Part shown: positions 1 to 64,000 of the stretch, in pieces
Layout: each line of letters starts with the position of its first letter
Numbering within the stretch: position 1 is the stretch's first letter
Origin: Pontibacter virosus
Lineage (GTDB): Bacteria; Bacteroidota; Bacteroidia; Cytophagales; Hymenobacteraceae
Assembly: GCF_003096355.1 (NCBI RefSeq)
Contig: NZ_QEKI01000001.1
Coordinates: forward strand, 124,001 to 188,000
Direction: 5' to 3'
Length of the DNA stretch: 64,000 bases
Position numbers and translations under genes: made by a program
The notes under the pieces: generated by a model
Told to the model about the DNA's origin: nothing
The model's database searches: none
The model's input: the letters and a program-made list of their open reading frames with translations, nothing else

Positions 1-102
1 ACCCCTGCCGATGGTGCGGCCACACCGGTCATCACCGTGGAAGGCTGGAACGTGGAAAAGCTGACACAGCCTGTGACTACTACTGGTTCAGCAGGCCGCT
101 GA
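1..102 (+). CDS. C-terminal end of an unidentified protein (partial)
   Basis: The first 33 codons in frame 1 are open and end in TGA at 100-102. Codon choice (GTG GAA GGC TGG AAC GTG GAA AAG CTG) looks coding, so this is probably the tail of a plus-strand gene that begins outside the window. The visible peptide is too short to assign to a family. A second frame is also open to a TAA at about 109, so the frame call is not certain. The 165 nt between this stop and the GH92 start hold only a 26-codon open frame (148-228) that I do not believe is a gene, and no clear terminator. Confidence 0.35.
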   Translation, partial: TPADGAATPVITVEGWNVEKLTQPVTTTGSAGR

Positions 103-267
103 TCCAGTAACCGCTACGCCTTTATACTGCCATCCGGAGAGTCGCAAATGCTGAACTTGTTTGGAGAACTTGTAGAAGAAACGATGGCGGCAATACGTTT
201 CGCCCGCTATACTGCCGGGGTAAAATAAAATTTATACTTTAACGACCTTATCCATAAAACGAACCTG

Positions 268-2568
268 ATGTACCTGAAAGCTTTCTCCAAACTCAAAGCA
301 GCGCTCGTGCTGCTGGCGTGCATCTCCGCAGCTTGCACAACCACCCACCAGCAGGACAATCCCGCTGCCACCGCTTCCCTCACCCGGTTCGTGGACCCTT
401 ACATTGGCAGCAGTTACCACGGGCACGTGTTTGTGGGCGCCAATGTGCCGTTTGGAGCAGTGCAACTGGGCCCGACCAACATCACACAGGGCTGGGACTG
501 GTGCTCCGGCTACCACTACTCCGACTCCACCATCGTGGGCTTTGCGCACACCCACCTGAGCGGCACCGGCATCGGTGACCTCGGCGACATTGCGGTGATG
601 CCTGTTACCGGGCAGGTGGAGCTGGTAAAGGGAAGCATCAAAAACCCGGGCAGCGGCTACTATTCCCTGTTCTCGCATGACGAGGAAACCGTGCGGCCCG
701 GCTACTACGCCGTTAGGTTGAAGCGCTACGACATTGCCGCCGAACTGACCGCCACCGAGCGTGTGGGATTCCACCAGTATACCTTCCCGGCTTCAGAGGA
801 GGCGGGCATCATCATCGACCTGAAGGAGGGCATTGGCTGGGACGCCCCTACCGAAACTTTTATCGAGCAGATAAACGACAGCACGCTGGCCGGCTACCGT
901 TTTTCCAAAGGCTGGGCCAACGACCAGCGCGTCTACTTCGCTGCTGTGTTCTCCAAGCCAATCGACAAGTTTGAGAGCTTCCAGGTATACGACACGGCTG
1001 CTACTTCGCCAACGCCTGCCTCCAAAGGCAACCGCATCAAGGGAATAGCCCGCTTCCAGACGCAACAGGGTGAAAAGATAAAGCTGAAAGTAGGACTCTC
1101 ACCAGTGAGCGCCGAAAATGCGCTGGCAAACATACAGGCCGAGTTACCGCACTGGAACTTTGATAAGGTCGTGACGGATGCCGATGCCGCCTGGAACAGG
1201 GAGCTGCAAAAAGTGCGTATCGAAGCCCTGGATTCAGCGCAGCTCCGCACCTTCTATACCGCTCTCTACCATACTCTGATTGCCCCGTCTATCTTCAACG
1301 ACCACAACGGCGACTACCGCGGTACCGACAAAAAGGTATACAGAAACGCTGCCTTCACCAACCTCACCACCTTCTCACTTTGGGACACCTACCGTGCCGC
1401 GCACCCGCTGTACACTATCCTGCAGGCTGACCGTGTGAACGATATGATTAACTCCATGCTGGCCATCTACCAGCAGCAGGGCAAACTGCCTGTCTGGCAC
1501 CTGATGGGCAACGAAACCAACACCATGGTGGGCTACAGCGGCGTACAAGTGGTGGCCGATGCCGTCCTGAAGGGCTTCGACGGGTTTGACCACGCCCTCG
1601 CCTACGAGGCCATGAAAGCCACCGCCATGGGCGACGAGTTCGGGCTAACCTGGGTAAAGAAGCAGGGCTTTATACCTGCCGATGAGGAGGTGGAGAGCGT
1701 GGCTAAGGGGCTGGAATACGCCATCGCTGACTGGAGCATTGCGCAGGTAGCCAAAAAGATGGGTAAAGAAGAGGACTATCAATACTTCAGCAAGCGGGGC
1801 AAGTATTACGAGAACTACTTTGACAAGCAGACCGGATTTATGCGCGGCAGAGTATCCCAGAACGAATGGCGCACGCCCTTTGACCCGTTCAGGTCCGAGC
1901 ACCGGAAAGACGACTACGCAGAAGGCAACGCCTGGCAGTATACCTGGCTGGTACCGCAGGATGTGGAGGGATTAATCAATTTGCTGGGTGGAGAAGAAGC
2001 CTTCGCCCACAAACTGGACTCGCTCTTCACGGTAGAGGGCGATATGGGCGAAGAAGCCTCCAGCGACATCACCGGCCTGATTGGGCAGTACGCCCACGGC
2101 AACGAGCCGAGCCACCACATTACGTACATGTACCCGTATGTGGGCCAACCCTGGAAAACGGCCGACAAAGTGCGTTTTATTGTAAAGAACATGTACACTG
2201 ACAAACCGGACGGCCTGATTGGTAACGAGGACGTGGGCCAGATGTCTGCCTGGTACATCTTCTCTACGCTCGGCTTTTATCCGCAGAACCCTGTAAACGG
2301 TGCCTACGTGTTTGGGAGTCCGGCTGTGAAGCAGGCGACACTCTCCCTGCCAAACGGAAAGGTGCTGGAAGTAGAGGCTCTCAAAAACAGCCCTGAAAAC
2401 AAGTATATCCAGAAGGTAACGCTCAACGGCAAACCTTACACCAAAACCTACATTATGCACAAAGACCTGATGCAGGGAGGCAAGCTGGTGTTTGAGATGG
2501 GAAGCCAGCCTAGCCCGACCTGGGGAGTAGCCAAAGAAGATTGGCCCCGTTCAACGCCGGTTGAGTAG
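268..2568 (+). CDS. GH92 alpha-mannosidase, lipoprotein
   Basis: A 766-residue calcium-dependent exo-alpha-mannosidase, expected to trim alpha-1,2 (or alpha-1,3) mannose from N-glycans. The N-terminus is a lipoprotein signal with candidate lipid-attachment cysteines at residues 18 and 23, so the enzyme is probably anchored in the outer membrane or periplasm. GH92 hallmarks are present: the HLSGTG segment near residue 93, NEPSHH at 612-617 and GNEDVGQMSAW starting at 652, which carries the conserved acidic residues around the metal and catalytic water. Length matches the family. It is the only complete plus-strand gene and converges on the minus-strand cluster, with a shared hairpin terminator just after its stop. 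It complements the GH125 mannosidase at 11-12.5 kb. The linkage preference cannot be read from sequence. Confidence 0.95.
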   Translation: MYLKAFSKLKAALVLLACISAACTTTHQQDNPAATASLTRFVDPYIGSSYHGHVFVGANVPFGAVQLGPTNITQGWDWCSGYHYSDSTIVGFAHTHLSGTGIGDLGDIAVMPVTGQVELVKGSIKNPGSGYYSLFSHDEETVRPGYYAVRLKRYDIAAELTATERVGFHQYTFPASEEAGIIIDLKEGIGWDAPTETFIEQINDSTLAGYRFSKGWANDQRVYFAAVFSKPIDKFESFQVYDTAATSPTPASKGNRIKGIARFQTQQGEKIKLKVGLSPVSAENALANIQAELPHWNFDKVVTDADAAWNRELQKVRIEALDSAQLRTFYTALYHTLIAPSIFNDHNGDYRGTDKKVYRNAAFTNLTTFSLWDTYRAAHPLYTILQADRVNDMINSMLAIYQQQGKLPVWHLMGNETNTMVGYSGVQVVADAVLKGFDGFDHALAYEAMKATAMGDEFGLTWVKKQGFIPADEEVESVAKGLEYAIADWSIAQVAKKMGKEEDYQYFSKRGKYYENYFDKQTGFMRGRVSQNEWRTPFDPFRSEHRKDDYAEGNAWQYTWLVPQDVEGLINLLGGEEAFAHKLDSLFTVEGDMGEEASSDITGLIGQYAHGNEPSHHITYMYPYVGQPWKTADKVRFIVKNMYTDKPDGLIGNEDVGQMSAWYIFSTLGFYPQNPVNGAYVFGSPAVKQATLSLPNGKVLEVEALKNSPENKYIQKVTLNGKPYTKTYIMHKDLMQGGKLVFEMGSQPSPTWGVAKEDWPRSTPVE

Positions 2569-2585
2569 GTATACCACTAAAAACG

Positions 2586-2619
2586 AATCCCCTGCTCAGG
2601 ATTGCCTGGGCAGGGGATT
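2586..2619. terminator. Hairpin between convergent genes
   Basis: A 15-bp stem (2586-2600 with 2605-2619, one mismatch) around the 4-nt loop attg lies 17 nt past the GH92 stop and 32 nt before the stop of the minus-strand GHL10-like gene. It is placed to stop transcription from both sides, although neither flank has a long T-run. Confidence 0.7.
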
Positions 2620-2651
2620 TATATATTCATGGGGGTAGCAGCACCTCTTTG

Positions 2652-3749
2652 TTACTGCCTCTCCTGCCGTTTAGTCGAAGCCCGTTCCAGCGCCAGCAGC
2701 ACTTGCTCGTTCACATCCCCGAAGATAGAGATACCCGCCGCACCGTTTGCCAGGGCGAGCGCCATACCTTGCTGCAGCTCTTCGTTGCTTTTGAAATCAG
2801 GCAGGTATAAGCCGGCGTAAAGCGGGAACTTTCCGCTCAGAAAATGCATCCCTTCTGCCACGGCGTCCCCAATCCAGCGAACGTCCTCTTTGTAGAAGCC
2901 ATGGTAAATCATAGGGTATACGGCGTTTAGGTTCCAGTTTGTCCAGTCCTGGCGCACGATACGGCGGGCAACCTCCGGTGTGGGGAAAACGGCTGCGGTA
3001 ATGGGTTTCTTTTTCTCCTTTGCTACCTCTGCCAGGTGATTCACAATGCTATTGACTGCGTTGTAACGGAAAAGCCGCCAGGAAAGACTAGCCTCCGGGT
3101 ACTCCAGGTCCTCTATGTCCTGCCCTCGCCAAGCTTTAAATTTGGTGCGGCACACACTACAGTAGCAGTAGTCATACTCAGGAAGCTCTTTCGTCTGCTC
3201 TATTTTATAATCGTCCCACAAGTTTACCGGTAGGATCACATCGCAAAACCGAACGTAGTCCAGATGGATGCCGTCGATGTAATCTTTGCTGAGGATGCTG
3301 CGCACATCCTCGGCCAAATACTGCTTTACCTCCTCCCGGGATGGGCAAAGCCAGCGGTAGTAATTCACGTACGGTGGCTTGTCGGCGCAGGACTCTCCTT
3401 TCCGGTTAATGGCATACCACTCTGGGTGTTTCTGTAGCAGTTCCTTCTCGCCGCGGTTCATGGTCCACATCCAGCGGTGCGCTTCCAACTTGTTGGCCTT
3501 CGCTATGCGGTAATGCTTTTCACTGTCGGCTTCGAAGAAAATGCCTCGGATGCCTGCTTCGTAAAACCGCCTGTATTGCTGCTGCAGGTCCGCCTCTTTA
3601 TCGGACTGGTTCGGCCTGGTCCATACCCAGTGCTTGAGCTGTTTTTTCTTCGCTACAGGAGCAGTCAAATCCGCAAATGCTGTGGCCGGTATACCTGCGG
3701 CCAGGCCTGCCAGCGCACCGGCCTTCAGGAAAGTTCGTCTTGTTTTCAT
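2652..3749 (-). CDS. GHL10-like TIM-barrel putative glycosidase, Tat-exported
   Basis: A 365-residue protein with a twin-arginine signal (TRRTFLKAG) and a TIM-barrel body resembling the glycosyl-hydrolase-like GHL10 (DUF187) group. The segment GIHLDYVRF, with Asp164, is the typical strand-4 motif of that group and is a likely active-site position. A C-x-C-x-x-C cluster (Cys195, 197, 200) could bind a metal or form disulfides. No activity can be assigned. The start overlaps the stop of the upstream CBM9-like lipoprotein by 4 nt (ATGA), so the two are translationally coupled and probably work together at the cell surface or periplasm. It is the last gene of the minus-strand cluster. Its position suggests a role in the same glycan pathway, but that is inference. 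Confidence 0.7.
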   Translation of the reverse strand: MKTRRTFLKAGALAGLAAGIPATAFADLTAPVAKKKQLKHWVWTRPNQSDKEADLQQQYRRFYEAGIRGIFFEADSEKHYRIAKANKLEAHRWMWTMNRGEKELLQKHPEWYAINRKGESCADKPPYVNYYRWLCPSREEVKQYLAEDVRSILSKDYIDGIHLDYVRFCDVILPVNLWDDYKIEQTKELPEYDYCYCSVCRTKFKAWRGQDIEDLEYPEASLSWRLFRYNAVNSIVNHLAEVAKEKKKPITAAVFPTPEVARRIVRQDWTNWNLNAVYPMIYHGFYKEDVRWIGDAVAEGMHFLSGKFPLYAGLYLPDFKSNEELQQGMALALANGAAGISIFGDVNEQVLLALERASTKRQERQ

Positions 3750-4909
3750 CGTAAGCCTTTTATGGTCTGTACCAATCCGTTTTCATTAATGCTCCATACC
3801 TTATTATCCGGCCCCTGTATGGTGGCCATGAACTGCAGCGTGCCCGCTTCCAGCTTCAGCTGATTTGGCTGTCCCTCCACCTCTAATGCAGCGTTGCTGA
3901 GTCCTAGTTCCTCCAGCGAGTTACTGTAATGCCCGTGTTCCCCGTGGAAAGCCTTCTGCCGGTAATACACCAGCCACAGGTATTGTTTTTGCTTTTCAGA
4001 ATAAGGCATGGTGAACGCAACACCAGGCCTTGTAACCGGTTGCTTGCTAAAGTATAAATAGCCCCACCTCTCCGGCAAGTGCATGTTAACAACGCCCTGC
4101 GGCGACCATACCCAGTTATGCTCCGGCAGTGGTTTTCCGTCTTCGCTTTTGCGTTTCACATACCTGCCATTCACCACGTCCACATCCCATTGCACCCGAG
4201 AGAAGTTGATGCGCCACAGGGTCCCCTCTTCGGGTACTTTGGTATGATTCCCAATCGTGACTGAGCGGAAAGGGATCGCCATTTCCACCGTCCAGCCCTC
4301 ATCGGTATCGGTGGGATCATTTAGCGTGCCCTGCACCTGCACCGCAGACTGTAAGCCATGCAGATCCCAGGCGATCAGGGCGCCGTTGTTGTTGCGGTAG
4401 GGCTTTGAGAGGAACAGATCGAATATGGTGTTAAGGGCGTTGACCTCAACCTCAAAATACTGGTGCGTGTCGTTGTCAGGGTCCAAGAATACCTCAAAGT
4501 CATTGTCGTGGAAAATAACAGCATCGTGCTGTGTGATGTTTGCCCACACATGCGGCTCTTTCAGTTCGGCAGCGATATAGAGATGCTCGTCGTCCCAGGT
4601 CATCTTGACTCTGGTAGGATACAATGGTGCCGGCTTTTTGTCACCTTCAATATCGGTGAACAACTCCGTCCAGGCGACCTGCTGCCATACCTCCTCCTTA
4701 ATGTTCCCGTCTATCGTAGGTGCTTTCTCTGTAAAATATGTCACGTAATGCCGGGGCTCGGTAAAGAGATGCTCCAGTCCCTCAAAAGAGGGAACCGTTT
4801 CACTTTGCTTGCCGGCATCAGTAAATTCATTTGCCGAAACGGAAGAAGTTACCTGTGCGCAGGCCGAAACCATATACATCAGGCACAAGACTAGACCGTA
4901 TTTTGTCAT
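3746..4909 (-). CDS. CBM9/DOMON-like carbohydrate-binding lipoprotein
   Basis: A 387-residue lipoprotein (lipobox ending at Cys17) whose body is one carbohydrate-binding family 9-like domain. Features of that fold are APTIDGNIKEEVW near residue 63, the WDDEHLYIAAELKEPHVWA strand pair, the DNDFEVFLDPDND loop and the GWTVEMAIPF strand. Such domains bind sugars or heme, and this one carries no visible catalytic domain. About 100 residues at the C-terminus are not recognised. It is coupled by a 4-nt overlap to the GHL10-like protein, and 55 nt separate it from the GH20 gene upstream. The likely role is to hold or present substrate to the coupled enzyme, which is inferred from the gene order. Confidence 0.7.
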   Translation of the reverse strand: MTKYGLVLCLMYMVSACAQVTSSVSANEFTDAGKQSETVPSFEGLEHLFTEPRHYVTYFTEKAPTIDGNIKEEVWQQVAWTELFTDIEGDKKPAPLYPTRVKMTWDDEHLYIAAELKEPHVWANITQHDAVIFHDNDFEVFLDPDNDTHQYFEVEVNALNTIFDLFLSKPYRNNNGALIAWDLHGLQSAVQVQGTLNDPTDTDEGWTVEMAIPFRSVTIGNHTKVPEEGTLWRINFSRVQWDVDVVNGRYVKRKSEDGKPLPEHNWVWSPQGVVNMHLPERWGYLYFSKQPVTRPGVAFTMPYSEKQKQYLWLVYYRQKAFHGEHGHYSNSLEELGLSNAALEVEGQPNQLKLEAGTLQFMATIQGPDNKVWSINENGLVQTIKGLR

Positions 4910-4964
4910 GTTTCAGGTATTACATGGACAGTTCCTATGCGGATCTGCATCTCTTACATGCGAA

Positions 4965-7271
4965 TTAATGTTTCAGCCAGTTCTGCGGCACTTCCTGCAA
5001 CTGGCTGCCGTCTTTGCTGTAAAGGAGCTTTAAGGTATAACCTCCGCCGCCCTCTATAAAGTCGAGTTCGAAAGGTTGAAGTCCTTTTTCCAGCGCTACC
5101 TGTCCGCTTTTTTCTATAGGCGGATGAAGTCCGTCGTTGTCAACGACCAGGCGATCGGCAATCCGAAGCACACCTCCGTCGTCGCAGGTCAGGAAGAAAC
5201 TGTAAATACCTGTTTCCGGCACCTCCAGGTAGCCTCTGAACTGGACCCCGAAGCTGGGTGCTTTTGCCTCCTGAGGCACCTGCAGGCGCTCCACCACCGT
5301 ACTTCCTGCTGGCGTGGCACTCTGCATACCCTTGGTGGTTCGAAAGGCACCCTTGTAGTACATACTCTGCAAACCAGCCTTCGCGTTTGCCACCTTAGCT
5401 GGCCTGGCATACGCCTGTTTTTCATAGAGGAGGGTATACGTATCCCCTTTCAAACCTCCCGGCGTGAAGGCTGCCAGTTTGATAGTAGTTGATTCTGTAA
5501 TTATAAGCGGCTTGTCTAATACCTTGGAGGATGCACCGGGTTGGCTTCCGTCTGTGGTATAGCGGATAATGAGGTTATCGAGCGGCTTTTGCAGGTTCAG
5601 CGTGGTCTTGTCAGTAAACACGTTCACATCCATGAAGCCCTCGAGGTCTGGCAAGCGGTAACGCACGTTCAGCGCGTCAAGCCGCTTGTAGTGGCTTTGC
5701 AGGCGCTGCAGGTAAGACGCATAATCGCGCTGCTTCGACCACACCACTTCTGACAGTGCCGTCATGCGGGGCATGTACATGTACTCGGCCCTGTTTTCGG
5801 AAGGAATGTATTCCGTCCAGATATTTGCCTGGGCACCCAAAATATTCCTGGCTTCAGCGCTGTTCAGCCCCTTCGGTACCACATTGAAGTGGTACACATT
5901 ATAAACAGCGTTCTTGTCTGGCAGTGCATCAAAGTACAGCGGACTGTTAGGCGTCATAATTACCTCGTTGCCGTTTCTTGCGGCTCGTACAGGTGCATCA
6001 GGTACCCAGCTGCGCCAGTACATGACTGTTGCCTCAGGACTGATGCCGCCATCCAGTACTTCATCCCAGCCTATCAGCTTCTTGCCTTTCGACTGGAAAA
6101 ATTTCTGCATACGGTGTATAAAATAGCTTTGCAGCTCATCCACATCTTTCAAGCCCTCGCGCTGCATCAGTTGCTGACAGGCCGGTGAGTTTGCCCAGGT
6201 GGTTTTCTCCACTTCATCGGCTCCGAGGTGTATGTACTGGCTGGGGAACAGGTCTATTATCTCACCGAACACATTCTCGGCAAACTCATAGGTACTCTCG
6301 TTGCAGGGGCAAACCGGCACCGAAAAGGTCTCTCCCCACCCCGCTTCACCACAGGTCAGAAACGGATAGGAATCAATGGCCGCTTTCATGTGCCCGGGCA
6401 TATCAATTTCAGGAATAATCTCTACATGACGGGCCGAGGCATAGGCAATAATATCGCGCATTTCAGCCTGGGTATAGAAACCGCCATACATCGTTTTCCC
6501 ATTCTTCTGTACAATGTGTCGCTCGTCCAGCGCGAAATCAGGATTCTCCACTGACATTTTGATCGCAACAGAATCGTGGTTGTTGAACGTACGCCATGCT
6601 CCCTCTTCGGTCAGCTTTGGGTACTTCTTAATCTCGATGCGCCAGCCCTGATCGTCAGTGAGGTGCAGGTGCAGTTTATTAAACTTGTAGAGTGCCAGCA
6701 GGTCAATAAACTTCTTCAGGTAATCAGTCGAGAAAAAATGCCGCGACACATCCAGGTGCATGCCACGCCAGCCAAAAGCCGGTTCGTCCTGAATCTGCAA
6801 GGCTGGCAACGCCAACTGCGTATCAGGAGCGCTCTTCTTCTGCTCTATACTTACAGGTAGCAATTGGCGAAGTGTTTGCACCGCCCTGAACATACCTGCT
6901 GGCTCCCGAGCTGACAGCTTTACCTGCTGCGGCGTAATGGTCAGGCTATACCCTTCGGCAGCAGTTATACCTTTATCATACTGCAACACAATGGTGTTGG
7001 AGGTTCCTTTCTTTGCTTGCTTGAGTGGTTTGCCGAGGCTGCCGGCAAGGAGGTACTGCAGCTGCTCTGCCTCGTTACTGAATACACCGCTCTTTTTTGG
7101 CAACACCAGCTTTGTCTGCCTCGTGATGGTGAAACTTCCCTCCCCGCTCGTTAAGGAAGTAGGGTAAGGAATCAAAGCATATTTTGTATCTATCGTCTGG
7201 GCCGCCGCTAAAGCAGGAATCCAGAGAAAAATAAGGGCGCAAAGAAAAGTACTGAAATAGTGTTTAAACAT
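4965..7271 (-). CDS. GH20 beta-N-acetylhexosaminidase with PA14 domain
   Basis: A 768-residue secreted exo-hexosaminidase that should remove terminal beta-GlcNAc or beta-GalNAc. In order it has a signal peptide ending at about residue 24, a GH20b accessory domain (about 27-150), the GH20 barrel (about 155-500), a chitobiase-type C-terminal sandwich (about 540-625) and a PA14 domain (about 640-765). The catalytic pair is Asp352-Glu353 in HLGADEVEK, the substrate-assisted dyad of the family. PA14 domains often bind glycans, and this is the only GH20 here with one. It lies 58 nt downstream of the GH29 fucosidase in what looks like one transcription unit. Confidence 0.95.
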   Translation of the reverse strand: MFKHYFSTFLCALIFLWIPALAAAQTIDTKYALIPYPTSLTSGEGSFTITRQTKLVLPKKSGVFSNEAEQLQYLLAGSLGKPLKQAKKGTSNTIVLQYDKGITAAEGYSLTITPQQVKLSAREPAGMFRAVQTLRQLLPVSIEQKKSAPDTQLALPALQIQDEPAFGWRGMHLDVSRHFFSTDYLKKFIDLLALYKFNKLHLHLTDDQGWRIEIKKYPKLTEEGAWRTFNNHDSVAIKMSVENPDFALDERHIVQKNGKTMYGGFYTQAEMRDIIAYASARHVEIIPEIDMPGHMKAAIDSYPFLTCGEAGWGETFSVPVCPCNESTYEFAENVFGEIIDLFPSQYIHLGADEVEKTTWANSPACQQLMQREGLKDVDELQSYFIHRMQKFFQSKGKKLIGWDEVLDGGISPEATVMYWRSWVPDAPVRAARNGNEVIMTPNSPLYFDALPDKNAVYNVYHFNVVPKGLNSAEARNILGAQANIWTEYIPSENRAEYMYMPRMTALSEVVWSKQRDYASYLQRLQSHYKRLDALNVRYRLPDLEGFMDVNVFTDKTTLNLQKPLDNLIIRYTTDGSQPGASSKVLDKPLIITESTTIKLAAFTPGGLKGDTYTLLYEKQAYARPAKVANAKAGLQSMYYKGAFRTTKGMQSATPAGSTVVERLQVPQEAKAPSFGVQFRGYLEVPETGIYSFFLTCDDGGVLRIADRLVVDNDGLHPPIEKSGQVALEKGLQPFELDFIEGGGGYTLKLLYSKDGSQLQEVPQNWLKH

Positions 7272-7329
7272 AGTTCCGTGTATAAATAGCTCAGCCCTGG
7301 TTATGCCAGACTGGTGCAGGTGTAGTGAA

Positions 7330-9183
7330 TTAATTACTCTCGATCGGCTTGATTTCTTCGCGGTACAGTTCTACCGGCTTGTCCAGCAGCACAGCGATCA
7401 CGGTCAGGTCTTTGTCCAGCTGGTCTTCCGGCACATCTATGTATACAATGCCGGGTATTTCGCTCCAGTACTGCTTGTTAAAGATCTCGTGCCCGAGTAA
7501 AGTGCCGTTGCCTACGATCCGGATGCGGTGTAGTTTGTTCTTCAGCCCTTTGATGGCAATAGGTCCTGTTGGTTTGCCCTCCACAAACAGGTACAGCGTC
7601 TGCTTGTCTTCCGATAAGGCGGTAGCTCCTTCGTAGTGACCGGCAGGAAGGCCGGGATTGGATTTGTATAGGGTCTCGGCATGCTTTCGCACCCAACGCT
7701 CCACACCAACATCAACCAATTTCAGCTGTTTTACATCAGCCCCATCCGGCTGCAGCGCGGTATTCTGGAAAGGATTATACCCTGCCTGCAGGTTGTCGGC
7801 CAGTTGACGGATAGTGCGGTTTCGCTGCACGTCATCCAGCTTTCCTGATTTCTGCAGCGATGCCAGCGCTACTTTATCAGGTTCAGCAGAAGTCAGCTTC
7901 AAGGGTTCATCAAAATTCAGGGCCAGTACGGTCAGCTGCTCATCGTAAGCATTGGCAGGTACCTGTATGTAAATGGCGTTGCCCTGCTTTTCATACTTGG
8001 CTGTGGCGTTGCCACCCACCACTTGTATACTTTTAACCGCTGATGACAGCCCCTGCACGCGTACCGACTCTGCTCCCTGATTCTCTACGAACAGGTATAA
8101 GGTTTTGCGGTCTTTGGACAAAGTGGAGTTACCGTAGAAGTGCCCGTCAGGTATACCTGCCACGGTTCCATAGATAGCCCCTGCATGCTTCTTTGTCCAA
8201 CGGCCCAGCTCTTTCAGGATCGCCACCTGCTCCTCTGGTATGGTGCCGTCCGGCTTGGGGCCGATGTCGAGCAACAGGTTGCCGCCGTTGCTGATGCAGT
8301 CGGCAAAAATACGGATGATCTGGTTGGGGCTTTTGTAATGCCGGTCGTGGGGTGTGTAGCCCCATGCGTCGTTCATGGTCAGGCACAGCTCCCAGTAGGG
8401 GTCCTGCGGTCTTACTACCGGTACCCCCTGCTCTGGTGTGGCGTAGTCGCCGTAATGGTTGAGGCGGGAGTTGATGATGACGTTCTTGTTATACCCCAGC
8501 AGCATGTCCCGCACCTTGGCCGACTCCCACTCTTCGGCATTGTGCTCCCAGTCACCGTCAAACCAGTACAGGTCCGGGTTATACATTTTGGAAAGTTCGC
8601 GAAGCTGCCCTTGGTAGTAGTTCAGGTACTTCTTCCAGCGACGCGGCTCTTCGGCCAGGGTATAGCGTTTCTTTGCGCGGGTAAACACGTCGTAGTCTGT
8701 ATAGCTCCAGTCCGGAAGCGAGAAATAAAGGCCGGTTTTCAAGTCCTCCTTCCGCAACGCCTCTACAAACGGTGTGAGCACATCCCGTTTGGCCGGTGTA
8801 TGCTTTCTGGTGTTGATGCCACCCATCTTGCTGTCCCAGAGCGCCACCCCGTCGTGGTGCTTGGTGGTGATCACGGCATAACGCGCGCCGGATTCTTTTA
8901 TGAGTTTTGCCCACTCTTCAGGCTGGTAATTGGCAGCCGTGAAACCATCCAGCTGCTTCATGTAGTCCTCGTGGCTGATGTAGTTGTTAAAGAAAGACCA
9001 GGACTCCGGGATTCCATTCACCGCATAGATGCCCCAGTGGATAAAAATACCCAGCTTGGCATCGCCAAACCACTGCATCTTGTCTGCATCCTGCGGTGCT
9101 GCTGTTTTTTTGGCTTGCGCAAAACCTGCCGACCCGTGAAGAGCCAGCAGCATCAGAAATAAGAAACTCAATCTGTACGTCAT
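7330..9183 (-). CDS. GH29 alpha-L-fucosidase with tandem C-terminal modules
   Basis: A 617-residue secreted fucosidase. The ATG at 9183 is chosen because it begins a clean signal peptide (MTYRLSFLFLML...GFAQA); upstream in-frame residues do not look coding. The GH29 barrel starts at MQWFGDAKLGIFIHWG, has the WFDGD motif with nucleophile Asp209, and ends near NGGNLLLDIGPKPDG. Two related C-terminal beta-sandwich modules follow. Each begins with a PxGHxYG/EG segment, continues with a KxTLYLFVE strand and a (V/I)xGL turn, and ends in an xxLTVxAxxxDxPxxL strand. One copy is normal for the family and the second looks like an internal duplication. It sits between cutC and the GH20-PA14 gene. Fucose linkage is not predictable from the sequence. 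Confidence 0.93.
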   Translation of the reverse strand: MTYRLSFLFLMLLALHGSAGFAQAKKTAAPQDADKMQWFGDAKLGIFIHWGIYAVNGIPESWSFFNNYISHEDYMKQLDGFTAANYQPEEWAKLIKESGARYAVITTKHHDGVALWDSKMGGINTRKHTPAKRDVLTPFVEALRKEDLKTGLYFSLPDWSYTDYDVFTRAKKRYTLAEEPRRWKKYLNYYQGQLRELSKMYNPDLYWFDGDWEHNAEEWESAKVRDMLLGYNKNVIINSRLNHYGDYATPEQGVPVVRPQDPYWELCLTMNDAWGYTPHDRHYKSPNQIIRIFADCISNGGNLLLDIGPKPDGTIPEEQVAILKELGRWTKKHAGAIYGTVAGIPDGHFYGNSTLSKDRKTLYLFVENQGAESVRVQGLSSAVKSIQVVGGNATAKYEKQGNAIYIQVPANAYDEQLTVLALNFDEPLKLTSAEPDKVALASLQKSGKLDDVQRNRTIRQLADNLQAGYNPFQNTALQPDGADVKQLKLVDVGVERWVRKHAETLYKSNPGLPAGHYEGATALSEDKQTLYLFVEGKPTGPIAIKGLKNKLHRIRIVGNGTLLGHEIFNKQYWSEIPGIVYIDVPEDQLDKDLTVIAVLLDKPVELYREEIKPIESN

Positions 9184-9226
9184 CTTACTTGTCTTTTTTT
9201 GTTTTTGAGGTTTGCTGGAGACACGG

Positions 9227-9982
9227 CTATACCTGAAAAGTCTCCCGCATGGCCCTGATCTGTGACACATCGGCCACCAACTGCTCGAATTCTGAAAGCA
9301 CTCGGTTGCTGGACATGGGTGGATAGTCTTTGCGAAAGGTCATACCGCTTTCCAAAGATCTACGCACCGAGGCATGTACTTCTCGTGCACCTGTTCTGCT
9401 TACCAGCGCCTGCACGTTGGCTGGAGTTACGCCACCGCCGGGCATCACAATCAGCTTCCCGGCAGCCCGTTCGTTTAGCTCCCGGATCAGCTCCACACCC
9501 TGTAGGGCCGTTTCCTGCTGACCTGAGGTGAGCAGTCGGTCTACTTTTAGCTGTAGCAGTTCGTCGAGCGCCCTGAGCGGGTCTGGCGTCAGGTCGAAGG
9601 CTCTGTGAAAAGTAATGCTGAGCGGTCCGGCCACCTCTATCAGTTCCTGTGTCCGGGCTGTGTCAATGCTCCCCTCTTTGGCCAGCATCCCGATCACTAC
9701 ACCGTCTGCGCCTAGCTCACGGCATACCTGAATGTCACGCTTCATCACTTCGAATTCTGGCTCAGAGTAGAGAAAATCTCCCCGACGGGGACGGATCAAC
9801 ACGTGCAGGCCTATGCTGATCCGCTCTCTGACAAGCGCGATCATACCGGCGCTGGGCGTAGTGCCGCCGCCCGCCAGGTAATCGCACAGTTCCACCCGCT
9901 GGGCTCCTCCCTGCTCAGCGGCCAGGGCAGACGCCACCGAATCGATGCAGATCTCCAGCGTAAGTCCACCCGGAGAAAGCAT
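9227..9982 (-). CDS. cutC: CutC-family TIM-barrel protein
   Basis: A 251-residue cytoplasmic protein of the CutC family (PF03932). The start at 9982 is chosen because it aligns with other CutC N-termini (LEICIDS, then AQRVELC) and lies 1 nt after the upstream stop (TAGCATG). An in-frame ATG at 10003 is an alternative. Conserved segments include LIRPRRGDFLYSE, DGVVIGML, ITFHRAFD, LTSGQ and VMPGGGV. The family was named for copper homeostasis in E. coli, but its biochemical reaction is not established. Here it is immediately coupled to aspartylglucosaminidase in a glycan-degrading operon with no metal genes nearby, so a role in sugar or glycosylamine metabolism is more likely than copper handling. 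That last point is inference. Confidence 0.92.
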   Translation of the reverse strand: MLSPGGLTLEICIDSVASALAAEQGGAQRVELCDYLAGGGTTPSAGMIALVRERISIGLHVLIRPRRGDFLYSEPEFEVMKRDIQVCRELGADGVVIGMLAKEGSIDTARTQELIEVAGPLSITFHRAFDLTPDPLRALDELLQLKVDRLLTSGQQETALQGVELIRELNERAAGKLIVMPGGGVTPANVQALVSRTGAREVHASVRRSLESGMTFRKDYPPMSSNRVLSEFEQLVADVSQIRAMRETFQV

Positions 9983-9983
9983 G

Positions 9984-10958
9984 CTAGAACTTGCTCTTTC
10001 CATCGAGTAGTTTTGTGCCTGATTTGTCCTGTATGGCGTAGTTAAAGCCCTTGTGGATACAGTAGCCGCCATACTCTCCGTTCTTATTCAGCGCAATAAA
10101 GCCGACCTGCAGGTCCTTCACATCTTTGTGCTTGGCTATGATCCGCTCCACGGCCAACCGGCAGGCATCTTCCGGCGAGTTGCCCTGCCGCATCAGTTCC
10201 ACTACCAGGTGACTGCCCACCATCCGGATCACGGCTTCGCCCAGTCCGGTGGCTGTGGCGGCTCCTATCTCATTGTCGACAAACAGGCCAGCCCCGATGA
10301 TAGGCGAATCGCCTACCCGGCCATGCATTTTATAAGCGGCACCACTGGTCGTACAGGCGCCAGCCAGGTCGCCGTTCGCGTCCAGGGCCAGCATACCGAT
10401 CGTATCGTGGTTCTCGATGTTGATGACCGGCTTGTACTTGGATTCTTTCAGCCAGTTCTTCCAGTCTTTCTCGGAGGCGGGAGTTAGCAGCTTTTCTTTT
10501 TTGAATCCTTTTGACAGGGCAAAGCGCAGGGCACCTTCCCCCACCAGCATCACGTGCGGGGTGTCTTCCATTACTTTGCGGGCCACCGAGATCGGGTGTT
10601 TGATATGCTGCAGGAAGGCCACCGCACCACAGTTGCTGTCCTTGTCCATGATGCAGGCATCGAGCGTCACTTTACCTTCCCGGTCAGGGTAGCCGCCGTA
10701 GCCTACTGTCCGCACATTCAGGTCAGCTTCCGGCACCCGTACGCCGGCTTCCACAGCATCCAGCGCTGTTCCGTTTTTAGACAAAATCTTCCAGGCTGCC
10801 TCATTGGCTGCCATGCCATGGTCCCAGGTCGATATCACGACAGGCTTGTTGCTGGCCGGACTCAGGGAACCGCTAAAAGCTTTTACAACCTGGAAACCTC
10901 CTCCCAGGAACGTCGCGCCCAGAGCGGATAATTTTATAAATTTACGTCTGCTACTCAT
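9984..10958 (-). CDS. N4-(beta-N-acetylglucosaminyl)-L-asparaginase (AGA), Tat-exported
   Basis: A 324-residue Ntn-hydrolase precursor that should cut the amide bond between GlcNAc and asparagine in glycosylasparagines, giving aspartate and 1-amino-GlcNAc, which decays to GlcNAc and ammonia. The start at 10958 gives a twin-arginine signal (SSRRKFIKLS), so it probably acts in the periplasm. The autoproteolysis site is HDTIGML, where Thr186 becomes the N-terminal nucleophile of the beta chain after processing at Asp185-Thr186. The GRVGDSPIIGAG and TGxGE segments that bind substrate are intact. Length matches bacterial AGA. The cutC start follows its stop by 1 nt. Together with PNGase F it covers both ways of removing the N-glycan core. 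Confidence 0.95.
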   Translation of the reverse strand: MSSRRKFIKLSALGATFLGGGFQVVKAFSGSLSPASNKPVVISTWDHGMAANEAAWKILSKNGTALDAVEAGVRVPEADLNVRTVGYGGYPDREGKVTLDACIMDKDSNCGAVAFLQHIKHPISVARKVMEDTPHVMLVGEGALRFALSKGFKKEKLLTPASEKDWKNWLKESKYKPVINIENHDTIGMLALDANGDLAGACTTSGAAYKMHGRVGDSPIIGAGLFVDNEIGAATATGLGEAVIRMVGSHLVVELMRQGNSPEDACRLAVERIIAKHKDVKDLQVGFIALNKNGEYGGYCIHKGFNYAIQDKSGTKLLDGKSKF

Positions 10959-11028
10959 TGGTTTTATTTTTGTTATTTTCAGGACTTTCAATCGATCATC
11001 CAGTTGAGTCTACTCCCCAATCCTGGCG

Positions 11029-12465
11029 CTATACATTCCCTTTCAGCAAATGCGGCCGCTCGGCGTGCAGCTTCAGGATCAGTTCGCCAAACAGCGTGTT
11101 TGCCCAGGCAAACCACTCCCTTGTAAACTTGGCTGCATCATCCTTGTGAAAGGTTTCGTGCATAAAGCCTGTGCCGGCGTGTGTCGTTTTAAGTATGCGC
11201 AGGCAGTCCTTTATCTCCTGGTCAGACTGGCTTGTCATCGCCTGCATGATAATACTCATAGGCCAGATCATCTCCGGGCCAACATGCGGGCCACCTATAC
11301 CCTGTCCCGCTTTCCCTTTAAAGAACCAGGGGTTGTTATCGCTCAGCACAAATTTTCGGGTATTCTGGTAGACCGGATCGTTTACAGGACAGCACCCCAG
11401 GTATGGCAAAGCCAGCAAACTGGGAATGTTGGCATCATCCATAAACAGTTTGTTGCCAAAGCCGTCTACCTCAAAAGGGTGAACTTTTCCAAAATTTAAA
11501 TGATCGGCAACGGCATATTGCTGCAGGGCTTTCTCTACCTCATCAGCCAGCGCCTTGCATTCAGCGGCGAACTTGGCGTCCTTTCTAATCTGCTGGCTCA
11601 TCTCGGCTAACTGCCGCAGCGAAACAACGGCAAAATAATTTGAGGGCACCAGGAACAGGTAAATCGTGGCATCATCAGAAGGACGGAAGGTAGAGCAAAT
11701 TAACCCAACCGGGTTGATCGGGTAGCCGAAGCCCGCACCGGCAACGGTATCTGTCTGCTTGGGCGTAACACGCTGAAACTCGTAAGGGCCTTTGCCCTCC
11801 TTGCGCTGCTGCTCTTTAAACGTTTTCAGGACCAGCTTCATGGCTTTGTCCCATTCAGCGTCAAAGGGATCCGTATCGCCGGAGGTCTTCCAGTAATGGT
11901 AACCCAGTCTGATCGGGTAGCAGAGTGAGTCTATTTCCCACTTGCGCTCATGCACGCCTGGCTGCATAGCCGTTAGATCGTCTGCCCACTCCCCTTTTCT
12001 GTTAGGGTCGTCATAGAAAGCATTGGCGTAAGGATCTTTCAGGATGTAGCTGGTCTGCCGGTTAACCACGCCTGCTACCATCCGCTGCAGCGGCTTGTCA
12101 CTTTTCATAAGCGGGAGGTAAGGCCATACCTGGGCGGAGCTGTCGCGCAGCCACATGGCGTCAATATCGCCGGTGATCACATACGTGTCAGGTCTGCCGT
12201 TTTTTTCCTGGTAGGTAACCGTGGTATCCAATGTGCTGGGTAGGCAGTTCTCAAATATCCAGGCCAGTTCCTTATCTCCTATTGCCTTCTTCACCTCGGC
12301 TATTTTTTTCTCAACCGCTTTGCTTGTGAAGTTCCGCTTGCCGGGAACCGGGCGCTGGCTCGTAAAAGCCTGTTTGGAGTTGAATGACATAAAAGAGAAC
12401 CCGGTGGAGGCAACACCTAAGGCTGCGATACTGCTAGTTTTAACAAAATCTCTGCGTGTGGTCAT
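11029..12465 (-). CDS. GH125 exo-alpha-1,6-mannosidase, Tat-exported
   Basis: A 478-residue protein of GH125 (formerly DUF1237), an inverting exo-alpha-1,6-mannosidase family active on N-glycan and yeast mannan fragments. The N-terminus is a twin-arginine signal (TTRRDFVKTSS), which points to the periplasm. Family landmarks are GDIDAMWLRDSS near residue 98, WEIDSLCYP with Asp179 as the likely general acid, and GPEMIWPMS with Glu398 as the likely general base; these roles follow from GH125 structures. It lies 70 nt upstream of the aspartylglucosaminidase gene. With the GH92 gene at the left end it can take apart the alpha-mannose arms. Confidence 0.94.
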   Translation of the reverse strand: MTTRRDFVKTSSIAALGVASTGFSFMSFNSKQAFTSQRPVPGKRNFTSKAVEKKIAEVKKAIGDKELAWIFENCLPSTLDTTVTYQEKNGRPDTYVITGDIDAMWLRDSSAQVWPYLPLMKSDKPLQRMVAGVVNRQTSYILKDPYANAFYDDPNRKGEWADDLTAMQPGVHERKWEIDSLCYPIRLGYHYWKTSGDTDPFDAEWDKAMKLVLKTFKEQQRKEGKGPYEFQRVTPKQTDTVAGAGFGYPINPVGLICSTFRPSDDATIYLFLVPSNYFAVVSLRQLAEMSQQIRKDAKFAAECKALADEVEKALQQYAVADHLNFGKVHPFEVDGFGNKLFMDDANIPSLLALPYLGCCPVNDPVYQNTRKFVLSDNNPWFFKGKAGQGIGGPHVGPEMIWPMSIIMQAMTSQSDQEIKDCLRILKTTHAGTGFMHETFHKDDAAKFTREWFAWANTLFGELILKLHAERPHLLKGNV

Positions 12466-12535
12466 ATTTTTATCTTGTGTGGATCGTCACTAAAAGACTA
12501 TTCTTCAATATATAAAAAAGAGCTTATATACAGGC

Positions 12536-14848
12536 TTAATTCACCATAATCTCGTCTGCAAACAGCCAGGCAGGTTGCCCTTCGCCATTATGGCCTTCCG
12601 GACAGGCGGGCAGTCTGTTTGCCGTGACACGCACATACTTTGCCTTCTGGGCAGGAAAACTCGCCTTAAAATCGTGGATAGTCGATTGCTGTTCTTGCAC
12701 GGAAATGGGGTTACACACAGTTTGCACTTCCCTGAAATTCTTTCCGTCAGCCGATACCTCAAACTTCACGGAAACAGGCAGGAATATCCAGTCGCGGTAG
12801 TGCTGCAGACAGCCAATGGAAATGCTACTGATCGACTTCTCCTCTCCCAGATCGATCGTTGCGATCAGGTCTTTGCCGTTGAAGCCATGCCAGTATTTCC
12901 CTACGGCATGTTTGGCCCGCACACCATCGCTTAACGAGTTGGGTCCATCCGCCATGTAGTGCCTGTTCACCGGATTTTCGTATACCACATCCCGCCCCAC
13001 GGCTTTGTGCATGCTAAAGGCCTGTTCCGCCGGCCTCAAGCCCATTACCTTGCCGTTTACAACCGTGACCGCCTTCACTACGACAGACGAATCTATCCGG
13101 ATAGGCTGCTGGTACTTTTTGCTACTGGTAGTCGGCTCCGATCCGTCGGTGGTGTAGTATACCTCTCCGTTTAGTGCCTCGGTAAAGAGACTCACCAACA
13201 GTTTTCCGTTCTCAGACGATGGCTTGATATCAACTGTAAAATTGCCGGGAGCGTAATGCAGGCCGCGCTGCTCAAAGCCTCGAAAGTGGCGCTGCAACCT
13301 GTTGTTGAAACTTGTCCAGTCTTTGCTTTCCCTGGGTGACCACACCACTTCGGCAAGCGCCAGCATGCGGGGCAGCACCATGTATTCCAGGTGTTCAGCA
13401 GTTGTGATATACTCAGTCCACACATTGGCCTGGGCGCCGAGCACATAGCCTGCTTCCTCCTGGCTCAGCTCTTTGGGGATCGGTTCGTAATCATACACCC
13501 GCTTCAGGGAGTTGAAACCGCCAATGGCCAATGGCTCGCCTTCCGGGCCGGCCTGGTAGTGGTCGAAGTAGACGGGGTTGCCCGGCGTCATGATCACATT
13601 GTGCTTCATCTTTGCCGCTTCTATCCCGCCGGCTTCACCGCGCCAGCTCATCACCGTAGCCTGTGGCGCCAGACCGCCTTCCAATATTTCATCCCAACCA
13701 ATGATGCTGCGGTTTTTGGTGAGCAGGTACCGCTCCATCCGCTTGATGAAGTAGCTCTGCAACTCCTCCACGTTCTTCAGTCCTTCAGCCGTCATGCGAG
13801 CCTGGCAACGCGCACATTTCTTCCAGCCGGATTTATCTACTTCATCGCCCCCAATGTGCACGTACCGGGATGGAAACAGGGCCACCACTTCGTCCAGCAC
13901 ATCTTCCAGAAAGGTATACACTTCCTCATTGCCCGGGCAGTAGTTGGACGACATATCCGTATAATCCCCCCCTGTGAGCGGCAGTTGCGGCTTTTGGGCG
14001 CAGCTCAGGTGCGGGTATGCGGCAACGGCAGAGGCTACATGCCCCGGCATCTCGATCTCGGGCACCACTGTCACATTTCGCAGGGCGGCATACGCTACAA
14101 TATCCTTGATCTGGTCTTGTGTATAATATCCCCCGTAGGTAGGTTTTTCGCCTGCTTTGGCCTGTGGCCGACTGTCCCATGCCTTGTCTGTCTGGTCTAC
14201 CCGCCAGGCGCCTACCTCGGTCAGCTTCGGATATTTTTTGATCTCGATGCGCCAGCCAGTGTCATCCACCAGGTGCCAGTGAAAGGTATTCATCTTGTAG
14301 CTGGCCATCAGGTCGATGTACTGCTTCACTACTTCTGGCGAAAAGAAATGGCGGCTCACATCCAGATGCATGCCGCGCCATTTAAAACGAGGATAATCCG
14401 TTATTTTCATACTCGGAACCTCCAGTGCAGCATTGGTGCGCACCTGTGGCAGGGTCTGCATCAGCGACTGCATACCATACACAATGCCCGCCTTGGTGTT
14501 GGCCCGGATGCTGATGCCTGCCGGTGTTACTTCCAATTGGTAGCCTTCATCTCCTATACCGTCTATTTCTGCGATAGCCAGTTGTATGCTTTTTCCTTTT
14601 CGTTTTTTGATGGGCAGTTCATGCCCTGATACCTGTTTGATATAGGCCGTCAGGAATTCGGCGGCAGGCTTTAGCTCTTTCTTTTCATTGTCAATTCGGA
14701 TAAATGTCTCTCCGTCAATCACAAAACTCCCATTAGTAAGCTGCAAGCTGACAGGCTGCGGGATGATGCTGATCTTGTGCTGGGCGAACGCCATCAGCGG
14801 AAAGAAAAGCATTAAGAGTAGGGCGATCTTTTTTGTTGTGGTATTCAT
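12536..14848 (-). CDS. GH20 beta-N-acetylhexosaminidase with F5/8-type C-terminal domain
   Basis: A 770-residue secreted hexosaminidase. Domains in order are signal peptide (1-22), GH20b (about 25-145), GH20 barrel (about 150-500), a chitobiase-type sandwich (about 550-620) and a discoidin/F5-8C-like domain (about 640-770). Catalytic residues are Asp335-Glu336 in HIGGDEVDKSGW. The following KKCARCQARM carries a Cys pair that also occurs in the GH20 at 18-20 kb, and the two barrels are strikingly similar (for example GWDEILEGGLAP and ATVMSWRGE), so they look like paralogues from duplication. Only this copy keeps the long C-terminal extension. It probably removes terminal beta-GlcNAc or GalNAc from N- or O-glycans. 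Confidence 0.95.
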   Translation of the reverse strand: MNTTTKKIALLLMLFFPLMAFAQHKISIIPQPVSLQLTNGSFVIDGETFIRIDNEKKELKPAAEFLTAYIKQVSGHELPIKKRKGKSIQLAIAEIDGIGDEGYQLEVTPAGISIRANTKAGIVYGMQSLMQTLPQVRTNAALEVPSMKITDYPRFKWRGMHLDVSRHFFSPEVVKQYIDLMASYKMNTFHWHLVDDTGWRIEIKKYPKLTEVGAWRVDQTDKAWDSRPQAKAGEKPTYGGYYTQDQIKDIVAYAALRNVTVVPEIEMPGHVASAVAAYPHLSCAQKPQLPLTGGDYTDMSSNYCPGNEEVYTFLEDVLDEVVALFPSRYVHIGGDEVDKSGWKKCARCQARMTAEGLKNVEELQSYFIKRMERYLLTKNRSIIGWDEILEGGLAPQATVMSWRGEAGGIEAAKMKHNVIMTPGNPVYFDHYQAGPEGEPLAIGGFNSLKRVYDYEPIPKELSQEEAGYVLGAQANVWTEYITTAEHLEYMVLPRMLALAEVVWSPRESKDWTSFNNRLQRHFRGFEQRGLHYAPGNFTVDIKPSSENGKLLVSLFTEALNGEVYYTTDGSEPTTSSKKYQQPIRIDSSVVVKAVTVVNGKVMGLRPAEQAFSMHKAVGRDVVYENPVNRHYMADGPNSLSDGVRAKHAVGKYWHGFNGKDLIATIDLGEEKSISSISIGCLQHYRDWIFLPVSVKFEVSADGKNFREVQTVCNPISVQEQQSTIHDFKASFPAQKAKYVRVTANRLPACPEGHNGEGQPAWLFADEIMVN

Positions 14849-14901
14849 ATTGTGACTTTTTAAGTCTGCAGGTATAGTTGGCTCCTTGCAGCACAGGTAA
14901 A

Positions 14902-16449
14902 CTATTGGATAGTAGCTGAGGTAAGTGCATTCTTGTAGAGTCCGATCTCCGACAACGTGGGATTAAGCCGTGAGGACTCGATGAGAAGCCTTACTTTACT
15001 GGCCGTGACCGGGTCGAAGCGCAGCAGCCTTTTATACCCGACTGTGGTTCCTTCGGTGGCTTTGTGCCATTGGCCATTTTTCCAATATTCGAACGTGAAT
15101 TTTTCGATACGCTGGCCCACACTAATGTTCTCCTGTAGCAGCAGCACATCAAAGGTATGCTCGCCTTTCAGCTGCAGTTCTACCACGGCGGTGGTGTCTT
15201 TTTCTGATTTGGTGGTATAGTGCGTGTCGTATTTGCCATCCAGTATGGCCTGCTTGTTTTTGCCGCCTGACACTTTCACCTTGGCTTTCGCTGCCAGATT
15301 TGTGGTGAAGGTATTATCCCGCAGCTTTTTCCATTCCTGCAGAGCCTTCACATCGCTTTCATGGATCAGGCCCCTTTTATCCGGCGGTATGTTGAGCAGC
15401 AAGACTCCGTTGCGGCCTACCGAACTGTAGTAAATGTCCAGCAGCTTCTCCGGCGTTTTCACTTTGTCATCTTCTTCCGGATGATAGAACCAGCCCGGCC
15501 TGATCGAAACGTCCGTTTCGGCCGGATACCATACCAGCCCGGTTGCATTCCGGATCTTGTCGCGGCTGCCCAGGTCATCGCCCCGCATATCGCCCTGCGG
15601 TTTGAAGGCCAGTCCCTGCTGTGAGTTGGCCGCCGTAGCAGACTGGTCCAGGTTGTTGGCCGGCACCACGCTCCATTCCGTCTCGCGACCATATCCTGTT
15701 TCGGTGCCTACCCACCGAACATCCGGCCCCATAATGGCAATGGTAGCCGTAGGCTGCAGCTTGCGAATGTGCTGGTACCACCTGTCAAAGTCGTATACCT
15801 GCTTTTTGCCGTTCGGACCTTCCCCGTTGGCTCCGTCAAACCATACTTCGTCGATCTGCCCATACTGTGTGAGCAGCTCCGTGAGTTGGTCGATGAAAAG
15901 GTCGTTGTAGGCATCGGTACCGTATACCGGCGAGTTCATATCCCAAGGCGATAGGTATACGCCGAAGCCGATCCCGTACTCTTTGCAGGCCTCTGCTACT
16001 TCCCGCATCACATCGCCCTGCCCGTTCTTCCAGGGGCTGTTTTTCACCGAGTGTTCCGTAGTAGCAGTGGACCACAGACAGAAACCATCGTGGTGTTTGG
16101 CCGTCAGGATCACTTGCTTTATACCTGCCTCTTTGGCCACACGCACCCACTGGCGCGCGTCGAGCTGCGTGGGGTTGAAAATCTTAGGATCTTCCTTGCC
16201 GGTGCCCCACTCGCGATTGGTAAAGGTGTTGACACCGATGTGAAAGAAGGCCGTGAGTTCCAGCTGCTGCCACCTGAGTTGCCGAAGCGAGGGCACTACA
16301 TTGGCAGCCTTCCGGACGATATTCGCCTCAGATTCACCTGGCTGTATGATCACGTAGTTTTTCTGGTCGCTCACCTGCTGGGCAAAAGTGGGGCCTGTTG
16401 CTGCCAGGCAAAGGGAAAGAAGGCCTGCGGTTATTTTTTTCATTTTCAT
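14902..16449 (-). CDS. GH29 alpha-L-fucosidase with C-terminal discoidin-like domain
   Basis: A 515-residue secreted fucosidase. The start at 16449 (MKMKKITAG...) gives a proper signal peptide; an ATG at 16443 is also possible. The barrel shows ELTAFFHIGVNTFTNREWG, ILTAKHHDGFCLW, and VWFDGANG with nucleophile Asp205. The C-terminal 130 residues (GGKNKQAILDGKYDTHYTT onward) form an F5/8C-like carbohydrate-binding domain. The architecture and motif spacing resemble the alpha-1,3/4-selective branch (GH29-B) rather than the other fucosidase in this window, so the two may split Lewis-type and core or terminal fucose. That split is inference. Neighbours are a sulfatase 49 nt upstream and a GH20 gene 53 nt downstream. 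Confidence 0.93.
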   Translation of the reverse strand: MKMKKITAGLLSLCLAATGPTFAQQVSDQKNYVIIQPGESEANIVRKAANVVPSLRQLRWQQLELTAFFHIGVNTFTNREWGTGKEDPKIFNPTQLDARQWVRVAKEAGIKQVILTAKHHDGFCLWSTATTEHSVKNSPWKNGQGDVMREVAEACKEYGIGFGVYLSPWDMNSPVYGTDAYNDLFIDQLTELLTQYGQIDEVWFDGANGEGPNGKKQVYDFDRWYQHIRKLQPTATIAIMGPDVRWVGTETGYGRETEWSVVPANNLDQSATAANSQQGLAFKPQGDMRGDDLGSRDKIRNATGLVWYPAETDVSIRPGWFYHPEEDDKVKTPEKLLDIYYSSVGRNGVLLLNIPPDKRGLIHESDVKALQEWKKLRDNTFTTNLAAKAKVKVSGGKNKQAILDGKYDTHYTTKSEKDTTAVVELQLKGEHTFDVLLLQENISVGQRIEKFTFEYWKNGQWHKATEGTTVGYKRLLRFDPVTASKVRLLIESSRLNPTLSEIGLYKNALTSATIQ

Positions 16450-16498
16450 GTATGGGTAAAGGGTAGTCAAGATTTTATAGGCGGTATCGGTATACACT

Positions 16499-18022
16499 TT
16501 ATAGCACTTCATCCAGTAGCGGAACTGGCTTGCCTGTGTTTTTAAATAATGGCATCGGGGCTTCCCACTGCCGTAGTTGCTGGCTCAATTTCAGCGCCAA
16601 AGCTTTCACACGTTTGGGATATCTGGCCGCCAGATCGGTTGTCTCACCAAGGTCGGACTTCAGGTTGTAGAGCTCCATTTTACCGTCGCGCATGTGGTAG
16701 ATCAGTTTCCAGTCACCTTCTCGGATGGCACTTTTATAGTTAATACCCGGTCCGTCCTGCTCTGTCCATTTGTTAGGCAGGTGCCAGATCAGGGCTCGGT
16801 CTGCAATCTTTTTATCTGTGGATTTAAGCAAAGGCACGAAGCTCAGGCCATCTGTTTTTTGTACGGTGTTATACCTCTCTACCCGAGCCATCTCCAGAAT
16901 CGAGGGGAAGAAATCTTCGATGATGACGGGCGTATGGTTGACCGTGGCAGGCTTCACCACGCCCGGCCATTTCACCAGCATCGGCACCCGGATACCGCCT
17001 TCGTATACGGATCCCTTGCCAGCTCTGAGCGGCAGGTTCTGCGTGTGGGCCTCACCCCGTCCGGCATATGCCAGGCTCAGACCGCCGTTGTCGCTCATAA
17101 AGATAAACACTGTGTTGTTGGCCACGCCCTTTTTCTCCAGGTAATCTAGGATATCGCCCAGGCTCTTGTCCATCCCCTCCACCATGCTGGCGTAGATCGC
17201 GTCAGTCTGTGGTAGGCCGGCATCAAGGTACTTCTGCATATAGCGTTTATCTGGATCGTAAGGGTCGTGCAGGGCAAAGTGCGCCATGTGTAGGAAAAAC
17301 GGCTGACCGTTTCGGATCGGTGCCTCCAGGGTTTTTAACGCCTCCCTTGTGATGGCTTCCGTGAGGTATGTATCCGAGCCAAAGTACTCGGCCATGTCTG
17401 GCACCGCGTGGATATTGTAGGGTTTGCCCTGCATGTTGCCATAGTTCTGCTCGCCCAGGTAACTGAGCGGGCGCCCCGCCACGTGCCCGGCCACGTTCAC
17501 CACAAAGCCCAGGTTGTACGGATTGGCACCCGGCGTGCCCGGCGTGGCCCAGTGTCCCTTGCCCACGTGGATGGTCATGTAGCCTGCCTCATTGAGGAGT
17601 TGCGGAAGCACTGTGGCATGCGCCGTATGCGGCACGCCCTTTACAGGGCTTAACCCATACATGTTCCAGGGGGCAAAGTCGAGCTGCTCATCCGGCGTAT
17701 CGGAGTTGCGATCCTTAAAGGGCATGGTCCAGTTGGTTACGCCGTGGTGGGCCGCGTTCATCCCCGTCAGCATACTTACCCGCGAAGGGGAGCAGACAGG
17801 TGTGGCGTATGCATGGGTGAATTTCATACCTTCACGGGCCAGGCGCTCCATGTGGGGCGTTTGGTAGCGCTTGTTCAGGGGGTATACTTTATCGGCGAAA
17901 GGCACGGACGTATCCATCCATCCCATGTCGTCCACCAGGAACACCACGATATTAGGCCGTTGCTGCGCCTGTATGGCCAGGGCAGAAAGTATAAATATGA
18001 TGAATACGAAGAGTCTCTTCAT
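16499..18022 (-). CDS. Family S1 sulfatase
   Basis: A 507-residue exported sulfatase. The ATG at 18022 opens a signal peptide (MKRLFVFIIFILSALAIQAQ). The metal-binding VVFLVDDMGW is followed by CSPSRVSMLTG, in which Cys77 is the residue converted to formylglycine by a maturase that must be encoded elsewhere. GKGHW and the metal site MSDNGG are also intact. It is clearly distinct from the second sulfatase in this window (24.3-25.9 kb) and belongs to another S1 subfamily that I cannot name securely; a galactose or hexosamine sulfate on mucin-type or keratan-type chains is plausible. It is followed closely by the GH29 gene. Confidence 0.93.
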   Translation of the reverse strand: MKRLFVFIIFILSALAIQAQQRPNIVVFLVDDMGWMDTSVPFADKVYPLNKRYQTPHMERLAREGMKFTHAYATPVCSPSRVSMLTGMNAAHHGVTNWTMPFKDRNSDTPDEQLDFAPWNMYGLSPVKGVPHTAHATVLPQLLNEAGYMTIHVGKGHWATPGTPGANPYNLGFVVNVAGHVAGRPLSYLGEQNYGNMQGKPYNIHAVPDMAEYFGSDTYLTEAITREALKTLEAPIRNGQPFFLHMAHFALHDPYDPDKRYMQKYLDAGLPQTDAIYASMVEGMDKSLGDILDYLEKKGVANNTVFIFMSDNGGLSLAYAGRGEAHTQNLPLRAGKGSVYEGGIRVPMLVKWPGVVKPATVNHTPVIIEDFFPSILEMARVERYNTVQKTDGLSFVPLLKSTDKKIADRALIWHLPNKWTEQDGPGINYKSAIREGDWKLIYHMRDGKMELYNLKSDLGETTDLAARYPKRVKALALKLSQQLRQWEAPMPLFKNTGKPVPLLDEVL

Positions 18023-18167
18023 GTTGATTTGTAAAAGTATAGCCGCAGCATGTTTCACTAACTCAGTTCATCCATTATTCTGTTACCTCGATCTCTCTTT
18101 GACTTCGGGGTACATTTCTCCTATCGTTGAGGCAGCAGCTAAAGTATAAATAGGCTCAAGGCCTGTT

Positions 18168-19865
18168 CTAATTCACTGGTTTCAGCTCTACCTCCCGGTT
18201 CCCTTCATGCGAGCGGCTCTGGTAGTATTGCAGGTGGAAACGGAGTCCTCTTGCCTCCCAGCCCTGGAAATGCCCGCTATTGAGGCGGCTTATAAAACTG
18301 TTGAAATCCTTTTCCTCCAGCGGTGTCCAGAGAGCTTCGGCCAGGGCAGGCATACGGGGCAGGAGCATGTATTGCAGGTGCGACGGAGATGAAATAAACT
18401 CGGTCCAGATATTGGCCTGTGCGCCCAGCACGTGCTTGCGTTCCAACATATTCAGCGCCTCCGGGTGAGGGTTATACTTGTACACACGTTCCAGTGTATT
18501 GATCGAGTAACTGGCCGCATAGGGCTCGCCATCCGGGCCAGTCTGGTGCCGGTTAAAGTAAAGCGGATCACCCGGCGTCATCACCACATCGTGCCCCATC
18601 TTTGCTGCAGCGATACCGCCCTTCTCGCCACGCCAACTCATGACGGTAGCCGTAGGCGCCAGCCCTCCTTCCAGGATCTCGTCCCAGCCCAGGAGCTTTT
18701 TGTTGTGCGCCAGCAGGTATTTTTCCATGCGCCTGATGAAGTAGCTCTGCAGCTCCTCTTCATTCTTTAATCCTTCTGCCGCCATTCTTGCCTGGCAGCG
18801 TGGGCACTTCTTCCAGTACGACTTGTCAACCTCGTCGCCGCCGATATGTATGTACTCGGAGGGGAAAATGGCCATGACCTCCTGTAGCACATCCTGCAAA
18901 AACAGGAAGGAGCTGTCGTTGCCGGCGCAGTAGATCAGATTAACTTTTGTGGGATCTGTCACGCCGTTCCAGAGGGACGAGCTGGGCGCCTGCTGCTGGT
19001 GGCGCTCGCAGGAGAACTCCGGGTATGCCGTCAGTGCCGCGCCGGAGTGGCCGGGAACATCAATCTCAGGCACCACCGTGATATTGCGGGCCCGGGCATA
19101 GGCCACTACCTCTCTGGCCTGCTCCTGGGTATAGTAGCCGCCGTAGGTATAGGGCTTACCGGTAAGCGGCTCTTTGTATGTAGAGTCGGGTTTGTAGTAC
19201 ACACTGCCGGGAATTTCCTGGCGCCAGGCCCCAACGGAGGTCAGTTTCGGGTACTTTTTAATTTCCAACCGCCAGCCTTCATTATCAGTCAGGTGCCAGT
19301 GAAAGGTATTCATCTTGTAGAGAGCCAATAGGTCGATGAATTCCTTCACGTCCTCTACCGTGTAAAAATGACGGCTTACATCCAGCAACATAGCACGCCA
19401 GCCGAAACGTGGCTCATCCTTGATTTCCATCCCCGGCACCAGAAGCACTTGGTTGGTGCGTATGGCAGGCAGCGTCTGAATCAGCGACTGTAAACCGTAA
19501 AACACTCCGGCTCTGGTGTTGCCCCGGATACGGATGGCCTCCGGCATAACGCTCAGCCTGTATCCTTCCGGACCCAGGTCTGCCATGCTCTCCAGGGAGA
19601 GTTCAATGGTTTTCGCTTTCTTTTTGTTAAGCGGCAAGGTATAGCCTGCTACATTTTTTACATGGTTCGCCAGATACTGTGCCAGGGCAGCCAGCTCTTT
19701 GTTAGTGCGTTTAAACTGAATGGAGGTATGCGCATCAAGTACAAAACCTTCCCCTTTCATTTCCAGGCTAACCGGCTGCGGAATAATGGGTGCATGTTGC
19801 GCCTGCGCCGGGAGTATAATCCCCAGGAACAAGTATAAAATGAGTAAGTTGTATCTGTTTTTCAT
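18168..19865 (-). CDS. GH20 beta-N-acetylhexosaminidase
   Basis: A 565-residue secreted hexosaminidase without extra C-terminal modules. The ATG at 19865 starts the signal peptide. It has GH20b (about 28-150) and a GH20 barrel (about 155-530), with catalytic Asp344-Glu345 in HIGGDEVDKSYW followed by the KKCPRCQARM cysteine pair shared with the GH20 at 12.5-14.8 kb. An unusual insert of about 20 residues (around QQQAPSSSLWNGVTDP) precedes the catalytic strand. It is probably a paralogue of that other GH20, with a different substrate range. A perfect inverted repeat lies in the gap just upstream. Confidence 0.94.
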   Translation of the reverse strand: MKNRYNLLILYLFLGIILPAQAQHAPIIPQPVSLEMKGEGFVLDAHTSIQFKRTNKELAALAQYLANHVKNVAGYTLPLNKKKAKTIELSLESMADLGPEGYRLSVMPEAIRIRGNTRAGVFYGLQSLIQTLPAIRTNQVLLVPGMEIKDEPRFGWRAMLLDVSRHFYTVEDVKEFIDLLALYKMNTFHWHLTDNEGWRLEIKKYPKLTSVGAWRQEIPGSVYYKPDSTYKEPLTGKPYTYGGYYTQEQAREVVAYARARNITVVPEIDVPGHSGAALTAYPEFSCERHQQQAPSSSLWNGVTDPTKVNLIYCAGNDSSFLFLQDVLQEVMAIFPSEYIHIGGDEVDKSYWKKCPRCQARMAAEGLKNEEELQSYFIRRMEKYLLAHNKKLLGWDEILEGGLAPTATVMSWRGEKGGIAAAKMGHDVVMTPGDPLYFNRHQTGPDGEPYAASYSINTLERVYKYNPHPEALNMLERKHVLGAQANIWTEFISSPSHLQYMLLPRMPALAEALWTPLEEKDFNSFISRLNSGHFQGWEARGLRFHLQYYQSRSHEGNREVELKPVN

Positions 19866-19906
19866 GCGATGCACTGTCAAACTAATAAGTGGCAGCAGGG
19901 TCCTTT

Positions 19907-19945
19907 TGAAGTATAAACATCACTGTAAATCATGTTTATACTTCA
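19907..19945. repeat. Inverted repeat in the leader of a GH20 gene
   Basis: GAAGTATAAACAT at 19908-19920 is repeated exactly in reverse complement at 19932-19944, with an 11-nt loop and one further T-A pair at the base. No T-run follows on either strand, so it is more likely an operator or an mRNA hairpin than a terminator. It lies 42 nt upstream of the GH20 start at 19865 and 44 nt after the stop of the preceding GH20. Confidence 0.55.
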
Positions 19946-19988
19946 GATGGCTGCTTTATTCTGCCAAAAAAGCCTTATCAGAATCCCC

Positions 19989-21623
19989 TTACTGGTTTTT
20001 CTTCTGTTCTTCAGCGTCTGAAAGCGGGGCGAAATGAATGTCTCGGTCCTCCCATACCTTCAGTAGCGGCAATAGTCCTTTTCTGAACTGCTCGTAGTTC
20101 TTGTTCTCTGGCTGGGTCCAGCCCACTTCGGCGTATGCGGCCAGGCGCGGGAACACCTGGTAGTGCATCTCGCCCCGGGTCGGAATCCACTCGCTCCACA
20201 TCTGGGAGCCGGTACCAATAATGTTCTGGTGGTATTCTTTTGGTAGCTCCTGCGGCACCGGGTCGAAGCTGTAGGCTTTTTGCAGCGGGATAGAACTGTA
20301 ATTATAGTCTAGGTAAGTCATCGAGTGCAGCGAGTTTACCAACTGGTAGCCCTTGGAGGCGGCCTGCGTGATCAGCTTCACATCGCCTTTCCAGAAATGC
20401 ACCACCACGTTTTTGGCCAGCTCGGTCTCGGCATTCGCGTCTGCTTTTTTCTCTTCAAAATCCGGGTGAATGTTGATGCCCATGATCTCATTCCAGCCCA
20501 TCATGCGGCGTCCGTTCTGCTCGATATACCTGGAGATGTTGTTGGTGAAATGCACCTGCAGGTCGGCATAGGTCTTCAGACCATGCTCCTTCATGTAGGC
20601 ATTCACTTGCTTTGATTTCTCCCAGGCCTCATAGCCCACTTCATCCCCACCAATGTGGATGACCTGCGATGGGAAAAGTGTGAATACCTCTTGCAACACG
20701 TCGTGCAGAAACTCCTGCACTTTCGGGCTGGTCACATCGTAGATGTCGTAGAAGCGGCCGAACTTTACAGGAACCTCAATTTTCTGATTATCAGTGCCCA
20801 GCCAGGGGTAAGCGGCGATGGCAGCGCTGGCATGCCCCGGCATCTCGATCTCCGGTACCACATTGATGTGGCGCTCGGCTGCATAAGCTACAAGCTCTTT
20901 AATCTCCTCCTGGGTATAAAAACCACTGTGTGGCTCTCCGGACTGTTTGTTGCTGTTCCACTTCTTCTCCCCTACGGCGGTGCTTTTTCTAACCGATCCA
21001 ATTTCCGTCAGCTTCGGGTATTTCTTGATCTCGATGCGCCAGCCCTGATCATCCACCAGGTGCCAGTGAAAGGTATTCATCTTCAGGCGGGCCATCTCAT
21101 CGAGGAGCAACTTCACCTCTTCTTTTCCCTTAAAGTGCCGGGCCTCATCCAAATGCAAGCCGCGCCACTCGAAACGCGGCGTATCCTCAATGGCGACCGC
21201 TGGCAAGGTATAGCTATCACCCGAAGTATGCACGGCTTGCAGCAAGCTTTGGATACCGTAGTGGATACCTGCTGCCGTAGCTGCCCTGATCGTCACCTGG
21301 GTCGGCGTTGAGGTTAATCTATACCCTTCTTTGCCCAGGTCTTTTGCCAGCTTCTTATCCAGCTCCAGACTGATCGTGTTCTTTTTTCCCTTGCCGGCAT
21401 TAGTCTGAAGTGAGAGGTTGTACCTCTCCTGCAGGGCTTTTTTCAGGAAGGCAGCTTCCTTCTCTGCTTCGGGGGCATACTGGATGGCTTTGGCATCGCC
21501 GAGCGCAAACTGCCCTTTCGCCAGCTCTATTTTATTGGGTCTCGGCAAGATGTTTATTTCCTGCGCGACTGCCTCAAAAGCGACCAGGCAAATCAGGAGG
21601 AACAGGTATAAGGACTTTTTCAT
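19989..21623 (-). CDS. GH20 beta-N-acetylhexosaminidase, divergent member
   Basis: A 544-residue secreted hexosaminidase; the ATG at 21623 begins the signal peptide (MKKSLYLFLLICLVAFEAVAQ). GH20b (about 24-145) precedes the barrel, with catalytic Asp327-Glu328 in HIGGDEVGYEAW. The barrel lacks the KKCxRC segment of its two neighbours and has a different active-site loop (HFWKGDVKLITQAASKG), so it is a separate GH20 lineage and probably has a different linkage or aglycone preference. The gap upstream is 63 nt, to the GH84 gene. Confidence 0.94.
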   Translation of the reverse strand: MKKSLYLFLLICLVAFEAVAQEINILPRPNKIELAKGQFALGDAKAIQYAPEAEKEAAFLKKALQERYNLSLQTNAGKGKKNTISLELDKKLAKDLGKEGYRLTSTPTQVTIRAATAAGIHYGIQSLLQAVHTSGDSYTLPAVAIEDTPRFEWRGLHLDEARHFKGKEEVKLLLDEMARLKMNTFHWHLVDDQGWRIEIKKYPKLTEIGSVRKSTAVGEKKWNSNKQSGEPHSGFYTQEEIKELVAYAAERHINVVPEIEMPGHASAAIAAYPWLGTDNQKIEVPVKFGRFYDIYDVTSPKVQEFLHDVLQEVFTLFPSQVIHIGGDEVGYEAWEKSKQVNAYMKEHGLKTYADLQVHFTNNISRYIEQNGRRMMGWNEIMGINIHPDFEEKKADANAETELAKNVVVHFWKGDVKLITQAASKGYQLVNSLHSMTYLDYNYSSIPLQKAYSFDPVPQELPKEYHQNIIGTGSQMWSEWIPTRGEMHYQVFPRLAAYAEVGWTQPENKNYEQFRKGLLPLLKVWEDRDIHFAPLSDAEEQKKNQ

Positions 21624-21686
21624 AAGAGATGGTTTAATGTGTATAGCATTGCGTTGATTATGAATCAAGTTCTACCAGTCTATACC

Positions 21687-24227
21687 TCAGCTGGCAGGCT
21701 GCTGCTTCACCAGTTCATAAATCCTTACCGGCTGGTTACTTCCCGTCGAGAATGTTAGCTCGGTAACACCTTTCAACTTGCTGCTGTCAAGCTGGATGTA
21801 GCTTTCTCTGCCGCTGTAAAGGGTTTGTCTTTTCCCTTTTGCAGCGGGCGCGGTAATGGAGTAAGAGGCTCCTTCGGTTTTCAGCAAAACCACAAGCCCG
21901 GTTCCCTTCAGTTCCTGTGGCAGCGTGACTGTAACTGGCTGCTGACTGGTGAGTGTTTGGTAAGTACTTATGCTTTTGTCATGTGCAAACACCGACTCGT
22001 TTTTACCGGCAACCGGCTTTACCTCCAATCGGAATTCTTTCAGGTAAAAGTTCTGTCGTTTGTCAGATGAGTTGCGGAGGCGCACATACTTTATAGCTGG
22101 GTCATTGAATACTATGCTTCCTTTGCCGTGCTCGGTGGTTGGGTCTGCTTTTGTCCATACTTGTCCGTCTTTGGAGGTTTCAAAAGCGCCCCAGGTAAGC
22201 AGGTTGTTGTTGCTCAAATTAAAGTGTAAAGCCGTAGCCTGTAATGCTTCCGAGGGCTTGAAGCCGATGTACTCCCCGCTGTCGAGAAAGGCTACTTCCA
22301 GCATCGGAGAGTAAGCGATGTCTTTGTTATTTTGCAGCAGGGGCTGACTCCCTAGTTTCTGGGATTTGCCGTACGCAGTGCTGATGGCGGTACCTCCGGC
22401 TATACCTGCCTGGCTCTGCCTTTCAGCCAGACCCAGAAAGTAGTTGCCTGTCTGTTTAAAGATGTCTTCTATAAAAGGCGTCAGCACCAGCGAGCCTGTT
22501 CTCACACCCGGCTGGTATGGGTTCTGGTTGAACGTGGCATTCACAGTGGCCATGCTATCCAACGTTGCCTCCAGTTGCAGGTAATCCGCCCAGGCGGCTG
22601 CATGGCTCGCCTTCACACGGTTTTCTGCCATCGCCATAACATGACTCCCGGCTTTGCCCAGGAATTCGAAATGCAGCAACCACGGCGAAATTTGCTCTAC
22701 CAGGCGCTTGTTCCGGCTCTTACTCCTGATTTCGGCAGGAGCCTTGGCTATACCTGCAAATTCCTCGTTTATTCTGGCTGCTGCCTCTGATTTGTACTTT
22801 CCGTTGTTATAAGCTTCCAGGAAAGTATGGATGTAGGGTTTGATCTCTACTGATTCATCGCGGCGGTAGTGGTGCCCGTTCGGACCAGGGTCGCTGTTAT
22901 GGGCATTGAAGATGCGGAAGGCTTCCGGTGCCTCTGGCATCACATACCTGTTGGCTGCCTCCCAGGCCAGCTGCGGATCGTACGCCTGCATGTTCCAACT
23001 GTACAGAGCCACACTGAAGATGGCCGGCTTGGAAGCCTCGGCCTTATCCATCGGGTTTGACACGAAGCCCGACATATCTTGTGCCGCTTTGGTATCGATG
23101 CCGTAGGATGGCCCCATGAGCAAGTGGTTGCGCACGTAGTCGCTCACCGGGAAATTCCACCACACATAGGCCGGGCGCTGTATGCGTTTGTTCACCCACT
23201 CCAACCCTTCCTTGGTGATGTCGTGCACGACGGTGTTGCCCGTCCACATCACGTGGATAGCCGGGTCGAGCTGCTCACCCAGGATGTCGAGGTAGGTACC
23301 CGGTTCCTTGTTCGCCCAGCCCTTGTTGTACTCGGTGGGACACATGATGAGCGGTGCCACGTCTCTTTTCTGGTTGATGAACTGGCGCTGGATGTAGTTG
23401 AGTAGGTTAGCCTGCATTTTGGCGTCCGTTCCAACCCCGGTGATGTCATCGAAGAAAACTGCAAAGGCGCGCACACCCAGGTCGTACATTTGGTTAAACT
23501 TCGTGATGATGGCGCTGCTGTCGGCTTGGCTCCATTGTATGTCCTTACCAGGGTGGATTGCCCACACGAAGTCCACCTTGTTGTTTTTTGCCTCTTGTGT
23601 CAGCTGCCGGATTTGCTGTGCCTCCATGGCAGGGTAAGGATCGCGCCAGTGCGGAGACGAGTGGTAGGGATCGTCCTTCGGACCATAGATATAAGTATTG
23701 AGTTTCAGCTTGCCATAAAAGCGCAGCTGCTCCAGCCGATCCTGGTGGCTCCAGGGATCTCCGTAAAAGCCTTCCACCGTGCCCCGGTAGGCCACATCCG
23801 GATAGTCAGTGATGCTAGCCTCTGGCAAGGTAATGTTCCCGTTCCGCTCTTTCTGCACTAACTGCGACAACGTCTGCGCGGCATAGAAAACAGAGCGGTT
23901 GTCATAAGCTTCTATACCTATCCCTTTGGGTGATATGTCAAGTTTATAAGCACCAGAGCGCTGCAACTTCGCATCACCCTTCTTTAGTTTCTTTATTTTC
24001 AGAGGTAGTGTTTTGCCTTTGCTTGCTACCGGCAAAACGGATTGAAACAGGGCATAGGTAGCCTGTTCTCCGGCATCAAGCCCGCTCACTTTATAAGCAT
24101 GTGCTGGTACAAAGCGCTGCTCACTTATAGTTGCTTCCTGGGGTTGGGGTACCACTACCTGCGCCGAGCTTGTTTGAGGTATAAAAAACAAAAGGGCTAC
24201 TACACTGCGCTTGAGAAACGTAAACAT
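21687..24227 (-). CDS. GH84 beta-N-acetylglucosaminidase
   Basis: An 846-residue secreted O-GlcNAcase-type enzyme, longer than the roughly 740 residues of the Bacteroides member. In order: signal peptide (1-22), GH20b-like domain (about 25-140), GH84 barrel starting at the signature TVEGFYGDPWSHQDR (about 150), a helical linker (about 450-600) and a C-terminal beta-sandwich region (about 620-845) with discoidin-like character. The substrate-assisted catalytic pair is Asp260-Asp261 in VFFDDITG. It removes terminal beta-GlcNAc, and the context suggests a glycan-degrading role rather than removal of intracellular O-GlcNAc. It lies between a GlcNAc-sulfatase-like gene and a GH20 gene. Confidence 0.95.
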   Translation of the reverse strand: MFTFLKRSVVALLFFIPQTSSAQVVVPQPQEATISEQRFVPAHAYKVSGLDAGEQATYALFQSVLPVASKGKTLPLKIKKLKKGDAKLQRSGAYKLDISPKGIGIEAYDNRSVFYAAQTLSQLVQKERNGNITLPEASITDYPDVAYRGTVEGFYGDPWSHQDRLEQLRFYGKLKLNTYIYGPKDDPYHSSPHWRDPYPAMEAQQIRQLTQEAKNNKVDFVWAIHPGKDIQWSQADSSAIITKFNQMYDLGVRAFAVFFDDITGVGTDAKMQANLLNYIQRQFINQKRDVAPLIMCPTEYNKGWANKEPGTYLDILGEQLDPAIHVMWTGNTVVHDITKEGLEWVNKRIQRPAYVWWNFPVSDYVRNHLLMGPSYGIDTKAAQDMSGFVSNPMDKAEASKPAIFSVALYSWNMQAYDPQLAWEAANRYVMPEAPEAFRIFNAHNSDPGPNGHHYRRDESVEIKPYIHTFLEAYNNGKYKSEAAARINEEFAGIAKAPAEIRSKSRNKRLVEQISPWLLHFEFLGKAGSHVMAMAENRVKASHAAAWADYLQLEATLDSMATVNATFNQNPYQPGVRTGSLVLTPFIEDIFKQTGNYFLGLAERQSQAGIAGGTAISTAYGKSQKLGSQPLLQNNKDIAYSPMLEVAFLDSGEYIGFKPSEALQATALHFNLSNNNLLTWGAFETSKDGQVWTKADPTTEHGKGSIVFNDPAIKYVRLRNSSDKRQNFYLKEFRLEVKPVAGKNESVFAHDKSISTYQTLTSQQPVTVTLPQELKGTGLVVLLKTEGASYSITAPAAKGKRQTLYSGRESYIQLDSSKLKGVTELTFSTGSNQPVRIYELVKQQPAS

Positions 24228-24311
24228 TTGGTTTGGCTTTTTTTAAAAACTTCGTCCCTTTTAAAGAAAGAGATGATTCTTCATTGTAACTATTGTAAAT
24301 CAGAAAGTCCG

Positions 24312-25853
24312 TTACAAACTACCGCCCTCTTTGGCCAGCAACTCCTTTGCCCCATCATCCTCGTACTTCTGGATCAGACCTTCCAGCTGTTTCCTGAGTT
24401 TGGCTGTTACTTTCTCGTATCCTTTCCTGCCGTAGAGGTTATGCATCTCTTTGGGATCTTTTTCCAGGTCGTACAGTTCCCACGACTCCACCCGCTTGTA
24501 AAAGCGGATCAGTTTGTAGCGTTCAGTCTTGATACCAAAGTGCGGCGACACCGAATGCTCGCCGTTCTCATAGTAATGGTAGTACATGGCCTCGCGCCCC
24601 TTTGCTTTCTTATCCCGCAACAAAGGAAGTATGGACTCTCCCTGCATGTCTTTGGGGATAGGTATACCGGCGGCATCCAGCATAGTCGGCGCAATGTCCA
24701 GGTTCATCACAAAGTGCTCTGACTTGGTACCCGGCTTTACCATACCCGGATAGCGCATCACCATAGGCGTGCGGAAAGACTCCTCATACATGAAGCGCTT
24801 GTCGAACCAACCGTGCTCGCCCATGTAAAAGCCCTGATCTGACACATAAATCACGATGGTATTGTCGGCAAGCCCGTTTTTGTCCAGGTAATCCAGGGTG
24901 CGGCCAATGCTGCGATCCAGTGCCGCGGCAGTAGCCAGGTAATCGCGCATGTAGCGCTGGTACTTCCACTCCACGAGTTCCTTGCCCTGCAGATTGCGTG
25001 CCATCAGATCATCATAGATCGGCTTGTAGTAGGCTGTGAATCTGGCTTTCTGATCGGCATTCATCCGGGTAATGTTTCCTTCTTTGATGTTATCATAGTC
25101 CGGGTACATTTTCAGGTCATAGCCCATGATCATGGTCTGGTCGATGGTCATGTCCTGCACCCTGGCCGCCTCGCGGTTCGTGTAATTGTCGTAGAAGTTG
25201 GCCGGCAGCGGGAACGTTTTACCATCAAACATGCCCATATCATCTAGATCCGGCATCCAGGTACGGTGTGTGGCTTTGTGGCCGATCACGAGGGCGAATG
25301 GTTTGCTTTTGTCACGCTTATCGAGCCACTCCTCTGCCACGTCCTCGGTCACGTCTGACACATAGCCTTCCACTCTTTCCCGGCTGCCATCCATCATAAT
25401 AAAATCCGGGTTGTAGTAGTGTCCCTGCCCGGGGAGTATCTGCCAGTAGTCGAAACCCTGTGGATTACTTTCCAGATGCCACTTGCCTACCCAGGCGGTC
25501 TGGTAGCCGCCTTCACGCAGTTCCTTGATAAAGCTGTTCTGGCTGCCATCGAAATGTGAATTTTCATTATCCTTGAACCCGTTCTTGTGACTGTACTTAC
25601 CAGTCAGGATCACGGCCCGGCTTGGTCCGCAAATGGAATTCGTGACATAGGCCTTATTAAAGATAGCCCCTTCGTTGGCAATGCGGTCGATGTTAGGTGT
25701 TTGCATCAGGTTGCCATCATAGGCACTAATGGCTTGAAACGCATGGTCATCGGACACAATAATGACAATATTGGGCTGCTTTTTTTTCTGCTGTGCGAGA
25801 GCTGAAAGACTTATAACCAGCCCTGCCAGTATCAGATATACAAATTTCTTCAT
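24312..25853 (-). CDS. Family S1 sulfatase, N-acetylglucosamine-6-sulfatase-like
   Basis: A 513-residue exported sulfatase with signal peptide MKKFVYLILAGLVISLSALA. The formylglycine site is CGPSRAVILTGKYSHKNGF with Cys75. IIVSDDHA, VGKWHLESNPQGFDYW and VSDQGFYMGEHGWFDKRFMYEES are typical of the S1_11 group, which contains 6-O-GlcNAc sulfatases from Bacteroides. I therefore read it as removing 6-sulfate from GlcNAc of keratan sulfate, mucin or sulfated N-glycans. The subfamily call rests on motif memory and not on a search. GH16 lies upstream (52 nt) and GH84 downstream (84 nt), consistent with desulfation before exo-cleavage. Confidence 0.93.
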   Translation of the reverse strand: MKKFVYLILAGLVISLSALAQQKKKQPNIVIIVSDDHAFQAISAYDGNLMQTPNIDRIANEGAIFNKAYVTNSICGPSRAVILTGKYSHKNGFKDNENSHFDGSQNSFIKELREGGYQTAWVGKWHLESNPQGFDYWQILPGQGHYYNPDFIMMDGSRERVEGYVSDVTEDVAEEWLDKRDKSKPFALVIGHKATHRTWMPDLDDMGMFDGKTFPLPANFYDNYTNREAARVQDMTIDQTMIMGYDLKMYPDYDNIKEGNITRMNADQKARFTAYYKPIYDDLMARNLQGKELVEWKYQRYMRDYLATAAALDRSIGRTLDYLDKNGLADNTIVIYVSDQGFYMGEHGWFDKRFMYEESFRTPMVMRYPGMVKPGTKSEHFVMNLDIAPTMLDAAGIPIPKDMQGESILPLLRDKKAKGREAMYYHYYENGEHSVSPHFGIKTERYKLIRFYKRVESWELYDLEKDPKEMHNLYGRKGYEKVTAKLRKQLEGLIQKYEDDGAKELLAKEGGSL

Positions 25854-25905
25854 GGTGTTCAGGTATAAGTGAATGATCGTTATATCAGGAGATAGTGGCC
25901 TTGCT

Positions 25906-26718
25906 CTATAAATTTGCTTTCTGCTGGTCCTTTTTCTGGTAAACCCTTACCCAATCTACCAGCATCTGAACAGGCAGGTCTTCGTCCTTGATGGTTCCTA
26001 CCCAGTTTCCCCCAAGCGCCTGATTCAGGATGATATAGTATTCCTGGTCGAAAGGCCATTGGCGAAAATCAGCATTTTCTATTTTGGGGTAAGAAAAGGT
26101 CTTCTTATGGTTTACAAAAAAATCCAGCCGGTCCGGGTACCATTCTAAGCCGAAGATGTTGTATTCACCTTCCTGAAATGGCGCAGTGGCAAAGTATACC
26201 GGATCTGTTTTCTGATTCTGTTTGTCAATGTAGTGACTGTGCAGGGTCTGGTAGAAAACGGTATCGTAGTTGAGATGCTCCATGATATCGATCTCGCCGG
26301 AATCTGGCCAGCCGCCATACGTAGCATCCTGTGGCATGAGCCAGATGGCGGGCCAGGAACCTTTGCCTTTGGCAAGTTTTGCCCTCACTTCCACTTTCCC
26401 ATACCTGAAAGCGAACTTGTTTTTGGTGTGGATACAGGCGGTTTGATACCTGGCTGTGTCCGCGGGATCTTCATTTAACTTAGCACGCAGGTATAGCTGA
26501 CCATCTTTTACAAAGGTGGTGGCGGGGTTGTCAGCACAATAGCAGGCCCAATCCGGAGATCTCCTACCCGCAAAACTCCATTTAGCGGAATCAGGTGCTC
26601 CGTCCTTGTCAAATTCTTCCTCCCACAGCAACACCCAGTCAGCGGCCTTTTCTTTCCGGGGTAGAGAAGTGCAGCTCATGCAGATGATCAGCAGGAAAGG
26701 GAGGATTTGCTTTATCAT
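25906..26718 (-). CDS. GH16 endo-glycosidase, probable lipoprotein
   Basis: A 270-residue retaining endo-enzyme. The ATG at 26718 gives a probable lipoprotein signal (MIKQILPFLLIICMSC). The active-site strand is GEIDIMEH: Glu142 is the nucleophile, Asp144 its helper and Glu146 the acid/base. The best known GH16 targets are beta-1,3-glucans and galactans, but some GH16 members in mucin-degrading Bacteroidota are endo-O-glycanases that cut poly-LacNAc. The company here (SusC/SusD upstream, GlcNAc sulfatase, GH84 and GH20 downstream) favours that role as an endo-enzyme on the cell surface. That substrate assignment is inference. It is the first enzyme gene after the SusC/SusD pair, 210 nt from it. 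Confidence 0.9.
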   Translation of the reverse strand: MIKQILPFLLIICMSCTSLPRKEKAADWVLLWEEEFDKDGAPDSAKWSFAGRRSPDWACYCADNPATTFVKDGQLYLRAKLNEDPADTARYQTACIHTKNKFAFRYGKVEVRAKLAKGKGSWPAIWLMPQDATYGGWPDSGEIDIMEHLNYDTVFYQTLHSHYIDKQNQKTDPVYFATAPFQEGEYNIFGLEWYPDRLDFFVNHKKTFSYPKIENADFRQWPFDQEYYIILNQALGGNWVGTIKDEDLPVQMLVDWVRVYQKKDQQKANL

Positions 26719-26928
26719 TCTTTTAACTGTGTAAAAGGGGTAAAAGGGACTGCACAATCCTAGCGGAATGGCAATCCCTTCTTCACCTAAATCAAACTCA
26801 ATCTATTTACTCTAATCTAATCCTTACTTAATTGCCGTCATTTATCCTCGTAGCTCCGCCCATACTCTTTTAACACAGCATGGAAGCACCCAATAATCAT
26901 GACTGGCATTGCGAGTATTGTATCTATT

Positions 26929-28920
26929 TTACTCTATTGCACCTGCATTAGCCTGAAGTGGCCAGCCTGGGTTCTGGTAGATCGCGGAGGCTCCAGCATC
27001 GCCGGCATTACCGGTTATGATAAAGTGCTGAACTGCGATTGGCTCCAGATAATGTGCATAAGCCCAGCTATAACCTTCCCTGATCGGGTTGCTTGTTGTG
27101 AGATTAACCTGGTAAGGACGCAGGTACTCGCTGTCTGATCTTTTCGAAACATTGGCTGTTTTTCCTGGTGTTCCAGCTTCAATTAATTTGGAAGTACCAT
27201 CGCTGTTCTTATACCATTCCTCCATAGGGCCCCAAACTTTGAAACCCTCCACGATATAAGGGTTGGTCTTGAGCTGGTCAAGGGCTCTCCAACGCTTGAG
27301 GTCAAAGAATCTCAACCCTTCTGCTACCAGTTCGAGGCGACGTTCGCGGCGAATGTTATACAAGGTCATATCAGACAGCAGATTACCGGCAGAGTAGGCT
27401 GCAAAATCATTTTTAGCCTCCTCACGGATATTAGTGGCATTGATGGTTAATTCAAAATCCGGATTAACACCTGCACGTTCCCGGATAGCTCTCCAATACT
27501 GGGCAGCCTTACCGTTGATGGCCTTCTCTTTCAGATAAGATGCCTCCATGTAATTCAGATAAGCCTCTACAGCTCTGAAGACGATACTGCCGGTAGAGCC
27601 CATGCTCCCCTGGGAATTGGACCACAGGTAAGAGAACCCCTTCTTTATGGCATAGCCGGTCACATAACGTGTCTCTGCCAGGCCTATAATATCCGGATTG
27701 CCCTCTAGTATCGGGCTGCCGTCGGAATTTGTTCTGTCCGTATACCTTAGTTCACCTGGAGCTTTCATAAAGAGCTGCAAACGGTTATCACGTTCTGCCT
27801 TCACGGTTGCGATGTAATCATCTCCTTGGTATTCTGAACCAGCGGCATAAATAGGAAGACCATTTTTCATCAGGAAATTATCTACCAGACCTCTTGTAAA
27901 GCCAGTGTTGCCACCATTCTGGTTGATATAGTGGTTCACGTTATGGTTTATACCCTGACTTGGGTCATACTTGCGCCACAACAGAACTTCAGAGTACTTG
28001 GTCATGTCCGCATCCGCAAACATTGTTACATATGGGTTCTGAGAAGAGTTATACCCATTGTCTTTCGTGTTGTTAACCAACGGAACGGCATCTGCCACCT
28101 TTTCAGATGCATCCATGGCTTGTGTCAGGAAATAATCAATCTCTGAGTCGATACTGATGTTGAAGTTCTCCACCTTGCCGGCACCCGGCCAGTTCGGGCC
28201 GCCCGGCACATGGGCAGTGCCTTTGTGGTATAATAGCCAGGTGGCTTCGTGCAGCGCAACGCGGGACTTAAGAAGCAATGCCGCATGCTGCGATATGCGG
28301 TTTTTCCCTCCTGGAGGTGACACTCTTAGCAACTGAATGGCCGAGTCCAGGTCAGCGATGATAAAACGCGCCACTTCGTTTCGCGGTCTGCGTTTTGATG
28401 CTGCAACCAGTGCCTCCATCTGATCGGGTAGCGTTTTCTTAATGATCGGGAAATCTCCGAGCGCCTGCACTTTGTTGAAATACTCGTAAGCCCTCAGGAA
28501 ATAACCTTCGCCAATGTAGTGGGAAACATTGACAGCATTGCCCGTGATCTTATTTTGCTTCCAGCGTGGTACAGCTACCTCCAGGAAGTAGTTTGTCTGT
28601 CGGATTTGACCAAAATCCCAGCTTCCACCTGACTGCGGGACACGCCACTCGCCGGGTACCCAGCGGGTAGCAAAACCACTTGACATTTGGTTGTCAGTAT
28701 GATTGTCGTTGCCGTGTGTGCCTACGTTAAAGCCACCGTGTGTAGGAAAGTTGTAACGACCGATGGTATAGGCCGCCAAGTCTTCCTCACTCCACAGATA
28801 ATTGGAAGGGGTTACGTTCGACAGCGGCTCCCGGTCCAGGAATTCGTTGCAGCTGGTTATTCCCAGAAATCCCAGGAAGGCGAGTGCTGCATATAGTTTA
28901 TTGGATAGAGATCTTTTCAT
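26929..28920 (-). CDS. SusD/RagB-family outer-membrane glycan-binding lipoprotein
   Basis: A 663-residue surface lipoprotein with signal and lipobox ending at Cys in GITSCNEFLDREP. The start is the ATG at 28920; a GTG one codon upstream is not needed. The TPR-type N-terminal half and the C-terminal SusD block (NIRRERRLELVAEGLRFFDLKRW) are intact. It forms the lid of the TonB-dependent pore encoded just upstream (gap 10 nt) and binds the oligosaccharide to be imported. Because it heads the large GH16-sulfatase-GH84-GH20 operon, its ligand is probably a GlcNAc- and galactose-rich chain. The ligand assignment is inference. Confidence 0.95.
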   Translation of the reverse strand: MKRSLSNKLYAALAFLGFLGITSCNEFLDREPLSNVTPSNYLWSEEDLAAYTIGRYNFPTHGGFNVGTHGNDNHTDNQMSSGFATRWVPGEWRVPQSGGSWDFGQIRQTNYFLEVAVPRWKQNKITGNAVNVSHYIGEGYFLRAYEYFNKVQALGDFPIIKKTLPDQMEALVAASKRRPRNEVARFIIADLDSAIQLLRVSPPGGKNRISQHAALLLKSRVALHEATWLLYHKGTAHVPGGPNWPGAGKVENFNISIDSEIDYFLTQAMDASEKVADAVPLVNNTKDNGYNSSQNPYVTMFADADMTKYSEVLLWRKYDPSQGINHNVNHYINQNGGNTGFTRGLVDNFLMKNGLPIYAAGSEYQGDDYIATVKAERDNRLQLFMKAPGELRYTDRTNSDGSPILEGNPDIIGLAETRYVTGYAIKKGFSYLWSNSQGSMGSTGSIVFRAVEAYLNYMEASYLKEKAINGKAAQYWRAIRERAGVNPDFELTINATNIREEAKNDFAAYSAGNLLSDMTLYNIRRERRLELVAEGLRFFDLKRWRALDQLKTNPYIVEGFKVWGPMEEWYKNSDGTSKLIEAGTPGKTANVSKRSDSEYLRPYQVNLTTSNPIREGYSWAYAHYLEPIAVQHFIITGNAGDAGASAIYQNPGWPLQANAGAIE

Positions 28921-28930
28921 CACAAATCAA

Positions 28931-31900
28931 TTAAAAGTTAACACTAAGGCCAAACGAGTACACTTTTGCCAGTGGATAGGTCTTGCCATCATTCCAGCCA
29001 CTCAAAGCCACTGTTTCTGGATCGAAAATGCTGATCATTTTAGTGAAAGTCAGCAGGTTTTCCCCTGAAACATAGACCCGCGCACGGGAAACACCTGCTA
29101 TAGAAGTAAATCTATGCGGTATTGTGTAGCCGATCTGGAGGTTTTTCAACCTCATATAGGCTGCATTCTGCAAGTAACGGGTTTGTGTCTGCTGGTTTTT
29201 ACCAGTGTTGAAGTATGGCTTAGGGAAGTAAGAATCCTTGTTCACTCCAGCCACACCTGCTTCAACCATTCCTGAATTTTCATCTCTAAAGAAATCCATG
29301 TGCTCGGTAAAGCCTGCAGACTGCCACATACCACCGCTAGCTCCCCAGAAATAAGGCCCGTTTGGCATATAATCTCTCTTACCTACACCCTGCAGGAAAA
29401 CCCTTACATCGAATCCTTTCCACTCGCCTGTGAAGTCCATGCTATACCTGTATCTGGCTGCACTGTTACCAATAATAGATCGGTCACCAGTATCTTCCAA
29501 TATTCCGGCGCCACCATTGATTTTCCCATCTCCGTTCAAATCAGCATACATGATATCACCTGCACCCCAGTTATTACCCATGCCGTTCTGGTTAGCAACG
29601 GCCAGGTGGGCCTCCATCTCTTCTTTGGTTTTAGCTATGCCCACTGTCGTGTAGCCCCAGATCTCGCCTACTTTTCTACCAGCATACCACTGTGAGATAT
29701 TGCCTGTAGGGTTTGGATAGTTGGTTACTCTCTGCTGGTCATCAGATAATACAGCACGGATTCCATACCCGAATTCGCCAATACGGTCCTGCCACTTCGC
29801 CTCAATCTCAAAACCGTAGGACTCCATGTCTGCATTGTTGATCTGCGGAACGGCTGTGCCCAAAACAACAGGAAGTTCAGGAGCCGGCCCTACCATATCA
29901 AATGTCTTGCGCTCGAAATAATCTGCGTTAATAAACAGTCGGTTACGTAGCAAACTCAGGTCAATACCAGCATTCCAGCTTGTCACCCGCTCCCAGGTTA
30001 ACAAAGAACTCACTAAACCAGGCGCACTGGCGGTATTGGGTCTCTGCCCATTAACCAGCCAGCCTCCATTGTTAACGCCAACCGGCATAGTCGGATAGAA
30101 AGGATACCAGTTCGAGGTATTTTGATTGCCCAGTTCACCATAAGACCCTCTTATTTTGAACATTTGGATAACATCATCAAACACCCAGAAACTCTCTTCT
30201 GCTATGTTCCAGCCTGCTGAAACAGACGGGAATAAATTCCAGCGCTTGTCTCTCGTGAAGCGGGAAGTGCCGTCGTAGCGGGCATTCAACTCCAACAGAT
30301 AGCGCCCCTTATAATCGTAATTCAGGCGACTGAAGAAACCGGCCGTTGCCCAGTGTTGGTACTGACCTTCGGTAGCTCTGCTATCATTGGTTGCTGTACT
30401 GATCGTAGGTAGAGAAGGAGTGATCAGACCAGTCCGGGAAGCACCGATCGTACGGTACTTCATTAACTCTGAGTTAAATCCACCCAGAATTTTGAACTGA
30501 TGGCTATCTCGGATATTAAATTGATAATCTGAATAAATATTGGTCGTCAGGAAGTTATCCTTACGTGCATACTCATACACAGAGCTAAATCCTGCTGAAT
30601 TCCACCCCACTGATACAGGATATGGATTCTGATTGACATCATAACTATAAGCGGGTGTAACATCGCTATGGTAATTGCTGTTCATGATGCGATAGTTAGC
30701 ATTCGCTACTACATTCCAACCTTTGGCAGGGGTAATTCTCAACTCGCCCTGCTGATAAAGCCAGTCCGTCTGGTCGTTCACACGCCCCCCATCAACCAGT
30801 TGTGCGATCTCGCTCGGATCTGTGAAGTGACCGTTTGGGTCTCTGGCAGGAACTGTAGGCCAGCGGCGGGCCACATTGTGGTAAAATAAGTCCGTCAGGT
30901 GAGTCGCTTTGGTATAGTCTTCGCGTATATACCTCGAAGTGTAATTGAATTTAGCATACTTACTCAGTGTAGTACTGATCTTACCGGTAAGCGTGTACCG
31001 CTGAAACTCATCACCTCCATAACGGGACAAGCCTTCCTGGTCCAGGTAGCCTGCAGAAGCAAAAAACTGGGTGTTTTCTGTACCGCCGTTCACACTGACA
31101 GCATGATCCTGTGAAAAGGCAGAACTCTTGTATTGCTCCTTAAACCAGTCTGTGTTTGCATGCGATCCGGCATAGTACTCATACCTGTCTCCATTTGCAT
31201 TTGGCACCGTACCATAGCCTATTTCACCCCTCTGAAACTTCACAATCCGGTCAAGCACTTCATCAGAAAACTTTGGTCCTTCCCCGTCATTGGCTGCCGC
31301 TTCATTCCAGTACAGGGCAAATGTGTGGGAGTCCATCATGGTAGGCAATCCAATCGGGCTCGTAGAGCGGAAGTTATTTGTGTATCCGACACTCGTTTTA
31401 CCTGCTTTTCCTTTTTTAGTAGTTATTAGAATAACGCCAAAAGGAGCACGTGATCCATAAATAGAGGCCGCAGCTGCGTCTTTTAGAACTGTAATTGTCT
31501 CAATATCCTGTGGGTTGATCGCATTGAGGTTCCCTTCCATTCCATCGATTAAAACCAGTGGACTGGATGTAGAACCTGCTCCGATCGTCCCGGCACCTCT
31601 AATATTAAAATTTAAGGTCTGGTTGAGTTCGCCCCCTAAACCGGCAGTCTGCAGATTCAAGCCAGGTACAAGCCCTTGTAGTGCCTGGCCAACATTCTGC
31701 ACAGGCCGTGAGTCAAGCGCTTTTGAATCTACTGTGGAGACGGCTCCCGTTAGATTTGCTTTCTTTTGTGTGCCGTAGCCTACCACTACCACCTCTTCCA
31801 GCGCCTTTGCGTCTTCCTGCAACACTACATTGATCGTGGCCTTCCCTTCTATCGGCACTTCCTGCCTTACATAACCTATATAGGCAAAAACAAGTGTACC

Positions 31901-32182
31901 TGAAGTATTAGGCAGATTAAGTTTATAGTTGCCGTCCTGGTCTGTAGAGGCACCTATTGAGGTTCCTTTTAAAATTACTGATACTCCAGGTAGTGATTCT
32001 CCTTTATCAGATGTTACCTTCCCCTGAACGACAGACGCTTGCCTGTAGGACTTGGGGGTGGTCCGTTCTACCTGTCTCTCCGGATTACTTACCCGAAGGT
32101 CAGCCAAAACCTGACCATATACCGGCACGCTCATAGAAGCAGCCAGCAAGAACAGGATGGGTAGTTTTGTAGATCTTTTCAT
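28931..32182 (-). CDS. SusC/RagA-family TonB-dependent transporter
   Basis: A 1083-residue outer-membrane importer. It has a signal peptide, a carboxypeptidase-regulatory-like domain (about 50-110), the box EEVVVVGYGTQKKANLTGAV, the plug domain with the SusC signature SIYGSRAPFGVILITTKKG, and a 22-strand barrel ending in a C-terminal Phe (SVNF). It is the first gene of the 30-kb downstream transcription unit. A long, AT-rich upstream region contains an inverted repeat and a possible -7 element. It works with the SusD encoded 10 nt downstream. No FecR-interacting N-terminal extension is visible, so anti-sigma control through this protein is unlikely. Confidence 0.96.
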   Translation of the reverse strand: MKRSTKLPILFLLAASMSVPVYGQVLADLRVSNPERQVERTTPKSYRQASVVQGKVTSDKGESLPGVSVILKGTSIGASTDQDGNYKLNLPNTSGTLVFAYIGYVRQEVPIEGKATINVVLQEDAKALEEVVVVGYGTQKKANLTGAVSTVDSKALDSRPVQNVGQALQGLVPGLNLQTAGLGGELNQTLNFNIRGAGTIGAGSTSSPLVLIDGMEGNLNAINPQDIETITVLKDAAAASIYGSRAPFGVILITTKKGKAGKTSVGYTNNFRSTSPIGLPTMMDSHTFALYWNEAAANDGEGPKFSDEVLDRIVKFQRGEIGYGTVPNANGDRYEYYAGSHANTDWFKEQYKSSAFSQDHAVSVNGGTENTQFFASAGYLDQEGLSRYGGDEFQRYTLTGKISTTLSKYAKFNYTSRYIREDYTKATHLTDLFYHNVARRWPTVPARDPNGHFTDPSEIAQLVDGGRVNDQTDWLYQQGELRITPAKGWNVVANANYRIMNSNYHSDVTPAYSYDVNQNPYPVSVGWNSAGFSSVYEYARKDNFLTTNIYSDYQFNIRDSHQFKILGGFNSELMKYRTIGASRTGLITPSLPTISTATNDSRATEGQYQHWATAGFFSRLNYDYKGRYLLELNARYDGTSRFTRDKRWNLFPSVSAGWNIAEESFWVFDDVIQMFKIRGSYGELGNQNTSNWYPFYPTMPVGVNNGGWLVNGQRPNTASAPGLVSSLLTWERVTSWNAGIDLSLLRNRLFINADYFERKTFDMVGPAPELPVVLGTAVPQINNADMESYGFEIEAKWQDRIGEFGYGIRAVLSDDQQRVTNYPNPTGNISQWYAGRKVGEIWGYTTVGIAKTKEEMEAHLAVANQNGMGNNWGAGDIMYADLNGDGKINGGAGILEDTGDRSIIGNSAARYRYSMDFTGEWKGFDVRVFLQGVGKRDYMPNGPYFWGASGGMWQSAGFTEHMDFFRDENSGMVEAGVAGVNKDSYFPKPYFNTGKNQQTQTRYLQNAAYMRLKNLQIGYTIPHRFTSIAGVSRARVYVSGENLLTFTKMISIFDPETVALSGWNDGKTYPLAKVYSFGLSVNF

Positions 32183-32601
32183 ATAGGCACTTTCATTAAG
32201 ATAATAATAGTTTAAGATTAGTTGATTCCGTTTGACGAAGCCTTATTACACCACCTTCTATGGCAGATATGATGAAGGATAAAGTATATTAATGTGCGCT
32301 TTACATTAATCGCTCACATTACATTCTATCTGGGAGAGAATCCAAAAAGGCATCTGAAAAATAAGGACGTACACGCAATGCAACTTTCAGGTATATGCCT
32401 ATATGACTAGCTAAACATACTATTATATATTTTCAAAAGCAATATAAATGATTTAAAAATGTGCACGTACACACAAATTTATTTTTGTGTACGCGCAGTT
32501 TACTTTTTGACTAATAAAGTTTGAGACCGTCAACCTCAATACCAAAGAATCCAATTCAAGAATATAAGTCAGCATCCTGGTAAAATGACGTGGGTAAGCG
32601 C
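32183..32601. other. Gene-free AT-rich upstream region of susC
   Basis: About 420 nt without a believable gene lie between a terminator and the susC start at 32182. The region holds a 38-bp imperfect inverted repeat (32461-32498), a second near-copy of its half-site at 32367-32378, and a stretch with many A/T runs. If transcription starts near the inverted repeat, the mRNA would have a leader of about 280 nt in which I see no known riboswitch. Confidence 0.6.
32461..32498 (-). promoter_or_regulatory. Palindromic operator-like site over a possible -7 element
   Basis: Two 17-nt arms (32461-32477 and 32482-32498) match in reverse complement at 14 of 17 positions around the 4-nt spacer ttta, with GTACACA/TGTGTAC at the core. 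Read on the minus strand, the inner part contains TAAATTTG (32481-32474), which fits the Bacteroidota -7 consensus TAnnTTTG, although no good -33 element is seen. The half-site ACGTACACACAA recurs as ACGTACACGCAA at 32367-32378. This looks like a binding site for a dimeric regulator controlling the susC operon, but the regulator is unknown. Confidence 0.45.
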
Positions 32602-32655
32602 AAAAAAAAACCGGCCTCCCACGGAATAATTCTTTATCCCATAGAAAGCCGATTT
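32602..32655 (-). terminator. Strong rho-independent terminator after the middle SusC/SusD operon
   Basis: On the minus strand a 22-bp stem (32655-32634 with 32629-32608), fully paired when G-U wobbles are allowed, closes on a 4-nt loop and is followed by nine T residues. It lies 53 nt past the stop of the SusD gene and separates that operon from the next SusC gene. Confidence 0.9.
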
Positions 32656-32708
32656 TAACAAACCTCAATTAAAGCCTTAAATCAACAGAGCTGGTCTGCA
32701 GATTTTTA

Positions 32709-34610
32709 TTATTTCTTTGCCCACCAGAGTGGAGTAGTCACTTCGTCTGCACCCCCTAAAAACTCAACAGCCTGCCTGTAGCCATTCGTGTTTGTATTCG
32801 GCAAACTGGAAGGGTAACGCAGTCGCTGCGGAAAGAACTCCTTTTTGCTCTCCATATAGTTGGAGGAAGTCAGGGCAGGAAGATTTGGAAGCGGGTTCTC
32901 CACAGCAGGGTTTTCGAAGAACGGCAGACCAAGTCTTCTGTGGTCGCTCCAGGCCTCCAGTGGCAGCCAAGGGAACTGTGCAATGTACTTCTGGGTGATG
33001 ATTTTGGTCAGATGGTCATTTTTTACACTTCCATTTTTGTACTGGTGGTTATCAGGATACTTGATCATAGCCACATCCTGTGCACCTGTATACCCATTCT
33101 CGTATTGCATCGGATAGGTGGATGGCGGCTCGGCAGTATGGTCCCAACTGACAGAGGTGCCGTTTCGGTTATACTCATTAGAGCTAAGGTAGGCTCCCAT
33201 CGGCACGCTCCAGTAAGTAAAGTTACTGGCGATCCCTGCTTCATAAGCTTCCTTCGCTGTCATGGGTGTGTTCCAACCACGCAGAGCCGCTTCTGCTATC
33301 AGGAAGTAGGTCTCCCAGGGGCCAAAGAAAATACGCTCGCTCTGACTTGCTCTAAACTGCTGCGACATACGCGGTATGGTACCAGGGTAAGAATAAACCC
33401 TGTTTTTTGCTCCTTTGGCACCCCACGAGCCATTGCCAGCTGAGTTCCAGGTATTTGTCGCGTCAATCTCTTTCACCACGCCGCCATTGTCATCCACTAA
33501 CTGACGCTTTGTGTTTCTGGCATCGGTTGTCCAGGATGGATAGTTGCTGAAATTAGGATTAGTGAAATCACCCGGTATAGTAAACGCCTTGTATGCACGA
33601 GGGTCAATCGCATGCGGCAGACCATTGAACCAGTATCCGGCTGACGGGTTATTGGTCAGGGTAGCGAAATGATTCTCAAACTTCTGCCCCATCCAGTTTT
33701 TAGGCTTGATAGCAGCATGGTAGGAGCTTCCCAACTGGTTCACGGACTCTACGCCACCCAGGTTAAAGTAGGTATTGAACAGCGTTTGAGACAAATACTG
33801 CATGTTCCACTCACGGCTCATCACACCCGTAAGCGCATCCCAGCCCGGCTTTTCCTGCACTTTGAAAATATCGCTCATGTTCAGGAGAAGGTCACTGGAG
33901 GCTGCCGCCTCCTCAAATTCGGCTTTGGCCTTAGCGGGGTCAGCTTCAGAAAGCCTCATGGCCAGGCGCAGGCGCAGGGAATTAGCGTACTTCCTCCACT
34001 TCGCGTAATCATAAGCGTAAGCAGGGTCCAGCACTTTTAGCCTATCCGGGTTTGTCACCGATGGGTCTAGCTTGGCGCTTGCATCCTTCAACTCCGCCAA
34101 AATAAAATAGTAAACGTCTTTTTCACTCGAAAAATCAGGATTCTCCCCCTGAAAGGCATTGATCGGAATAGGGCCAAAGTTATCAGACATCTCACTCATG
34201 AGGTAGGCTCTCCAGATACGGGCCACCTGCAGCAGGTTCTCCGTATAGGGCTGCTTTTTATCTGAACTAATGTGTCCGTTAGCCACATCAATAGCTGTGT
34301 TAGCGGCATTGAGCCAACTGGCTACCTGATTGTAATAAGCGGTGGTCCAGCCATCGTTGTATCCACCGGCAGACAGGCTCGAACCCTCCTGATAGTGAGC
34401 GGCCACTTTCCAGTATAGGATGAAAGATCGCTCCGCTACATCCGGGTTCATTTGTGCGCTGATGATGGAGTTGTTGATGAAATACTCCACCTGCACCTGA
34501 TCTCCACTGGCCGCTACGGGGTTCACATTTAATTCTTCAAAATCGTTGCATGAGGTTAGCAACAGCCCTGCTGCCAGCAACCCCCATGATTTTCTCAGTA
34601 TATTTTTCAT
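32709..34610 (-). CDS. SusD-like outer-membrane lipoprotein (SusD-like_2 type)
   Basis: A 633-residue lipoprotein with lipobox ending LLLTSCNDFEELNVNP. The NVNP segment after the cysteine, the DNFGPIPINAF motif and the YAYDYAKWRKYANSLRLRLA helix fit the SusD-like_2 family rather than the classical SusD/RagB family of the other two pairs. It lies 20 nt downstream of its SusC partner and should bind the imported glycan at the surface. A strong terminator follows. The operon contains no enzyme, so its ligand must be produced by enzymes encoded in the flanking modules. Confidence 0.94.
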   Translation of the reverse strand: MKNILRKSWGLLAAGLLLTSCNDFEELNVNPVAASGDQVQVEYFINNSIISAQMNPDVAERSFILYWKVAAHYQEGSSLSAGGYNDGWTTAYYNQVASWLNAANTAIDVANGHISSDKKQPYTENLLQVARIWRAYLMSEMSDNFGPIPINAFQGENPDFSSEKDVYYFILAELKDASAKLDPSVTNPDRLKVLDPAYAYDYAKWRKYANSLRLRLAMRLSEADPAKAKAEFEEAAASSDLLLNMSDIFKVQEKPGWDALTGVMSREWNMQYLSQTLFNTYFNLGGVESVNQLGSSYHAAIKPKNWMGQKFENHFATLTNNPSAGYWFNGLPHAIDPRAYKAFTIPGDFTNPNFSNYPSWTTDARNTKRQLVDDNGGVVKEIDATNTWNSAGNGSWGAKGAKNRVYSYPGTIPRMSQQFRASQSERIFFGPWETYFLIAEAALRGWNTPMTAKEAYEAGIASNFTYWSVPMGAYLSSNEYNRNGTSVSWDHTAEPPSTYPMQYENGYTGAQDVAMIKYPDNHQYKNGSVKNDHLTKIITQKYIAQFPWLPLEAWSDHRRLGLPFFENPAVENPLPNLPALTSSNYMESKKEFFPQRLRYPSSLPNTNTNGYRQAVEFLGGADEVTTPLWWAKK

Positions 34611-34630
34611 AATCGTAATGCAGTTGATGG

Positions 34631-37600
34631 TTAGAAGCCCAGCGTAAGATTGAACAGAATAGAACGGGTCGTCGGCATACTGGCGTTCTCGAAGCCGGTT
34701 GCGTTGGTGCCTGTCGCAAAAACAGACTCAGGATCCAGCCCTTTCATGTGGCTGGAAATCAGCCATACGTTGGTGGCGGTCACTCCAACCCGGGCTCTCT
34801 GGAGTGGTGTTTTGGATAGCAATCCACCTGGCAATGCGTAGTTGAGCTGCACGTTGCGCAGGCGCACATTGGTGGCATCGTACAAGTTCGCCTCCGTGAT
34901 ACCCAGGTTACCCACACCTGCCACCGCGTTCCAATAGTTCTGAGGCGTTACCTGTGTGGTGTTCACCTCATACGCACCGGTAGTGGGGTTTTCTATCACC
35001 CCTTCTACTACGAAACTTTCACGGCCGCCATTTCTGACAGTGCTGGCACCTGTACCGTTCTGCTGCATATCGGCAAGCGTGGCGGAGAATATCTCACCCC
35101 CAATGCGGGCGTCCACTTGGAAGGAAAGGCCCAGATTCTTGTATCTTAGTGTATTGGTCACACCTACCAAAGCGTCCGCCTGCTGGTTGCCCAGTTTCAC
35201 GCCCTGCTCTCCTACAGCCGGCAGACCATCGTTGGTCAGCAACAGCTGCCCATGGTACGGACTCTCAGGTTCGTCCACTCTTCTAAAGGTGCTGCCGTAG
35301 ATCTCACCGTACTTACCGCCTACCTCTGCATACACGCGCACATTATCAAAACCGCCCAACTGATAGAGCTCAATGTCTTCATACAAGTCCTCAATAGTGT
35401 TTCTGTTTCTGGCAAAGTTGCCGCTGATGTTCCAGTTAAAACCGGAAGGGTTTCTGAAAATATCAGCATCTACCATTAACTCCACTCCTTTGTTCTGGAT
35501 ATCACCTGCGTTAATCTTTCTGGAGCTATAACCGCTCAGCGGGTCCATTGGCAGGTTAATGAGCTGGCGTGTGGCATTTGATTTGTACCAGGCCACATCG
35601 AAACCAATCCGGTTATCAAAAAAGCGTACCTCTAAGCCCGCCTCATATGCTTTGATAAGTTCGCTGCGCAGGTTCTCATTGTAAAGCACACTATTTCTGC
35701 CAGCAGTTGTGTGGTTGTTCGGGTCTTTACCGATCCAGTAGGTATTATACAGCTCGTATGGACCAAGGCTATTGCCTACTTCTGCATAAGAGGCTCTCAA
35801 TTTACCGAGGCTCAGCCAGGTAGGAACTGTTGCTCCGGTAGTCTCCAGCATATCGGTGAACACATAAGAGGCGCTCACGGACGGATAGAAGAATGAACGG
35901 TTCGCCTTACTGAGGGTAGAAGACCAGTCGTTGCGGAAGGTAGCATCCAGAAACAGGTACCCATCCCAGTTAAACTGCACGGAGCCATACACCGAATTGA
36001 TCTTATGCTCCCGTAAGTCCTGCCCTATAGTTGGGTTCGAGATACTGTTGTTGATAGAGAAAAGGTTGGGAACTTCCAGTTCGCCGGCATTGCCGCTGAG
36101 AGAGCTGAACTTCTGCGCCATCAGATTACCGCCCAGTGTCACCATACCTCCCAGTCTTCCAATCACGTTGTCTTGTCTCGCCGTGATAAGCGAACTGAAG
36201 TTAGTCTCTGAAAAGTTTTGTTTGCCCAGGCCGTATCTGCCGGAAGGTGTCTGCGGGCTACCGCCGTAAAGTTTACTCTCGGAGTTGGTACTGTGCAGGT
36301 CTGCACCACCCTTCACCTCAGCACTCAGCCAGTTTGTAAAGTCATATTTCACTGAGCCGTTCATAATGAACCTGTCCCGAACATCCTGGTTGAGGTTATA
36401 CCTGCTGTTCCAGTAGGGGTTCATCTGGCTACCGGTCCCATACCAGGTCATTTTACCCTCAACATCTACCGGCGGATTAAAATCACGGACGTCTATGGAG
36501 CGGGGTAGCATAAACAGCGTACCAAAAGAGTTGTTGGGGTTGTTACCGCCAATCGGTCTGTTTCGGGCATCTGACTGGGTGTATTGCACTTTGGTGTCTG
36601 TAGTCCAGCGATCAGATTTGCCGAAAGTTGTAATGGCTCTGGCCATCAGGTTCGTTCTGCTCAGCTTCACCCCTGGCGCTACACCTTCATTATCAAACCG
36701 GTTGAACGAGGTATAAACCGAGGTTGAGTTGAACTGCTGCTGGAACGAGATGTTCTGACTCGAGTGCAGACCTTTGCGGAAGAAGTTCTCTATGTTGTCA
36801 TTGGTACGAAGCGGCACGTTCTCGCCGTTCCAGTTCACCACTGACTGCCCCTCAGCTCTTGGGCCCCAGCTCAAACCAGACTGTGGATCAAAACTCCCTT
36901 CAGAACCTTGCCCGAAACTGTTTTGCAGTTCCGGATAGGTGAATATCTCGTCATAGCCAAGGGTAGAGGAGATCGTGATTCCCAAGCCCTCCTGTGGCCT
37001 CCCGGATTTTGTAGTGATCAGGATAACGCCATTGCCTGCTCTCGACCCATAAAGTGCCGCAGCAGAAGGTCCTTTCAGTACTGATATGCTTTCGATATCC
37101 TCGGCATTTATGTCTGCCAAGCCATTACCCATGTCCAGACCGGGGTTCCAGTAGTCGTTGTTGTTTCTGCCGGTAAAGTTGTCGATCGGGATACCATCCA
37201 CCACAATCAGCGGTTGGTTGTCGCCGACCAGCGAGTTATTACCGCGAAGCACAATTTTGGAAGAGCCCGCCGGACCGTTGCTGGAGCGTGTGATCTGCAG
37301 GCCTGCCACCTTACCGGTAAGTGCATTGGCCAGGTTGGCCTCACGCGCCTCCACCAGGCTTTCGCCTTTCACTTCCTGCACGGCATAGCCAAGTGACTTT
37401 TTCTCACGCTCAATGCCCAGGGCTGTCACGACCACCTCACCAAGCGCTTTGCTACTGCTCTCCAGCACTACCTGTATGGAATTGCCTTCTCCAACAGTTA
37501 CTTCTTTGGGATTAAAACCAAGGGAGTTAACCCGCAGCACAGTTCCTGTACCATCCACGGCTATGGTGAAGGCTCCCTCCATATCGGTTGTACTGCCGGT

Positions 37601-37759
37601 AGTTGTTCCTTTTACCTGAACTGACGCAAAGGGTATGGGAGCACCCTTCTCATCCTTTACAGTCCCGGAAATGGTTCGCTTTTGCTGTGCGTATGCCAAG
37701 CCTGTGAGTAAGCTAAGCAGCATACAAAGCACGAACTGCTTCGTAAACAAGTTTTTCAT
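34631..37759 (-). CDS. SusC/RagA-family TonB-dependent transporter
   Basis: A 1042-residue outer-membrane importer with signal peptide (to about residue 24), a carboxypeptidase-regulatory-like domain (about 27-105), the segment GEVVVTALGIEREKKSLGYA, a plug with LYGSRAGNGVILITTKSG, and a barrel ending in Phe (LTLGF). The VTALGIxRxxKxLGYA form of the box differs from the VVVGYGxQ form of the other two SusC proteins and is typical of partners of SusD-like_2 proteins. It starts 61 nt after the ROK-repressor stop, so regulator and transporter pair probably share a transcript. Confidence 0.96.
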   Translation of the reverse strand: MKNLFTKQFVLCMLLSLLTGLAYAQQKRTISGTVKDEKGAPIPFASVQVKGTTTGSTTDMEGAFTIAVDGTGTVLRVNSLGFNPKEVTVGEGNSIQVVLESSSKALGEVVVTALGIEREKKSLGYAVQEVKGESLVEAREANLANALTGKVAGLQITRSSNGPAGSSKIVLRGNNSLVGDNQPLIVVDGIPIDNFTGRNNNDYWNPGLDMGNGLADINAEDIESISVLKGPSAAALYGSRAGNGVILITTKSGRPQEGLGITISSTLGYDEIFTYPELQNSFGQGSEGSFDPQSGLSWGPRAEGQSVVNWNGENVPLRTNDNIENFFRKGLHSSQNISFQQQFNSTSVYTSFNRFDNEGVAPGVKLSRTNLMARAITTFGKSDRWTTDTKVQYTQSDARNRPIGGNNPNNSFGTLFMLPRSIDVRDFNPPVDVEGKMTWYGTGSQMNPYWNSRYNLNQDVRDRFIMNGSVKYDFTNWLSAEVKGGADLHSTNSESKLYGGSPQTPSGRYGLGKQNFSETNFSSLITARQDNVIGRLGGMVTLGGNLMAQKFSSLSGNAGELEVPNLFSINNSISNPTIGQDLREHKINSVYGSVQFNWDGYLFLDATFRNDWSSTLSKANRSFFYPSVSASYVFTDMLETTGATVPTWLSLGKLRASYAEVGNSLGPYELYNTYWIGKDPNNHTTAGRNSVLYNENLRSELIKAYEAGLEVRFFDNRIGFDVAWYKSNATRQLINLPMDPLSGYSSRKINAGDIQNKGVELMVDADIFRNPSGFNWNISGNFARNRNTIEDLYEDIELYQLGGFDNVRVYAEVGGKYGEIYGSTFRRVDEPESPYHGQLLLTNDGLPAVGEQGVKLGNQQADALVGVTNTLRYKNLGLSFQVDARIGGEIFSATLADMQQNGTGASTVRNGGRESFVVEGVIENPTTGAYEVNTTQVTPQNYWNAVAGVGNLGITEANLYDATNVRLRNVQLNYALPGGLLSKTPLQRARVGVTATNVWLISSHMKGLDPESVFATGTNATGFENASMPTTRSILFNLTLGF

Positions 37760-37820
37760 AGAAATTTAATTTATAGTACAATTTTAGAATACACAATTTT
37801 TGCTTGCCGAGGCCAATCGG

Positions 37821-39038
37821 CTACGAGACGATAAGACTGCTTTTTGCCTTTCCGCTTATTGGCTTAATCGTATCATAGTGCTCCATCACCAGCGCTGCCG
37901 CACCGATTATTTCCGCCAGATAACCAAAAGAGGAGATTTCAATCTCTGTATTTTCCGCAATCTTAGGAATACAATGTTCATTGAGGGCCTGCTGAATGGG
38001 CGCCAGCCAAAGCCGCCCTGCCAGGGAACCTCTGCCGCTTAGTACAATCAGCTCAGGATTAAGTAAATGAATCAGAATTGCTACCCCGCGACCAATGTTA
38101 TAGGCAGTCTCATGGAATAATTCTACAGCAAACCTGTCGCCCTTCAGGGCCGCCTCCATGATGGCGTTCGACGCTTCCTCTACATTATCCAGCGACAGGC
38201 CTTGCAGCATGGACAGCTTCCCCTCCTGCATTCCCCTGATAGCTTTCTCCACCACAACCAGTAACGATGTTTCGGTTTCCAGACAGCCGCTCTTACCGCA
38301 GCTGCACAATTTATTATTCGTAAAGAGCGGGATGTGACTAAACTCCCCTGCAAACCCATTATGCCCCCGGAACAGGGTGCCGTTCAGAATCATACCAAGG
38401 CCTATCCCCCAGCCAATGCTCAACACCATCACGTTCTGCTTATCGCTCGCTGCACCCAATTTCTGTTCAGCCAGGGCAACCAGGCTTGAGTCGTTATCTA
38501 TCAACACCGGAATACCCAGGGCCGACTCGACATAGCTCACAATACTTCCCTGATCTGTTTTCAGGAAGGAATGGTTAACGCCTTTAATCACATCCACGAA
38601 ACCGGGCATTCCTATACCTATTCCCACAATATTTTCTATAGGGATAGCCGTTCTGCTTATAAAATCAGCTATGTGATGAGTCAACTGCTGGAGCGCTTCA
38701 GGATTATTACCCAGAGGCAGCTCAACCCTTTCGATCTCGCCTACATAATTGTTGTGCATATCCAGTAGGGTGATCCGGGTGATTAGCTGGTCCATTGCTA
38801 CTGACACTACATACATTAGGTCAGGTTTTAGGGAAAACACCTGCGGCCTTCTTCCACCAGTCGACAGGGCATACCCCTTTTCGATGACAACTCCTTCTGC
38901 AATCAGTTCATTCAGCACCCTTGAGGTAAGAGGTACGCTCTTTTGGGTAAGAGCACTCAAATCAGCACAAGATAGTTCCCGAGCAAAGTATAGATGCTTT
39001 ACAATACTTCTCTTGTACCTTGTCTGTTTATCAAACAT
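37821..39038 (-). CDS. ROK-family transcriptional repressor (NagC/XylR type)
   Basis: A 405-residue regulator with an N-terminal winged helix-turn-helix (about 10-65, LSCADLSALTQKSVPLTSRV) and a ROK sugar-binding domain. The start is the ATG at 39038; a TTG one codon upstream is less likely. The ROK zinc motif CSCGKSGCLE is intact, preceded by its histidine in GEFSHIPL. In the kinase-type NDxN position it has NDSS, which suggests a sensor rather than a sugar kinase. Family members respond to GlcNAc, GlcNAc-6-P or similar sugars, which fits this locus. It is followed by a SusC/SusD pair and preceded by a very AT-rich region with inverted repeats that may be its own operator. Confidence 0.93.
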   Translation of the reverse strand: MFDKQTRYKRSIVKHLYFARELSCADLSALTQKSVPLTSRVLNELIAEGVVIEKGYALSTGGRRPQVFSLKPDLMYVVSVAMDQLITRITLLDMHNNYVGEIERVELPLGNNPEALQQLTHHIADFISRTAIPIENIVGIGIGMPGFVDVIKGVNHSFLKTDQGSIVSYVESALGIPVLIDNDSSLVALAEQKLGAASDKQNVMVLSIGWGIGLGMILNGTLFRGHNGFAGEFSHIPLFTNNKLCSCGKSGCLETETSLLVVVEKAIRGMQEGKLSMLQGLSLDNVEEASNAIMEAALKGDRFAVELFHETAYNIGRGVAILIHLLNPELIVLSGRGSLAGRLWLAPIQQALNEHCIPKIAENTEIEISSFGYLAEIIGAAALVMEHYDTIKPISGKAKSSLIVS

Positions 39039-39060
39039 CAAGTATTAATTTGGATTATAC

Positions 39061-39145
39061 TCAACTAATGTTACGTAATTATTAACAAGTTGATTAATCT
39101 TTTTAATAATTAAAAATACTTTATTAATTATTTTAAAAAGTATTT
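39061..39145 (-). promoter_or_regulatory. AT-rich upstream region with two inverted repeats (candidate ROK operators)
   Basis: Upstream of the ROK gene, TCAACT-aa-TGTTA (39061-39073) faces TAACAAGTTGA (39083-39093). A second perfect 9-bp inverted repeat, AAATACTTT (39114-39122) and AAAGTATTT (39137-39145), lies just beyond. NagC-type ROK repressors bind AT-rich palindromes, so these are reasonable autoregulatory sites. No clear -7/-33 pair could be placed. Confidence 0.4.
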
Positions 39146-39232
39146 CAAACTTTTAGAATATCTTGATCCTAATTACTACGGTTGTCTGTAATTTTCGGCA
39201 CACAACAAAAAGGGTTAAACTGCCTCGGTATT

Positions 39233-39284
39233 AAAAAAAACACCCGTTAACTGCCTTGTTCAGGCAATCAACGGGTGTTTTTTT
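39233..39284. terminator. Hairpin terminator after the PNGase gene
   Basis: CACCCGTT (39241-39248) pairs with AACGGGTG (39270-39277), extended by TGCCT/AGGCA inside and by A-runs and T-runs on both sides. On the minus strand the stem is followed by eight T residues. It lies just past the stop of the PNGase F-like gene and ends the 49-39 kb module. Confidence 0.85.
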
Positions 39285-39295
39285 CTACTAGGCTT

Positions 39296-41233
39296 TTATT
39301 CTTTCAACCTGATCCGCTTTTTAAACTTTTCTTCTCCATCAATCAACACTTTAAAGTAGAAACGTCCTTTCGGATGATGGCTTAGGTCGTAGGTAAATAC
39401 GCCTTCCTTCAATTGTTTATAAGTTTGCTCTTCCACCACGGTGTCACCCGGATCAGTTACGATCTGAACCACGACATCTTGCGGAAAATTGGAATAGTAG
39501 TCAAAAGTAGTCTTGTCATTGGTACGGGTGGGGTATAGGCCCAAAGACGTGAGGTCCGATACTGGCGCCGCCTGCCCGCCAACCTCGAAGGCGTAGCGCA
39601 CCGAAGAGCCAAAGTCAGACTCAAAATCCTGGAGCATGGCACCATCCTTATTGAGCAGCCGCACCTTTCCCCTGCCACCACGTGGATTGGCCCAGAACTC
39701 CAGCCCGTTGCCGCCGCTGTCGGAGAGCACAAACTCGTAATTGCCTTTTGCCAATTGTATGGTGTCCCGGTACAGGGTGTTTGCTTTCAGCGACCCGGAT
39801 GTTCGCTCCTTTATCACCTTTCCTTCGCTGTTTTTCAACAAATAGCTGTTTTGCTCCGGCTGGCTATTGGTCATTAGGTATACAACCAGTATACTGTCCT
39901 GCCGGGGAACAGCTTCAAACGAGCTACTCATTTTATTATCTGCCCTATACTCGTCCTTCTTTCCATTTGGTTTCAGCAGTTCCACTTCAAACTGGTTTAT
40001 TCCGGCCTGGCTCTCTATGGTACTCGGCAGGGCAATGGAAGTAGTTACTGCAGGCTGCAGCATTCCTTTCCAGCTATACTCCTTTTCAAGAAAACCTTTG
40101 GTACCATAGCGGATAGTCAGGTGCGAGAGTGGTTTGGCCCCCATATTCCTGACGAGGATCTGCGGCTGCATACCGGCAGGGTTCAGGCGTCGGTGGGCGT
40201 CTTTTGCAGAAGGAGCGACAATTTCTACTACAGCTACATCGTGTTTTGCGGCGGGCTTTTTGTATTGGACCAGGTAGGCGGTAATATAGGCATCAGCGCT
40301 TGGGTTGGAGGAAACATAATGCTCCATGTTAATGTCTACTGTATGCTGCCTGCCGGGCTGCACTTTCAGGTCGTAGAGGTCGGGCTGCATCAGGTCTCCC
40401 GGGCACCAGTTGGCCCGGTCATACACCCAGGTACCTGCCTGTGGGTATAGCGGGTTGTCTCCGCACTTCTTCCAGATATCCTTTTTATCGATCAGTTTTC
40501 CGTCATACCAGATCTCCCGGTACTTGCTGCAGAACTCGGCGCAGTTGTCCGGCTTGTCCATACCATGGCCGGTCTGTACCACGCGCAGCCGCGCAAAAGC
40601 TGCCTGTTTGCCTGCCTTGAAAGAAACCGGTTTCAGCGCCTGCTCAATACTGTTGGTACTGTCACCGTAGCGGTAAGCCCCGTCATAAATCTTGTGAATG
40701 GAGACAGGCTCCCAGGCCGGCTTTCCTTTCACGATCTCAAATTCCAGGGTCACGGTCCAGCCGCGATCCTCGTTAGGCTCCCAGCCGGTGTGGTTATACT
40801 CTATCTCCACACTGTCGCGCAGCAGCAAGCTGAAGTCCGTCACGTCTACCTCCCAGTCAAAAGTCCAGTCCTTCCCGAAAGCGCCACCATAGGGCGTCAG
40901 CATACGCCCGACTTCGAAATCCTGGGAGGCGCCTTTCATTCCGCCGGTACGCCGGATGGTGATATGGTCTTTGTAGTCCCAATCAGCGCAGCGCATATCA
41001 TCGGGGCACCCCATACGCACCTTCAGCTTTATACTCCGGATATCCTCTTTCACGGAAGGGAACACTCCCCAGGCCTTGTACAGGTTTATACCCTGGCTCG
41101 GGTCTGTTACCACCGTCACACGATTGTGGGTCACAACGCGCAGTGTGTCGGAGGCGTGGGTTTTAAGGGTGATGAGGGCAAGGATAGCGATGAGGCTATA
41201 GCGCCATCCTTTACTTATAATCTTATGCTTCAT
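39296..41233 (-). CDS. PNGase F-family peptide-N-glycosidase with T9SS sorting domain
   Basis: A 645-residue secreted amidase that should release whole N-glycans from asparagine. After a signal peptide the two jelly-roll domains of PNGase F are recognisable (about 30-320): CADWD with Asp86 matches the catalytic Asp60 of Flavobacterium PNGase F, GRMLTPYGG matches GRFITPY, GHGMDKPDNCAEFC with Glu233 matches the Glu206 region, and WVYDRANWCPG is conserved. Aligned by eye, the secondary catalytic residue Glu118 falls at Thr in NHTGW, which could alter activity. A CARDB-like domain (about 325-415), an unassigned beta domain (about 430-535) and a type A T9SS C-terminal domain (about 563-645, LYPTRTND ... 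KGRFYFKVL) follow. It is the only protein here with a T9SS tail, so it is probably released or surface-anchored. Confidence 0.9.
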   Translation of the reverse strand: MKHKIISKGWRYSLIAILALITLKTHASDTLRVVTHNRVTVVTDPSQGINLYKAWGVFPSVKEDIRSIKLKVRMGCPDDMRCADWDYKDHITIRRTGGMKGASQDFEVGRMLTPYGGAFGKDWTFDWEVDVTDFSLLLRDSVEIEYNHTGWEPNEDRGWTVTLEFEIVKGKPAWEPVSIHKIYDGAYRYGDSTNSIEQALKPVSFKAGKQAAFARLRVVQTGHGMDKPDNCAEFCSKYREIWYDGKLIDKKDIWKKCGDNPLYPQAGTWVYDRANWCPGDLMQPDLYDLKVQPGRQHTVDINMEHYVSSNPSADAYITAYLVQYKKPAAKHDVAVVEIVAPSAKDAHRRLNPAGMQPQILVRNMGAKPLSHLTIRYGTKGFLEKEYSWKGMLQPAVTTSIALPSTIESQAGINQFEVELLKPNGKKDEYRADNKMSSSFEAVPRQDSILVVYLMTNSQPEQNSYLLKNSEGKVIKERTSGSLKANTLYRDTIQLAKGNYEFVLSDSGGNGLEFWANPRGGRGKVRLLNKDGAMLQDFESDFGSSVRYAFEVGGQAAPVSDLTSLGLYPTRTNDKTTFDYYSNFPQDVVVQIVTDPGDTVVEEQTYKQLKEGVFTYDLSHHPKGRFYFKVLIDGEEKFKKRIRLKE

Positions 41234-41326
41234 AATTGGCAGATATATACTTTATCTCTTTTGTCTTATGTCAAATATTCTTTTGTAAAGCAGTCCCCAC
41301 TTTTCCCTATACTTCAGACTACTATC

Positions 41327-42589
41327 TTACTTGTACTGGAAAACATTATAAGGCCTGGAAACACCCTGTAGCTTCAGCACGACCACACCGTGCGGCGGAA
41401 CGTGAAAGCTTACTTCTTTCTTTGTCGAGATGGCATACTCTTTCTTCGCCCATAAATCGCGCATCGTGTAGCCTTTAGCGGCATCCAACCCCACAGAATC
41501 AGGGTTAAAAGCGATAGCGGCTGTTTTCTCTGACCTGTTCAGCAGGGCCACGGCCACCTGTCCGCTCATGGTCGTCTGCAGCGGCTTTGCCCATACTTCC
41601 ACGTCGCCTTTATCCACCAGGCGGCGGGCCTGATACACCAACTTATCCTGGTTAATGGCAATCAGTTCTTTGTTGGTTAGGATGCTGATGGTTTCCGGGC
41701 TCATCTGGCGCAGGTCGTTGCCAGCCAGCAGCGGGGAGCTCATCATGCACCACATCGAGAAGTGTGTCTTGTCTTCTTCGTAGCTCATGCCTCGCCCTAC
41801 CTGCAGCATGTCCATGTCGTTTACGTGGCCCGGTGAGGCATGCCGCCACAGGTCGGCGTTCAGGTCCACGATGTGCATCACCGAGGCAAAGTTGTTGTCG
41901 ATGTCGCCGGAGATGCGCCAGGAGTCCGCCAGCGGAACAACCCACTCGCCGGGAAACTTCCAGCGGCATACGTTGTACACCGCATCAGGCCGTAACTGAC
42001 GGATCAGGTGGCCGATCTGGGTATAGCGGGCCTGCTCGTCGAGGCCCAGCCAGTCGCCGCCACACCAGTCTACTTTAATAAAATCGTAGTTCCACTCCTG
42101 CAGCATCAACTGCAGGTCCTGCGCATCGTGCCCGTAAAGGCCCATACCTACGCCCACGGTGTCTTTGTCCCAGTACGAGGCACAGGTGTTGATGCCGGCG
42201 TCCGAGTAAATTCCCGCCTTCAAGCCCTTGGAGTGAAGGTAGTCGCTTAGGGCCCGCATGCCGTTTGGGAACCGTTCCGGATGGGCCATTATACCTCCAT
42301 CCTCATTGCGACCGCCGAAAAAGCCGTCATCGATGTTGATATAAGTATAACCAGCCTCCTGCATCCCCGTCGACACCATGTAATTGGCCTGCGCCTTGAT
42401 GATGTCCTCGTTGATGTTGGCCCGAAAGTTATTCCAGCTCGACCAGCCCATGATCGGCGTTCGGGGGCGCTCTGCCACCGCTGCCGTTTTACTTGCCGCT
42501 GGTGCGGAGCTGGTCACTACACTGTTCGGCTGGCTACGGCAGGCAAGCAGCGCAAGAAGCAAAAAACAGGGAATGAGCTTTCTTAACAT
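41327..42589 (-). CDS. GH27 alpha-galactosidase/alpha-N-acetylgalactosaminidase, lipoprotein
   Basis: A 420-residue GH27 enzyme. The ATG at 42589 starts a lipoprotein signal with lipobox LLAC (Cys17). The barrel begins TPIMGWSSWNNF, the nucleophile is Asp174 in FIKVDWCGGD and the acid/base is Asp229 in RISGDIDN. A C-terminal beta-sandwich is present. The family removes terminal alpha-Gal or alpha-GalNAc, for example the alpha-Gal epitope or blood-group sugars. The substrate loop cannot be assigned to either with confidence. It is one of two GH27 genes flanking the GH2 gene, and a hairpin lies in the upstream gap. Confidence 0.92.
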   Translation of the reverse strand: MLRKLIPCFLLLALLACRSQPNSVVTSSAPAASKTAAVAERPRTPIMGWSSWNNFRANINEDIIKAQANYMVSTGMQEAGYTYINIDDGFFGGRNEDGGIMAHPERFPNGMRALSDYLHSKGLKAGIYSDAGINTCASYWDKDTVGVGMGLYGHDAQDLQLMLQEWNYDFIKVDWCGGDWLGLDEQARYTQIGHLIRQLRPDAVYNVCRWKFPGEWVVPLADSWRISGDIDNNFASVMHIVDLNADLWRHASPGHVNDMDMLQVGRGMSYEEDKTHFSMWCMMSSPLLAGNDLRQMSPETISILTNKELIAINQDKLVYQARRLVDKGDVEVWAKPLQTTMSGQVAVALLNRSEKTAAIAFNPDSVGLDAAKGYTMRDLWAKKEYAISTKKEVSFHVPPHGVVVLKLQGVSRPYNVFQYK

Positions 42590-42696
42590 GAAGTACGTAT
42601 GAACATAAAGTTTAACCCCTCTCCACAGGCAGAACACCATCGCTTCCCCTACCTTTGCTTTTACCACTATACCTTGGCAACAGGTGCTCAAGAGCA

Positions 42697-42735
42697 AACG
42701 GAGCGACACAAGAATGTACTTGTTGCCGCTCCGTT
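42697..42735 (-). terminator. Hairpin between the GH2 and GH27 genes
   Basis: AACGGAGCG... (42697-42712) pairs with ...CGCTCCGTT (42719-42735) with a small bulge, 16 nt after the GH2 stop. No T-run follows on the minus strand, so partial termination or mRNA processing between the two genes is more likely than a full stop. Confidence 0.5.
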
Positions 42736-42751
42736 AAAAAACCAATCAAAT

Positions 42752-47198
<4,447 letters not shown>

Positions 47199-47285
47199 AA
47201 GGTTGATAGAGCTCAGTTAAACAGGTATCAGTATTCAGTATGACTAATTTTCAGCGCATGGTCTGGAAAGTAGTGCTTGCATTTC

Positions 47286-48989
47286 TCACAGCTGGTGAAG
47301 GGAAGCTTTCGCCCTGCTGACCATCGTTGCAGCTGACGTGTTATCTAACTTCTCCAGCTCAAAGGCACTAAGTATGGCATCCAGCTCTTGCAGCCCGGCA
47401 TGGTTGCCGGTACGCGAGAACTCCTCTCGCAGCAGGCGGATCTTTTCAAAATCCTGTATACCCTCTATCAGTTTTTCAAAACGAATGGAAGAGAGCGGTC
47501 CGGGATATACCTGGTAGGTGTCCCCTGCCGGCCAGGTTCTGAACCGGCTGTCCTGCGCGGGGTTTTCCACCCAGCTGTTGTAAGCCCAGCGCAGGTAGCC
47601 TGTGAAGCCCTGCGCCGCGGCATACCACCCGATCCAGGTATGCTCAGCCGGGGGCGAAAAAGTGAAGCCGTTCGGACGGGCCTCCTCACAGCTGGTATAG
47701 AACGTGCTGGGCATGCTGTTAGCCCTGCGACGCTGCAGCACCTGCTCTCCAAACTTCCATTTAGAGGCAATGCTGTAGTCATAAATATCCTCCTCGATCT
47801 CAGGGTGATAAATACCGGCCAAGGTAATCTTCCAATCCGGATCTGTTTCTTTCAGAAGGCTGATTACGGCCTGCATGTCGGCCAACGGGCGCTCGTCCAT
47901 GGCGATGGCGGTGATAGAAAACCAGCCCTTCTTTTTCAAATGCCCTGCAAAATCACGAAGGAAGGTCCCCCAAAAGGCGTTATAAGCCGGAGTACCAGCC
48001 TTACCTGTAAACACGGTGTCCTTACCGGTACTTTCGTCGAAGTAGGTGAAGGCCATCTTCCAGGGCACCATCGTGTAGCAGTTGATCCGTGCCGTAATTC
48101 CGCAAGACATGACAAAGGAGACATACTTGTCGAAGAGACTGTAGTCGTAGGCCCAGGCCCCGTCCTTTTTCCGGGTCCATTTTATCAGGCTGGGGAAATC
48201 GTCGTAGGTCTGGTGGTTCCAGGGCTCATCAATGATACTGGCGGTGATACTTTTCTGGCCTGCAGCAGCCAACATAGTGTAATAAGGCCTCATGCGGGCA
48301 TAATGCTCCTCGCTCCAGAGCGGCACCTGGTGTACCCGTGCAATAGCGGCAGGGTGCTGCCACAGGTCTAGGTCGAAGGCCCACTGATCAGGAGCAGGCA
48401 GTTCGCGCTCCTGCACTGTTACGGTGATCCGCAGTTTGTAAAGCTTTCCGGCATGCACCGTTACATTCCCATTGTAAGTACCGGCAGGAGTGCCACGGGG
48501 CACAGCCATGCTTAACCAGATAGGCTGTACGGTTTGGGGAGCGACAGAAGTCTCTGCGGCTGCGTCAATAAGGTCCGCTACCAGCGAGGAGTCAAAATCC
48601 ATTGGCTTGCGATGACCGCAGCCCTGCCCGAACTCATCCGTAATCACATAGCGCACAAAACCGATTGAGATGTTATCGCTTGGGATACGGTTTCCTTTTC
48701 TGTCCTTTAATTCTGATAAGCTGATGCGGAGCCGCGGAATCTCACGGCTCGACCATACCAGCAGTTGCGTGTGCACCTTTTCGCCTTTCCAGGCTACTGC
48801 CTCCCACCTGGACTGCATGGGCACTTGTGGCACCTGGTCCTGCGCATAACGTGTATCACTGTTGGCAAAGCTTACGTTTACAGGCTTTTTCACACTACCC
48901 CAAGCCGCTTGCTCCTGCTGCTGGGCGCAAAGGGGGAGTGTAGTCAGTAGCAAGCTCAGCATGGTTAATGCGAATAAAAATACTCTCAT
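47286..48989 (-). CDS. GH123-like (DUF4091) beta-N-acetylgalactosaminidase
   Basis: A 567-residue secreted protein. The ATG at 48989 gives the signal peptide (MRVFLFALTMLSLLLTTLPLCAQ). An N-terminal beta-sandwich (about 30-190) is followed by a TIM barrel (about 200-500) of the DUF4091/GH123 type. The pair Asp365-Glu366 in IAMDERPLAD sits where GH123 enzymes have their substrate-assisted Asp-Glu dyad. The family removes beta-GalNAc, for example from gangliosides or LacdiNAc antennae. The assignment is from architecture and the dyad, so a different hexosamine preference is possible. It is the first gene of its module, behind a 265-nt gap with two palindromic sites. Confidence 0.83.
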   Translation of the reverse strand: MRVFLFALTMLSLLLTTLPLCAQQQEQAAWGSVKKPVNVSFANSDTRYAQDQVPQVPMQSRWEAVAWKGEKVHTQLLVWSSREIPRLRISLSELKDRKGNRIPSDNISIGFVRYVITDEFGQGCGHRKPMDFDSSLVADLIDAAAETSVAPQTVQPIWLSMAVPRGTPAGTYNGNVTVHAGKLYKLRITVTVQERELPAPDQWAFDLDLWQHPAAIARVHQVPLWSEEHYARMRPYYTMLAAAGQKSITASIIDEPWNHQTYDDFPSLIKWTRKKDGAWAYDYSLFDKYVSFVMSCGITARINCYTMVPWKMAFTYFDESTGKDTVFTGKAGTPAYNAFWGTFLRDFAGHLKKKGWFSITAIAMDERPLADMQAVISLLKETDPDWKITLAGIYHPEIEEDIYDYSIASKWKFGEQVLQRRRANSMPSTFYTSCEEARPNGFTFSPPAEHTWIGWYAAAQGFTGYLRWAYNSWVENPAQDSRFRTWPAGDTYQVYPGPLSSIRFEKLIEGIQDFEKIRLLREEFSRTGNHAGLQELDAILSAFELEKLDNTSAATMVSRAKASLHQL

Positions 48990-49051
48990 CCCAATTATAT
49001 TACAAGTCAAAGGCGATCACTAGGTTACTTCTCTATCGGACTTTTGCTATT

Positions 49052-49067
49052 GCGTTAACGTAAACGC
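49052..49067. promoter_or_regulatory. Palindromic site 1, LacI-type
   Basis: GCGTTAACGTAAACGC matches its own reverse complement at 14 of 16 positions. The CGTAAACG core resembles operators of LacI-family regulators. It lies 63 nt upstream of the GH123-like start. No LacI-family gene is in the window. Confidence 0.45.
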
Positions 49068-49196
49068 ACATATTTACTCCTATTATCCTCCGAGAACATT
49101 CCATTACTACTCTTGCTTTAACTGGGATAATTCATCTGGCCCGTAGTACCTTCTATTGGCATGGGCTCTAGGAGTAATTATGGGGTAAGATACATA

Positions 49197-49212
49197 ACGT
49201 TTTCGTAAACGC
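49197..49212. promoter_or_regulatory. Palindromic site 2, LacI-type
   Basis: ACGTTTTCGTAAACGC is palindromic at 12 of 16 positions and shares CGTAAACGCA with the site at 49052-49067 in the same orientation. The centres are 145 nt apart, a spacing that would allow looping between two bound dimers. It lies about 45 nt after the sialidase stop and 208 nt upstream of the GH123-like start. Confidence 0.4.
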
Positions 49213-49254
49213 AAACAGAAGAATAGGCTTTTAGGATTTAGTAGAGTGGGGATA

Positions 49255-50418
49255 CTACCGCCATTTTACCACCTTGAACACGATTTCCTGGTATCCGTTC
49301 TTTTCATACAGCACGCCAACATCCTTCTTTCCTACCTTTACCAGGTCGGAGTACGCCGCATAGTCTTTTTCATTGTTCGGGCTTTTGGCAACCAGATGCT
49401 GCTCGGCCCAGGTCTTTCCTTCGTCGTAACTGATGCGCAGGGTCAGGTTATCACGGCGTTGCGGGTCGGCGGCATTGCAGAAAGCCAGGATGGTTTTGCC
49501 TCTCTTCTTACCAAGCGCCAGAATACTACCCTGGTTCACAGGGTCAGGCAATTGTTTGTCGAAGTAGGTGGTGTCCCAGGTAGCTCCGCCGTCGCTGCTG
49601 ATACTAATGATGCGCGCACGCACATCGCCCTGCTGATTGCGGATATTCATCATCAATCTGCCATTTGTGAGTTCCACAGCCATCGCCTCATTGCCTCCCG
49701 GTTCTGGCACCGTCTGGCTTATTTTGAAAGTTTTGCCGTGGTCATCTGTATAATAGCCGTGCGCGAAATAGTCCTCTGCTGTATTTTTAGGCTTGCCTTC
49801 GGAGTGGTTGGCGGCTACGTAAATGCGGCCTTTATACTTTCCATTCGCAAACTGGATAGCGTGTCCCGGTGTGTTCGCATAGGCGCGCCAGTCTTCTTTA
49901 AAGGTATAGGCCGGATTTGCGGCCGGCATGTTCGGGCGATGCACTTGCATGGTGATGTTCACAGGCTCTGACCAGGTCTGCCCGTTATCGGTGGAGGTAA
50001 TGTACCAGGCTTCACGATAGCCTTTGGCACTGCGCACTTCGTACTCGTGGGCGTTGCCGGTGTTATAAAAAAGGAAGATTCTTCCTTTCGGGTAAGCCGG
50101 GTCCGTCAGGTCTACCACAGGGGCGGCGTTGCCGGCCTGCAGCGTATCATAATCCACCACCGTCTGCAGCAGAGACCAGGTTTTGCCTTTGTCGGAGCTG
50201 CGTTTCATCACAATATTCACATCGCCAAAATCCGCTGCACCGTGTACCCTGCCCTCAGCAAAGGCCAGCAGGTCGCCGTTTGGCAAATCAATAATGGCAG
50301 GTATACGGTAGGATTTGTGCCCCTCAGCACCGGAACTGAATACTGGCACATCTGCCGTTTGGGCCTGCACTTGCAAAGCAGCGCAGAAAAGGGTGAAGGT
50401 AAGTAGTAGACGAAACAT
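49255..50418 (-). CDS. GH33 exo-alpha-sialidase
   Basis: A 387-residue secreted sialidase with signal peptide MFRLLLTFTLFCAALQVQAQ. It consists of a single six-bladed propeller: YRIPAI carries the first arginine of the triad, and five Asp-box repeats are visible (SSDKGKTW, STDNGQTW, TDDHGKTF, SSDGGATW, SYDEGKTW). The acidic NEAMAVEL segment matches the region of the conserved catalytic Glu. It lacks the N-terminal domain of the other sialidase in this module, so it is the minimal form. The start codon is 6 nt downstream of an 8-bp tandem repeat. It is the last gene of the sialic acid module. Confidence 0.95.
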   Translation of the reverse strand: MFRLLLTFTLFCAALQVQAQTADVPVFSSGAEGHKSYRIPAIIDLPNGDLLAFAEGRVHGAADFGDVNIVMKRSSDKGKTWSLLQTVVDYDTLQAGNAAPVVDLTDPAYPKGRIFLFYNTGNAHEYEVRSAKGYREAWYITSTDNGQTWSEPVNITMQVHRPNMPAANPAYTFKEDWRAYANTPGHAIQFANGKYKGRIYVAANHSEGKPKNTAEDYFAHGYYTDDHGKTFKISQTVPEPGGNEAMAVELTNGRLMMNIRNQQGDVRARIISISSDGGATWDTTYFDKQLPDPVNQGSILALGKKRGKTILAFCNAADPQRRDNLTLRISYDEGKTWAEQHLVAKSPNNEKDYAAYSDLVKVGKKDVGVLYEKNGYQEIVFKVVKWR

Positions 50419-50424
50419 AATTAA

Positions 50425-50456
50425 GTTAGAAAGTTAGAGAATTAGAAAGTTAGAAA
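50425..50456 (-). repeat. Four tandem 8-bp repeats before a sialidase start
   Basis: GTTAGAAA, GTTAGAGA, ATTAGAAA and GTTAGAAA lie head to tail, followed by a partial copy. On the sialidase strand this reads as TTTCTAAC repeats ending 6 nt before the ATG at 50418, so it covers the ribosome-binding region. Such short repeats can change copy number by slippage. Confidence 0.7.
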
Positions 50457-50517
50457 GTTGAGTGGGTTACGTAAGTCAAAATCGCGCAGTATCTTTTTCA
50501 CACATTCAACAATTGGA

Positions 50518-51702
50518 TTAAGCACTGTGGTCCTCCAGCGCCTGCCAGCAATACCACTCCTGGCGTGGCAGGTGGAATGGGCCCTTGAACAGGTTGCCTT
50601 TGATGGTGGAGGACAGGCGGCCATCGCGGTGCAGGTAACCGAACCATTCGCCGTTTTCCTTGTCATGAAAGTGGCCATAGGCATAATCGTGTACTTGCTT
50701 ATGCCAGTCGGCGTACTTCTGGTTTCCCGTCATCAGGTAGGCCAGCAGGGTCGCTATAATGGTCTCATTTTGCGGCCACCAGAACTTCATGTCGTGCCAG
50801 TACTCCTGCACCGGCTTGCCATACACATCCCGGAAGTATAAAATGCCACCGTATTTTTTATCCCAGCCCCGCTCCCACATGTAGTCGAGCATGCGGCAGC
50901 CGAGGTCGATCAGTTTGGGGTCGTTGTGGCGGTACCTGGCTTCGTGGAGTATAAACCAAGCTCCTTCTATGGCATGGCCGGGGTTGAGGGTTCTACCGTC
51001 AAAATGGTCGATGATGCTCCCGTCCGGGCTCACCTGCTCCATCACGCAACGGATGTCATCCTTTACAAAATCCCTTTCTATTTCGGCGATCCATTTCGCT
51101 ATCCATTCGTCACAGCGATCATCCCCGATGGTCTCACGCAATTGCTGCGCCGTGTTCATCATGATCATCGGCACACCAATGCCTTTAGCCGGGCGCGTGC
51201 CCGTAAATTTGGGAGGCAGCAGCCCAGGGGTGGTAGCATATTCAATACACTTCCCGAATAATCTTCTGGCTTCGCCGGCCACTTCTTCGTCGCCGCTGGC
51301 CTTGGCGTAGGCGGCAAAGGCGATCACGGCAAAGGTTTCGGAGAAAAAGTAGCGGCGCTTGCGGATCGGTTTGCCGTCGCGGGTTACGTGGAAAAACATC
51401 TGCCCGTCTTCATCAAAGCAATGGCGACGCAGAAACTCTATTCCTTTTCGTGCACCCTCCAGCCACTCCGGTTTCTGCTCAACCGTGTTGTAAAGGGTGG
51501 CCAGCAGCCAGGCGGCCCTGCCCTGAATCCAAACGGCCTTGTCATCGTCGAGCAGGCTCCCATCGGCATCCCGCATCAGGAGATATCCGCCGTGTTCTTC
51601 GTCTATGGAGCGCGGAAACCAAAAAGGCACCGTGTCCTGCAGCAACTGCTTTTTATAAAAATCTTTGTAATAAGGTAGCGTTGAGGTGTAATCTGTCTCC
51701 AT
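50518..51702 (-). CDS. N-acylglucosamine 2-epimerase (AGE)
   Basis: A 394-residue cytoplasmic (alpha/alpha)6-barrel enzyme that interconverts ManNAc and GlcNAc. The ATG at 51702 is preferred; an upstream TTG at 51720 would overlap the preceding gene. There is no signal peptide. Conserved segments include FWFPRSIDEEHGGY, WIQGRAAW, RYFFSETFAVIAFAAYA, NPGHAIEGAWF and FWWPQNETI, which carry the histidines and acidic residues used by the family. With NanA, which yields ManNAc from Neu5Ac, it delivers GlcNAc to central metabolism without first forming ManNAc-6-phosphate. A kinase for GlcNAc must be encoded elsewhere. It lies 14 nt after the esterase stop. Confidence 0.94.
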   Translation of the reverse strand: METDYTSTLPYYKDFYKKQLLQDTVPFWFPRSIDEEHGGYLLMRDADGSLLDDDKAVWIQGRAAWLLATLYNTVEQKPEWLEGARKGIEFLRRHCFDEDGQMFFHVTRDGKPIRKRRYFFSETFAVIAFAAYAKASGDEEVAGEARRLFGKCIEYATTPGLLPPKFTGTRPAKGIGVPMIMMNTAQQLRETIGDDRCDEWIAKWIAEIERDFVKDDIRCVMEQVSPDGSIIDHFDGRTLNPGHAIEGAWFILHEARYRHNDPKLIDLGCRMLDYMWERGWDKKYGGILYFRDVYGKPVQEYWHDMKFWWPQNETIIATLLAYLMTGNQKYADWHKQVHDYAYGHFHDKENGEWFGYLHRDGRLSSTIKGNLFKGPFHLPRQEWYCWQALEDHSA

Positions 51703-51716
51703 GTCGGATGGTAATT

Positions 51717-53804
51717 TCAATTAGTGGAAGTGGTATAGCTTGTAAATGTAGAAGCAGGGAGTCCCGCTGCATTGGTCAGGTTGGCGCGGGTATAAGGTTC
51801 CCAGGCATAGCGCACATACTTCGGCTCGGGAACCTGTTCTGAAGATACCAGCACTTTGCTGCCGCGTATCCTGGCCGAGGCCTTTCTAAAAATCAGGTCG
51901 CTGCCCGCTATTTCGAAGCCCCGCAGCACTTGCTTGTCGCTGGTTTGCAACCCCTTACCAGCGTAAAAAGTACAGACAGCCTGGTTGCCGGAAAACTGAG
52001 CACCCCGGAACAAGGGGCCGCTGTGCTCCTGCCGTTGCCGGTATGTTTTGGCCAGAGCCCAGGCAGCCAGCCGTTCTCCCACCTGCCGTTTCTGGGTCGG
52101 GTGTACATCCAGCGAATCACCCAGGTCACTGGTTACGGCCATGCCCACATTCTCCAGTTGCGAGAGCATCCTGCGCTGACTGTCCCGGAAGTGCGGCCAG
52201 CTCGGACGGTTTATGCTGGATAGCTGGGTATAGTAGAACGGGAAATCATACCCCCACTTTTCGCGCCAGCTGCTCACCAGCGTTCTAAACAGTTCTTCGT
52301 GCAGCTCGATGTTGTGCGCATTGCTCTCTCCCTGATACCAGATCACACCTTTGATGGGAAACAAGGTGAGCGGCGCAAGGCCCGCCTCGTAATTATAGGC
52401 CGGCTCATAGGGATGGCGTTGCTTTGCCACCTTCGAATCAAGGATGTTTACCCCGGCCCGCTCCCGGGCCCAGCCCATTACCAGGTCGGAACTGCGCCAA
52501 TTGTGCAGGATGTCCACCAACTGCGGATGGTGCTCCAAGGTATGGCGGTCAATCCATGACTCGGTTGTAGACCCTCCAACGGCCACTTGTATCAGCCCAA
52601 TAGGTACCTTGAGTTGCTGCTGCAGTTGTTTCCCAAAGTAGTAGGCCACGGCAGAAAAATCTTTCGCAGAGGCGGAATCACAGCGCTGCCAGGAACCCGT
52701 ATAATACTGCAGTTGATTTACTTCTTGCAGCGTGACTGAGTCCCAGGCGGCATTAGCGGTTTCTGCTATTGGCTTCAGTTGCATCAGCCGGATATCAGCA
52801 GCCTGCTGGGCGAACTGCATTTCGTTTTTAGCACCCTGCTCTGCCTTCAGCGGAAATTCCATGTTCGACTGCCCGGAGCACAGCCATACTTCGCCTACCA
52901 GGATGTCCTGCACTTTTATATTTTTTACAGTTGTGCTCACCTCCAGTTCGTAGGGGCCTCCCGCCTTCTTGGGAGAAAGTGTGGCTTCCCAGCGCCCCTG
53001 AGTGTTTGCTTTTGTCTTTATGCTTTCACCTCCCAGGCTTACCGTCACCTCTTCGCCAGCATCGGCTGTACCCTGCACCGGGATGGGCATCTTCTGCTGT
53101 AGCACCATGTGATTTGAGAAAACAGGGGCTAATCGGAGCCCGCCATACCTGCCAGTCAATTGCCCGGCAACAGTAGCCGCGATAATACCGGCTCCTTCGG
53201 CTGTCGGGTGCAGCTCGTCCGGAAACAGGTCAGGCCGATTGTACAAGGGCGTGTGCAGGTCTATCAGCTCCACGTTTCTGTTCGCTGCAATCACAGGTAT
53301 AAGCGCCTGGATCTGCCAGTACCAGTCGCGGGTGCCGGACTTGAAGCGGGGATGTCCTGAAAAAATGGGCGTCAGCCGGGAGATCAGGATGCGCACCTTC
53401 GGGTTAACGGCTCGCAGGGTGTCGATCAGATGGTAATAATCCGCGGCAAACTCATCGCGGAAATTCGGCCAGTTGCGCGGATCGGTGTCATTGAGCCCCA
53501 GATGGATGATGGCAATATCCGGCCTGTAGGCGATCGCATCCCGGTACTGCTGTGTTTTCGTGTAGGGCCGGTGGCCTTTGCGCAATAGCGTAGCCCCGCT
53601 CAGCCCGAAATTGGCCACTTCATACGTTGAGCCGATCAGATGTTGGAGCTGCGCCGGATAGGCGTGTTTTTCCCGGTCCGCTATACCATAGCCGTAGGTA
53701 ACTGAGTTTCCGATACAGGCCACCTTTAGCTTTACCTGACCTTGTTGGGACCAGGCAGGTATAGCAAGCAGACAGGTAAACAGCAGCAGGAATAATCGGG
53801 TCAT
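51717..53804 (-). CDS. Two-domain sialate O-acetylesterase
   Basis: A 695-residue secreted protein with two SGNH-type esterase domains, the architecture of NanS-type esterases from oral and gut Bacteroidota. The first (about 25-220) has the nucleophile Ser34 in CIGNSVTYG, HLGLND and the Asp/His pair in PDELHP. The second (about 225-640) is the SASA domain with Ser313 in LCSGQSNMEFPL, WYQGESNA and DVHPTQK. It removes O-acetyl groups from sialic acids so that sialidases and the lyase can work. It lies between the lipoprotein sialidase, with a hairpin in the 81-nt gap, and the epimerase. Confidence 0.93.
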   Translation of the reverse strand: MTRLFLLLFTCLLAIPAWSQQGQVKLKVACIGNSVTYGYGIADREKHAYPAQLQHLIGSTYEVANFGLSGATLLRKGHRPYTKTQQYRDAIAYRPDIAIIHLGLNDTDPRNWPNFRDEFAADYYHLIDTLRAVNPKVRILISRLTPIFSGHPRFKSGTRDWYWQIQALIPVIAANRNVELIDLHTPLYNRPDLFPDELHPTAEGAGIIAATVAGQLTGRYGGLRLAPVFSNHMVLQQKMPIPVQGTADAGEEVTVSLGGESIKTKANTQGRWEATLSPKKAGGPYELEVSTTVKNIKVQDILVGEVWLCSGQSNMEFPLKAEQGAKNEMQFAQQAADIRLMQLKPIAETANAAWDSVTLQEVNQLQYYTGSWQRCDSASAKDFSAVAYYFGKQLQQQLKVPIGLIQVAVGGSTTESWIDRHTLEHHPQLVDILHNWRSSDLVMGWARERAGVNILDSKVAKQRHPYEPAYNYEAGLAPLTLFPIKGVIWYQGESNAHNIELHEELFRTLVSSWREKWGYDFPFYYTQLSSINRPSWPHFRDSQRRMLSQLENVGMAVTSDLGDSLDVHPTQKRQVGERLAAWALAKTYRQRQEHSGPLFRGAQFSGNQAVCTFYAGKGLQTSDKQVLRGFEIAGSDLIFRKASARIRGSKVLVSSEQVPEPKYVRYAWEPYTRANLTNAAGLPASTFTSYTTSTN

Positions 53805-53815
53805 GGTAAAAGAAA

Positions 53816-53860
53816 TAAAGCGCGCCCCAGGCTCAGATACCTATTGAGCGTGGCGCTTTA
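53816..53860 (-). terminator. Imperfect hairpin between sialidase and O-acetylesterase genes
   Basis: TAAAGCGC (53816-53823) pairs with GCGCTTTA (53853-53860), with further CTCA/TGAG pairing inside. On the minus strand the stem is followed by a T-rich stretch just before the esterase ATG. It could lower expression of the downstream genes by partial termination. Confidence 0.5.
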
Positions 53861-53885
53861 ACTATTTATGTGTCACTTCAGCTAT

Positions 53886-55451
53886 TTATTGAATAACCTC
53901 CTGTACAGGTACACGCACAAAATACAGGTCTTTCACACCCTCATACAGAATGCCGATGGTGTTGTCGTCGATCTTTGTCAGAGCGGAATAACCATAAGTG
54001 CCGCGCTCATCCAGGAGCAATTGCCTGGCAGGCTGCCAGGTTTCCCCCAAATCCATACTGGCTTTCAGTGTGATGTCGTAGCGGCCGGAGGGGGTATTGG
54101 GGTTGCTGAAAAAGAGTACTTCATGCTGTCCGTCTTTGGTGTTCACCTTCGCCTTGATCAGACTGCCCATGCACACCGGATCAGGCAAGGCGCTGTAGGA
54201 GGTATGGTGCTCTACCCAACTGCTTCCCAGATCAGTGGTGGTGGCTACAGAACGGAAGCGCCCACGGTTATCGCGCATGTTGAGCATCAGTGTACCGGGG
54301 GTGGTTTCCACGACCTGGCTTTCAGTGGTGTTGGCCTTGGCCCCAATGCCGCTCTTCCAGGTAGCACCCCGGTCATCGCTGTAAATGATGGAGGAGTGCG
54401 GCATCCCTTTATCATCCCAGTACTGCGAGGGGAATACAAGGGTACCATTCTGCATGACAATGCCATTACCGGGCCCGTTGAAGTAGATGTTCCAGGCCGG
54501 GTTCTTGATCTGCTCCGTGATGCTGTATGGTTCAGTCCAGGTTTGCCCGTCGTCGTCGCTGCTCACCAGCACAAACTGCCCCGTTTCGTCAGGCGAAAGC
54601 CCGGGCTTTGAGCCGGCGATGGACCGGTTTCCCTTGCTCCACAGCGCCGCTACCCATATCTTCTTGGTCACCGGGTCGAACAGGACTGAAGGATCGCCGA
54701 CACCGTTGTTTTTATGTGGTTCCCCCATGTCCATGATGATCTTCATGGGCTCCCAGGTTTTGCCGCCATCCGTGCTGCGGCTCATGCCCACGTCAATGTT
54801 TCCAGGCAAGTCCCGGGAATTATCATAGCGGATATCATACACAGCTATCAGCGTGCCCTTGTCAGTTGTGGCAATGCCCGGAATGCGATAGGTGTCCACG
54901 CCATCGTCTCCGGCTTTGCGCAGGGCAATTCCTATCCGTTTGGCATACACGGAGTTGTCTTCTGTTATAGCCCAGGCTTTGCCGTCTGCATCCACCAGTT
55001 GCGAGCAGTGCAGCGCTATCCTGTTATCGGGATTGGCGCTCTCTTTTAAAGTCACGCTCAGCCAGATGTACTGCTTGCCGGGTTTCATCCGGATGTTGAC
55101 AGGTATGGTAAAGGTTTCTGCAGCAGGGCGAATGGTAGCAACAGGGGCTTCTGCCTTGAACAAAGGCTCCGAGCCAGTAAAGTATACCTCCAGCTTCTCG
55201 ACATCCTGCAGCGCCGTTTTATTCAGCCTGCTCTGTATACCCTGATACGTCACAGCGTCCCCACCTGCCGGCACATAGACCGTAATGCGGAGCAGCGGGT
55301 TAGCCGCCACCCCTTTGAGCACAGGTATAGCCGGAGCAGTACTGGAGATCTGTGCCCCATCATGAGCTGCTGTGTATACCTTACTGGCACAACCCATACT
55401 GGTGAGCATCACCAGCAACAAGCAGTACAGTAAATATGGATTTTTCTTCAT
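53886..55451 (-). CDS. GH33 exo-alpha-sialidase with N-terminal domain, lipoprotein
   Basis: A 521-residue sialidase with a lipoprotein signal (LLVMLTSMGC, Cys21). An N-terminal beta-sandwich of the sialidase-N type (about 40-175) precedes the propeller. TYRIPGI carries the first arginine, with Asp boxes STDGGKTW, SSDDDGQTW, YSDDRGATW, TTDLGSSW and SMDLGETW. The TESQVVET segment matches the region of the catalytic Glu. The layout is that of the main surface sialidases of Bacteroides. It probably acts at the outer membrane, freeing Neu5Ac for import by the SusC/SusD pair encoded upstream. Confidence 0.95.
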   Translation of the reverse strand: MKKNPYLLYCLLLVMLTSMGCASKVYTAAHDGAQISSTAPAIPVLKGVAANPLLRITVYVPAGGDAVTYQGIQSRLNKTALQDVEKLEVYFTGSEPLFKAEAPVATIRPAAETFTIPVNIRMKPGKQYIWLSVTLKESANPDNRIALHCSQLVDADGKAWAITEDNSVYAKRIGIALRKAGDDGVDTYRIPGIATTDKGTLIAVYDIRYDNSRDLPGNIDVGMSRSTDGGKTWEPMKIIMDMGEPHKNNGVGDPSVLFDPVTKKIWVAALWSKGNRSIAGSKPGLSPDETGQFVLVSSDDDGQTWTEPYSITEQIKNPAWNIYFNGPGNGIVMQNGTLVFPSQYWDDKGMPHSSIIYSDDRGATWKSGIGAKANTTESQVVETTPGTLMLNMRDNRGRFRSVATTTDLGSSWVEHHTSYSALPDPVCMGSLIKAKVNTKDGQHEVLFFSNPNTPSGRYDITLKASMDLGETWQPARQLLLDERGTYGYSALTKIDDNTIGILYEGVKDLYFVRVPVQEVIQ

Positions 55452-55502
55452 GTTTCTATCTTTTCCACAAAAGTCAATTAAGATTCTTCCGAAGTACTGT
55501 TA

Positions 55503-58202
55503 TCAGAATACCTCTTCGCCGACCTTGTTCTTATTCGTGTTTTTACTTTTCAGGTGATCTTCCCGGTACATGGTTAGATCATCGATATCTTTTTTGTCCT
55601 TGCCAAACAGCAGGCTGAACACATAGCCGAACACAACGCAGGAAACCAGCCCGGTGAAGGCGTAGAGGAGCAGGTTGATGTTCGTGTACTGGCTGATGTA
55701 AAACTGCACCATACCACTGAGCAAAAGGCCAGTGATCGCTCCCTTCGAATTGGCGCGTTTCGTAAAGATGCCAAGCACAAACAAACCGCCCAGGCCACCC
55801 GTGAAAAGACCCAGGATCATATTAAACTGGTCCCAGAGTGAAGAGATGCCCCACTGCGCCATGACCAGTGCCAGAGATGTGCCGAGGATTCCGATCGTCA
55901 TGGTGAGCGCCTTTGCTGCCGTCAGGTAGTTCTTCTCCGACTTGCGTGGGTAGAACCTTCTGTAGAAATCTGTGATCAAAGCGGTAGTCACGGAGTTCAT
56001 GCTGCTGCTCAGTGTAGACATGGCCGCGGCAAAAACAGCCGCAATCAACAAGCCTGTAATACCGGCGGGCAGTTCCCGCACGATATACCACGGGAAAATA
56101 GCATCCTGGCTTTGCAGCTGATAATTTACTTTTTCAGGGTGCTCCTTGAAGAACAGGTATAGCAAGGTCCCGATCGAAAAGAAGATCAAGGCAGAGGGCA
56201 GTGCCATCCAGGCGCCCAGGCGCATGCTTCGCTTGGCTCCTGCTTCGTCGCGGGTAGTGATGTAGCGCTGCACCACCGACTGATCGGTGCCGTATGAGAT
56301 CACATTGATGGCTAATCCGCCCAGCAGTACTACCCAAAGCGTCGGCTCGTTGAAGGTGAAGGTCGTGTTCAGGATATCCAGTTTATCGTTGTCCTGGATC
56401 GTCTGCCAGATAGTGGCCGCATCGCCTTCCAGCTGCAGCGGGATCATGACCAGGCAAACCAGTGCGCCACCCAGCAGGATGACCACCTGCGCTACGTCGG
56501 TCCAGATCACGGCTTCAATTCCGCCTTTCATGGTATAAAAGATCGTGATTGCGCCCATCAGTACAATGCAGAGGTTCACGTTAATTCCAGTTACCAGTGT
56601 CAGCGCCAGGCTTGGTAGCAGCAGCACAATAGCCAGTCTCCCCATCTGCAACATAATGTACAGGAGTGACGCCATCGCACGGGCCGCGTAGTTAAAGCGC
56701 TGCTCGAGGTACTCATAAGCCGAGGTTATCTGCAACCTCCGGTAGAAAGGTATAAAATAGGTTGTAATGACCGGGATTACCAGGATGATGGTGATCTGCA
56801 GGATGAAGTAGTTCCAGTTGGTAGCGTAGGTTTTGGCCGGAATCGACATAAAGGTGATGGCGCTCAGCTGTGTACCGTAAATACTTAGCCCTGCCGCCCA
56901 GGCCGGAATGCGCTGCCCGCCCCGGAAATAGTCATCGGTGGTATCCTGGTGCCTGGAAGTCCAGAGGCCGATACCAACCATCAGCAGCAGGTATAGCACT
57001 ACCACCACATAATCCAGCCAGCCGAAATACTGTTGCGACTCCAGGCTTCCCTTCAGAATATCTGGCGTGCGAACACCTGGCCTGATCTCACCGGATGGGA
57101 TCAGTACATCGTTATCCCACCTGGCTGCAAACGTGGTGACCGGCGCATAAGGGAGCTGGTCAGTTTTTGTCCAGGAGTCGGTAACGGTATTGTAGAGGTA
57201 TACGTCTCTGCTGAAACCATCGTGCACTGTCTGCAGCCTGAGCTTGCTCGCCTGTAACTGCTGCTTTTCGGCTTCATCGGTCGCTTTGGGGATGGCCGCA
57301 TTCAGTTGCTCGATCTGAGTGAAAATATTCCCTTTGTCGCCCCCGAGTACCAGAATGTAGTTGGCCCCGGTAGGCAAGCCGGTTGCAGCAGATAGCGTAG
57401 TTTCATTCCCTTTGCCATCTGATAGGGTGCTGAGCTGTTTCCACTCGTTTTTCTTAGGATCAAAGCGAAAAGTAGTGCCATGCAGCTCGCTGACGCCAGT
57501 CGGGGATTGGGCCCTGCCGCCAATCAGGTATAGCACCGGATACTCTCCGTTGGACTGCGCCACTGCTACCGCATGCGACAGCGCGGTTGGCAGGTCCGGC
57601 AGTTTCTCCCAGCCCCTGGCTGGGACTGCCATGTCCAGCCGGTACAATGCCTTGGAAGCTTGGCCTGTGGTTTCGCCGCCGGCTACGTATACCTGGTTCC
57701 CAATCAGGGTCGCCGCCGCATTGGTAAGCGGCAGTGGCAGGTCAGGCATTGGCGTCACGGTTACTTCTTTACTTCCGGGGTTCCACTGCAGCAGCTGTAC
57801 GGTACTCTGGATGCCCTGTTCGTTTTCTCCCCCTATGCTCAGGATGCCTTTGCCGGTGGTAACGCTGGCGCTGTAGCCCAAAGGCTCGGGCAGTTTGAAC
57901 GACTGAGAATGCCAGGCATAGTCCCCTTTTTCATCTTTGAGCAAAACGAATATATCCTGCCAATACTTCTTTCTGCCTCCCTCCCAGGGCAAGCCTTCCG
58001 GGAAATTGGCACCGCCGGCTATTAGCAGGGCGCTGTTATGTACGCCCCCTGCTGCTCCGGCCAATCCGGGTTGCAGAGGCTGCCCCGTCGCTGCTGGCAA
58101 GCTGGCTGCCACGGACCATTTCATGCTGTTCTGCATTGGCTGCCAGGCTTTGCTCTCTGTCACAGCCAATAGGGCCAGAAGTAGGGTCAGGATACGCTTC
58201 AT
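55503..58202 (-). CDS. Fusion of a Kelch-type sialic acid mutarotase and an SSS symporter
   Basis: An 899-residue fusion. After a signal peptide, residues about 25-385 form a Kelch propeller of the NanM/cyclically permuted mutarotase type (GGANFPEGLPWEGGRKKYW, then VYVAGGETTGQASKALY). Residues from about 393 to the end are a complete sodium/solute symporter of about 500 residues with 13 or so membrane helices (from WLDYVVVVLYLLLMVGIGLW), including TDQSVVQRYI and a cytoplasmic C-terminal tail. The propeller would sit in the periplasm, convert the alpha-Neu5Ac released by sialidases to the beta anomer, and hand it to the inner-membrane importer. This is a physically coupled two-step uptake device. 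It lies 9 nt downstream of nanA. Confidence 0.9.
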   Translation of the reverse strand: MKRILTLLLALLAVTESKAWQPMQNSMKWSVAASLPAATGQPLQPGLAGAAGGVHNSALLIAGGANFPEGLPWEGGRKKYWQDIFVLLKDEKGDYAWHSQSFKLPEPLGYSASVTTGKGILSIGGENEQGIQSTVQLLQWNPGSKEVTVTPMPDLPLPLTNAAATLIGNQVYVAGGETTGQASKALYRLDMAVPARGWEKLPDLPTALSHAVAVAQSNGEYPVLYLIGGRAQSPTGVSELHGTTFRFDPKKNEWKQLSTLSDGKGNETTLSAATGLPTGANYILVLGGDKGNIFTQIEQLNAAIPKATDEAEKQQLQASKLRLQTVHDGFSRDVYLYNTVTDSWTKTDQLPYAPVTTFAARWDNDVLIPSGEIRPGVRTPDILKGSLESQQYFGWLDYVVVVLYLLLMVGIGLWTSRHQDTTDDYFRGGQRIPAWAAGLSIYGTQLSAITFMSIPAKTYATNWNYFILQITIILVIPVITTYFIPFYRRLQITSAYEYLEQRFNYAARAMASLLYIMLQMGRLAIVLLLPSLALTLVTGINVNLCIVLMGAITIFYTMKGGIEAVIWTDVAQVVILLGGALVCLVMIPLQLEGDAATIWQTIQDNDKLDILNTTFTFNEPTLWVVLLGGLAINVISYGTDQSVVQRYITTRDEAGAKRSMRLGAWMALPSALIFFSIGTLLYLFFKEHPEKVNYQLQSQDAIFPWYIVRELPAGITGLLIAAVFAAAMSTLSSSMNSVTTALITDFYRRFYPRKSEKNYLTAAKALTMTIGILGTSLALVMAQWGISSLWDQFNMILGLFTGGLGGLFVLGIFTKRANSKGAITGLLLSGMVQFYISQYTNINLLLYAFTGLVSCVVFGYVFSLLFGKDKKDIDDLTMYREDHLKSKNTNKNKVGEEVF

Positions 58203-58211
58203 CAGACTATA

Positions 58212-59153
58212 TTATACTTTTTTCAACTCAGTGGACCGCGAACAATACTCACGGAATCCCAACGCAGCTACATCCTCGCTAAAAGCCTGAAACTGTGCCT
58301 TACTCATATTGCGTACCGGCAGGCGGAATTCACCGCAGTCCAGCCCTATCAATTTCATATAAGCCTTGCCGGTGGCGATGCCGCCATACTTACCCAGCAA
58401 CCGGATCATATCGATTGACTGCTGCTGCAGACTGCGGGCAGCTTCCTGATTTCCCAGGTTATAGGCCTCGATAAGGGCCGTGTACAAGGGGGCCGCGTAG
58501 TTATAGGTACTCCCTACGCCGCCTTTCGCTCCCAGCACCAGCGCAGAAAGCAGGTTCTCGTCCCTTCCCCACAGCATATCATACCGGCCGTTCTCAAACT
58601 GGAGGCAGGACAGAAAATCCATAAAATCCTCGTGTGTATATTTGATCCCGGCAAAATTCGGGATCTGCCCGCTCACTTCGCGCAGCAGGTCGGTCATCTG
58701 GAAGTTAACCCCCGTCAGCACCGGGATGTGGTAGTAGTAAAAAGGCATACCAGGCACAGCATTTGCCACTACCTGACAGCACGCGGCCAGCACCTGCACA
58801 CTGGCCGGCTTGAAGTAAGACGGGGCCGTGAACGAGACGGCGTGCAAGCCAATGTGCTGCGCATGCTGTGCCAGTTCAATGGCATCCTGCAGGCAGGTGC
58901 CTCCCACGAGCGTAATTACCTTAAAGTCTGTATCTCCTTTGGTAGCGGCGGCCCAGGCCTCTGCTACCTTTTTCTTTTCCTCAATAGTTAGCGACACCCC
59001 CTCTCCTGTTGACCCGCAGATAAAGGCGCCGGTATTCCCGTTTGTTTTCAACAAGCTGTAGTAAGATGGTATCACCGCCAGGTTCAGGCTCCCATCTGGG
59101 TGCATCGGAGTAAAAGGAGCTGCTATAAGCCCCTGTATGTGTTCGATGTTCAT
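58212..59153 (-). CDS. nanA: N-acetylneuraminate lyase
   Basis: A 313-residue cytoplasmic class I aldolase of the DapA/NanA family that splits Neu5Ac into ManNAc and pyruvate. The Schiff-base lysine is Lys171 in FAGIKYTHED, Tyr141 lies in YYYHIP, and the substrate carboxylate loop is CGSTGEGVSLT. The tyrosine-rich YYYHIP and the GIKYTHEDF form fit NanA rather than dihydrodipicolinate synthase. It heads the sialic acid module, directly followed by the mutarotase-symporter fusion (9 nt). A -7-like element lies just upstream of its start, after the terminator of the SusC/SusD operon. Confidence 0.94.
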   Translation of the reverse strand: MNIEHIQGLIAAPFTPMHPDGSLNLAVIPSYYSLLKTNGNTGAFICGSTGEGVSLTIEEKKKVAEAWAAATKGDTDFKVITLVGGTCLQDAIELAQHAQHIGLHAVSFTAPSYFKPASVQVLAACCQVVANAVPGMPFYYYHIPVLTGVNFQMTDLLREVSGQIPNFAGIKYTHEDFMDFLSCLQFENGRYDMLWGRDENLLSALVLGAKGGVGSTYNYAAPLYTALIEAYNLGNQEAARSLQQQSIDMIRLLGKYGGIATGKAYMKLIGLDCGEFRLPVRNMSKAQFQAFSEDVAALGFREYCSRSTELKKV

Positions 59154-59168
59154 TCAGGTAAATTTAAG

Positions 59169-59176
59169 CAAATGTA
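59169..59176 (-). promoter_or_regulatory. Possible -7 element for nanA
   Basis: TACATTTG on the minus strand fits the Bacteroidota -7 consensus TAnnTTTG and lies 16 nt before the nanA ATG. The nearest TTTG that could serve as -33 is 25 nt upstream, longer than usual, so the call is tentative. Confidence 0.35.
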
Positions 59177-59201
59177 TGTTGTAAGGTATATTCGATTAGC
59201 T

Positions 59202-59249
59202 CAAAAAAATCCAGTTCTTCCGGGTGGGCCAGACCACCCGGAAGAACTG
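59202..59249 (-). terminator. Strong terminator after the right-hand SusC/SusD pair
   Basis: A perfect 16-bp stem, CAGTTCTTCCGGGTGG (59212-59227) with its exact complement at 59234-59249, closes a 6-nt loop. On the minus strand it is followed by seven T residues. It lies 25 nt past the SusD stop and separates that operon from nanA. Confidence 0.93.
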
Positions 59250-59273
59250 AACAATTTGACAGAAAATGATTTA

Positions 59274-60797
59274 TTAATATCCTGGTGTCTGCGTCAACTT
59301 CGGATCGGAGTTCAGCATGCCAACTGAGATAGGCAGCAGGAATTTATACTCCTGACCAGGCGCCAGGTATACAGGGTCCACGTAGTTAAACACCCATTCG
59401 TTGCCTGCTCTTCTGAGCGACCACCAGCGCTTGCCTTCACCCACGAACTCTCTCAGGTCCTCTTCGAGAATTGCGCGCATATCTTCCTGCTGGCTACCCT
59501 TGGTATAAGGTGTATAGTCATTGCCGTAGGCTCTCTGGCGAATCAGGTTTATTTCAGCTGACGGATCGCCCCCTAGCTTGGTCTTAGCCTCGGCCAGCAT
59601 CAATAGCACATCGGCAAACCGGTAAATCGGAAAATCGACGTCATAGAGTTGCATTCCCGCGTCCACTCTGCCCACAAACTTAGTTAACAGCACCGCGGCA
59701 ATCGGGTATGTCGGGGGGGTGTTGCGGTACATTACTTGAAAGGTAGCGGCTGCACGCGTATCATTCGGGTCATTGAGTTTTTCAATCATTGCGGCCGACA
59801 TGCCGACTCTGCTGGCACCAGCTACAAAAGGATACACCTGCGATACAGGTCTGGGATTCGTAAACGGATCCAGTACCAGCGTGCTGGCCTGGGTAGTATT
59901 GACCATAAAACTGCCATACACCCCCATGGTCGCTTCGTTCTTCTCGTAGCTGATCGCAAATATCTTCTCTTTGTTATTTGCCTCCATGGTTGCGTTGAAG
60001 ATGTCAGCGTAGTTCTCCCGTAGCCCCAGGCCGGCTATCATGGTCACTTCCTCCAGCGACTGTTGCGCAATGGCCAGATCGGCACTGCCGCCTCCCATAT
60101 GCGTTCCTGACCAGATGTGAACATCGCCTTTCAGCGTTAGTGTAGCCGCCCTGTTCCAGAAAATGCGCTTTGCTGACATGTTGTTATCACTTCCAAACAA
60201 TGTCAGCGACTGCTCAAGATCAGCCTTGATCTGTGCCATTACCGCTTCCGGCGTAGCCCGCTCTTTATACAAGTCGGCCAGGTTCTTTACTTCTGTCACA
60301 GGCTCTGTAGTCAGCGGAACACCTCCCCAGGTTTTGAGCATGGTATAGTAGATATAAGCACGCAAACCGTATGCCTCAGCCAGCGCGCGGTTACGCTGTT
60401 CCTCTGGCACAAGTGTCATCGGGAATAGTGTAATTACGGTATTCACTTTGTCCAGCAGACCGTAGAACCCTGCCCAGTTACCGAACGGTACTACGTTGGC
60501 GCTTATATTATGGGCATGAAGGTTTCTTAACCCACCATCTTCCGATTCTGTAAAGAGGCCGTCGGCCCATATTTCAGAGCGCATTTCCCCGAGTTGGAAA
60601 AAGGTGCCATGGTAATTCCTGAATGAACTGTAGACTCCATAGTACAAGGTCATGGCTGCATTCGGGTCTTTCAGGATCAAATCCCTGTTCAGGGCTGTCT
60701 GCGGCTGTACCTCATCCAGCTTGTCAGAACACCCCGTTGCACTCAGCGCCAGTGAAAGTACCAGTACATATTTTAGTTTAGATAGATAACGTTTCAT
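59274..60797 (-). CDS. SusD/RagB-family outer-membrane glycan-binding lipoprotein
   Basis: A 507-residue surface lipoprotein with lipobox ending SATGCSDKLDEVQPQ. The N-terminal TPR region and the C-terminal block (REFVGEGKRWWSLRR, then NPxLTQTPGY-like end) are those of the classical SusD family. It is shorter than the other two SusD proteins here. It pairs with the SusC gene 22 nt upstream. Because it is directly followed by the sialic acid genes, its ligand is probably Neu5Ac or a small sialylated glycan, as for the NanU-type SusD proteins. That is inferred from position only. Confidence 0.94.
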   Translation of the reverse strand: MKRYLSKLKYVLVLSLALSATGCSDKLDEVQPQTALNRDLILKDPNAAMTLYYGVYSSFRNYHGTFFQLGEMRSEIWADGLFTESEDGGLRNLHAHNISANVVPFGNWAGFYGLLDKVNTVITLFPMTLVPEEQRNRALAEAYGLRAYIYYTMLKTWGGVPLTTEPVTEVKNLADLYKERATPEAVMAQIKADLEQSLTLFGSDNNMSAKRIFWNRAATLTLKGDVHIWSGTHMGGGSADLAIAQQSLEEVTMIAGLGLRENYADIFNATMEANNKEKIFAISYEKNEATMGVYGSFMVNTTQASTLVLDPFTNPRPVSQVYPFVAGASRVGMSAAMIEKLNDPNDTRAAATFQVMYRNTPPTYPIAAVLLTKFVGRVDAGMQLYDVDFPIYRFADVLLMLAEAKTKLGGDPSAEINLIRQRAYGNDYTPYTKGSQQEDMRAILEEDLREFVGEGKRWWSLRRAGNEWVFNYVDPVYLAPGQEYKFLLPISVGMLNSDPKLTQTPGY

Positions 60798-60819
60798 ATC
60801 TGATATTTTAAAATTCTGC

Positions 60820-63800
60820 TTAGAGTGTCACATTTAATCCTGTTGTAACGGTGCGGGCCAGCGGAAATCTTCCGACATCGTTGCCACCCACTTCAGGGAA
60901 AGTACCGCTATACCCTGTAAAATACATCAGGTTTGTACCTGTCAGGTGCAGGCGGAGTCCCTGAATCTTGTCTTTCAGGATGTTCTGCAAGAAGGACTCA
61001 GGCACCTGGTAGCTAAGTGTCATTTCCCTTACAGCCAGATAATCACCCTTTTCATAGAAATTAGCAAAAGATGTAGTACCGCCACCAGCATCCTGGAAAT
61101 AGTTTCTGCCATAGTTGGCCCAGTAGTAGCGTGGCAGCGTACCCTCCGGATTGTCAGGGTGCCAGGTATTTTTCACATCCACCGGACCATTCTGCGATCC
61201 CTGCACCTGTGACAGGCCTCTGAGTTTGGCTTGGTTCAGGATCATGAACCCGAGTGCGTAGTCGAACTGTGCGTAAAGGTTGAAGCCCTTCCAGCCAAAA
61301 TTGGTGGCAAAGCCGCCCTGCACAGTAGGAATTGTTCTGCCCACATATACTCTATCACGGAAATCGATTGTGTCATTTCCGTCAACATCGCGCCAGCGGG
61401 CATCACCCAGCAGCTTCACTCTCTTATCCCGATATGGCAGGTAGGCGTTATACAGGTTAGCATCCTTGTCCAGGTCACCCTGGTTTAAGTAAATACCATC
61501 ATAAATCGGAGCCCAGATTTCATCGATCCCTACACGCTTGCCCTCCTGCAGGCCACCCACGTGCACGAGTCTTCCTGTCACCGGATCCCATACCTGGAAT
61601 GTGCCCTGTCTGTTTCCTTCCAGGCCATTATCAGGTAGCCGCTTCACATAATTCTTCACATGGTAGAAGCTGCCGCTTACGTCCCAGCTAAGGCCACTCG
61701 GCCCTGATGGTCGCAGCACACTTGCTTTAAGCTCCAATTCCACCCCTCGGTTCTGCAGCTGTCCCAGGTTTGTGGTAAAGCTGCTGTAACCTGTCCATAC
61801 AGGTATATTCAAAGAAGTGATCTTATCATAGATATCACGGACGAAGTAATCACCGATCAACGTGATCCTATTGTTAAACAGGCCCAGGTCCAAACCGAAG
61901 TTCAGAGAAGAAGCGCGCTCCCATTTAAGTGCCGTGTTCAGCAGAAAGTTAGGTGCAAAGCCGGCATTACCGCCATAGATACCAGCACCGCCATAGGTGG
62001 CAGCGGTGGCAAAGTCGCCAAGCGGATCAATGCTGCCGTTCTGCCCCCAGCTCAATCTTGGTTTGAATGTGCTGACATACTGGCTTATGCCCGTTTCCGT
62101 AAAGAAGGCTTCATTGTGCATATTCCAGCCTGCCGAAATACCGGGGAACAGACCATAGCGGTTATCAGCCAGTCGGGAAGTACCGTCGTAGCGCATGTTC
62201 ACATTCAGCAGGAAGCGTGAGTCATAATCATAGGTAAAGCGCCCGATACCAGACACCAGACGGTGCCAGGATGAGAAAGCAGACCAAGGTATACCCACCG
62301 CCTCTGTTGAAGCAGAGAGGTAAGGAATGAAGTCGGTTGGCGCATTTCTGCCGGCGCCGTAGTAGCCAGAGCCGCGCGACTCAAAAAACTCGCCACCGCC
62401 CATCACACTGATCGTGTGCTTGTCAAAGCTGTTGTCATAGCGAAGGAAGCCATTGTAAGAATGCTGATTGGCCTGAGGCAGCGAGAATGATGCATTCCGG
62501 GTTGTAATAAATGCTCCTCCGGTGCCATTCTGGTAGGCCTTTGTAAAGCTCTCTGAAGCAGTATAGCGCATAAAGCCGGATGCAGAACCCATAAATCTCA
62601 GGGTAGGCAGTATGGTGTATTCCAGGTTCAGTCCACCAGAGTAGCGCTGCTCCCGCGTCTCATTGACAAACTTGTCTTGCAGGTATAGCGGATTACCCAG
62701 GGTGCCGCCATCTACGCCGGGTAGGATATCCCCCGTATTGTCATGTGTCAGTCGTACAGTAGGTGCGATGGCTCCGAATCGCTGGATCAAACCTCCGGTT
62801 AAGCCACCCCCTGCGTCTGCTGTGAGGTAGGTAGGAGTATTCTTATCATTATATGTCGCCAGGTTCAGGTTGACTCTCAGGTTTTCGTTCACGTTCAGCC
62901 CCCCGTTGAAGTTCAGGTTATACCGCTTCAGGGAAGATCCGACTACCATACCTACATCTTTAACTGTACCCACGCCCAGAGAGAAGGTGCCTTTGTCACT
63001 CCCGCCAGAAAAATTAATGTAATGTTCCTGCAAGGTACTCTCCTGCAGGATCAGATCCTCCAGTTCACGCTGTGACATGGAACGGTACAGGATACTATCC
63101 TGCTTTGTAGGATCGAAAGGGTTCTTATCGACCAGAAGATTCCACTGCGGATCGTTGATCAGGCTTCTGTTATTGCTATTTACAAGCTGGGTAGAGTATT
63201 TGCCATCAGGCGACGCCCAGGCAGAATTCAGTCCCCAGCCCCAGGCACCGGTCAGCTGGTTGCGTGTGTTGTTGGCCTCAGCGATATTGTTGTCTTTCAG
63301 AGCCGCCTCATACCTGCTTGCAAGCCCTCTTCTGTTCCAGATAATATAATCCTCAGCACCCATGTACTCCATCGGATTTCTACGAACAAAATTCCGGGCA
63401 GTCTTCATACTGTAAGTTACCTGTGAGCGGCCTTTCTTACCCTTTTTCGTGGTAATCAGGATGACACCGTTTGCAGCCCTGGCACCATAGATAGCTGTAG
63501 AGGCAGCATCCTTCAGCACGTTAATGGTTTCAACATCCTCGGAGTTGATGCCGTACATTGAAGGCAGTATCACACCGTCTACGATTACTAGCGGAGAGCC
63601 GCTTCCGTTGAAGTTTGTACCCCCGCGAAAGGAAATTGCAGGCGTAGCGCCAGGCTGACCTGTCGTCTGCTGCACTCGCAGACCGGCTACCGTACCCTGC
63701 AATGCCGTAGCCACGTTAGTTCGTGGAGCGGACTGTAGCACCTTCTCGTCCACCGTTGATACAGCCCCTGTTAAGGTATGCCTGCTTTGCTCGCCATACC

Positions 63801-64000
63801 CAACCACTACTACCTCATTAAGCTTTGCAGTAGCAGGCTCCAAGGCTATCACCAGTTCATTTGCCACATCGGTTATGGCAACTTCCCGGGTTTCAAAGCC
63901 CAGATACCGCACAAGCAGTATATCGCCCGGAGCTGCCCTCAGGGAGAACTTACCCTCCACATCGGTTTGGGTACCGCGGTCCGTACCTTTAACATTCAGA
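60820..64000 (-). CDS. SusC/RagA-family TonB-dependent transporter (N-terminus outside window)
   Basis: The open frame runs to the window edge: residues VKGTDRGTQTD upstream of the first internal start belong to the carboxypeptidase-regulatory-like domain, so the signal peptide and true start lie beyond 64000. Visible parts are the box NEVVVVGYGEQSRHTLTGAV, the plug with AIYGARAANGVILITTKKG and the whole barrel. The C-terminus is TGLNVTL, ending in Leu instead of the usual aromatic residue. It should import the ligand of the SusD protein encoded 22 nt downstream, probably sialic acid or sialylated sugars (compare NanO-type transporters). Confidence 0.95.
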   Translation of the reverse strand, partial: LNVKGTDRGTQTDVEGKFSLRAAPGDILLVRYLGFETREVAITDVANELVIALEPATAKLNEVVVVGYGEQSRHTLTGAVSTVDEKVLQSAPRTNVATALQGTVAGLRVQQTTGQPGATPAISFRGGTNFNGSGSPLVIVDGVILPSMYGINSEDVETINVLKDAASTAIYGARAANGVILITTKKGKKGRSQVTYSMKTARNFVRRNPMEYMGAEDYIIWNRRGLASRYEAALKDNNIAEANNTRNQLTGAWGWGLNSAWASPDGKYSTQLVNSNNRSLINDPQWNLLVDKNPFDPTKQDSILYRSMSQRELEDLILQESTLQEHYINFSGGSDKGTFSLGVGTVKDVGMVVGSSLKRYNLNFNGGLNVNENLRVNLNLATYNDKNTPTYLTADAGGGLTGGLIQRFGAIAPTVRLTHDNTGDILPGVDGGTLGNPLYLQDKFVNETREQRYSGGLNLEYTILPTLRFMGSASGFMRYTASESFTKAYQNGTGGAFITTRNASFSLPQANQHSYNGFLRYDNSFDKHTISVMGGGEFFESRGSGYYGAGRNAPTDFIPYLSASTEAVGIPWSAFSSWHRLVSGIGRFTYDYDSRFLLNVNMRYDGTSRLADNRYGLFPGISAGWNMHNEAFFTETGISQYVSTFKPRLSWGQNGSIDPLGDFATAATYGGAGIYGGNAGFAPNFLLNTALKWERASSLNFGLDLGLFNNRITLIGDYFVRDIYDKITSLNIPVWTGYSSFTTNLGQLQNRGVELELKASVLRPSGPSGLSWDVSGSFYHVKNYVKRLPDNGLEGNRQGTFQVWDPVTGRLVHVGGLQEGKRVGIDEIWAPIYDGIYLNQGDLDKDANLYNAYLPYRDKRVKLLGDARWRDVDGNDTIDFRDRVYVGRTIPTVQGGFATNFGWKGFNLYAQFDYALGFMILNQAKLRGLSQVQGSQNGPVDVKNTWHPDNPEGTLPRYYWANYGRNYFQDAGGGTTSFANFYEKGDYLAVREMTLSYQVPESFLQNILKDKIQGLRLHLTGTNLMYFTGYSGTFPEVGGNDVGRFPLARTVTTGLNVTL

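Follow-up and report, generated by a model that had tools for sequence, protein, structure and literature searches.

The window, the whole 64,000-nucleotide stretch of Pontibacter virosus DNA analysed here, contains a run of exactly 33 consecutive minus-strand genes from 2652 to 64000, with genes for glycan enzymes, for three SusC/SusD pairs and for a sialic-acid pathway. The run begins with the gene at 2652-3749 and ends with the SusC1 gene, which leaves the window at 64000. An earlier note on this DNA had described about 33 such genes, and our count agrees; Pfam likewise assigns the three claimed SusC/SusD pairs and the enzymes that had been named: a GDSL and SASA esterase, a PNGase, two GH33, four GH20, two GH29, GH125, two sulfatases, GH84, GH123, two GH27, a LacZ-type GH2, GH16, NanA and N-acylglucosamine 2-epimerase. 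Three pairs among 15 same-strand genes of named GH families give the locus the SusC/SusD hallmark of a polysaccharide utilization locus (PUL). Its right-hand part is a sialic-acid (nan) unit:

60820..64000, minus strand: SusC1, NanO-like TonB-dependent receptor (Pfam Plug and CarbopepD_reg_2; start beyond the window)
59274..60797, minus strand: SusD1, NanU-like sialic-acid binding lipoprotein (best solved relative NanU, 4l7t, 235.8 bits; lipobox ATGC)
58212..59153, minus strand: NanA, N-acetylneuraminate lyase (DHDPS; best solved relative 6h4e, 237.6 bits)
55503..58202, minus strand: NanM mutarotase fused to a sodium/solute symporter (Pfam NANM 161.6 and SSF 165.2 bits, both above cut-off)
53886..55451, minus strand: GH33b sialidase (BNR, BNR_assoc_N; four Asp boxes)
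51717..53804, minus strand: SIAE sialate O-acetylesterase (GDSL and SASA; Pfam)
50518..51720, minus strand: N-acylglucosamine 2-epimerase, ManNAc to GlcNAc (Pfam; 8bry, 773 bits)
49255..50418, minus strand: GH33a sialidase (BNR_2; four Asp boxes)

The NanO-like label of SusC1 follows from its pairing with the NanU-like SusD1. In the NanM-symporter fusion, TIGR00813 scores above and TIGR03548 below the respective cut-off, and the SSF half is closest to 5nv9 (354.8 bits), which we take to be the sialic-acid symporter SiaT. Twelve of the 50 genus genomes, this one included, encode the fusion over its full length at 75% or more. Next to the nan unit lie the PNGase and its neighbouring enzymes, a regulator and the other two SusC/SusD pairs with their neighbours:

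47286..49010, minus strand: GH123 (Pfam)
45990..47198, minus strand: GH27b, alpha-galactosidase/alpha-N-acetylgalactosaminidase-type (Pfam)
42752..46108, minus strand: GH2, LacZ-type beta-galactosidase (Pfam; 119-bp overlap with GH27b at the called TTG start)
41327..42709, minus strand: GH27a (Pfam; nearest solved structures are alpha-galactosidases)
39296..41233, minus strand: PNGase, extended at its C-terminus and with a possible type 9 secretion tail (PF09113)
37821..39041, minus strand: ROK-family regulator, NagC/Mlc-like (PF00480; CxCxxxxC motif)
34631..37759, minus strand: SusC2 (Pfam)
32709..34610, minus strand: SusD2 (Pfam)
28931..32182, minus strand: SusC3 (Pfam)
26929..28923, minus strand: SusD3 (Pfam)
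25906..26757, minus strand: GH16 (Pfam, 58 bits)
24312..25853, minus strand: sulfatase 2 (Pfam; motif C75-G-P-S-R)
21687..24227, minus strand: GH84 (Pfam)
19989..21668 and 18168..19880, minus strand: two GH20 beta-hexosaminidases (Pfam)
16499..18058, minus strand: sulfatase 1 (Pfam; motif C89-S-P-S-R)

GH123 presumably has beta-N-acetylgalactosaminidase-type activity, and the true start of the LacZ-type GH2 is probably later than the called TTG. The PNGase aligns over 55-317 with its sequence relative PNGase F (1pnf/1pgs), beyond which it carries about 325 extra C-terminal residues; its D86 and E233, invariant in 14/14, align with PNGase F D60 and E206, whose role we take as a family hallmark, and its Por_Secre_tail match (19.3 bits) falls below the 27-bit cut-off. 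For the ROK protein, NagC is the best NCBIfam match (182 bits, below its cut-off). The left block, and two plus-strand genes at the window's edge, complete the inventory:

14902..16512, minus strand: GH29b alpha-L-fucosidase (Pfam)
12536..14848, minus strand: GH20b (Pfam)
11029..12465, minus strand: GH125 alpha-mannosidase (Pfam; Tat-like signal by eye)
9984..10991, minus strand: glycosylasparaginase, cutting GlcNAc-Asn (PF01112; 3ljq, 456 bits; Tat-like signal by eye)
9227..10072, minus strand: CutC-family protein (Pfam)
7330..9270, minus strand: GH29a alpha-L-fucosidase (Pfam)
4965..7271, minus strand: GH20a with PA14 domain (Pfam)
3746..4909, minus strand: CBM9-like lipoprotein, partner of GHL10 (PF06452, 56 bits)
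2652..3749, minus strand: GHL10-type hydrolase with Tat-like signal (PF02638, 33.1 bits; cut-off 27.9)
268..2568, plus strand: GH92 alpha-mannosidase, a large gene beside the minus-strand block, convergent with GHL10
1..99, plus strand: 3' end of a GH2 gene that has exo-beta-glucosaminidases and beta-mannosidases as relatives and starts outside the window, about 2.6 kb to the left

The glycosylasparaginase has 3ljq, presumably of Elizabethkingia origin, and its relatives as sequence relatives. The locus does not end where the earlier note had placed its limits: about 35 kb of further glycan genes lie to the left, including those for GH109, GH95, a sulfatase, a sulfatase-modifying enzyme and a GDSL-GH20 protein, and a divergent GntR/FCD regulator gene begins 300 bp beyond the right edge. 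With its flanks, the whole row measures about 100 kb.

The three hairpin terminators that had been proposed to split the locus into modules are real, each within a few bases of its original position:

59209..59252, minus strand: hairpin terminator/attenuator after SusD1 (19 pairs, -34.3 kcal/mol)
39237..39281, minus strand: terminator after PNGase (20 pairs, -31.8 kcal/mol)
32608..32655, minus strand: terminator after SusD2 (-29.7 kcal/mol)

These hairpins count 19-20 pairs, every other site in a scan of 7000-64000 has at most 10, and 3/940 dinucleotide shuffles of such gaps reach -20 kcal/mol. Terminator-like sites as a class are no more numerous than in shuffles (18 vs 16.8; 22 vs 19.5; 19 vs 22.1), so only these three stand out. 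Their value as boundaries is uneven: the terminator after PNGase keeps its position, at -20 kcal or below in 9 of 10 genomes, and the other two are less supported, reaching that level in 3 of 8 (SusD1) and 4 of 6 (SusD2) genomes tested. A separate module at 49-39 kb finds no boundary signal in this genome. The 244-bp GH33a-GH123 gap has no -7-like element here and a hairpin at -20 kcal in 0/4 genomes, which makes the genes from NanA to PNGase look like a single unit; in genomes without GH123, however, the GH33a-GH27b gap contains a hairpin in two relatives (-25.9 in G013 and -21.5 in G062, values without shuffle control; none in G024). A -7-like element precedes NanA, which may thus have its own promoter.

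Comparison across the genus places the core of this arrangement, from nan to PNGase, in 12 of 50 genomes in the same order, and in 8 of those 12 the left block is joined to it, also in the same order. The shared order shows that the modules were not joined merely by assembly, and it supports one conserved multi-SusCD glycoprotein-glycan locus. Four of the 11 other islands lack the left block in the examined stretch, with GH125 on another contig in each; one of these stretches (G024) is cut at a contig end, and those of G019 and G031 reach only to the block's edge. The CutC-family and glycosylasparaginase genes are both present in 7/11 other islands and adjoin in 6/11. SusC2 keeps at least 71% identity in 9/11, and SusC1/SusD1 are only 36-41% alike in 4/11, which suggests that this receptor is exchangeable.

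We consider it likely that the whole is a large PUL super-locus, a sialic-acid (nan) operon joined to an N-glycan/mucin-type glycan locus, with the working and regulation proposed below. The regulatory part draws on a palindrome, TTATGTATGACATAA, situated beside SusC1 and the GntR/FCD regulator in 12/12 loci; its matrix was trained on 10 of these, which leaves G014 and G024 as the independent cases, and in both of them the site falls within SusC1 as called, at the 5' end. The islands contain 19 further sites of at least 16 bits, whereas 100 column-permuted controls average 0.6 and never exceed 6; at looser thresholds 1/100 controls attains the observed count. In relatives, operator-like sites precede SusC3, GH125, GH20 and GDSL-GH20 genes far above control, and a NanR-like switch acting on several modules is predicted for them. 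The gene cluster is perhaps partly under one sialic-acid-type switch.

The same data bear on another account, in which several independent PULs (for sialic acid, for N-glycans or galactosylated glycans, and for sulfated mucin-type glycans) merely adjoin, under separate regulators, for separate substrates and with no common control. This would fit the strong terminators between modules, the separate AT-rich region upstream of the ROK gene (judged similar by eye in 10 genomes, with the 8-mer CTTTTTAA in 8/10) and the separate gain and loss of modules, SusCD3 being missing from 3/11 other islands and SusCD2 from 2/11. It would also fit the scarcity of operators in this genome: the window holds no copy of TTATGTATGACATAA, only one 3-mismatch match in GH2 coding sequence (0.86 expected); the extra sites are one strong (18.9 bits, before the left-flank GDSL-GH20) and one weak (11.1 bits), and none precedes NanA, GH123, PNGase, ROK or SusC3. 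Order and adjacency, however, are kept over 12 genomes despite differing right-hand neighbours, and the sites in relatives also speak against it; we regard independent PULs as possible but doubtful.

Those differing neighbours, together with the patchy presence in the genus and a tyrosine integrase at about -36.6 to -35.2 kb relative to the window, could instead indicate a horizontally moving genomic island with the locus as cargo, which would be compatible with a joined super-locus. Past the regulator, the right flanks examined in the 12 genomes have few genes in common: G014 and G015 share three, G031 and G036 one, and G019, G024 and G031 one or two, including a glycan GH2. Ordinary rearrangement also yields differing flanks, however, and some flanks are short, with one gene in G024; we think mobility unlikely.

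A further alternative concerns the substrate, with mucin-type O-glycans or glycosaminoglycan-like material primary and N-glycans secondary. GH27, GH123, GH84, GH16 and the sulfatases in the window are in keeping with this, as are GH109, GH95, the sulfatase and its modifying enzyme to the left. Yet N-linked glycans are the substrates of PNGase and glycosylasparaginase, and PNGase is kept in 11/11 other islands, whereas GH84 (5/11; 6/50 genus genomes) and GH123 (5/11) are dispensable; a mucin-first locus is, in our judgement, somewhat improbable.

For the joined super-locus we propose the following working, partly by homology. PNGase, possibly exported by type 9 secretion, would free N-glycans, and glycosylasparaginase would handle the GlcNAc-Asn remaining on peptides; oligosaccharides would be imported through SusCD2 and SusCD3. 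The esterase and sialidases would liberate Neu5Ac for entry via the NanOU-like SusCD1 pair, and GH20, GH84, GH29, GH123, GH27, GH2, GH92, GH125 and the sulfatases would trim the remainder in the periplasm or at the surface. The NanM half may convert Neu5Ac to the transportable anomer and the symporter half take it in, after which NanA and then the epimerase would yield GlcNAc. The divergent GntR/FCD regulator, acting at TTATGTATGACATAA, is predicted to control the nan unit as a switch that in several relatives would also reach other modules, and the ROK protein may provide a second, GlcNAc-type control of SusCD2.

The earlier claim that this pathway is complete, covering every step, was overstated. 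Profile searches of this genome give 0 matches for GH130, which is absent from 9/12 island genomes and present in 3, and 0 for GH18, which is found in 2/12 island genomes and above cut-off in 5/14 control genomes. The only close beta-mannosidase-like GH2 crosses into the window from the left (about -2.6 kb to 99; G000:C1:121424-124099) and lies outside the range that had been described. It is 92% alike to a G015 gene that matches 2vzo (240 bits) and 5n6u (151 bits); close counterparts occur in only 2/12 island genomes, and 8 of the other 10 have distant GH2 matches of at most 34 bits. The CBM9 lipoprotein and GHL10 could form a two-protein enzyme on the post-PNGase chitobiose or Man-beta-GlcNAc core, a step at which many island genomes, judging by the GH18, GH130 and GH2 searches, have nothing that closely resembles a recognised enzyme; this would be a new N-glycan-core activity. 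GHL10, modelled as a TIM barrel, retains D164, Y165 and Y282 in 27/27 homologues and G313 in 26/27. The pair accompanies GH92 in 7/11 other islands; outside Pontibacter, CBM9 lies at most one gene from GHL10 or fused to it in 13/19 loci (one natural fusion), and in Flavisolibacter the neighbourhood is GH92-GH125-PNGase. CBM9 is missing from the other 6/19, and GH92 was not seen in 15/19 within the roughly 10 kb or less examined. The edge GH2 of this genome and the GH130 of three island genomes weaken the idea further, and we rate it a long shot.

If the shared operator holds, these Bacteroidota would take sialic acid as the cue for a large part of a programme of glycoprotein degradation set out in one row, a programme that in gut Bacteroides cases is spread over several loci, according to the available part of PMC9522356. 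The locus would then be a convenient model for composite PUL assembly, for SusCD receptor swapping under a fixed operator (4/11 relatives) and for a PNGase and glycosylasparaginase route that manages without GH18. It also offers testable proteins in the mutarotase-symporter fusion, the CBM9-GHL10 pair and a PNGase that lacks the glutamate with which type I enzymes block fucose.

Several known systems resemble its parts. Judging from the accessible portion of PMC3969230, the NanOU-containing nan operons of Tannerella forsythia and Bacteroides fragilis share with it a NanO/NanU-type pair, lyase, epimerase, sialidase, putative sialate esterase and hexosaminidase, and B. fragilis also has a putative repressor gene upstream, as here. 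Those operons use the MFS permease NanT, whereas NanT is absent from this unit, whose transporter is the mutarotase-fused SSF-type symporter; the unit would work like a NanOU-type nan operon, with a different inner-membrane carrier. Unlike NanOU operons as described there, the nan genes here stand in one row with PNGase and N-glycan enzymes. GHL10 has in common with proteins such as Cwp19 (PMC5765458, in part) and the PgaB C-terminal domain a profile match and a TIM-barrel model, its D164-Y165 and G313 being taken as Cwp19 D196-Y197 and G328 by chain order, without alignment to Cwp19; unlike these it is paired with a CBM9 lipoprotein, and it remains a candidate hydrolase. In type I PNGases, Glu (or Asp) at 118 blocks core alpha-1,3-fucose, as stated in the same part of PMC9522356; E118 is replaced here by T149, followed by an invariant G150, in a local alignment possibly off by one. 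Bacteroides N-glycan loci, as far as the available text of PMC9522356 and PMC10154615 shows, share PNGase or ENGase release, GH92, GH29, GH2 and SusCD pairs. The plant-N-glycan enzymes of B. massiliensis lie in several loci there, in contrast to the single row here, and B. thetaiotaomicron relies on GH18 release where this genome has PNGase and glycosylasparaginase. The view that known N-glycan loci are usually dispersed agrees with that part of PMC9522356. The locus is thus an unusually large example of a known gene-cluster type rather than a new kind of system.

The run of minus-strand genes described in the earlier note is confirmed: exactly 33 consecutive genes occupy 2652-64000 of the window, 15 of them in named GH families. 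Its interpretation as a super-locus for complete breakdown is partly supported, and the locus, in a genome of 4.88 Mb, extends past both ends given there. Its features are listed below, negative coordinates lying left of the window.

Minus strand, first in transcription order: SusC1, SusD1, NanA, NanM-symporter fusion, GH33, sialate esterase, N-acylglucosamine 2-epimerase, GH33
Minus strand, after the second GH33: GH123, GH27, LacZ-type GH2, GH27, PNGase, ROK regulator
Minus strand, after ROK: SusC2, SusD2, SusC3, SusD3, GH16, sulfatase, GH84
Minus strand, after GH84: two GH20, sulfatase, GH29, GH20, GH125, glycosylasparaginase
Minus strand, after glycosylasparaginase: CutC-family protein, GH29, GH20, CBM9-like protein, GHL10-type hydrolase
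268-2568: GH92, converging on the row from the left
About -2.6 kb to 99: GH2, straddling the window's left edge
Left flank, first set: GH20, AraC, MFS transporter, altronate dehydratase-like, FAA hydrolase, amidohydrolase
Left flank, second set: second GH92, GDSL-GH20, phosphotransferase-type protein
Left flank, third set: GH109, CBM9_2, LacI, sulfatase-modifying enzyme, GH2, sulfatase, GH95
About -36.6 to -35.2 kb (stretch L020:3434-4779): tyrosine integrase matching Phage_int_SAM_5 and Arm-DNA-bind_5, shortly past the glycan genes' left end
Start at 64300, right flank: GntR/FCD regulator, divergent
64160-64174: palindrome TTATGTATGACATAA, in the form found in this genome
39042-39230: AT-rich repeats upstream of the ROK gene, ACTTTTTAAA ... 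AAAAAGT

On the left, glycan genes reach about -35 kb, in a flank where Pfam assignment covered part of the frames; the family names of its sugar-acid genes suggest a route for oxidising fucose. Beyond the GntR/FCD regulator lie genes of other kinds (purD-like, recQ-like), and the right flanks of the counterpart loci, or islands, have few genes in common.

Twelve of 50 genus genomes, the window's own among them, carry the full-length NanM-symporter fusion at no less than 75% identity; the PNGase was found in 11 of 37, with a twelfth (G062) recognised by synteny. Gene order is kept across these 12 genomes. An assembly artefact is ruled out by the same order on a single 4.98 Mb contig in G021, a relative, and in others. 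The earlier note had proposed that modules lying usually far apart would speak against a unit; across the 12 genomes their order and adjacency are conserved, and this check therefore gave no refutation of the unit. Presence in the 11 other islands was scored by tblastn (50% identity over 30% of length), a threshold that can score a paralogue as an orthologue, notably among the GH20 and GH33 genes.

Genes present in the 11 other islands (tblastn)
11 of 11: PNGase, NanA, fusion, epimerase, esterase, GH33a, sulfatase 2
10 of 11: GH20b, GH20c, GH29b, GH27a, GH33b
9 of 11: GH16, SusCD2, ROK, GH2
8 of 11: SusCD3, GH29a
7 of 11: left block (GH92, GHL10, CBM9, CutC, glycosylasparaginase, GH125), GH27b, sulfatase 1
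5 of 11: GH84, GH20a, GH20d, GH123

By best-matching frame instead, GH20c is present in 3 islands and GH33a in 9. SusC1/SusD1 count as 7 of 11 because in four genomes (G013, G021, G019 and G031) 36-41% homologues replace them at the same place and beside the same predicted operator, a substitution that we interpret as receptor swapping. All of the 11 but G014 (10 genomes) have a called GntR/FCD regulator. The four genomes that lack the left block each carry GH125 on another contig. Absences at the left end are weak evidence in G024, because its contig ends inside the locus, and in G019 and G031, because their stretches reach only the block's edge. Rufibacter glacialis holds PNGase, GH27a, ROK, SusCD3, GH16 and GH84 within 22 kb.

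Several individual genes deserve mention. The LacZ-type GH2 (42752-46108) is 89-96% identical in eight of the nine islands carrying it and 83% in the ninth, compared with 71-80% for the adjoining PNGase and 78-89% for the GH27 genes; either strong constraint or recent exchange may account for this. The CutC-family protein (9227-10072) adjoins glycosylasparaginase in six of the 11 other islands; its NCBIfam name, copper homeostasis protein, comes from a match below cut-off, and a sugar-related role seems more likely. In G031 (L057-L059, joined stretch 33066-37295), NanM, symporter and GH33 sialidase share one 1409-codon frame; all three may be fused, or a sequencing slip may have hidden a stop. 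The island on G036:C7 (L060-L063, reversed joined stretch 12268-14229) encodes a 653-aa protein whose N-terminal part was recognised by eye as glucosamine-6-phosphate deaminase-like.

The earlier note also divided the row by three terminators and set apart a module at 49-39 kb. Hairpins of -20 kcal or lower, a value reached by 3 of 940 shuffles, follow PNGase in 9 of 10 genomes, with a T-rich tail and differing sequences; they follow SusD1 in 3 of 8, SusD2 in 4 of 6 and SusD3 in 5 of 9, the window's genome not among these last. None was found in the GH33a-GH123 gap (0 of 4 genomes) or the ROK-SusC2 gap (0 of 10). An independent 49-39 kb module is thus disfavoured in the window's genome, and the proposal holds better for G013 and G062, which lack GH123 and have hairpins of -25.9 and -21.5 between GH33a and GH27b (-3.6 in G024, likewise without GH123; these three values carry no shuffle control). 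From the hairpin positions, four transcription units are likely here: SusC1-SusD1 (with possible read-through), NanA-PNGase, ROK-SusC2-SusD2, and a SusC3-to-GHL10 unit of about 29.5 kb. The Bacteroidota promoter consensus TTTG/TAnnTTTG is matched nowhere in the window (1.14 matches expected), and three isolated -7-like elements occur.

In regard to regulation, a near-identical palindrome lies beside SusC1 and the GntR/FCD regulator in all 12 genomes; in G014 and G024 it sits within SusC1 as called, at the 5' end. In 6 of the 12, the regulator is also adjoined by an inverted copy scoring 10 bits or more. A matrix built from 11 sites was scanned over intergenic or near-intergenic parts of the fetched regions. 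It returned 19 further sites of at least 16 bits, against a mean of 0.6 and maximum of 6 for 100 column-permuted matrices, which preserve composition and not the palindrome. At 12 bits there were 27 sites versus 6.0, and at 10 bits 51 versus 15.7, with 1 of 100 controls reaching the count in each case.

Sites of at least 16 bits, by genome (G000, the window's own)
Before SusC3 or the gene after SusD2: G012, G013, G019, G021, G036, G062
Before GH125: G013, G014, G034, G062
Before left-flank GH20: G012, G013, G021
Before GDSL-GH20: G015, G000
Before GH20b: G019
After GH29a, before a 211-aa unknown frame: G031

The window itself contains no operator copy, only one three-mismatch match (0.86 expected), and its genome has a strong further site only before the left-flank GDSL-GH20, the GH20 site scoring 11.1 bits. 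With many strong sites in relatives and one here, a NanR-like regulon over several modules, acting through a predicted operator, is well supported in the relatives and only suggested in the window's genome. Upstream of the ROK gene lies a separate AT-rich region, similar by eye across 10 genomes, 8 of which share the 8-mer CTTTTTAA. Its repeats are a possible ROK operator, and the region suggests a second control.

The PNGase aligns with PNGase F over the catalytic domain, and its D86 and E233, at PNGase F positions 60 and 206, are invariant in 14 sequences. In type I PNGase, according to passages of PMC9522356, E118 blocks core alpha-1,3-fucose. This enzyme carries T149 at that position, with an invariant G150 directly after it, and from this replacement we guess that it may tolerate plant- or insect-type cores. 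Secretion is suggested by its C terminus, which weakly matches a type 9 sorting domain (19.3 bits, cut-off 27). The residual GlcNAc-Asn would be cut by glycosylasparaginase, while NanA and the epimerase would lead to GlcNAc. Judged by eye, three products, those of GHL10 (2652-3749), glycosylasparaginase (9984-10991) and GH125 (11029-12465), start with Tat-like twin-arginine signals (RRTFLK, RRKFIK, RRDFVK), unlike other starts inspected; the Pfam TAT match of GHL10 is below cut-off.

As for completeness, profile searches found neither GH130 nor GH18 in the window's genome; of the 12 island genomes, 9 lack GH130 and 10 lack GH18. A missing beta-mannosidase, read from the GH130 absence, is overturned for this genome by the GH2 that straddles the left edge, which is related to exo-beta-glucosaminidases at 240 bits and to beta-mannosidases at 151 bits. 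Close counterparts of it occur in 2 of the 12 genomes, and 8 of the remaining 10 show distant GH2 matches. PF17786 gave one sub-cut-off match across the 12, and the gene behind it pointed to this GH2; the PF17753 search, in which no control matched, was uninformative. DUF4838 (PF16126) was found in 0 of 12, in a search whose control was weak, no control exceeding the cut-off. Given these absences and the few close GH2 counterparts, the core-cleaving step is uncertain in many island genomes, for a search set of GH130, GH18, DUF4838, PF17753 and PF17786.

The CBM9-GHL10 pair is a candidate for this step. GHL10 occurs at E 1e-10 or better in 20 of 395 sampled class genomes; 18 were taken further, the remaining two being the window's own genome and G435, excluded as a fragment of 110 codons. 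At 19 GHL10 loci outside Pontibacter, CBM9 is within one gene or fused in 13, GH92 is nearby in 4 and glycosylasparaginase in 2. Membership of GH163, to which PF16126 is linked, was rejected on a sub-cut-off match (19.2 versus 26.6 bits) and the genome search given above. No clean fold assignment was reached: Foldseek is led by beta-amylase and GH164, VIA-align by PgaB, Cwp19 and GH42, and the predicted model is of modest quality. An Asp-Tyr pair, kept in 27 of 27 homologues, resembles one discussed for Cwp19 in parts of PMC5765458.

The literature searched yielded no paper joining Pontibacter with polysaccharide utilization and N-glycan; one Pontibacter PUL paper concerns GH13/GH57 (PMC11206854). 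The locus combines a nan operon with a PNGase-based glycoprotein locus and is conserved as a block, with an operator predicted to be common to several modules in relatives. The NanM-symporter fusion is unnamed in the titles and abstract openings searched, and we make no claim of first description. Consisting, by eye, of a signal peptide, a NanM propeller at about 45-391 and hydrophobic symporter segments from 391 on, it would set the mutarotase at the carrier's periplasmic mouth; the periplasmic NanM of E. coli might raise uptake efficiency, according to a portion of PMC10017367.
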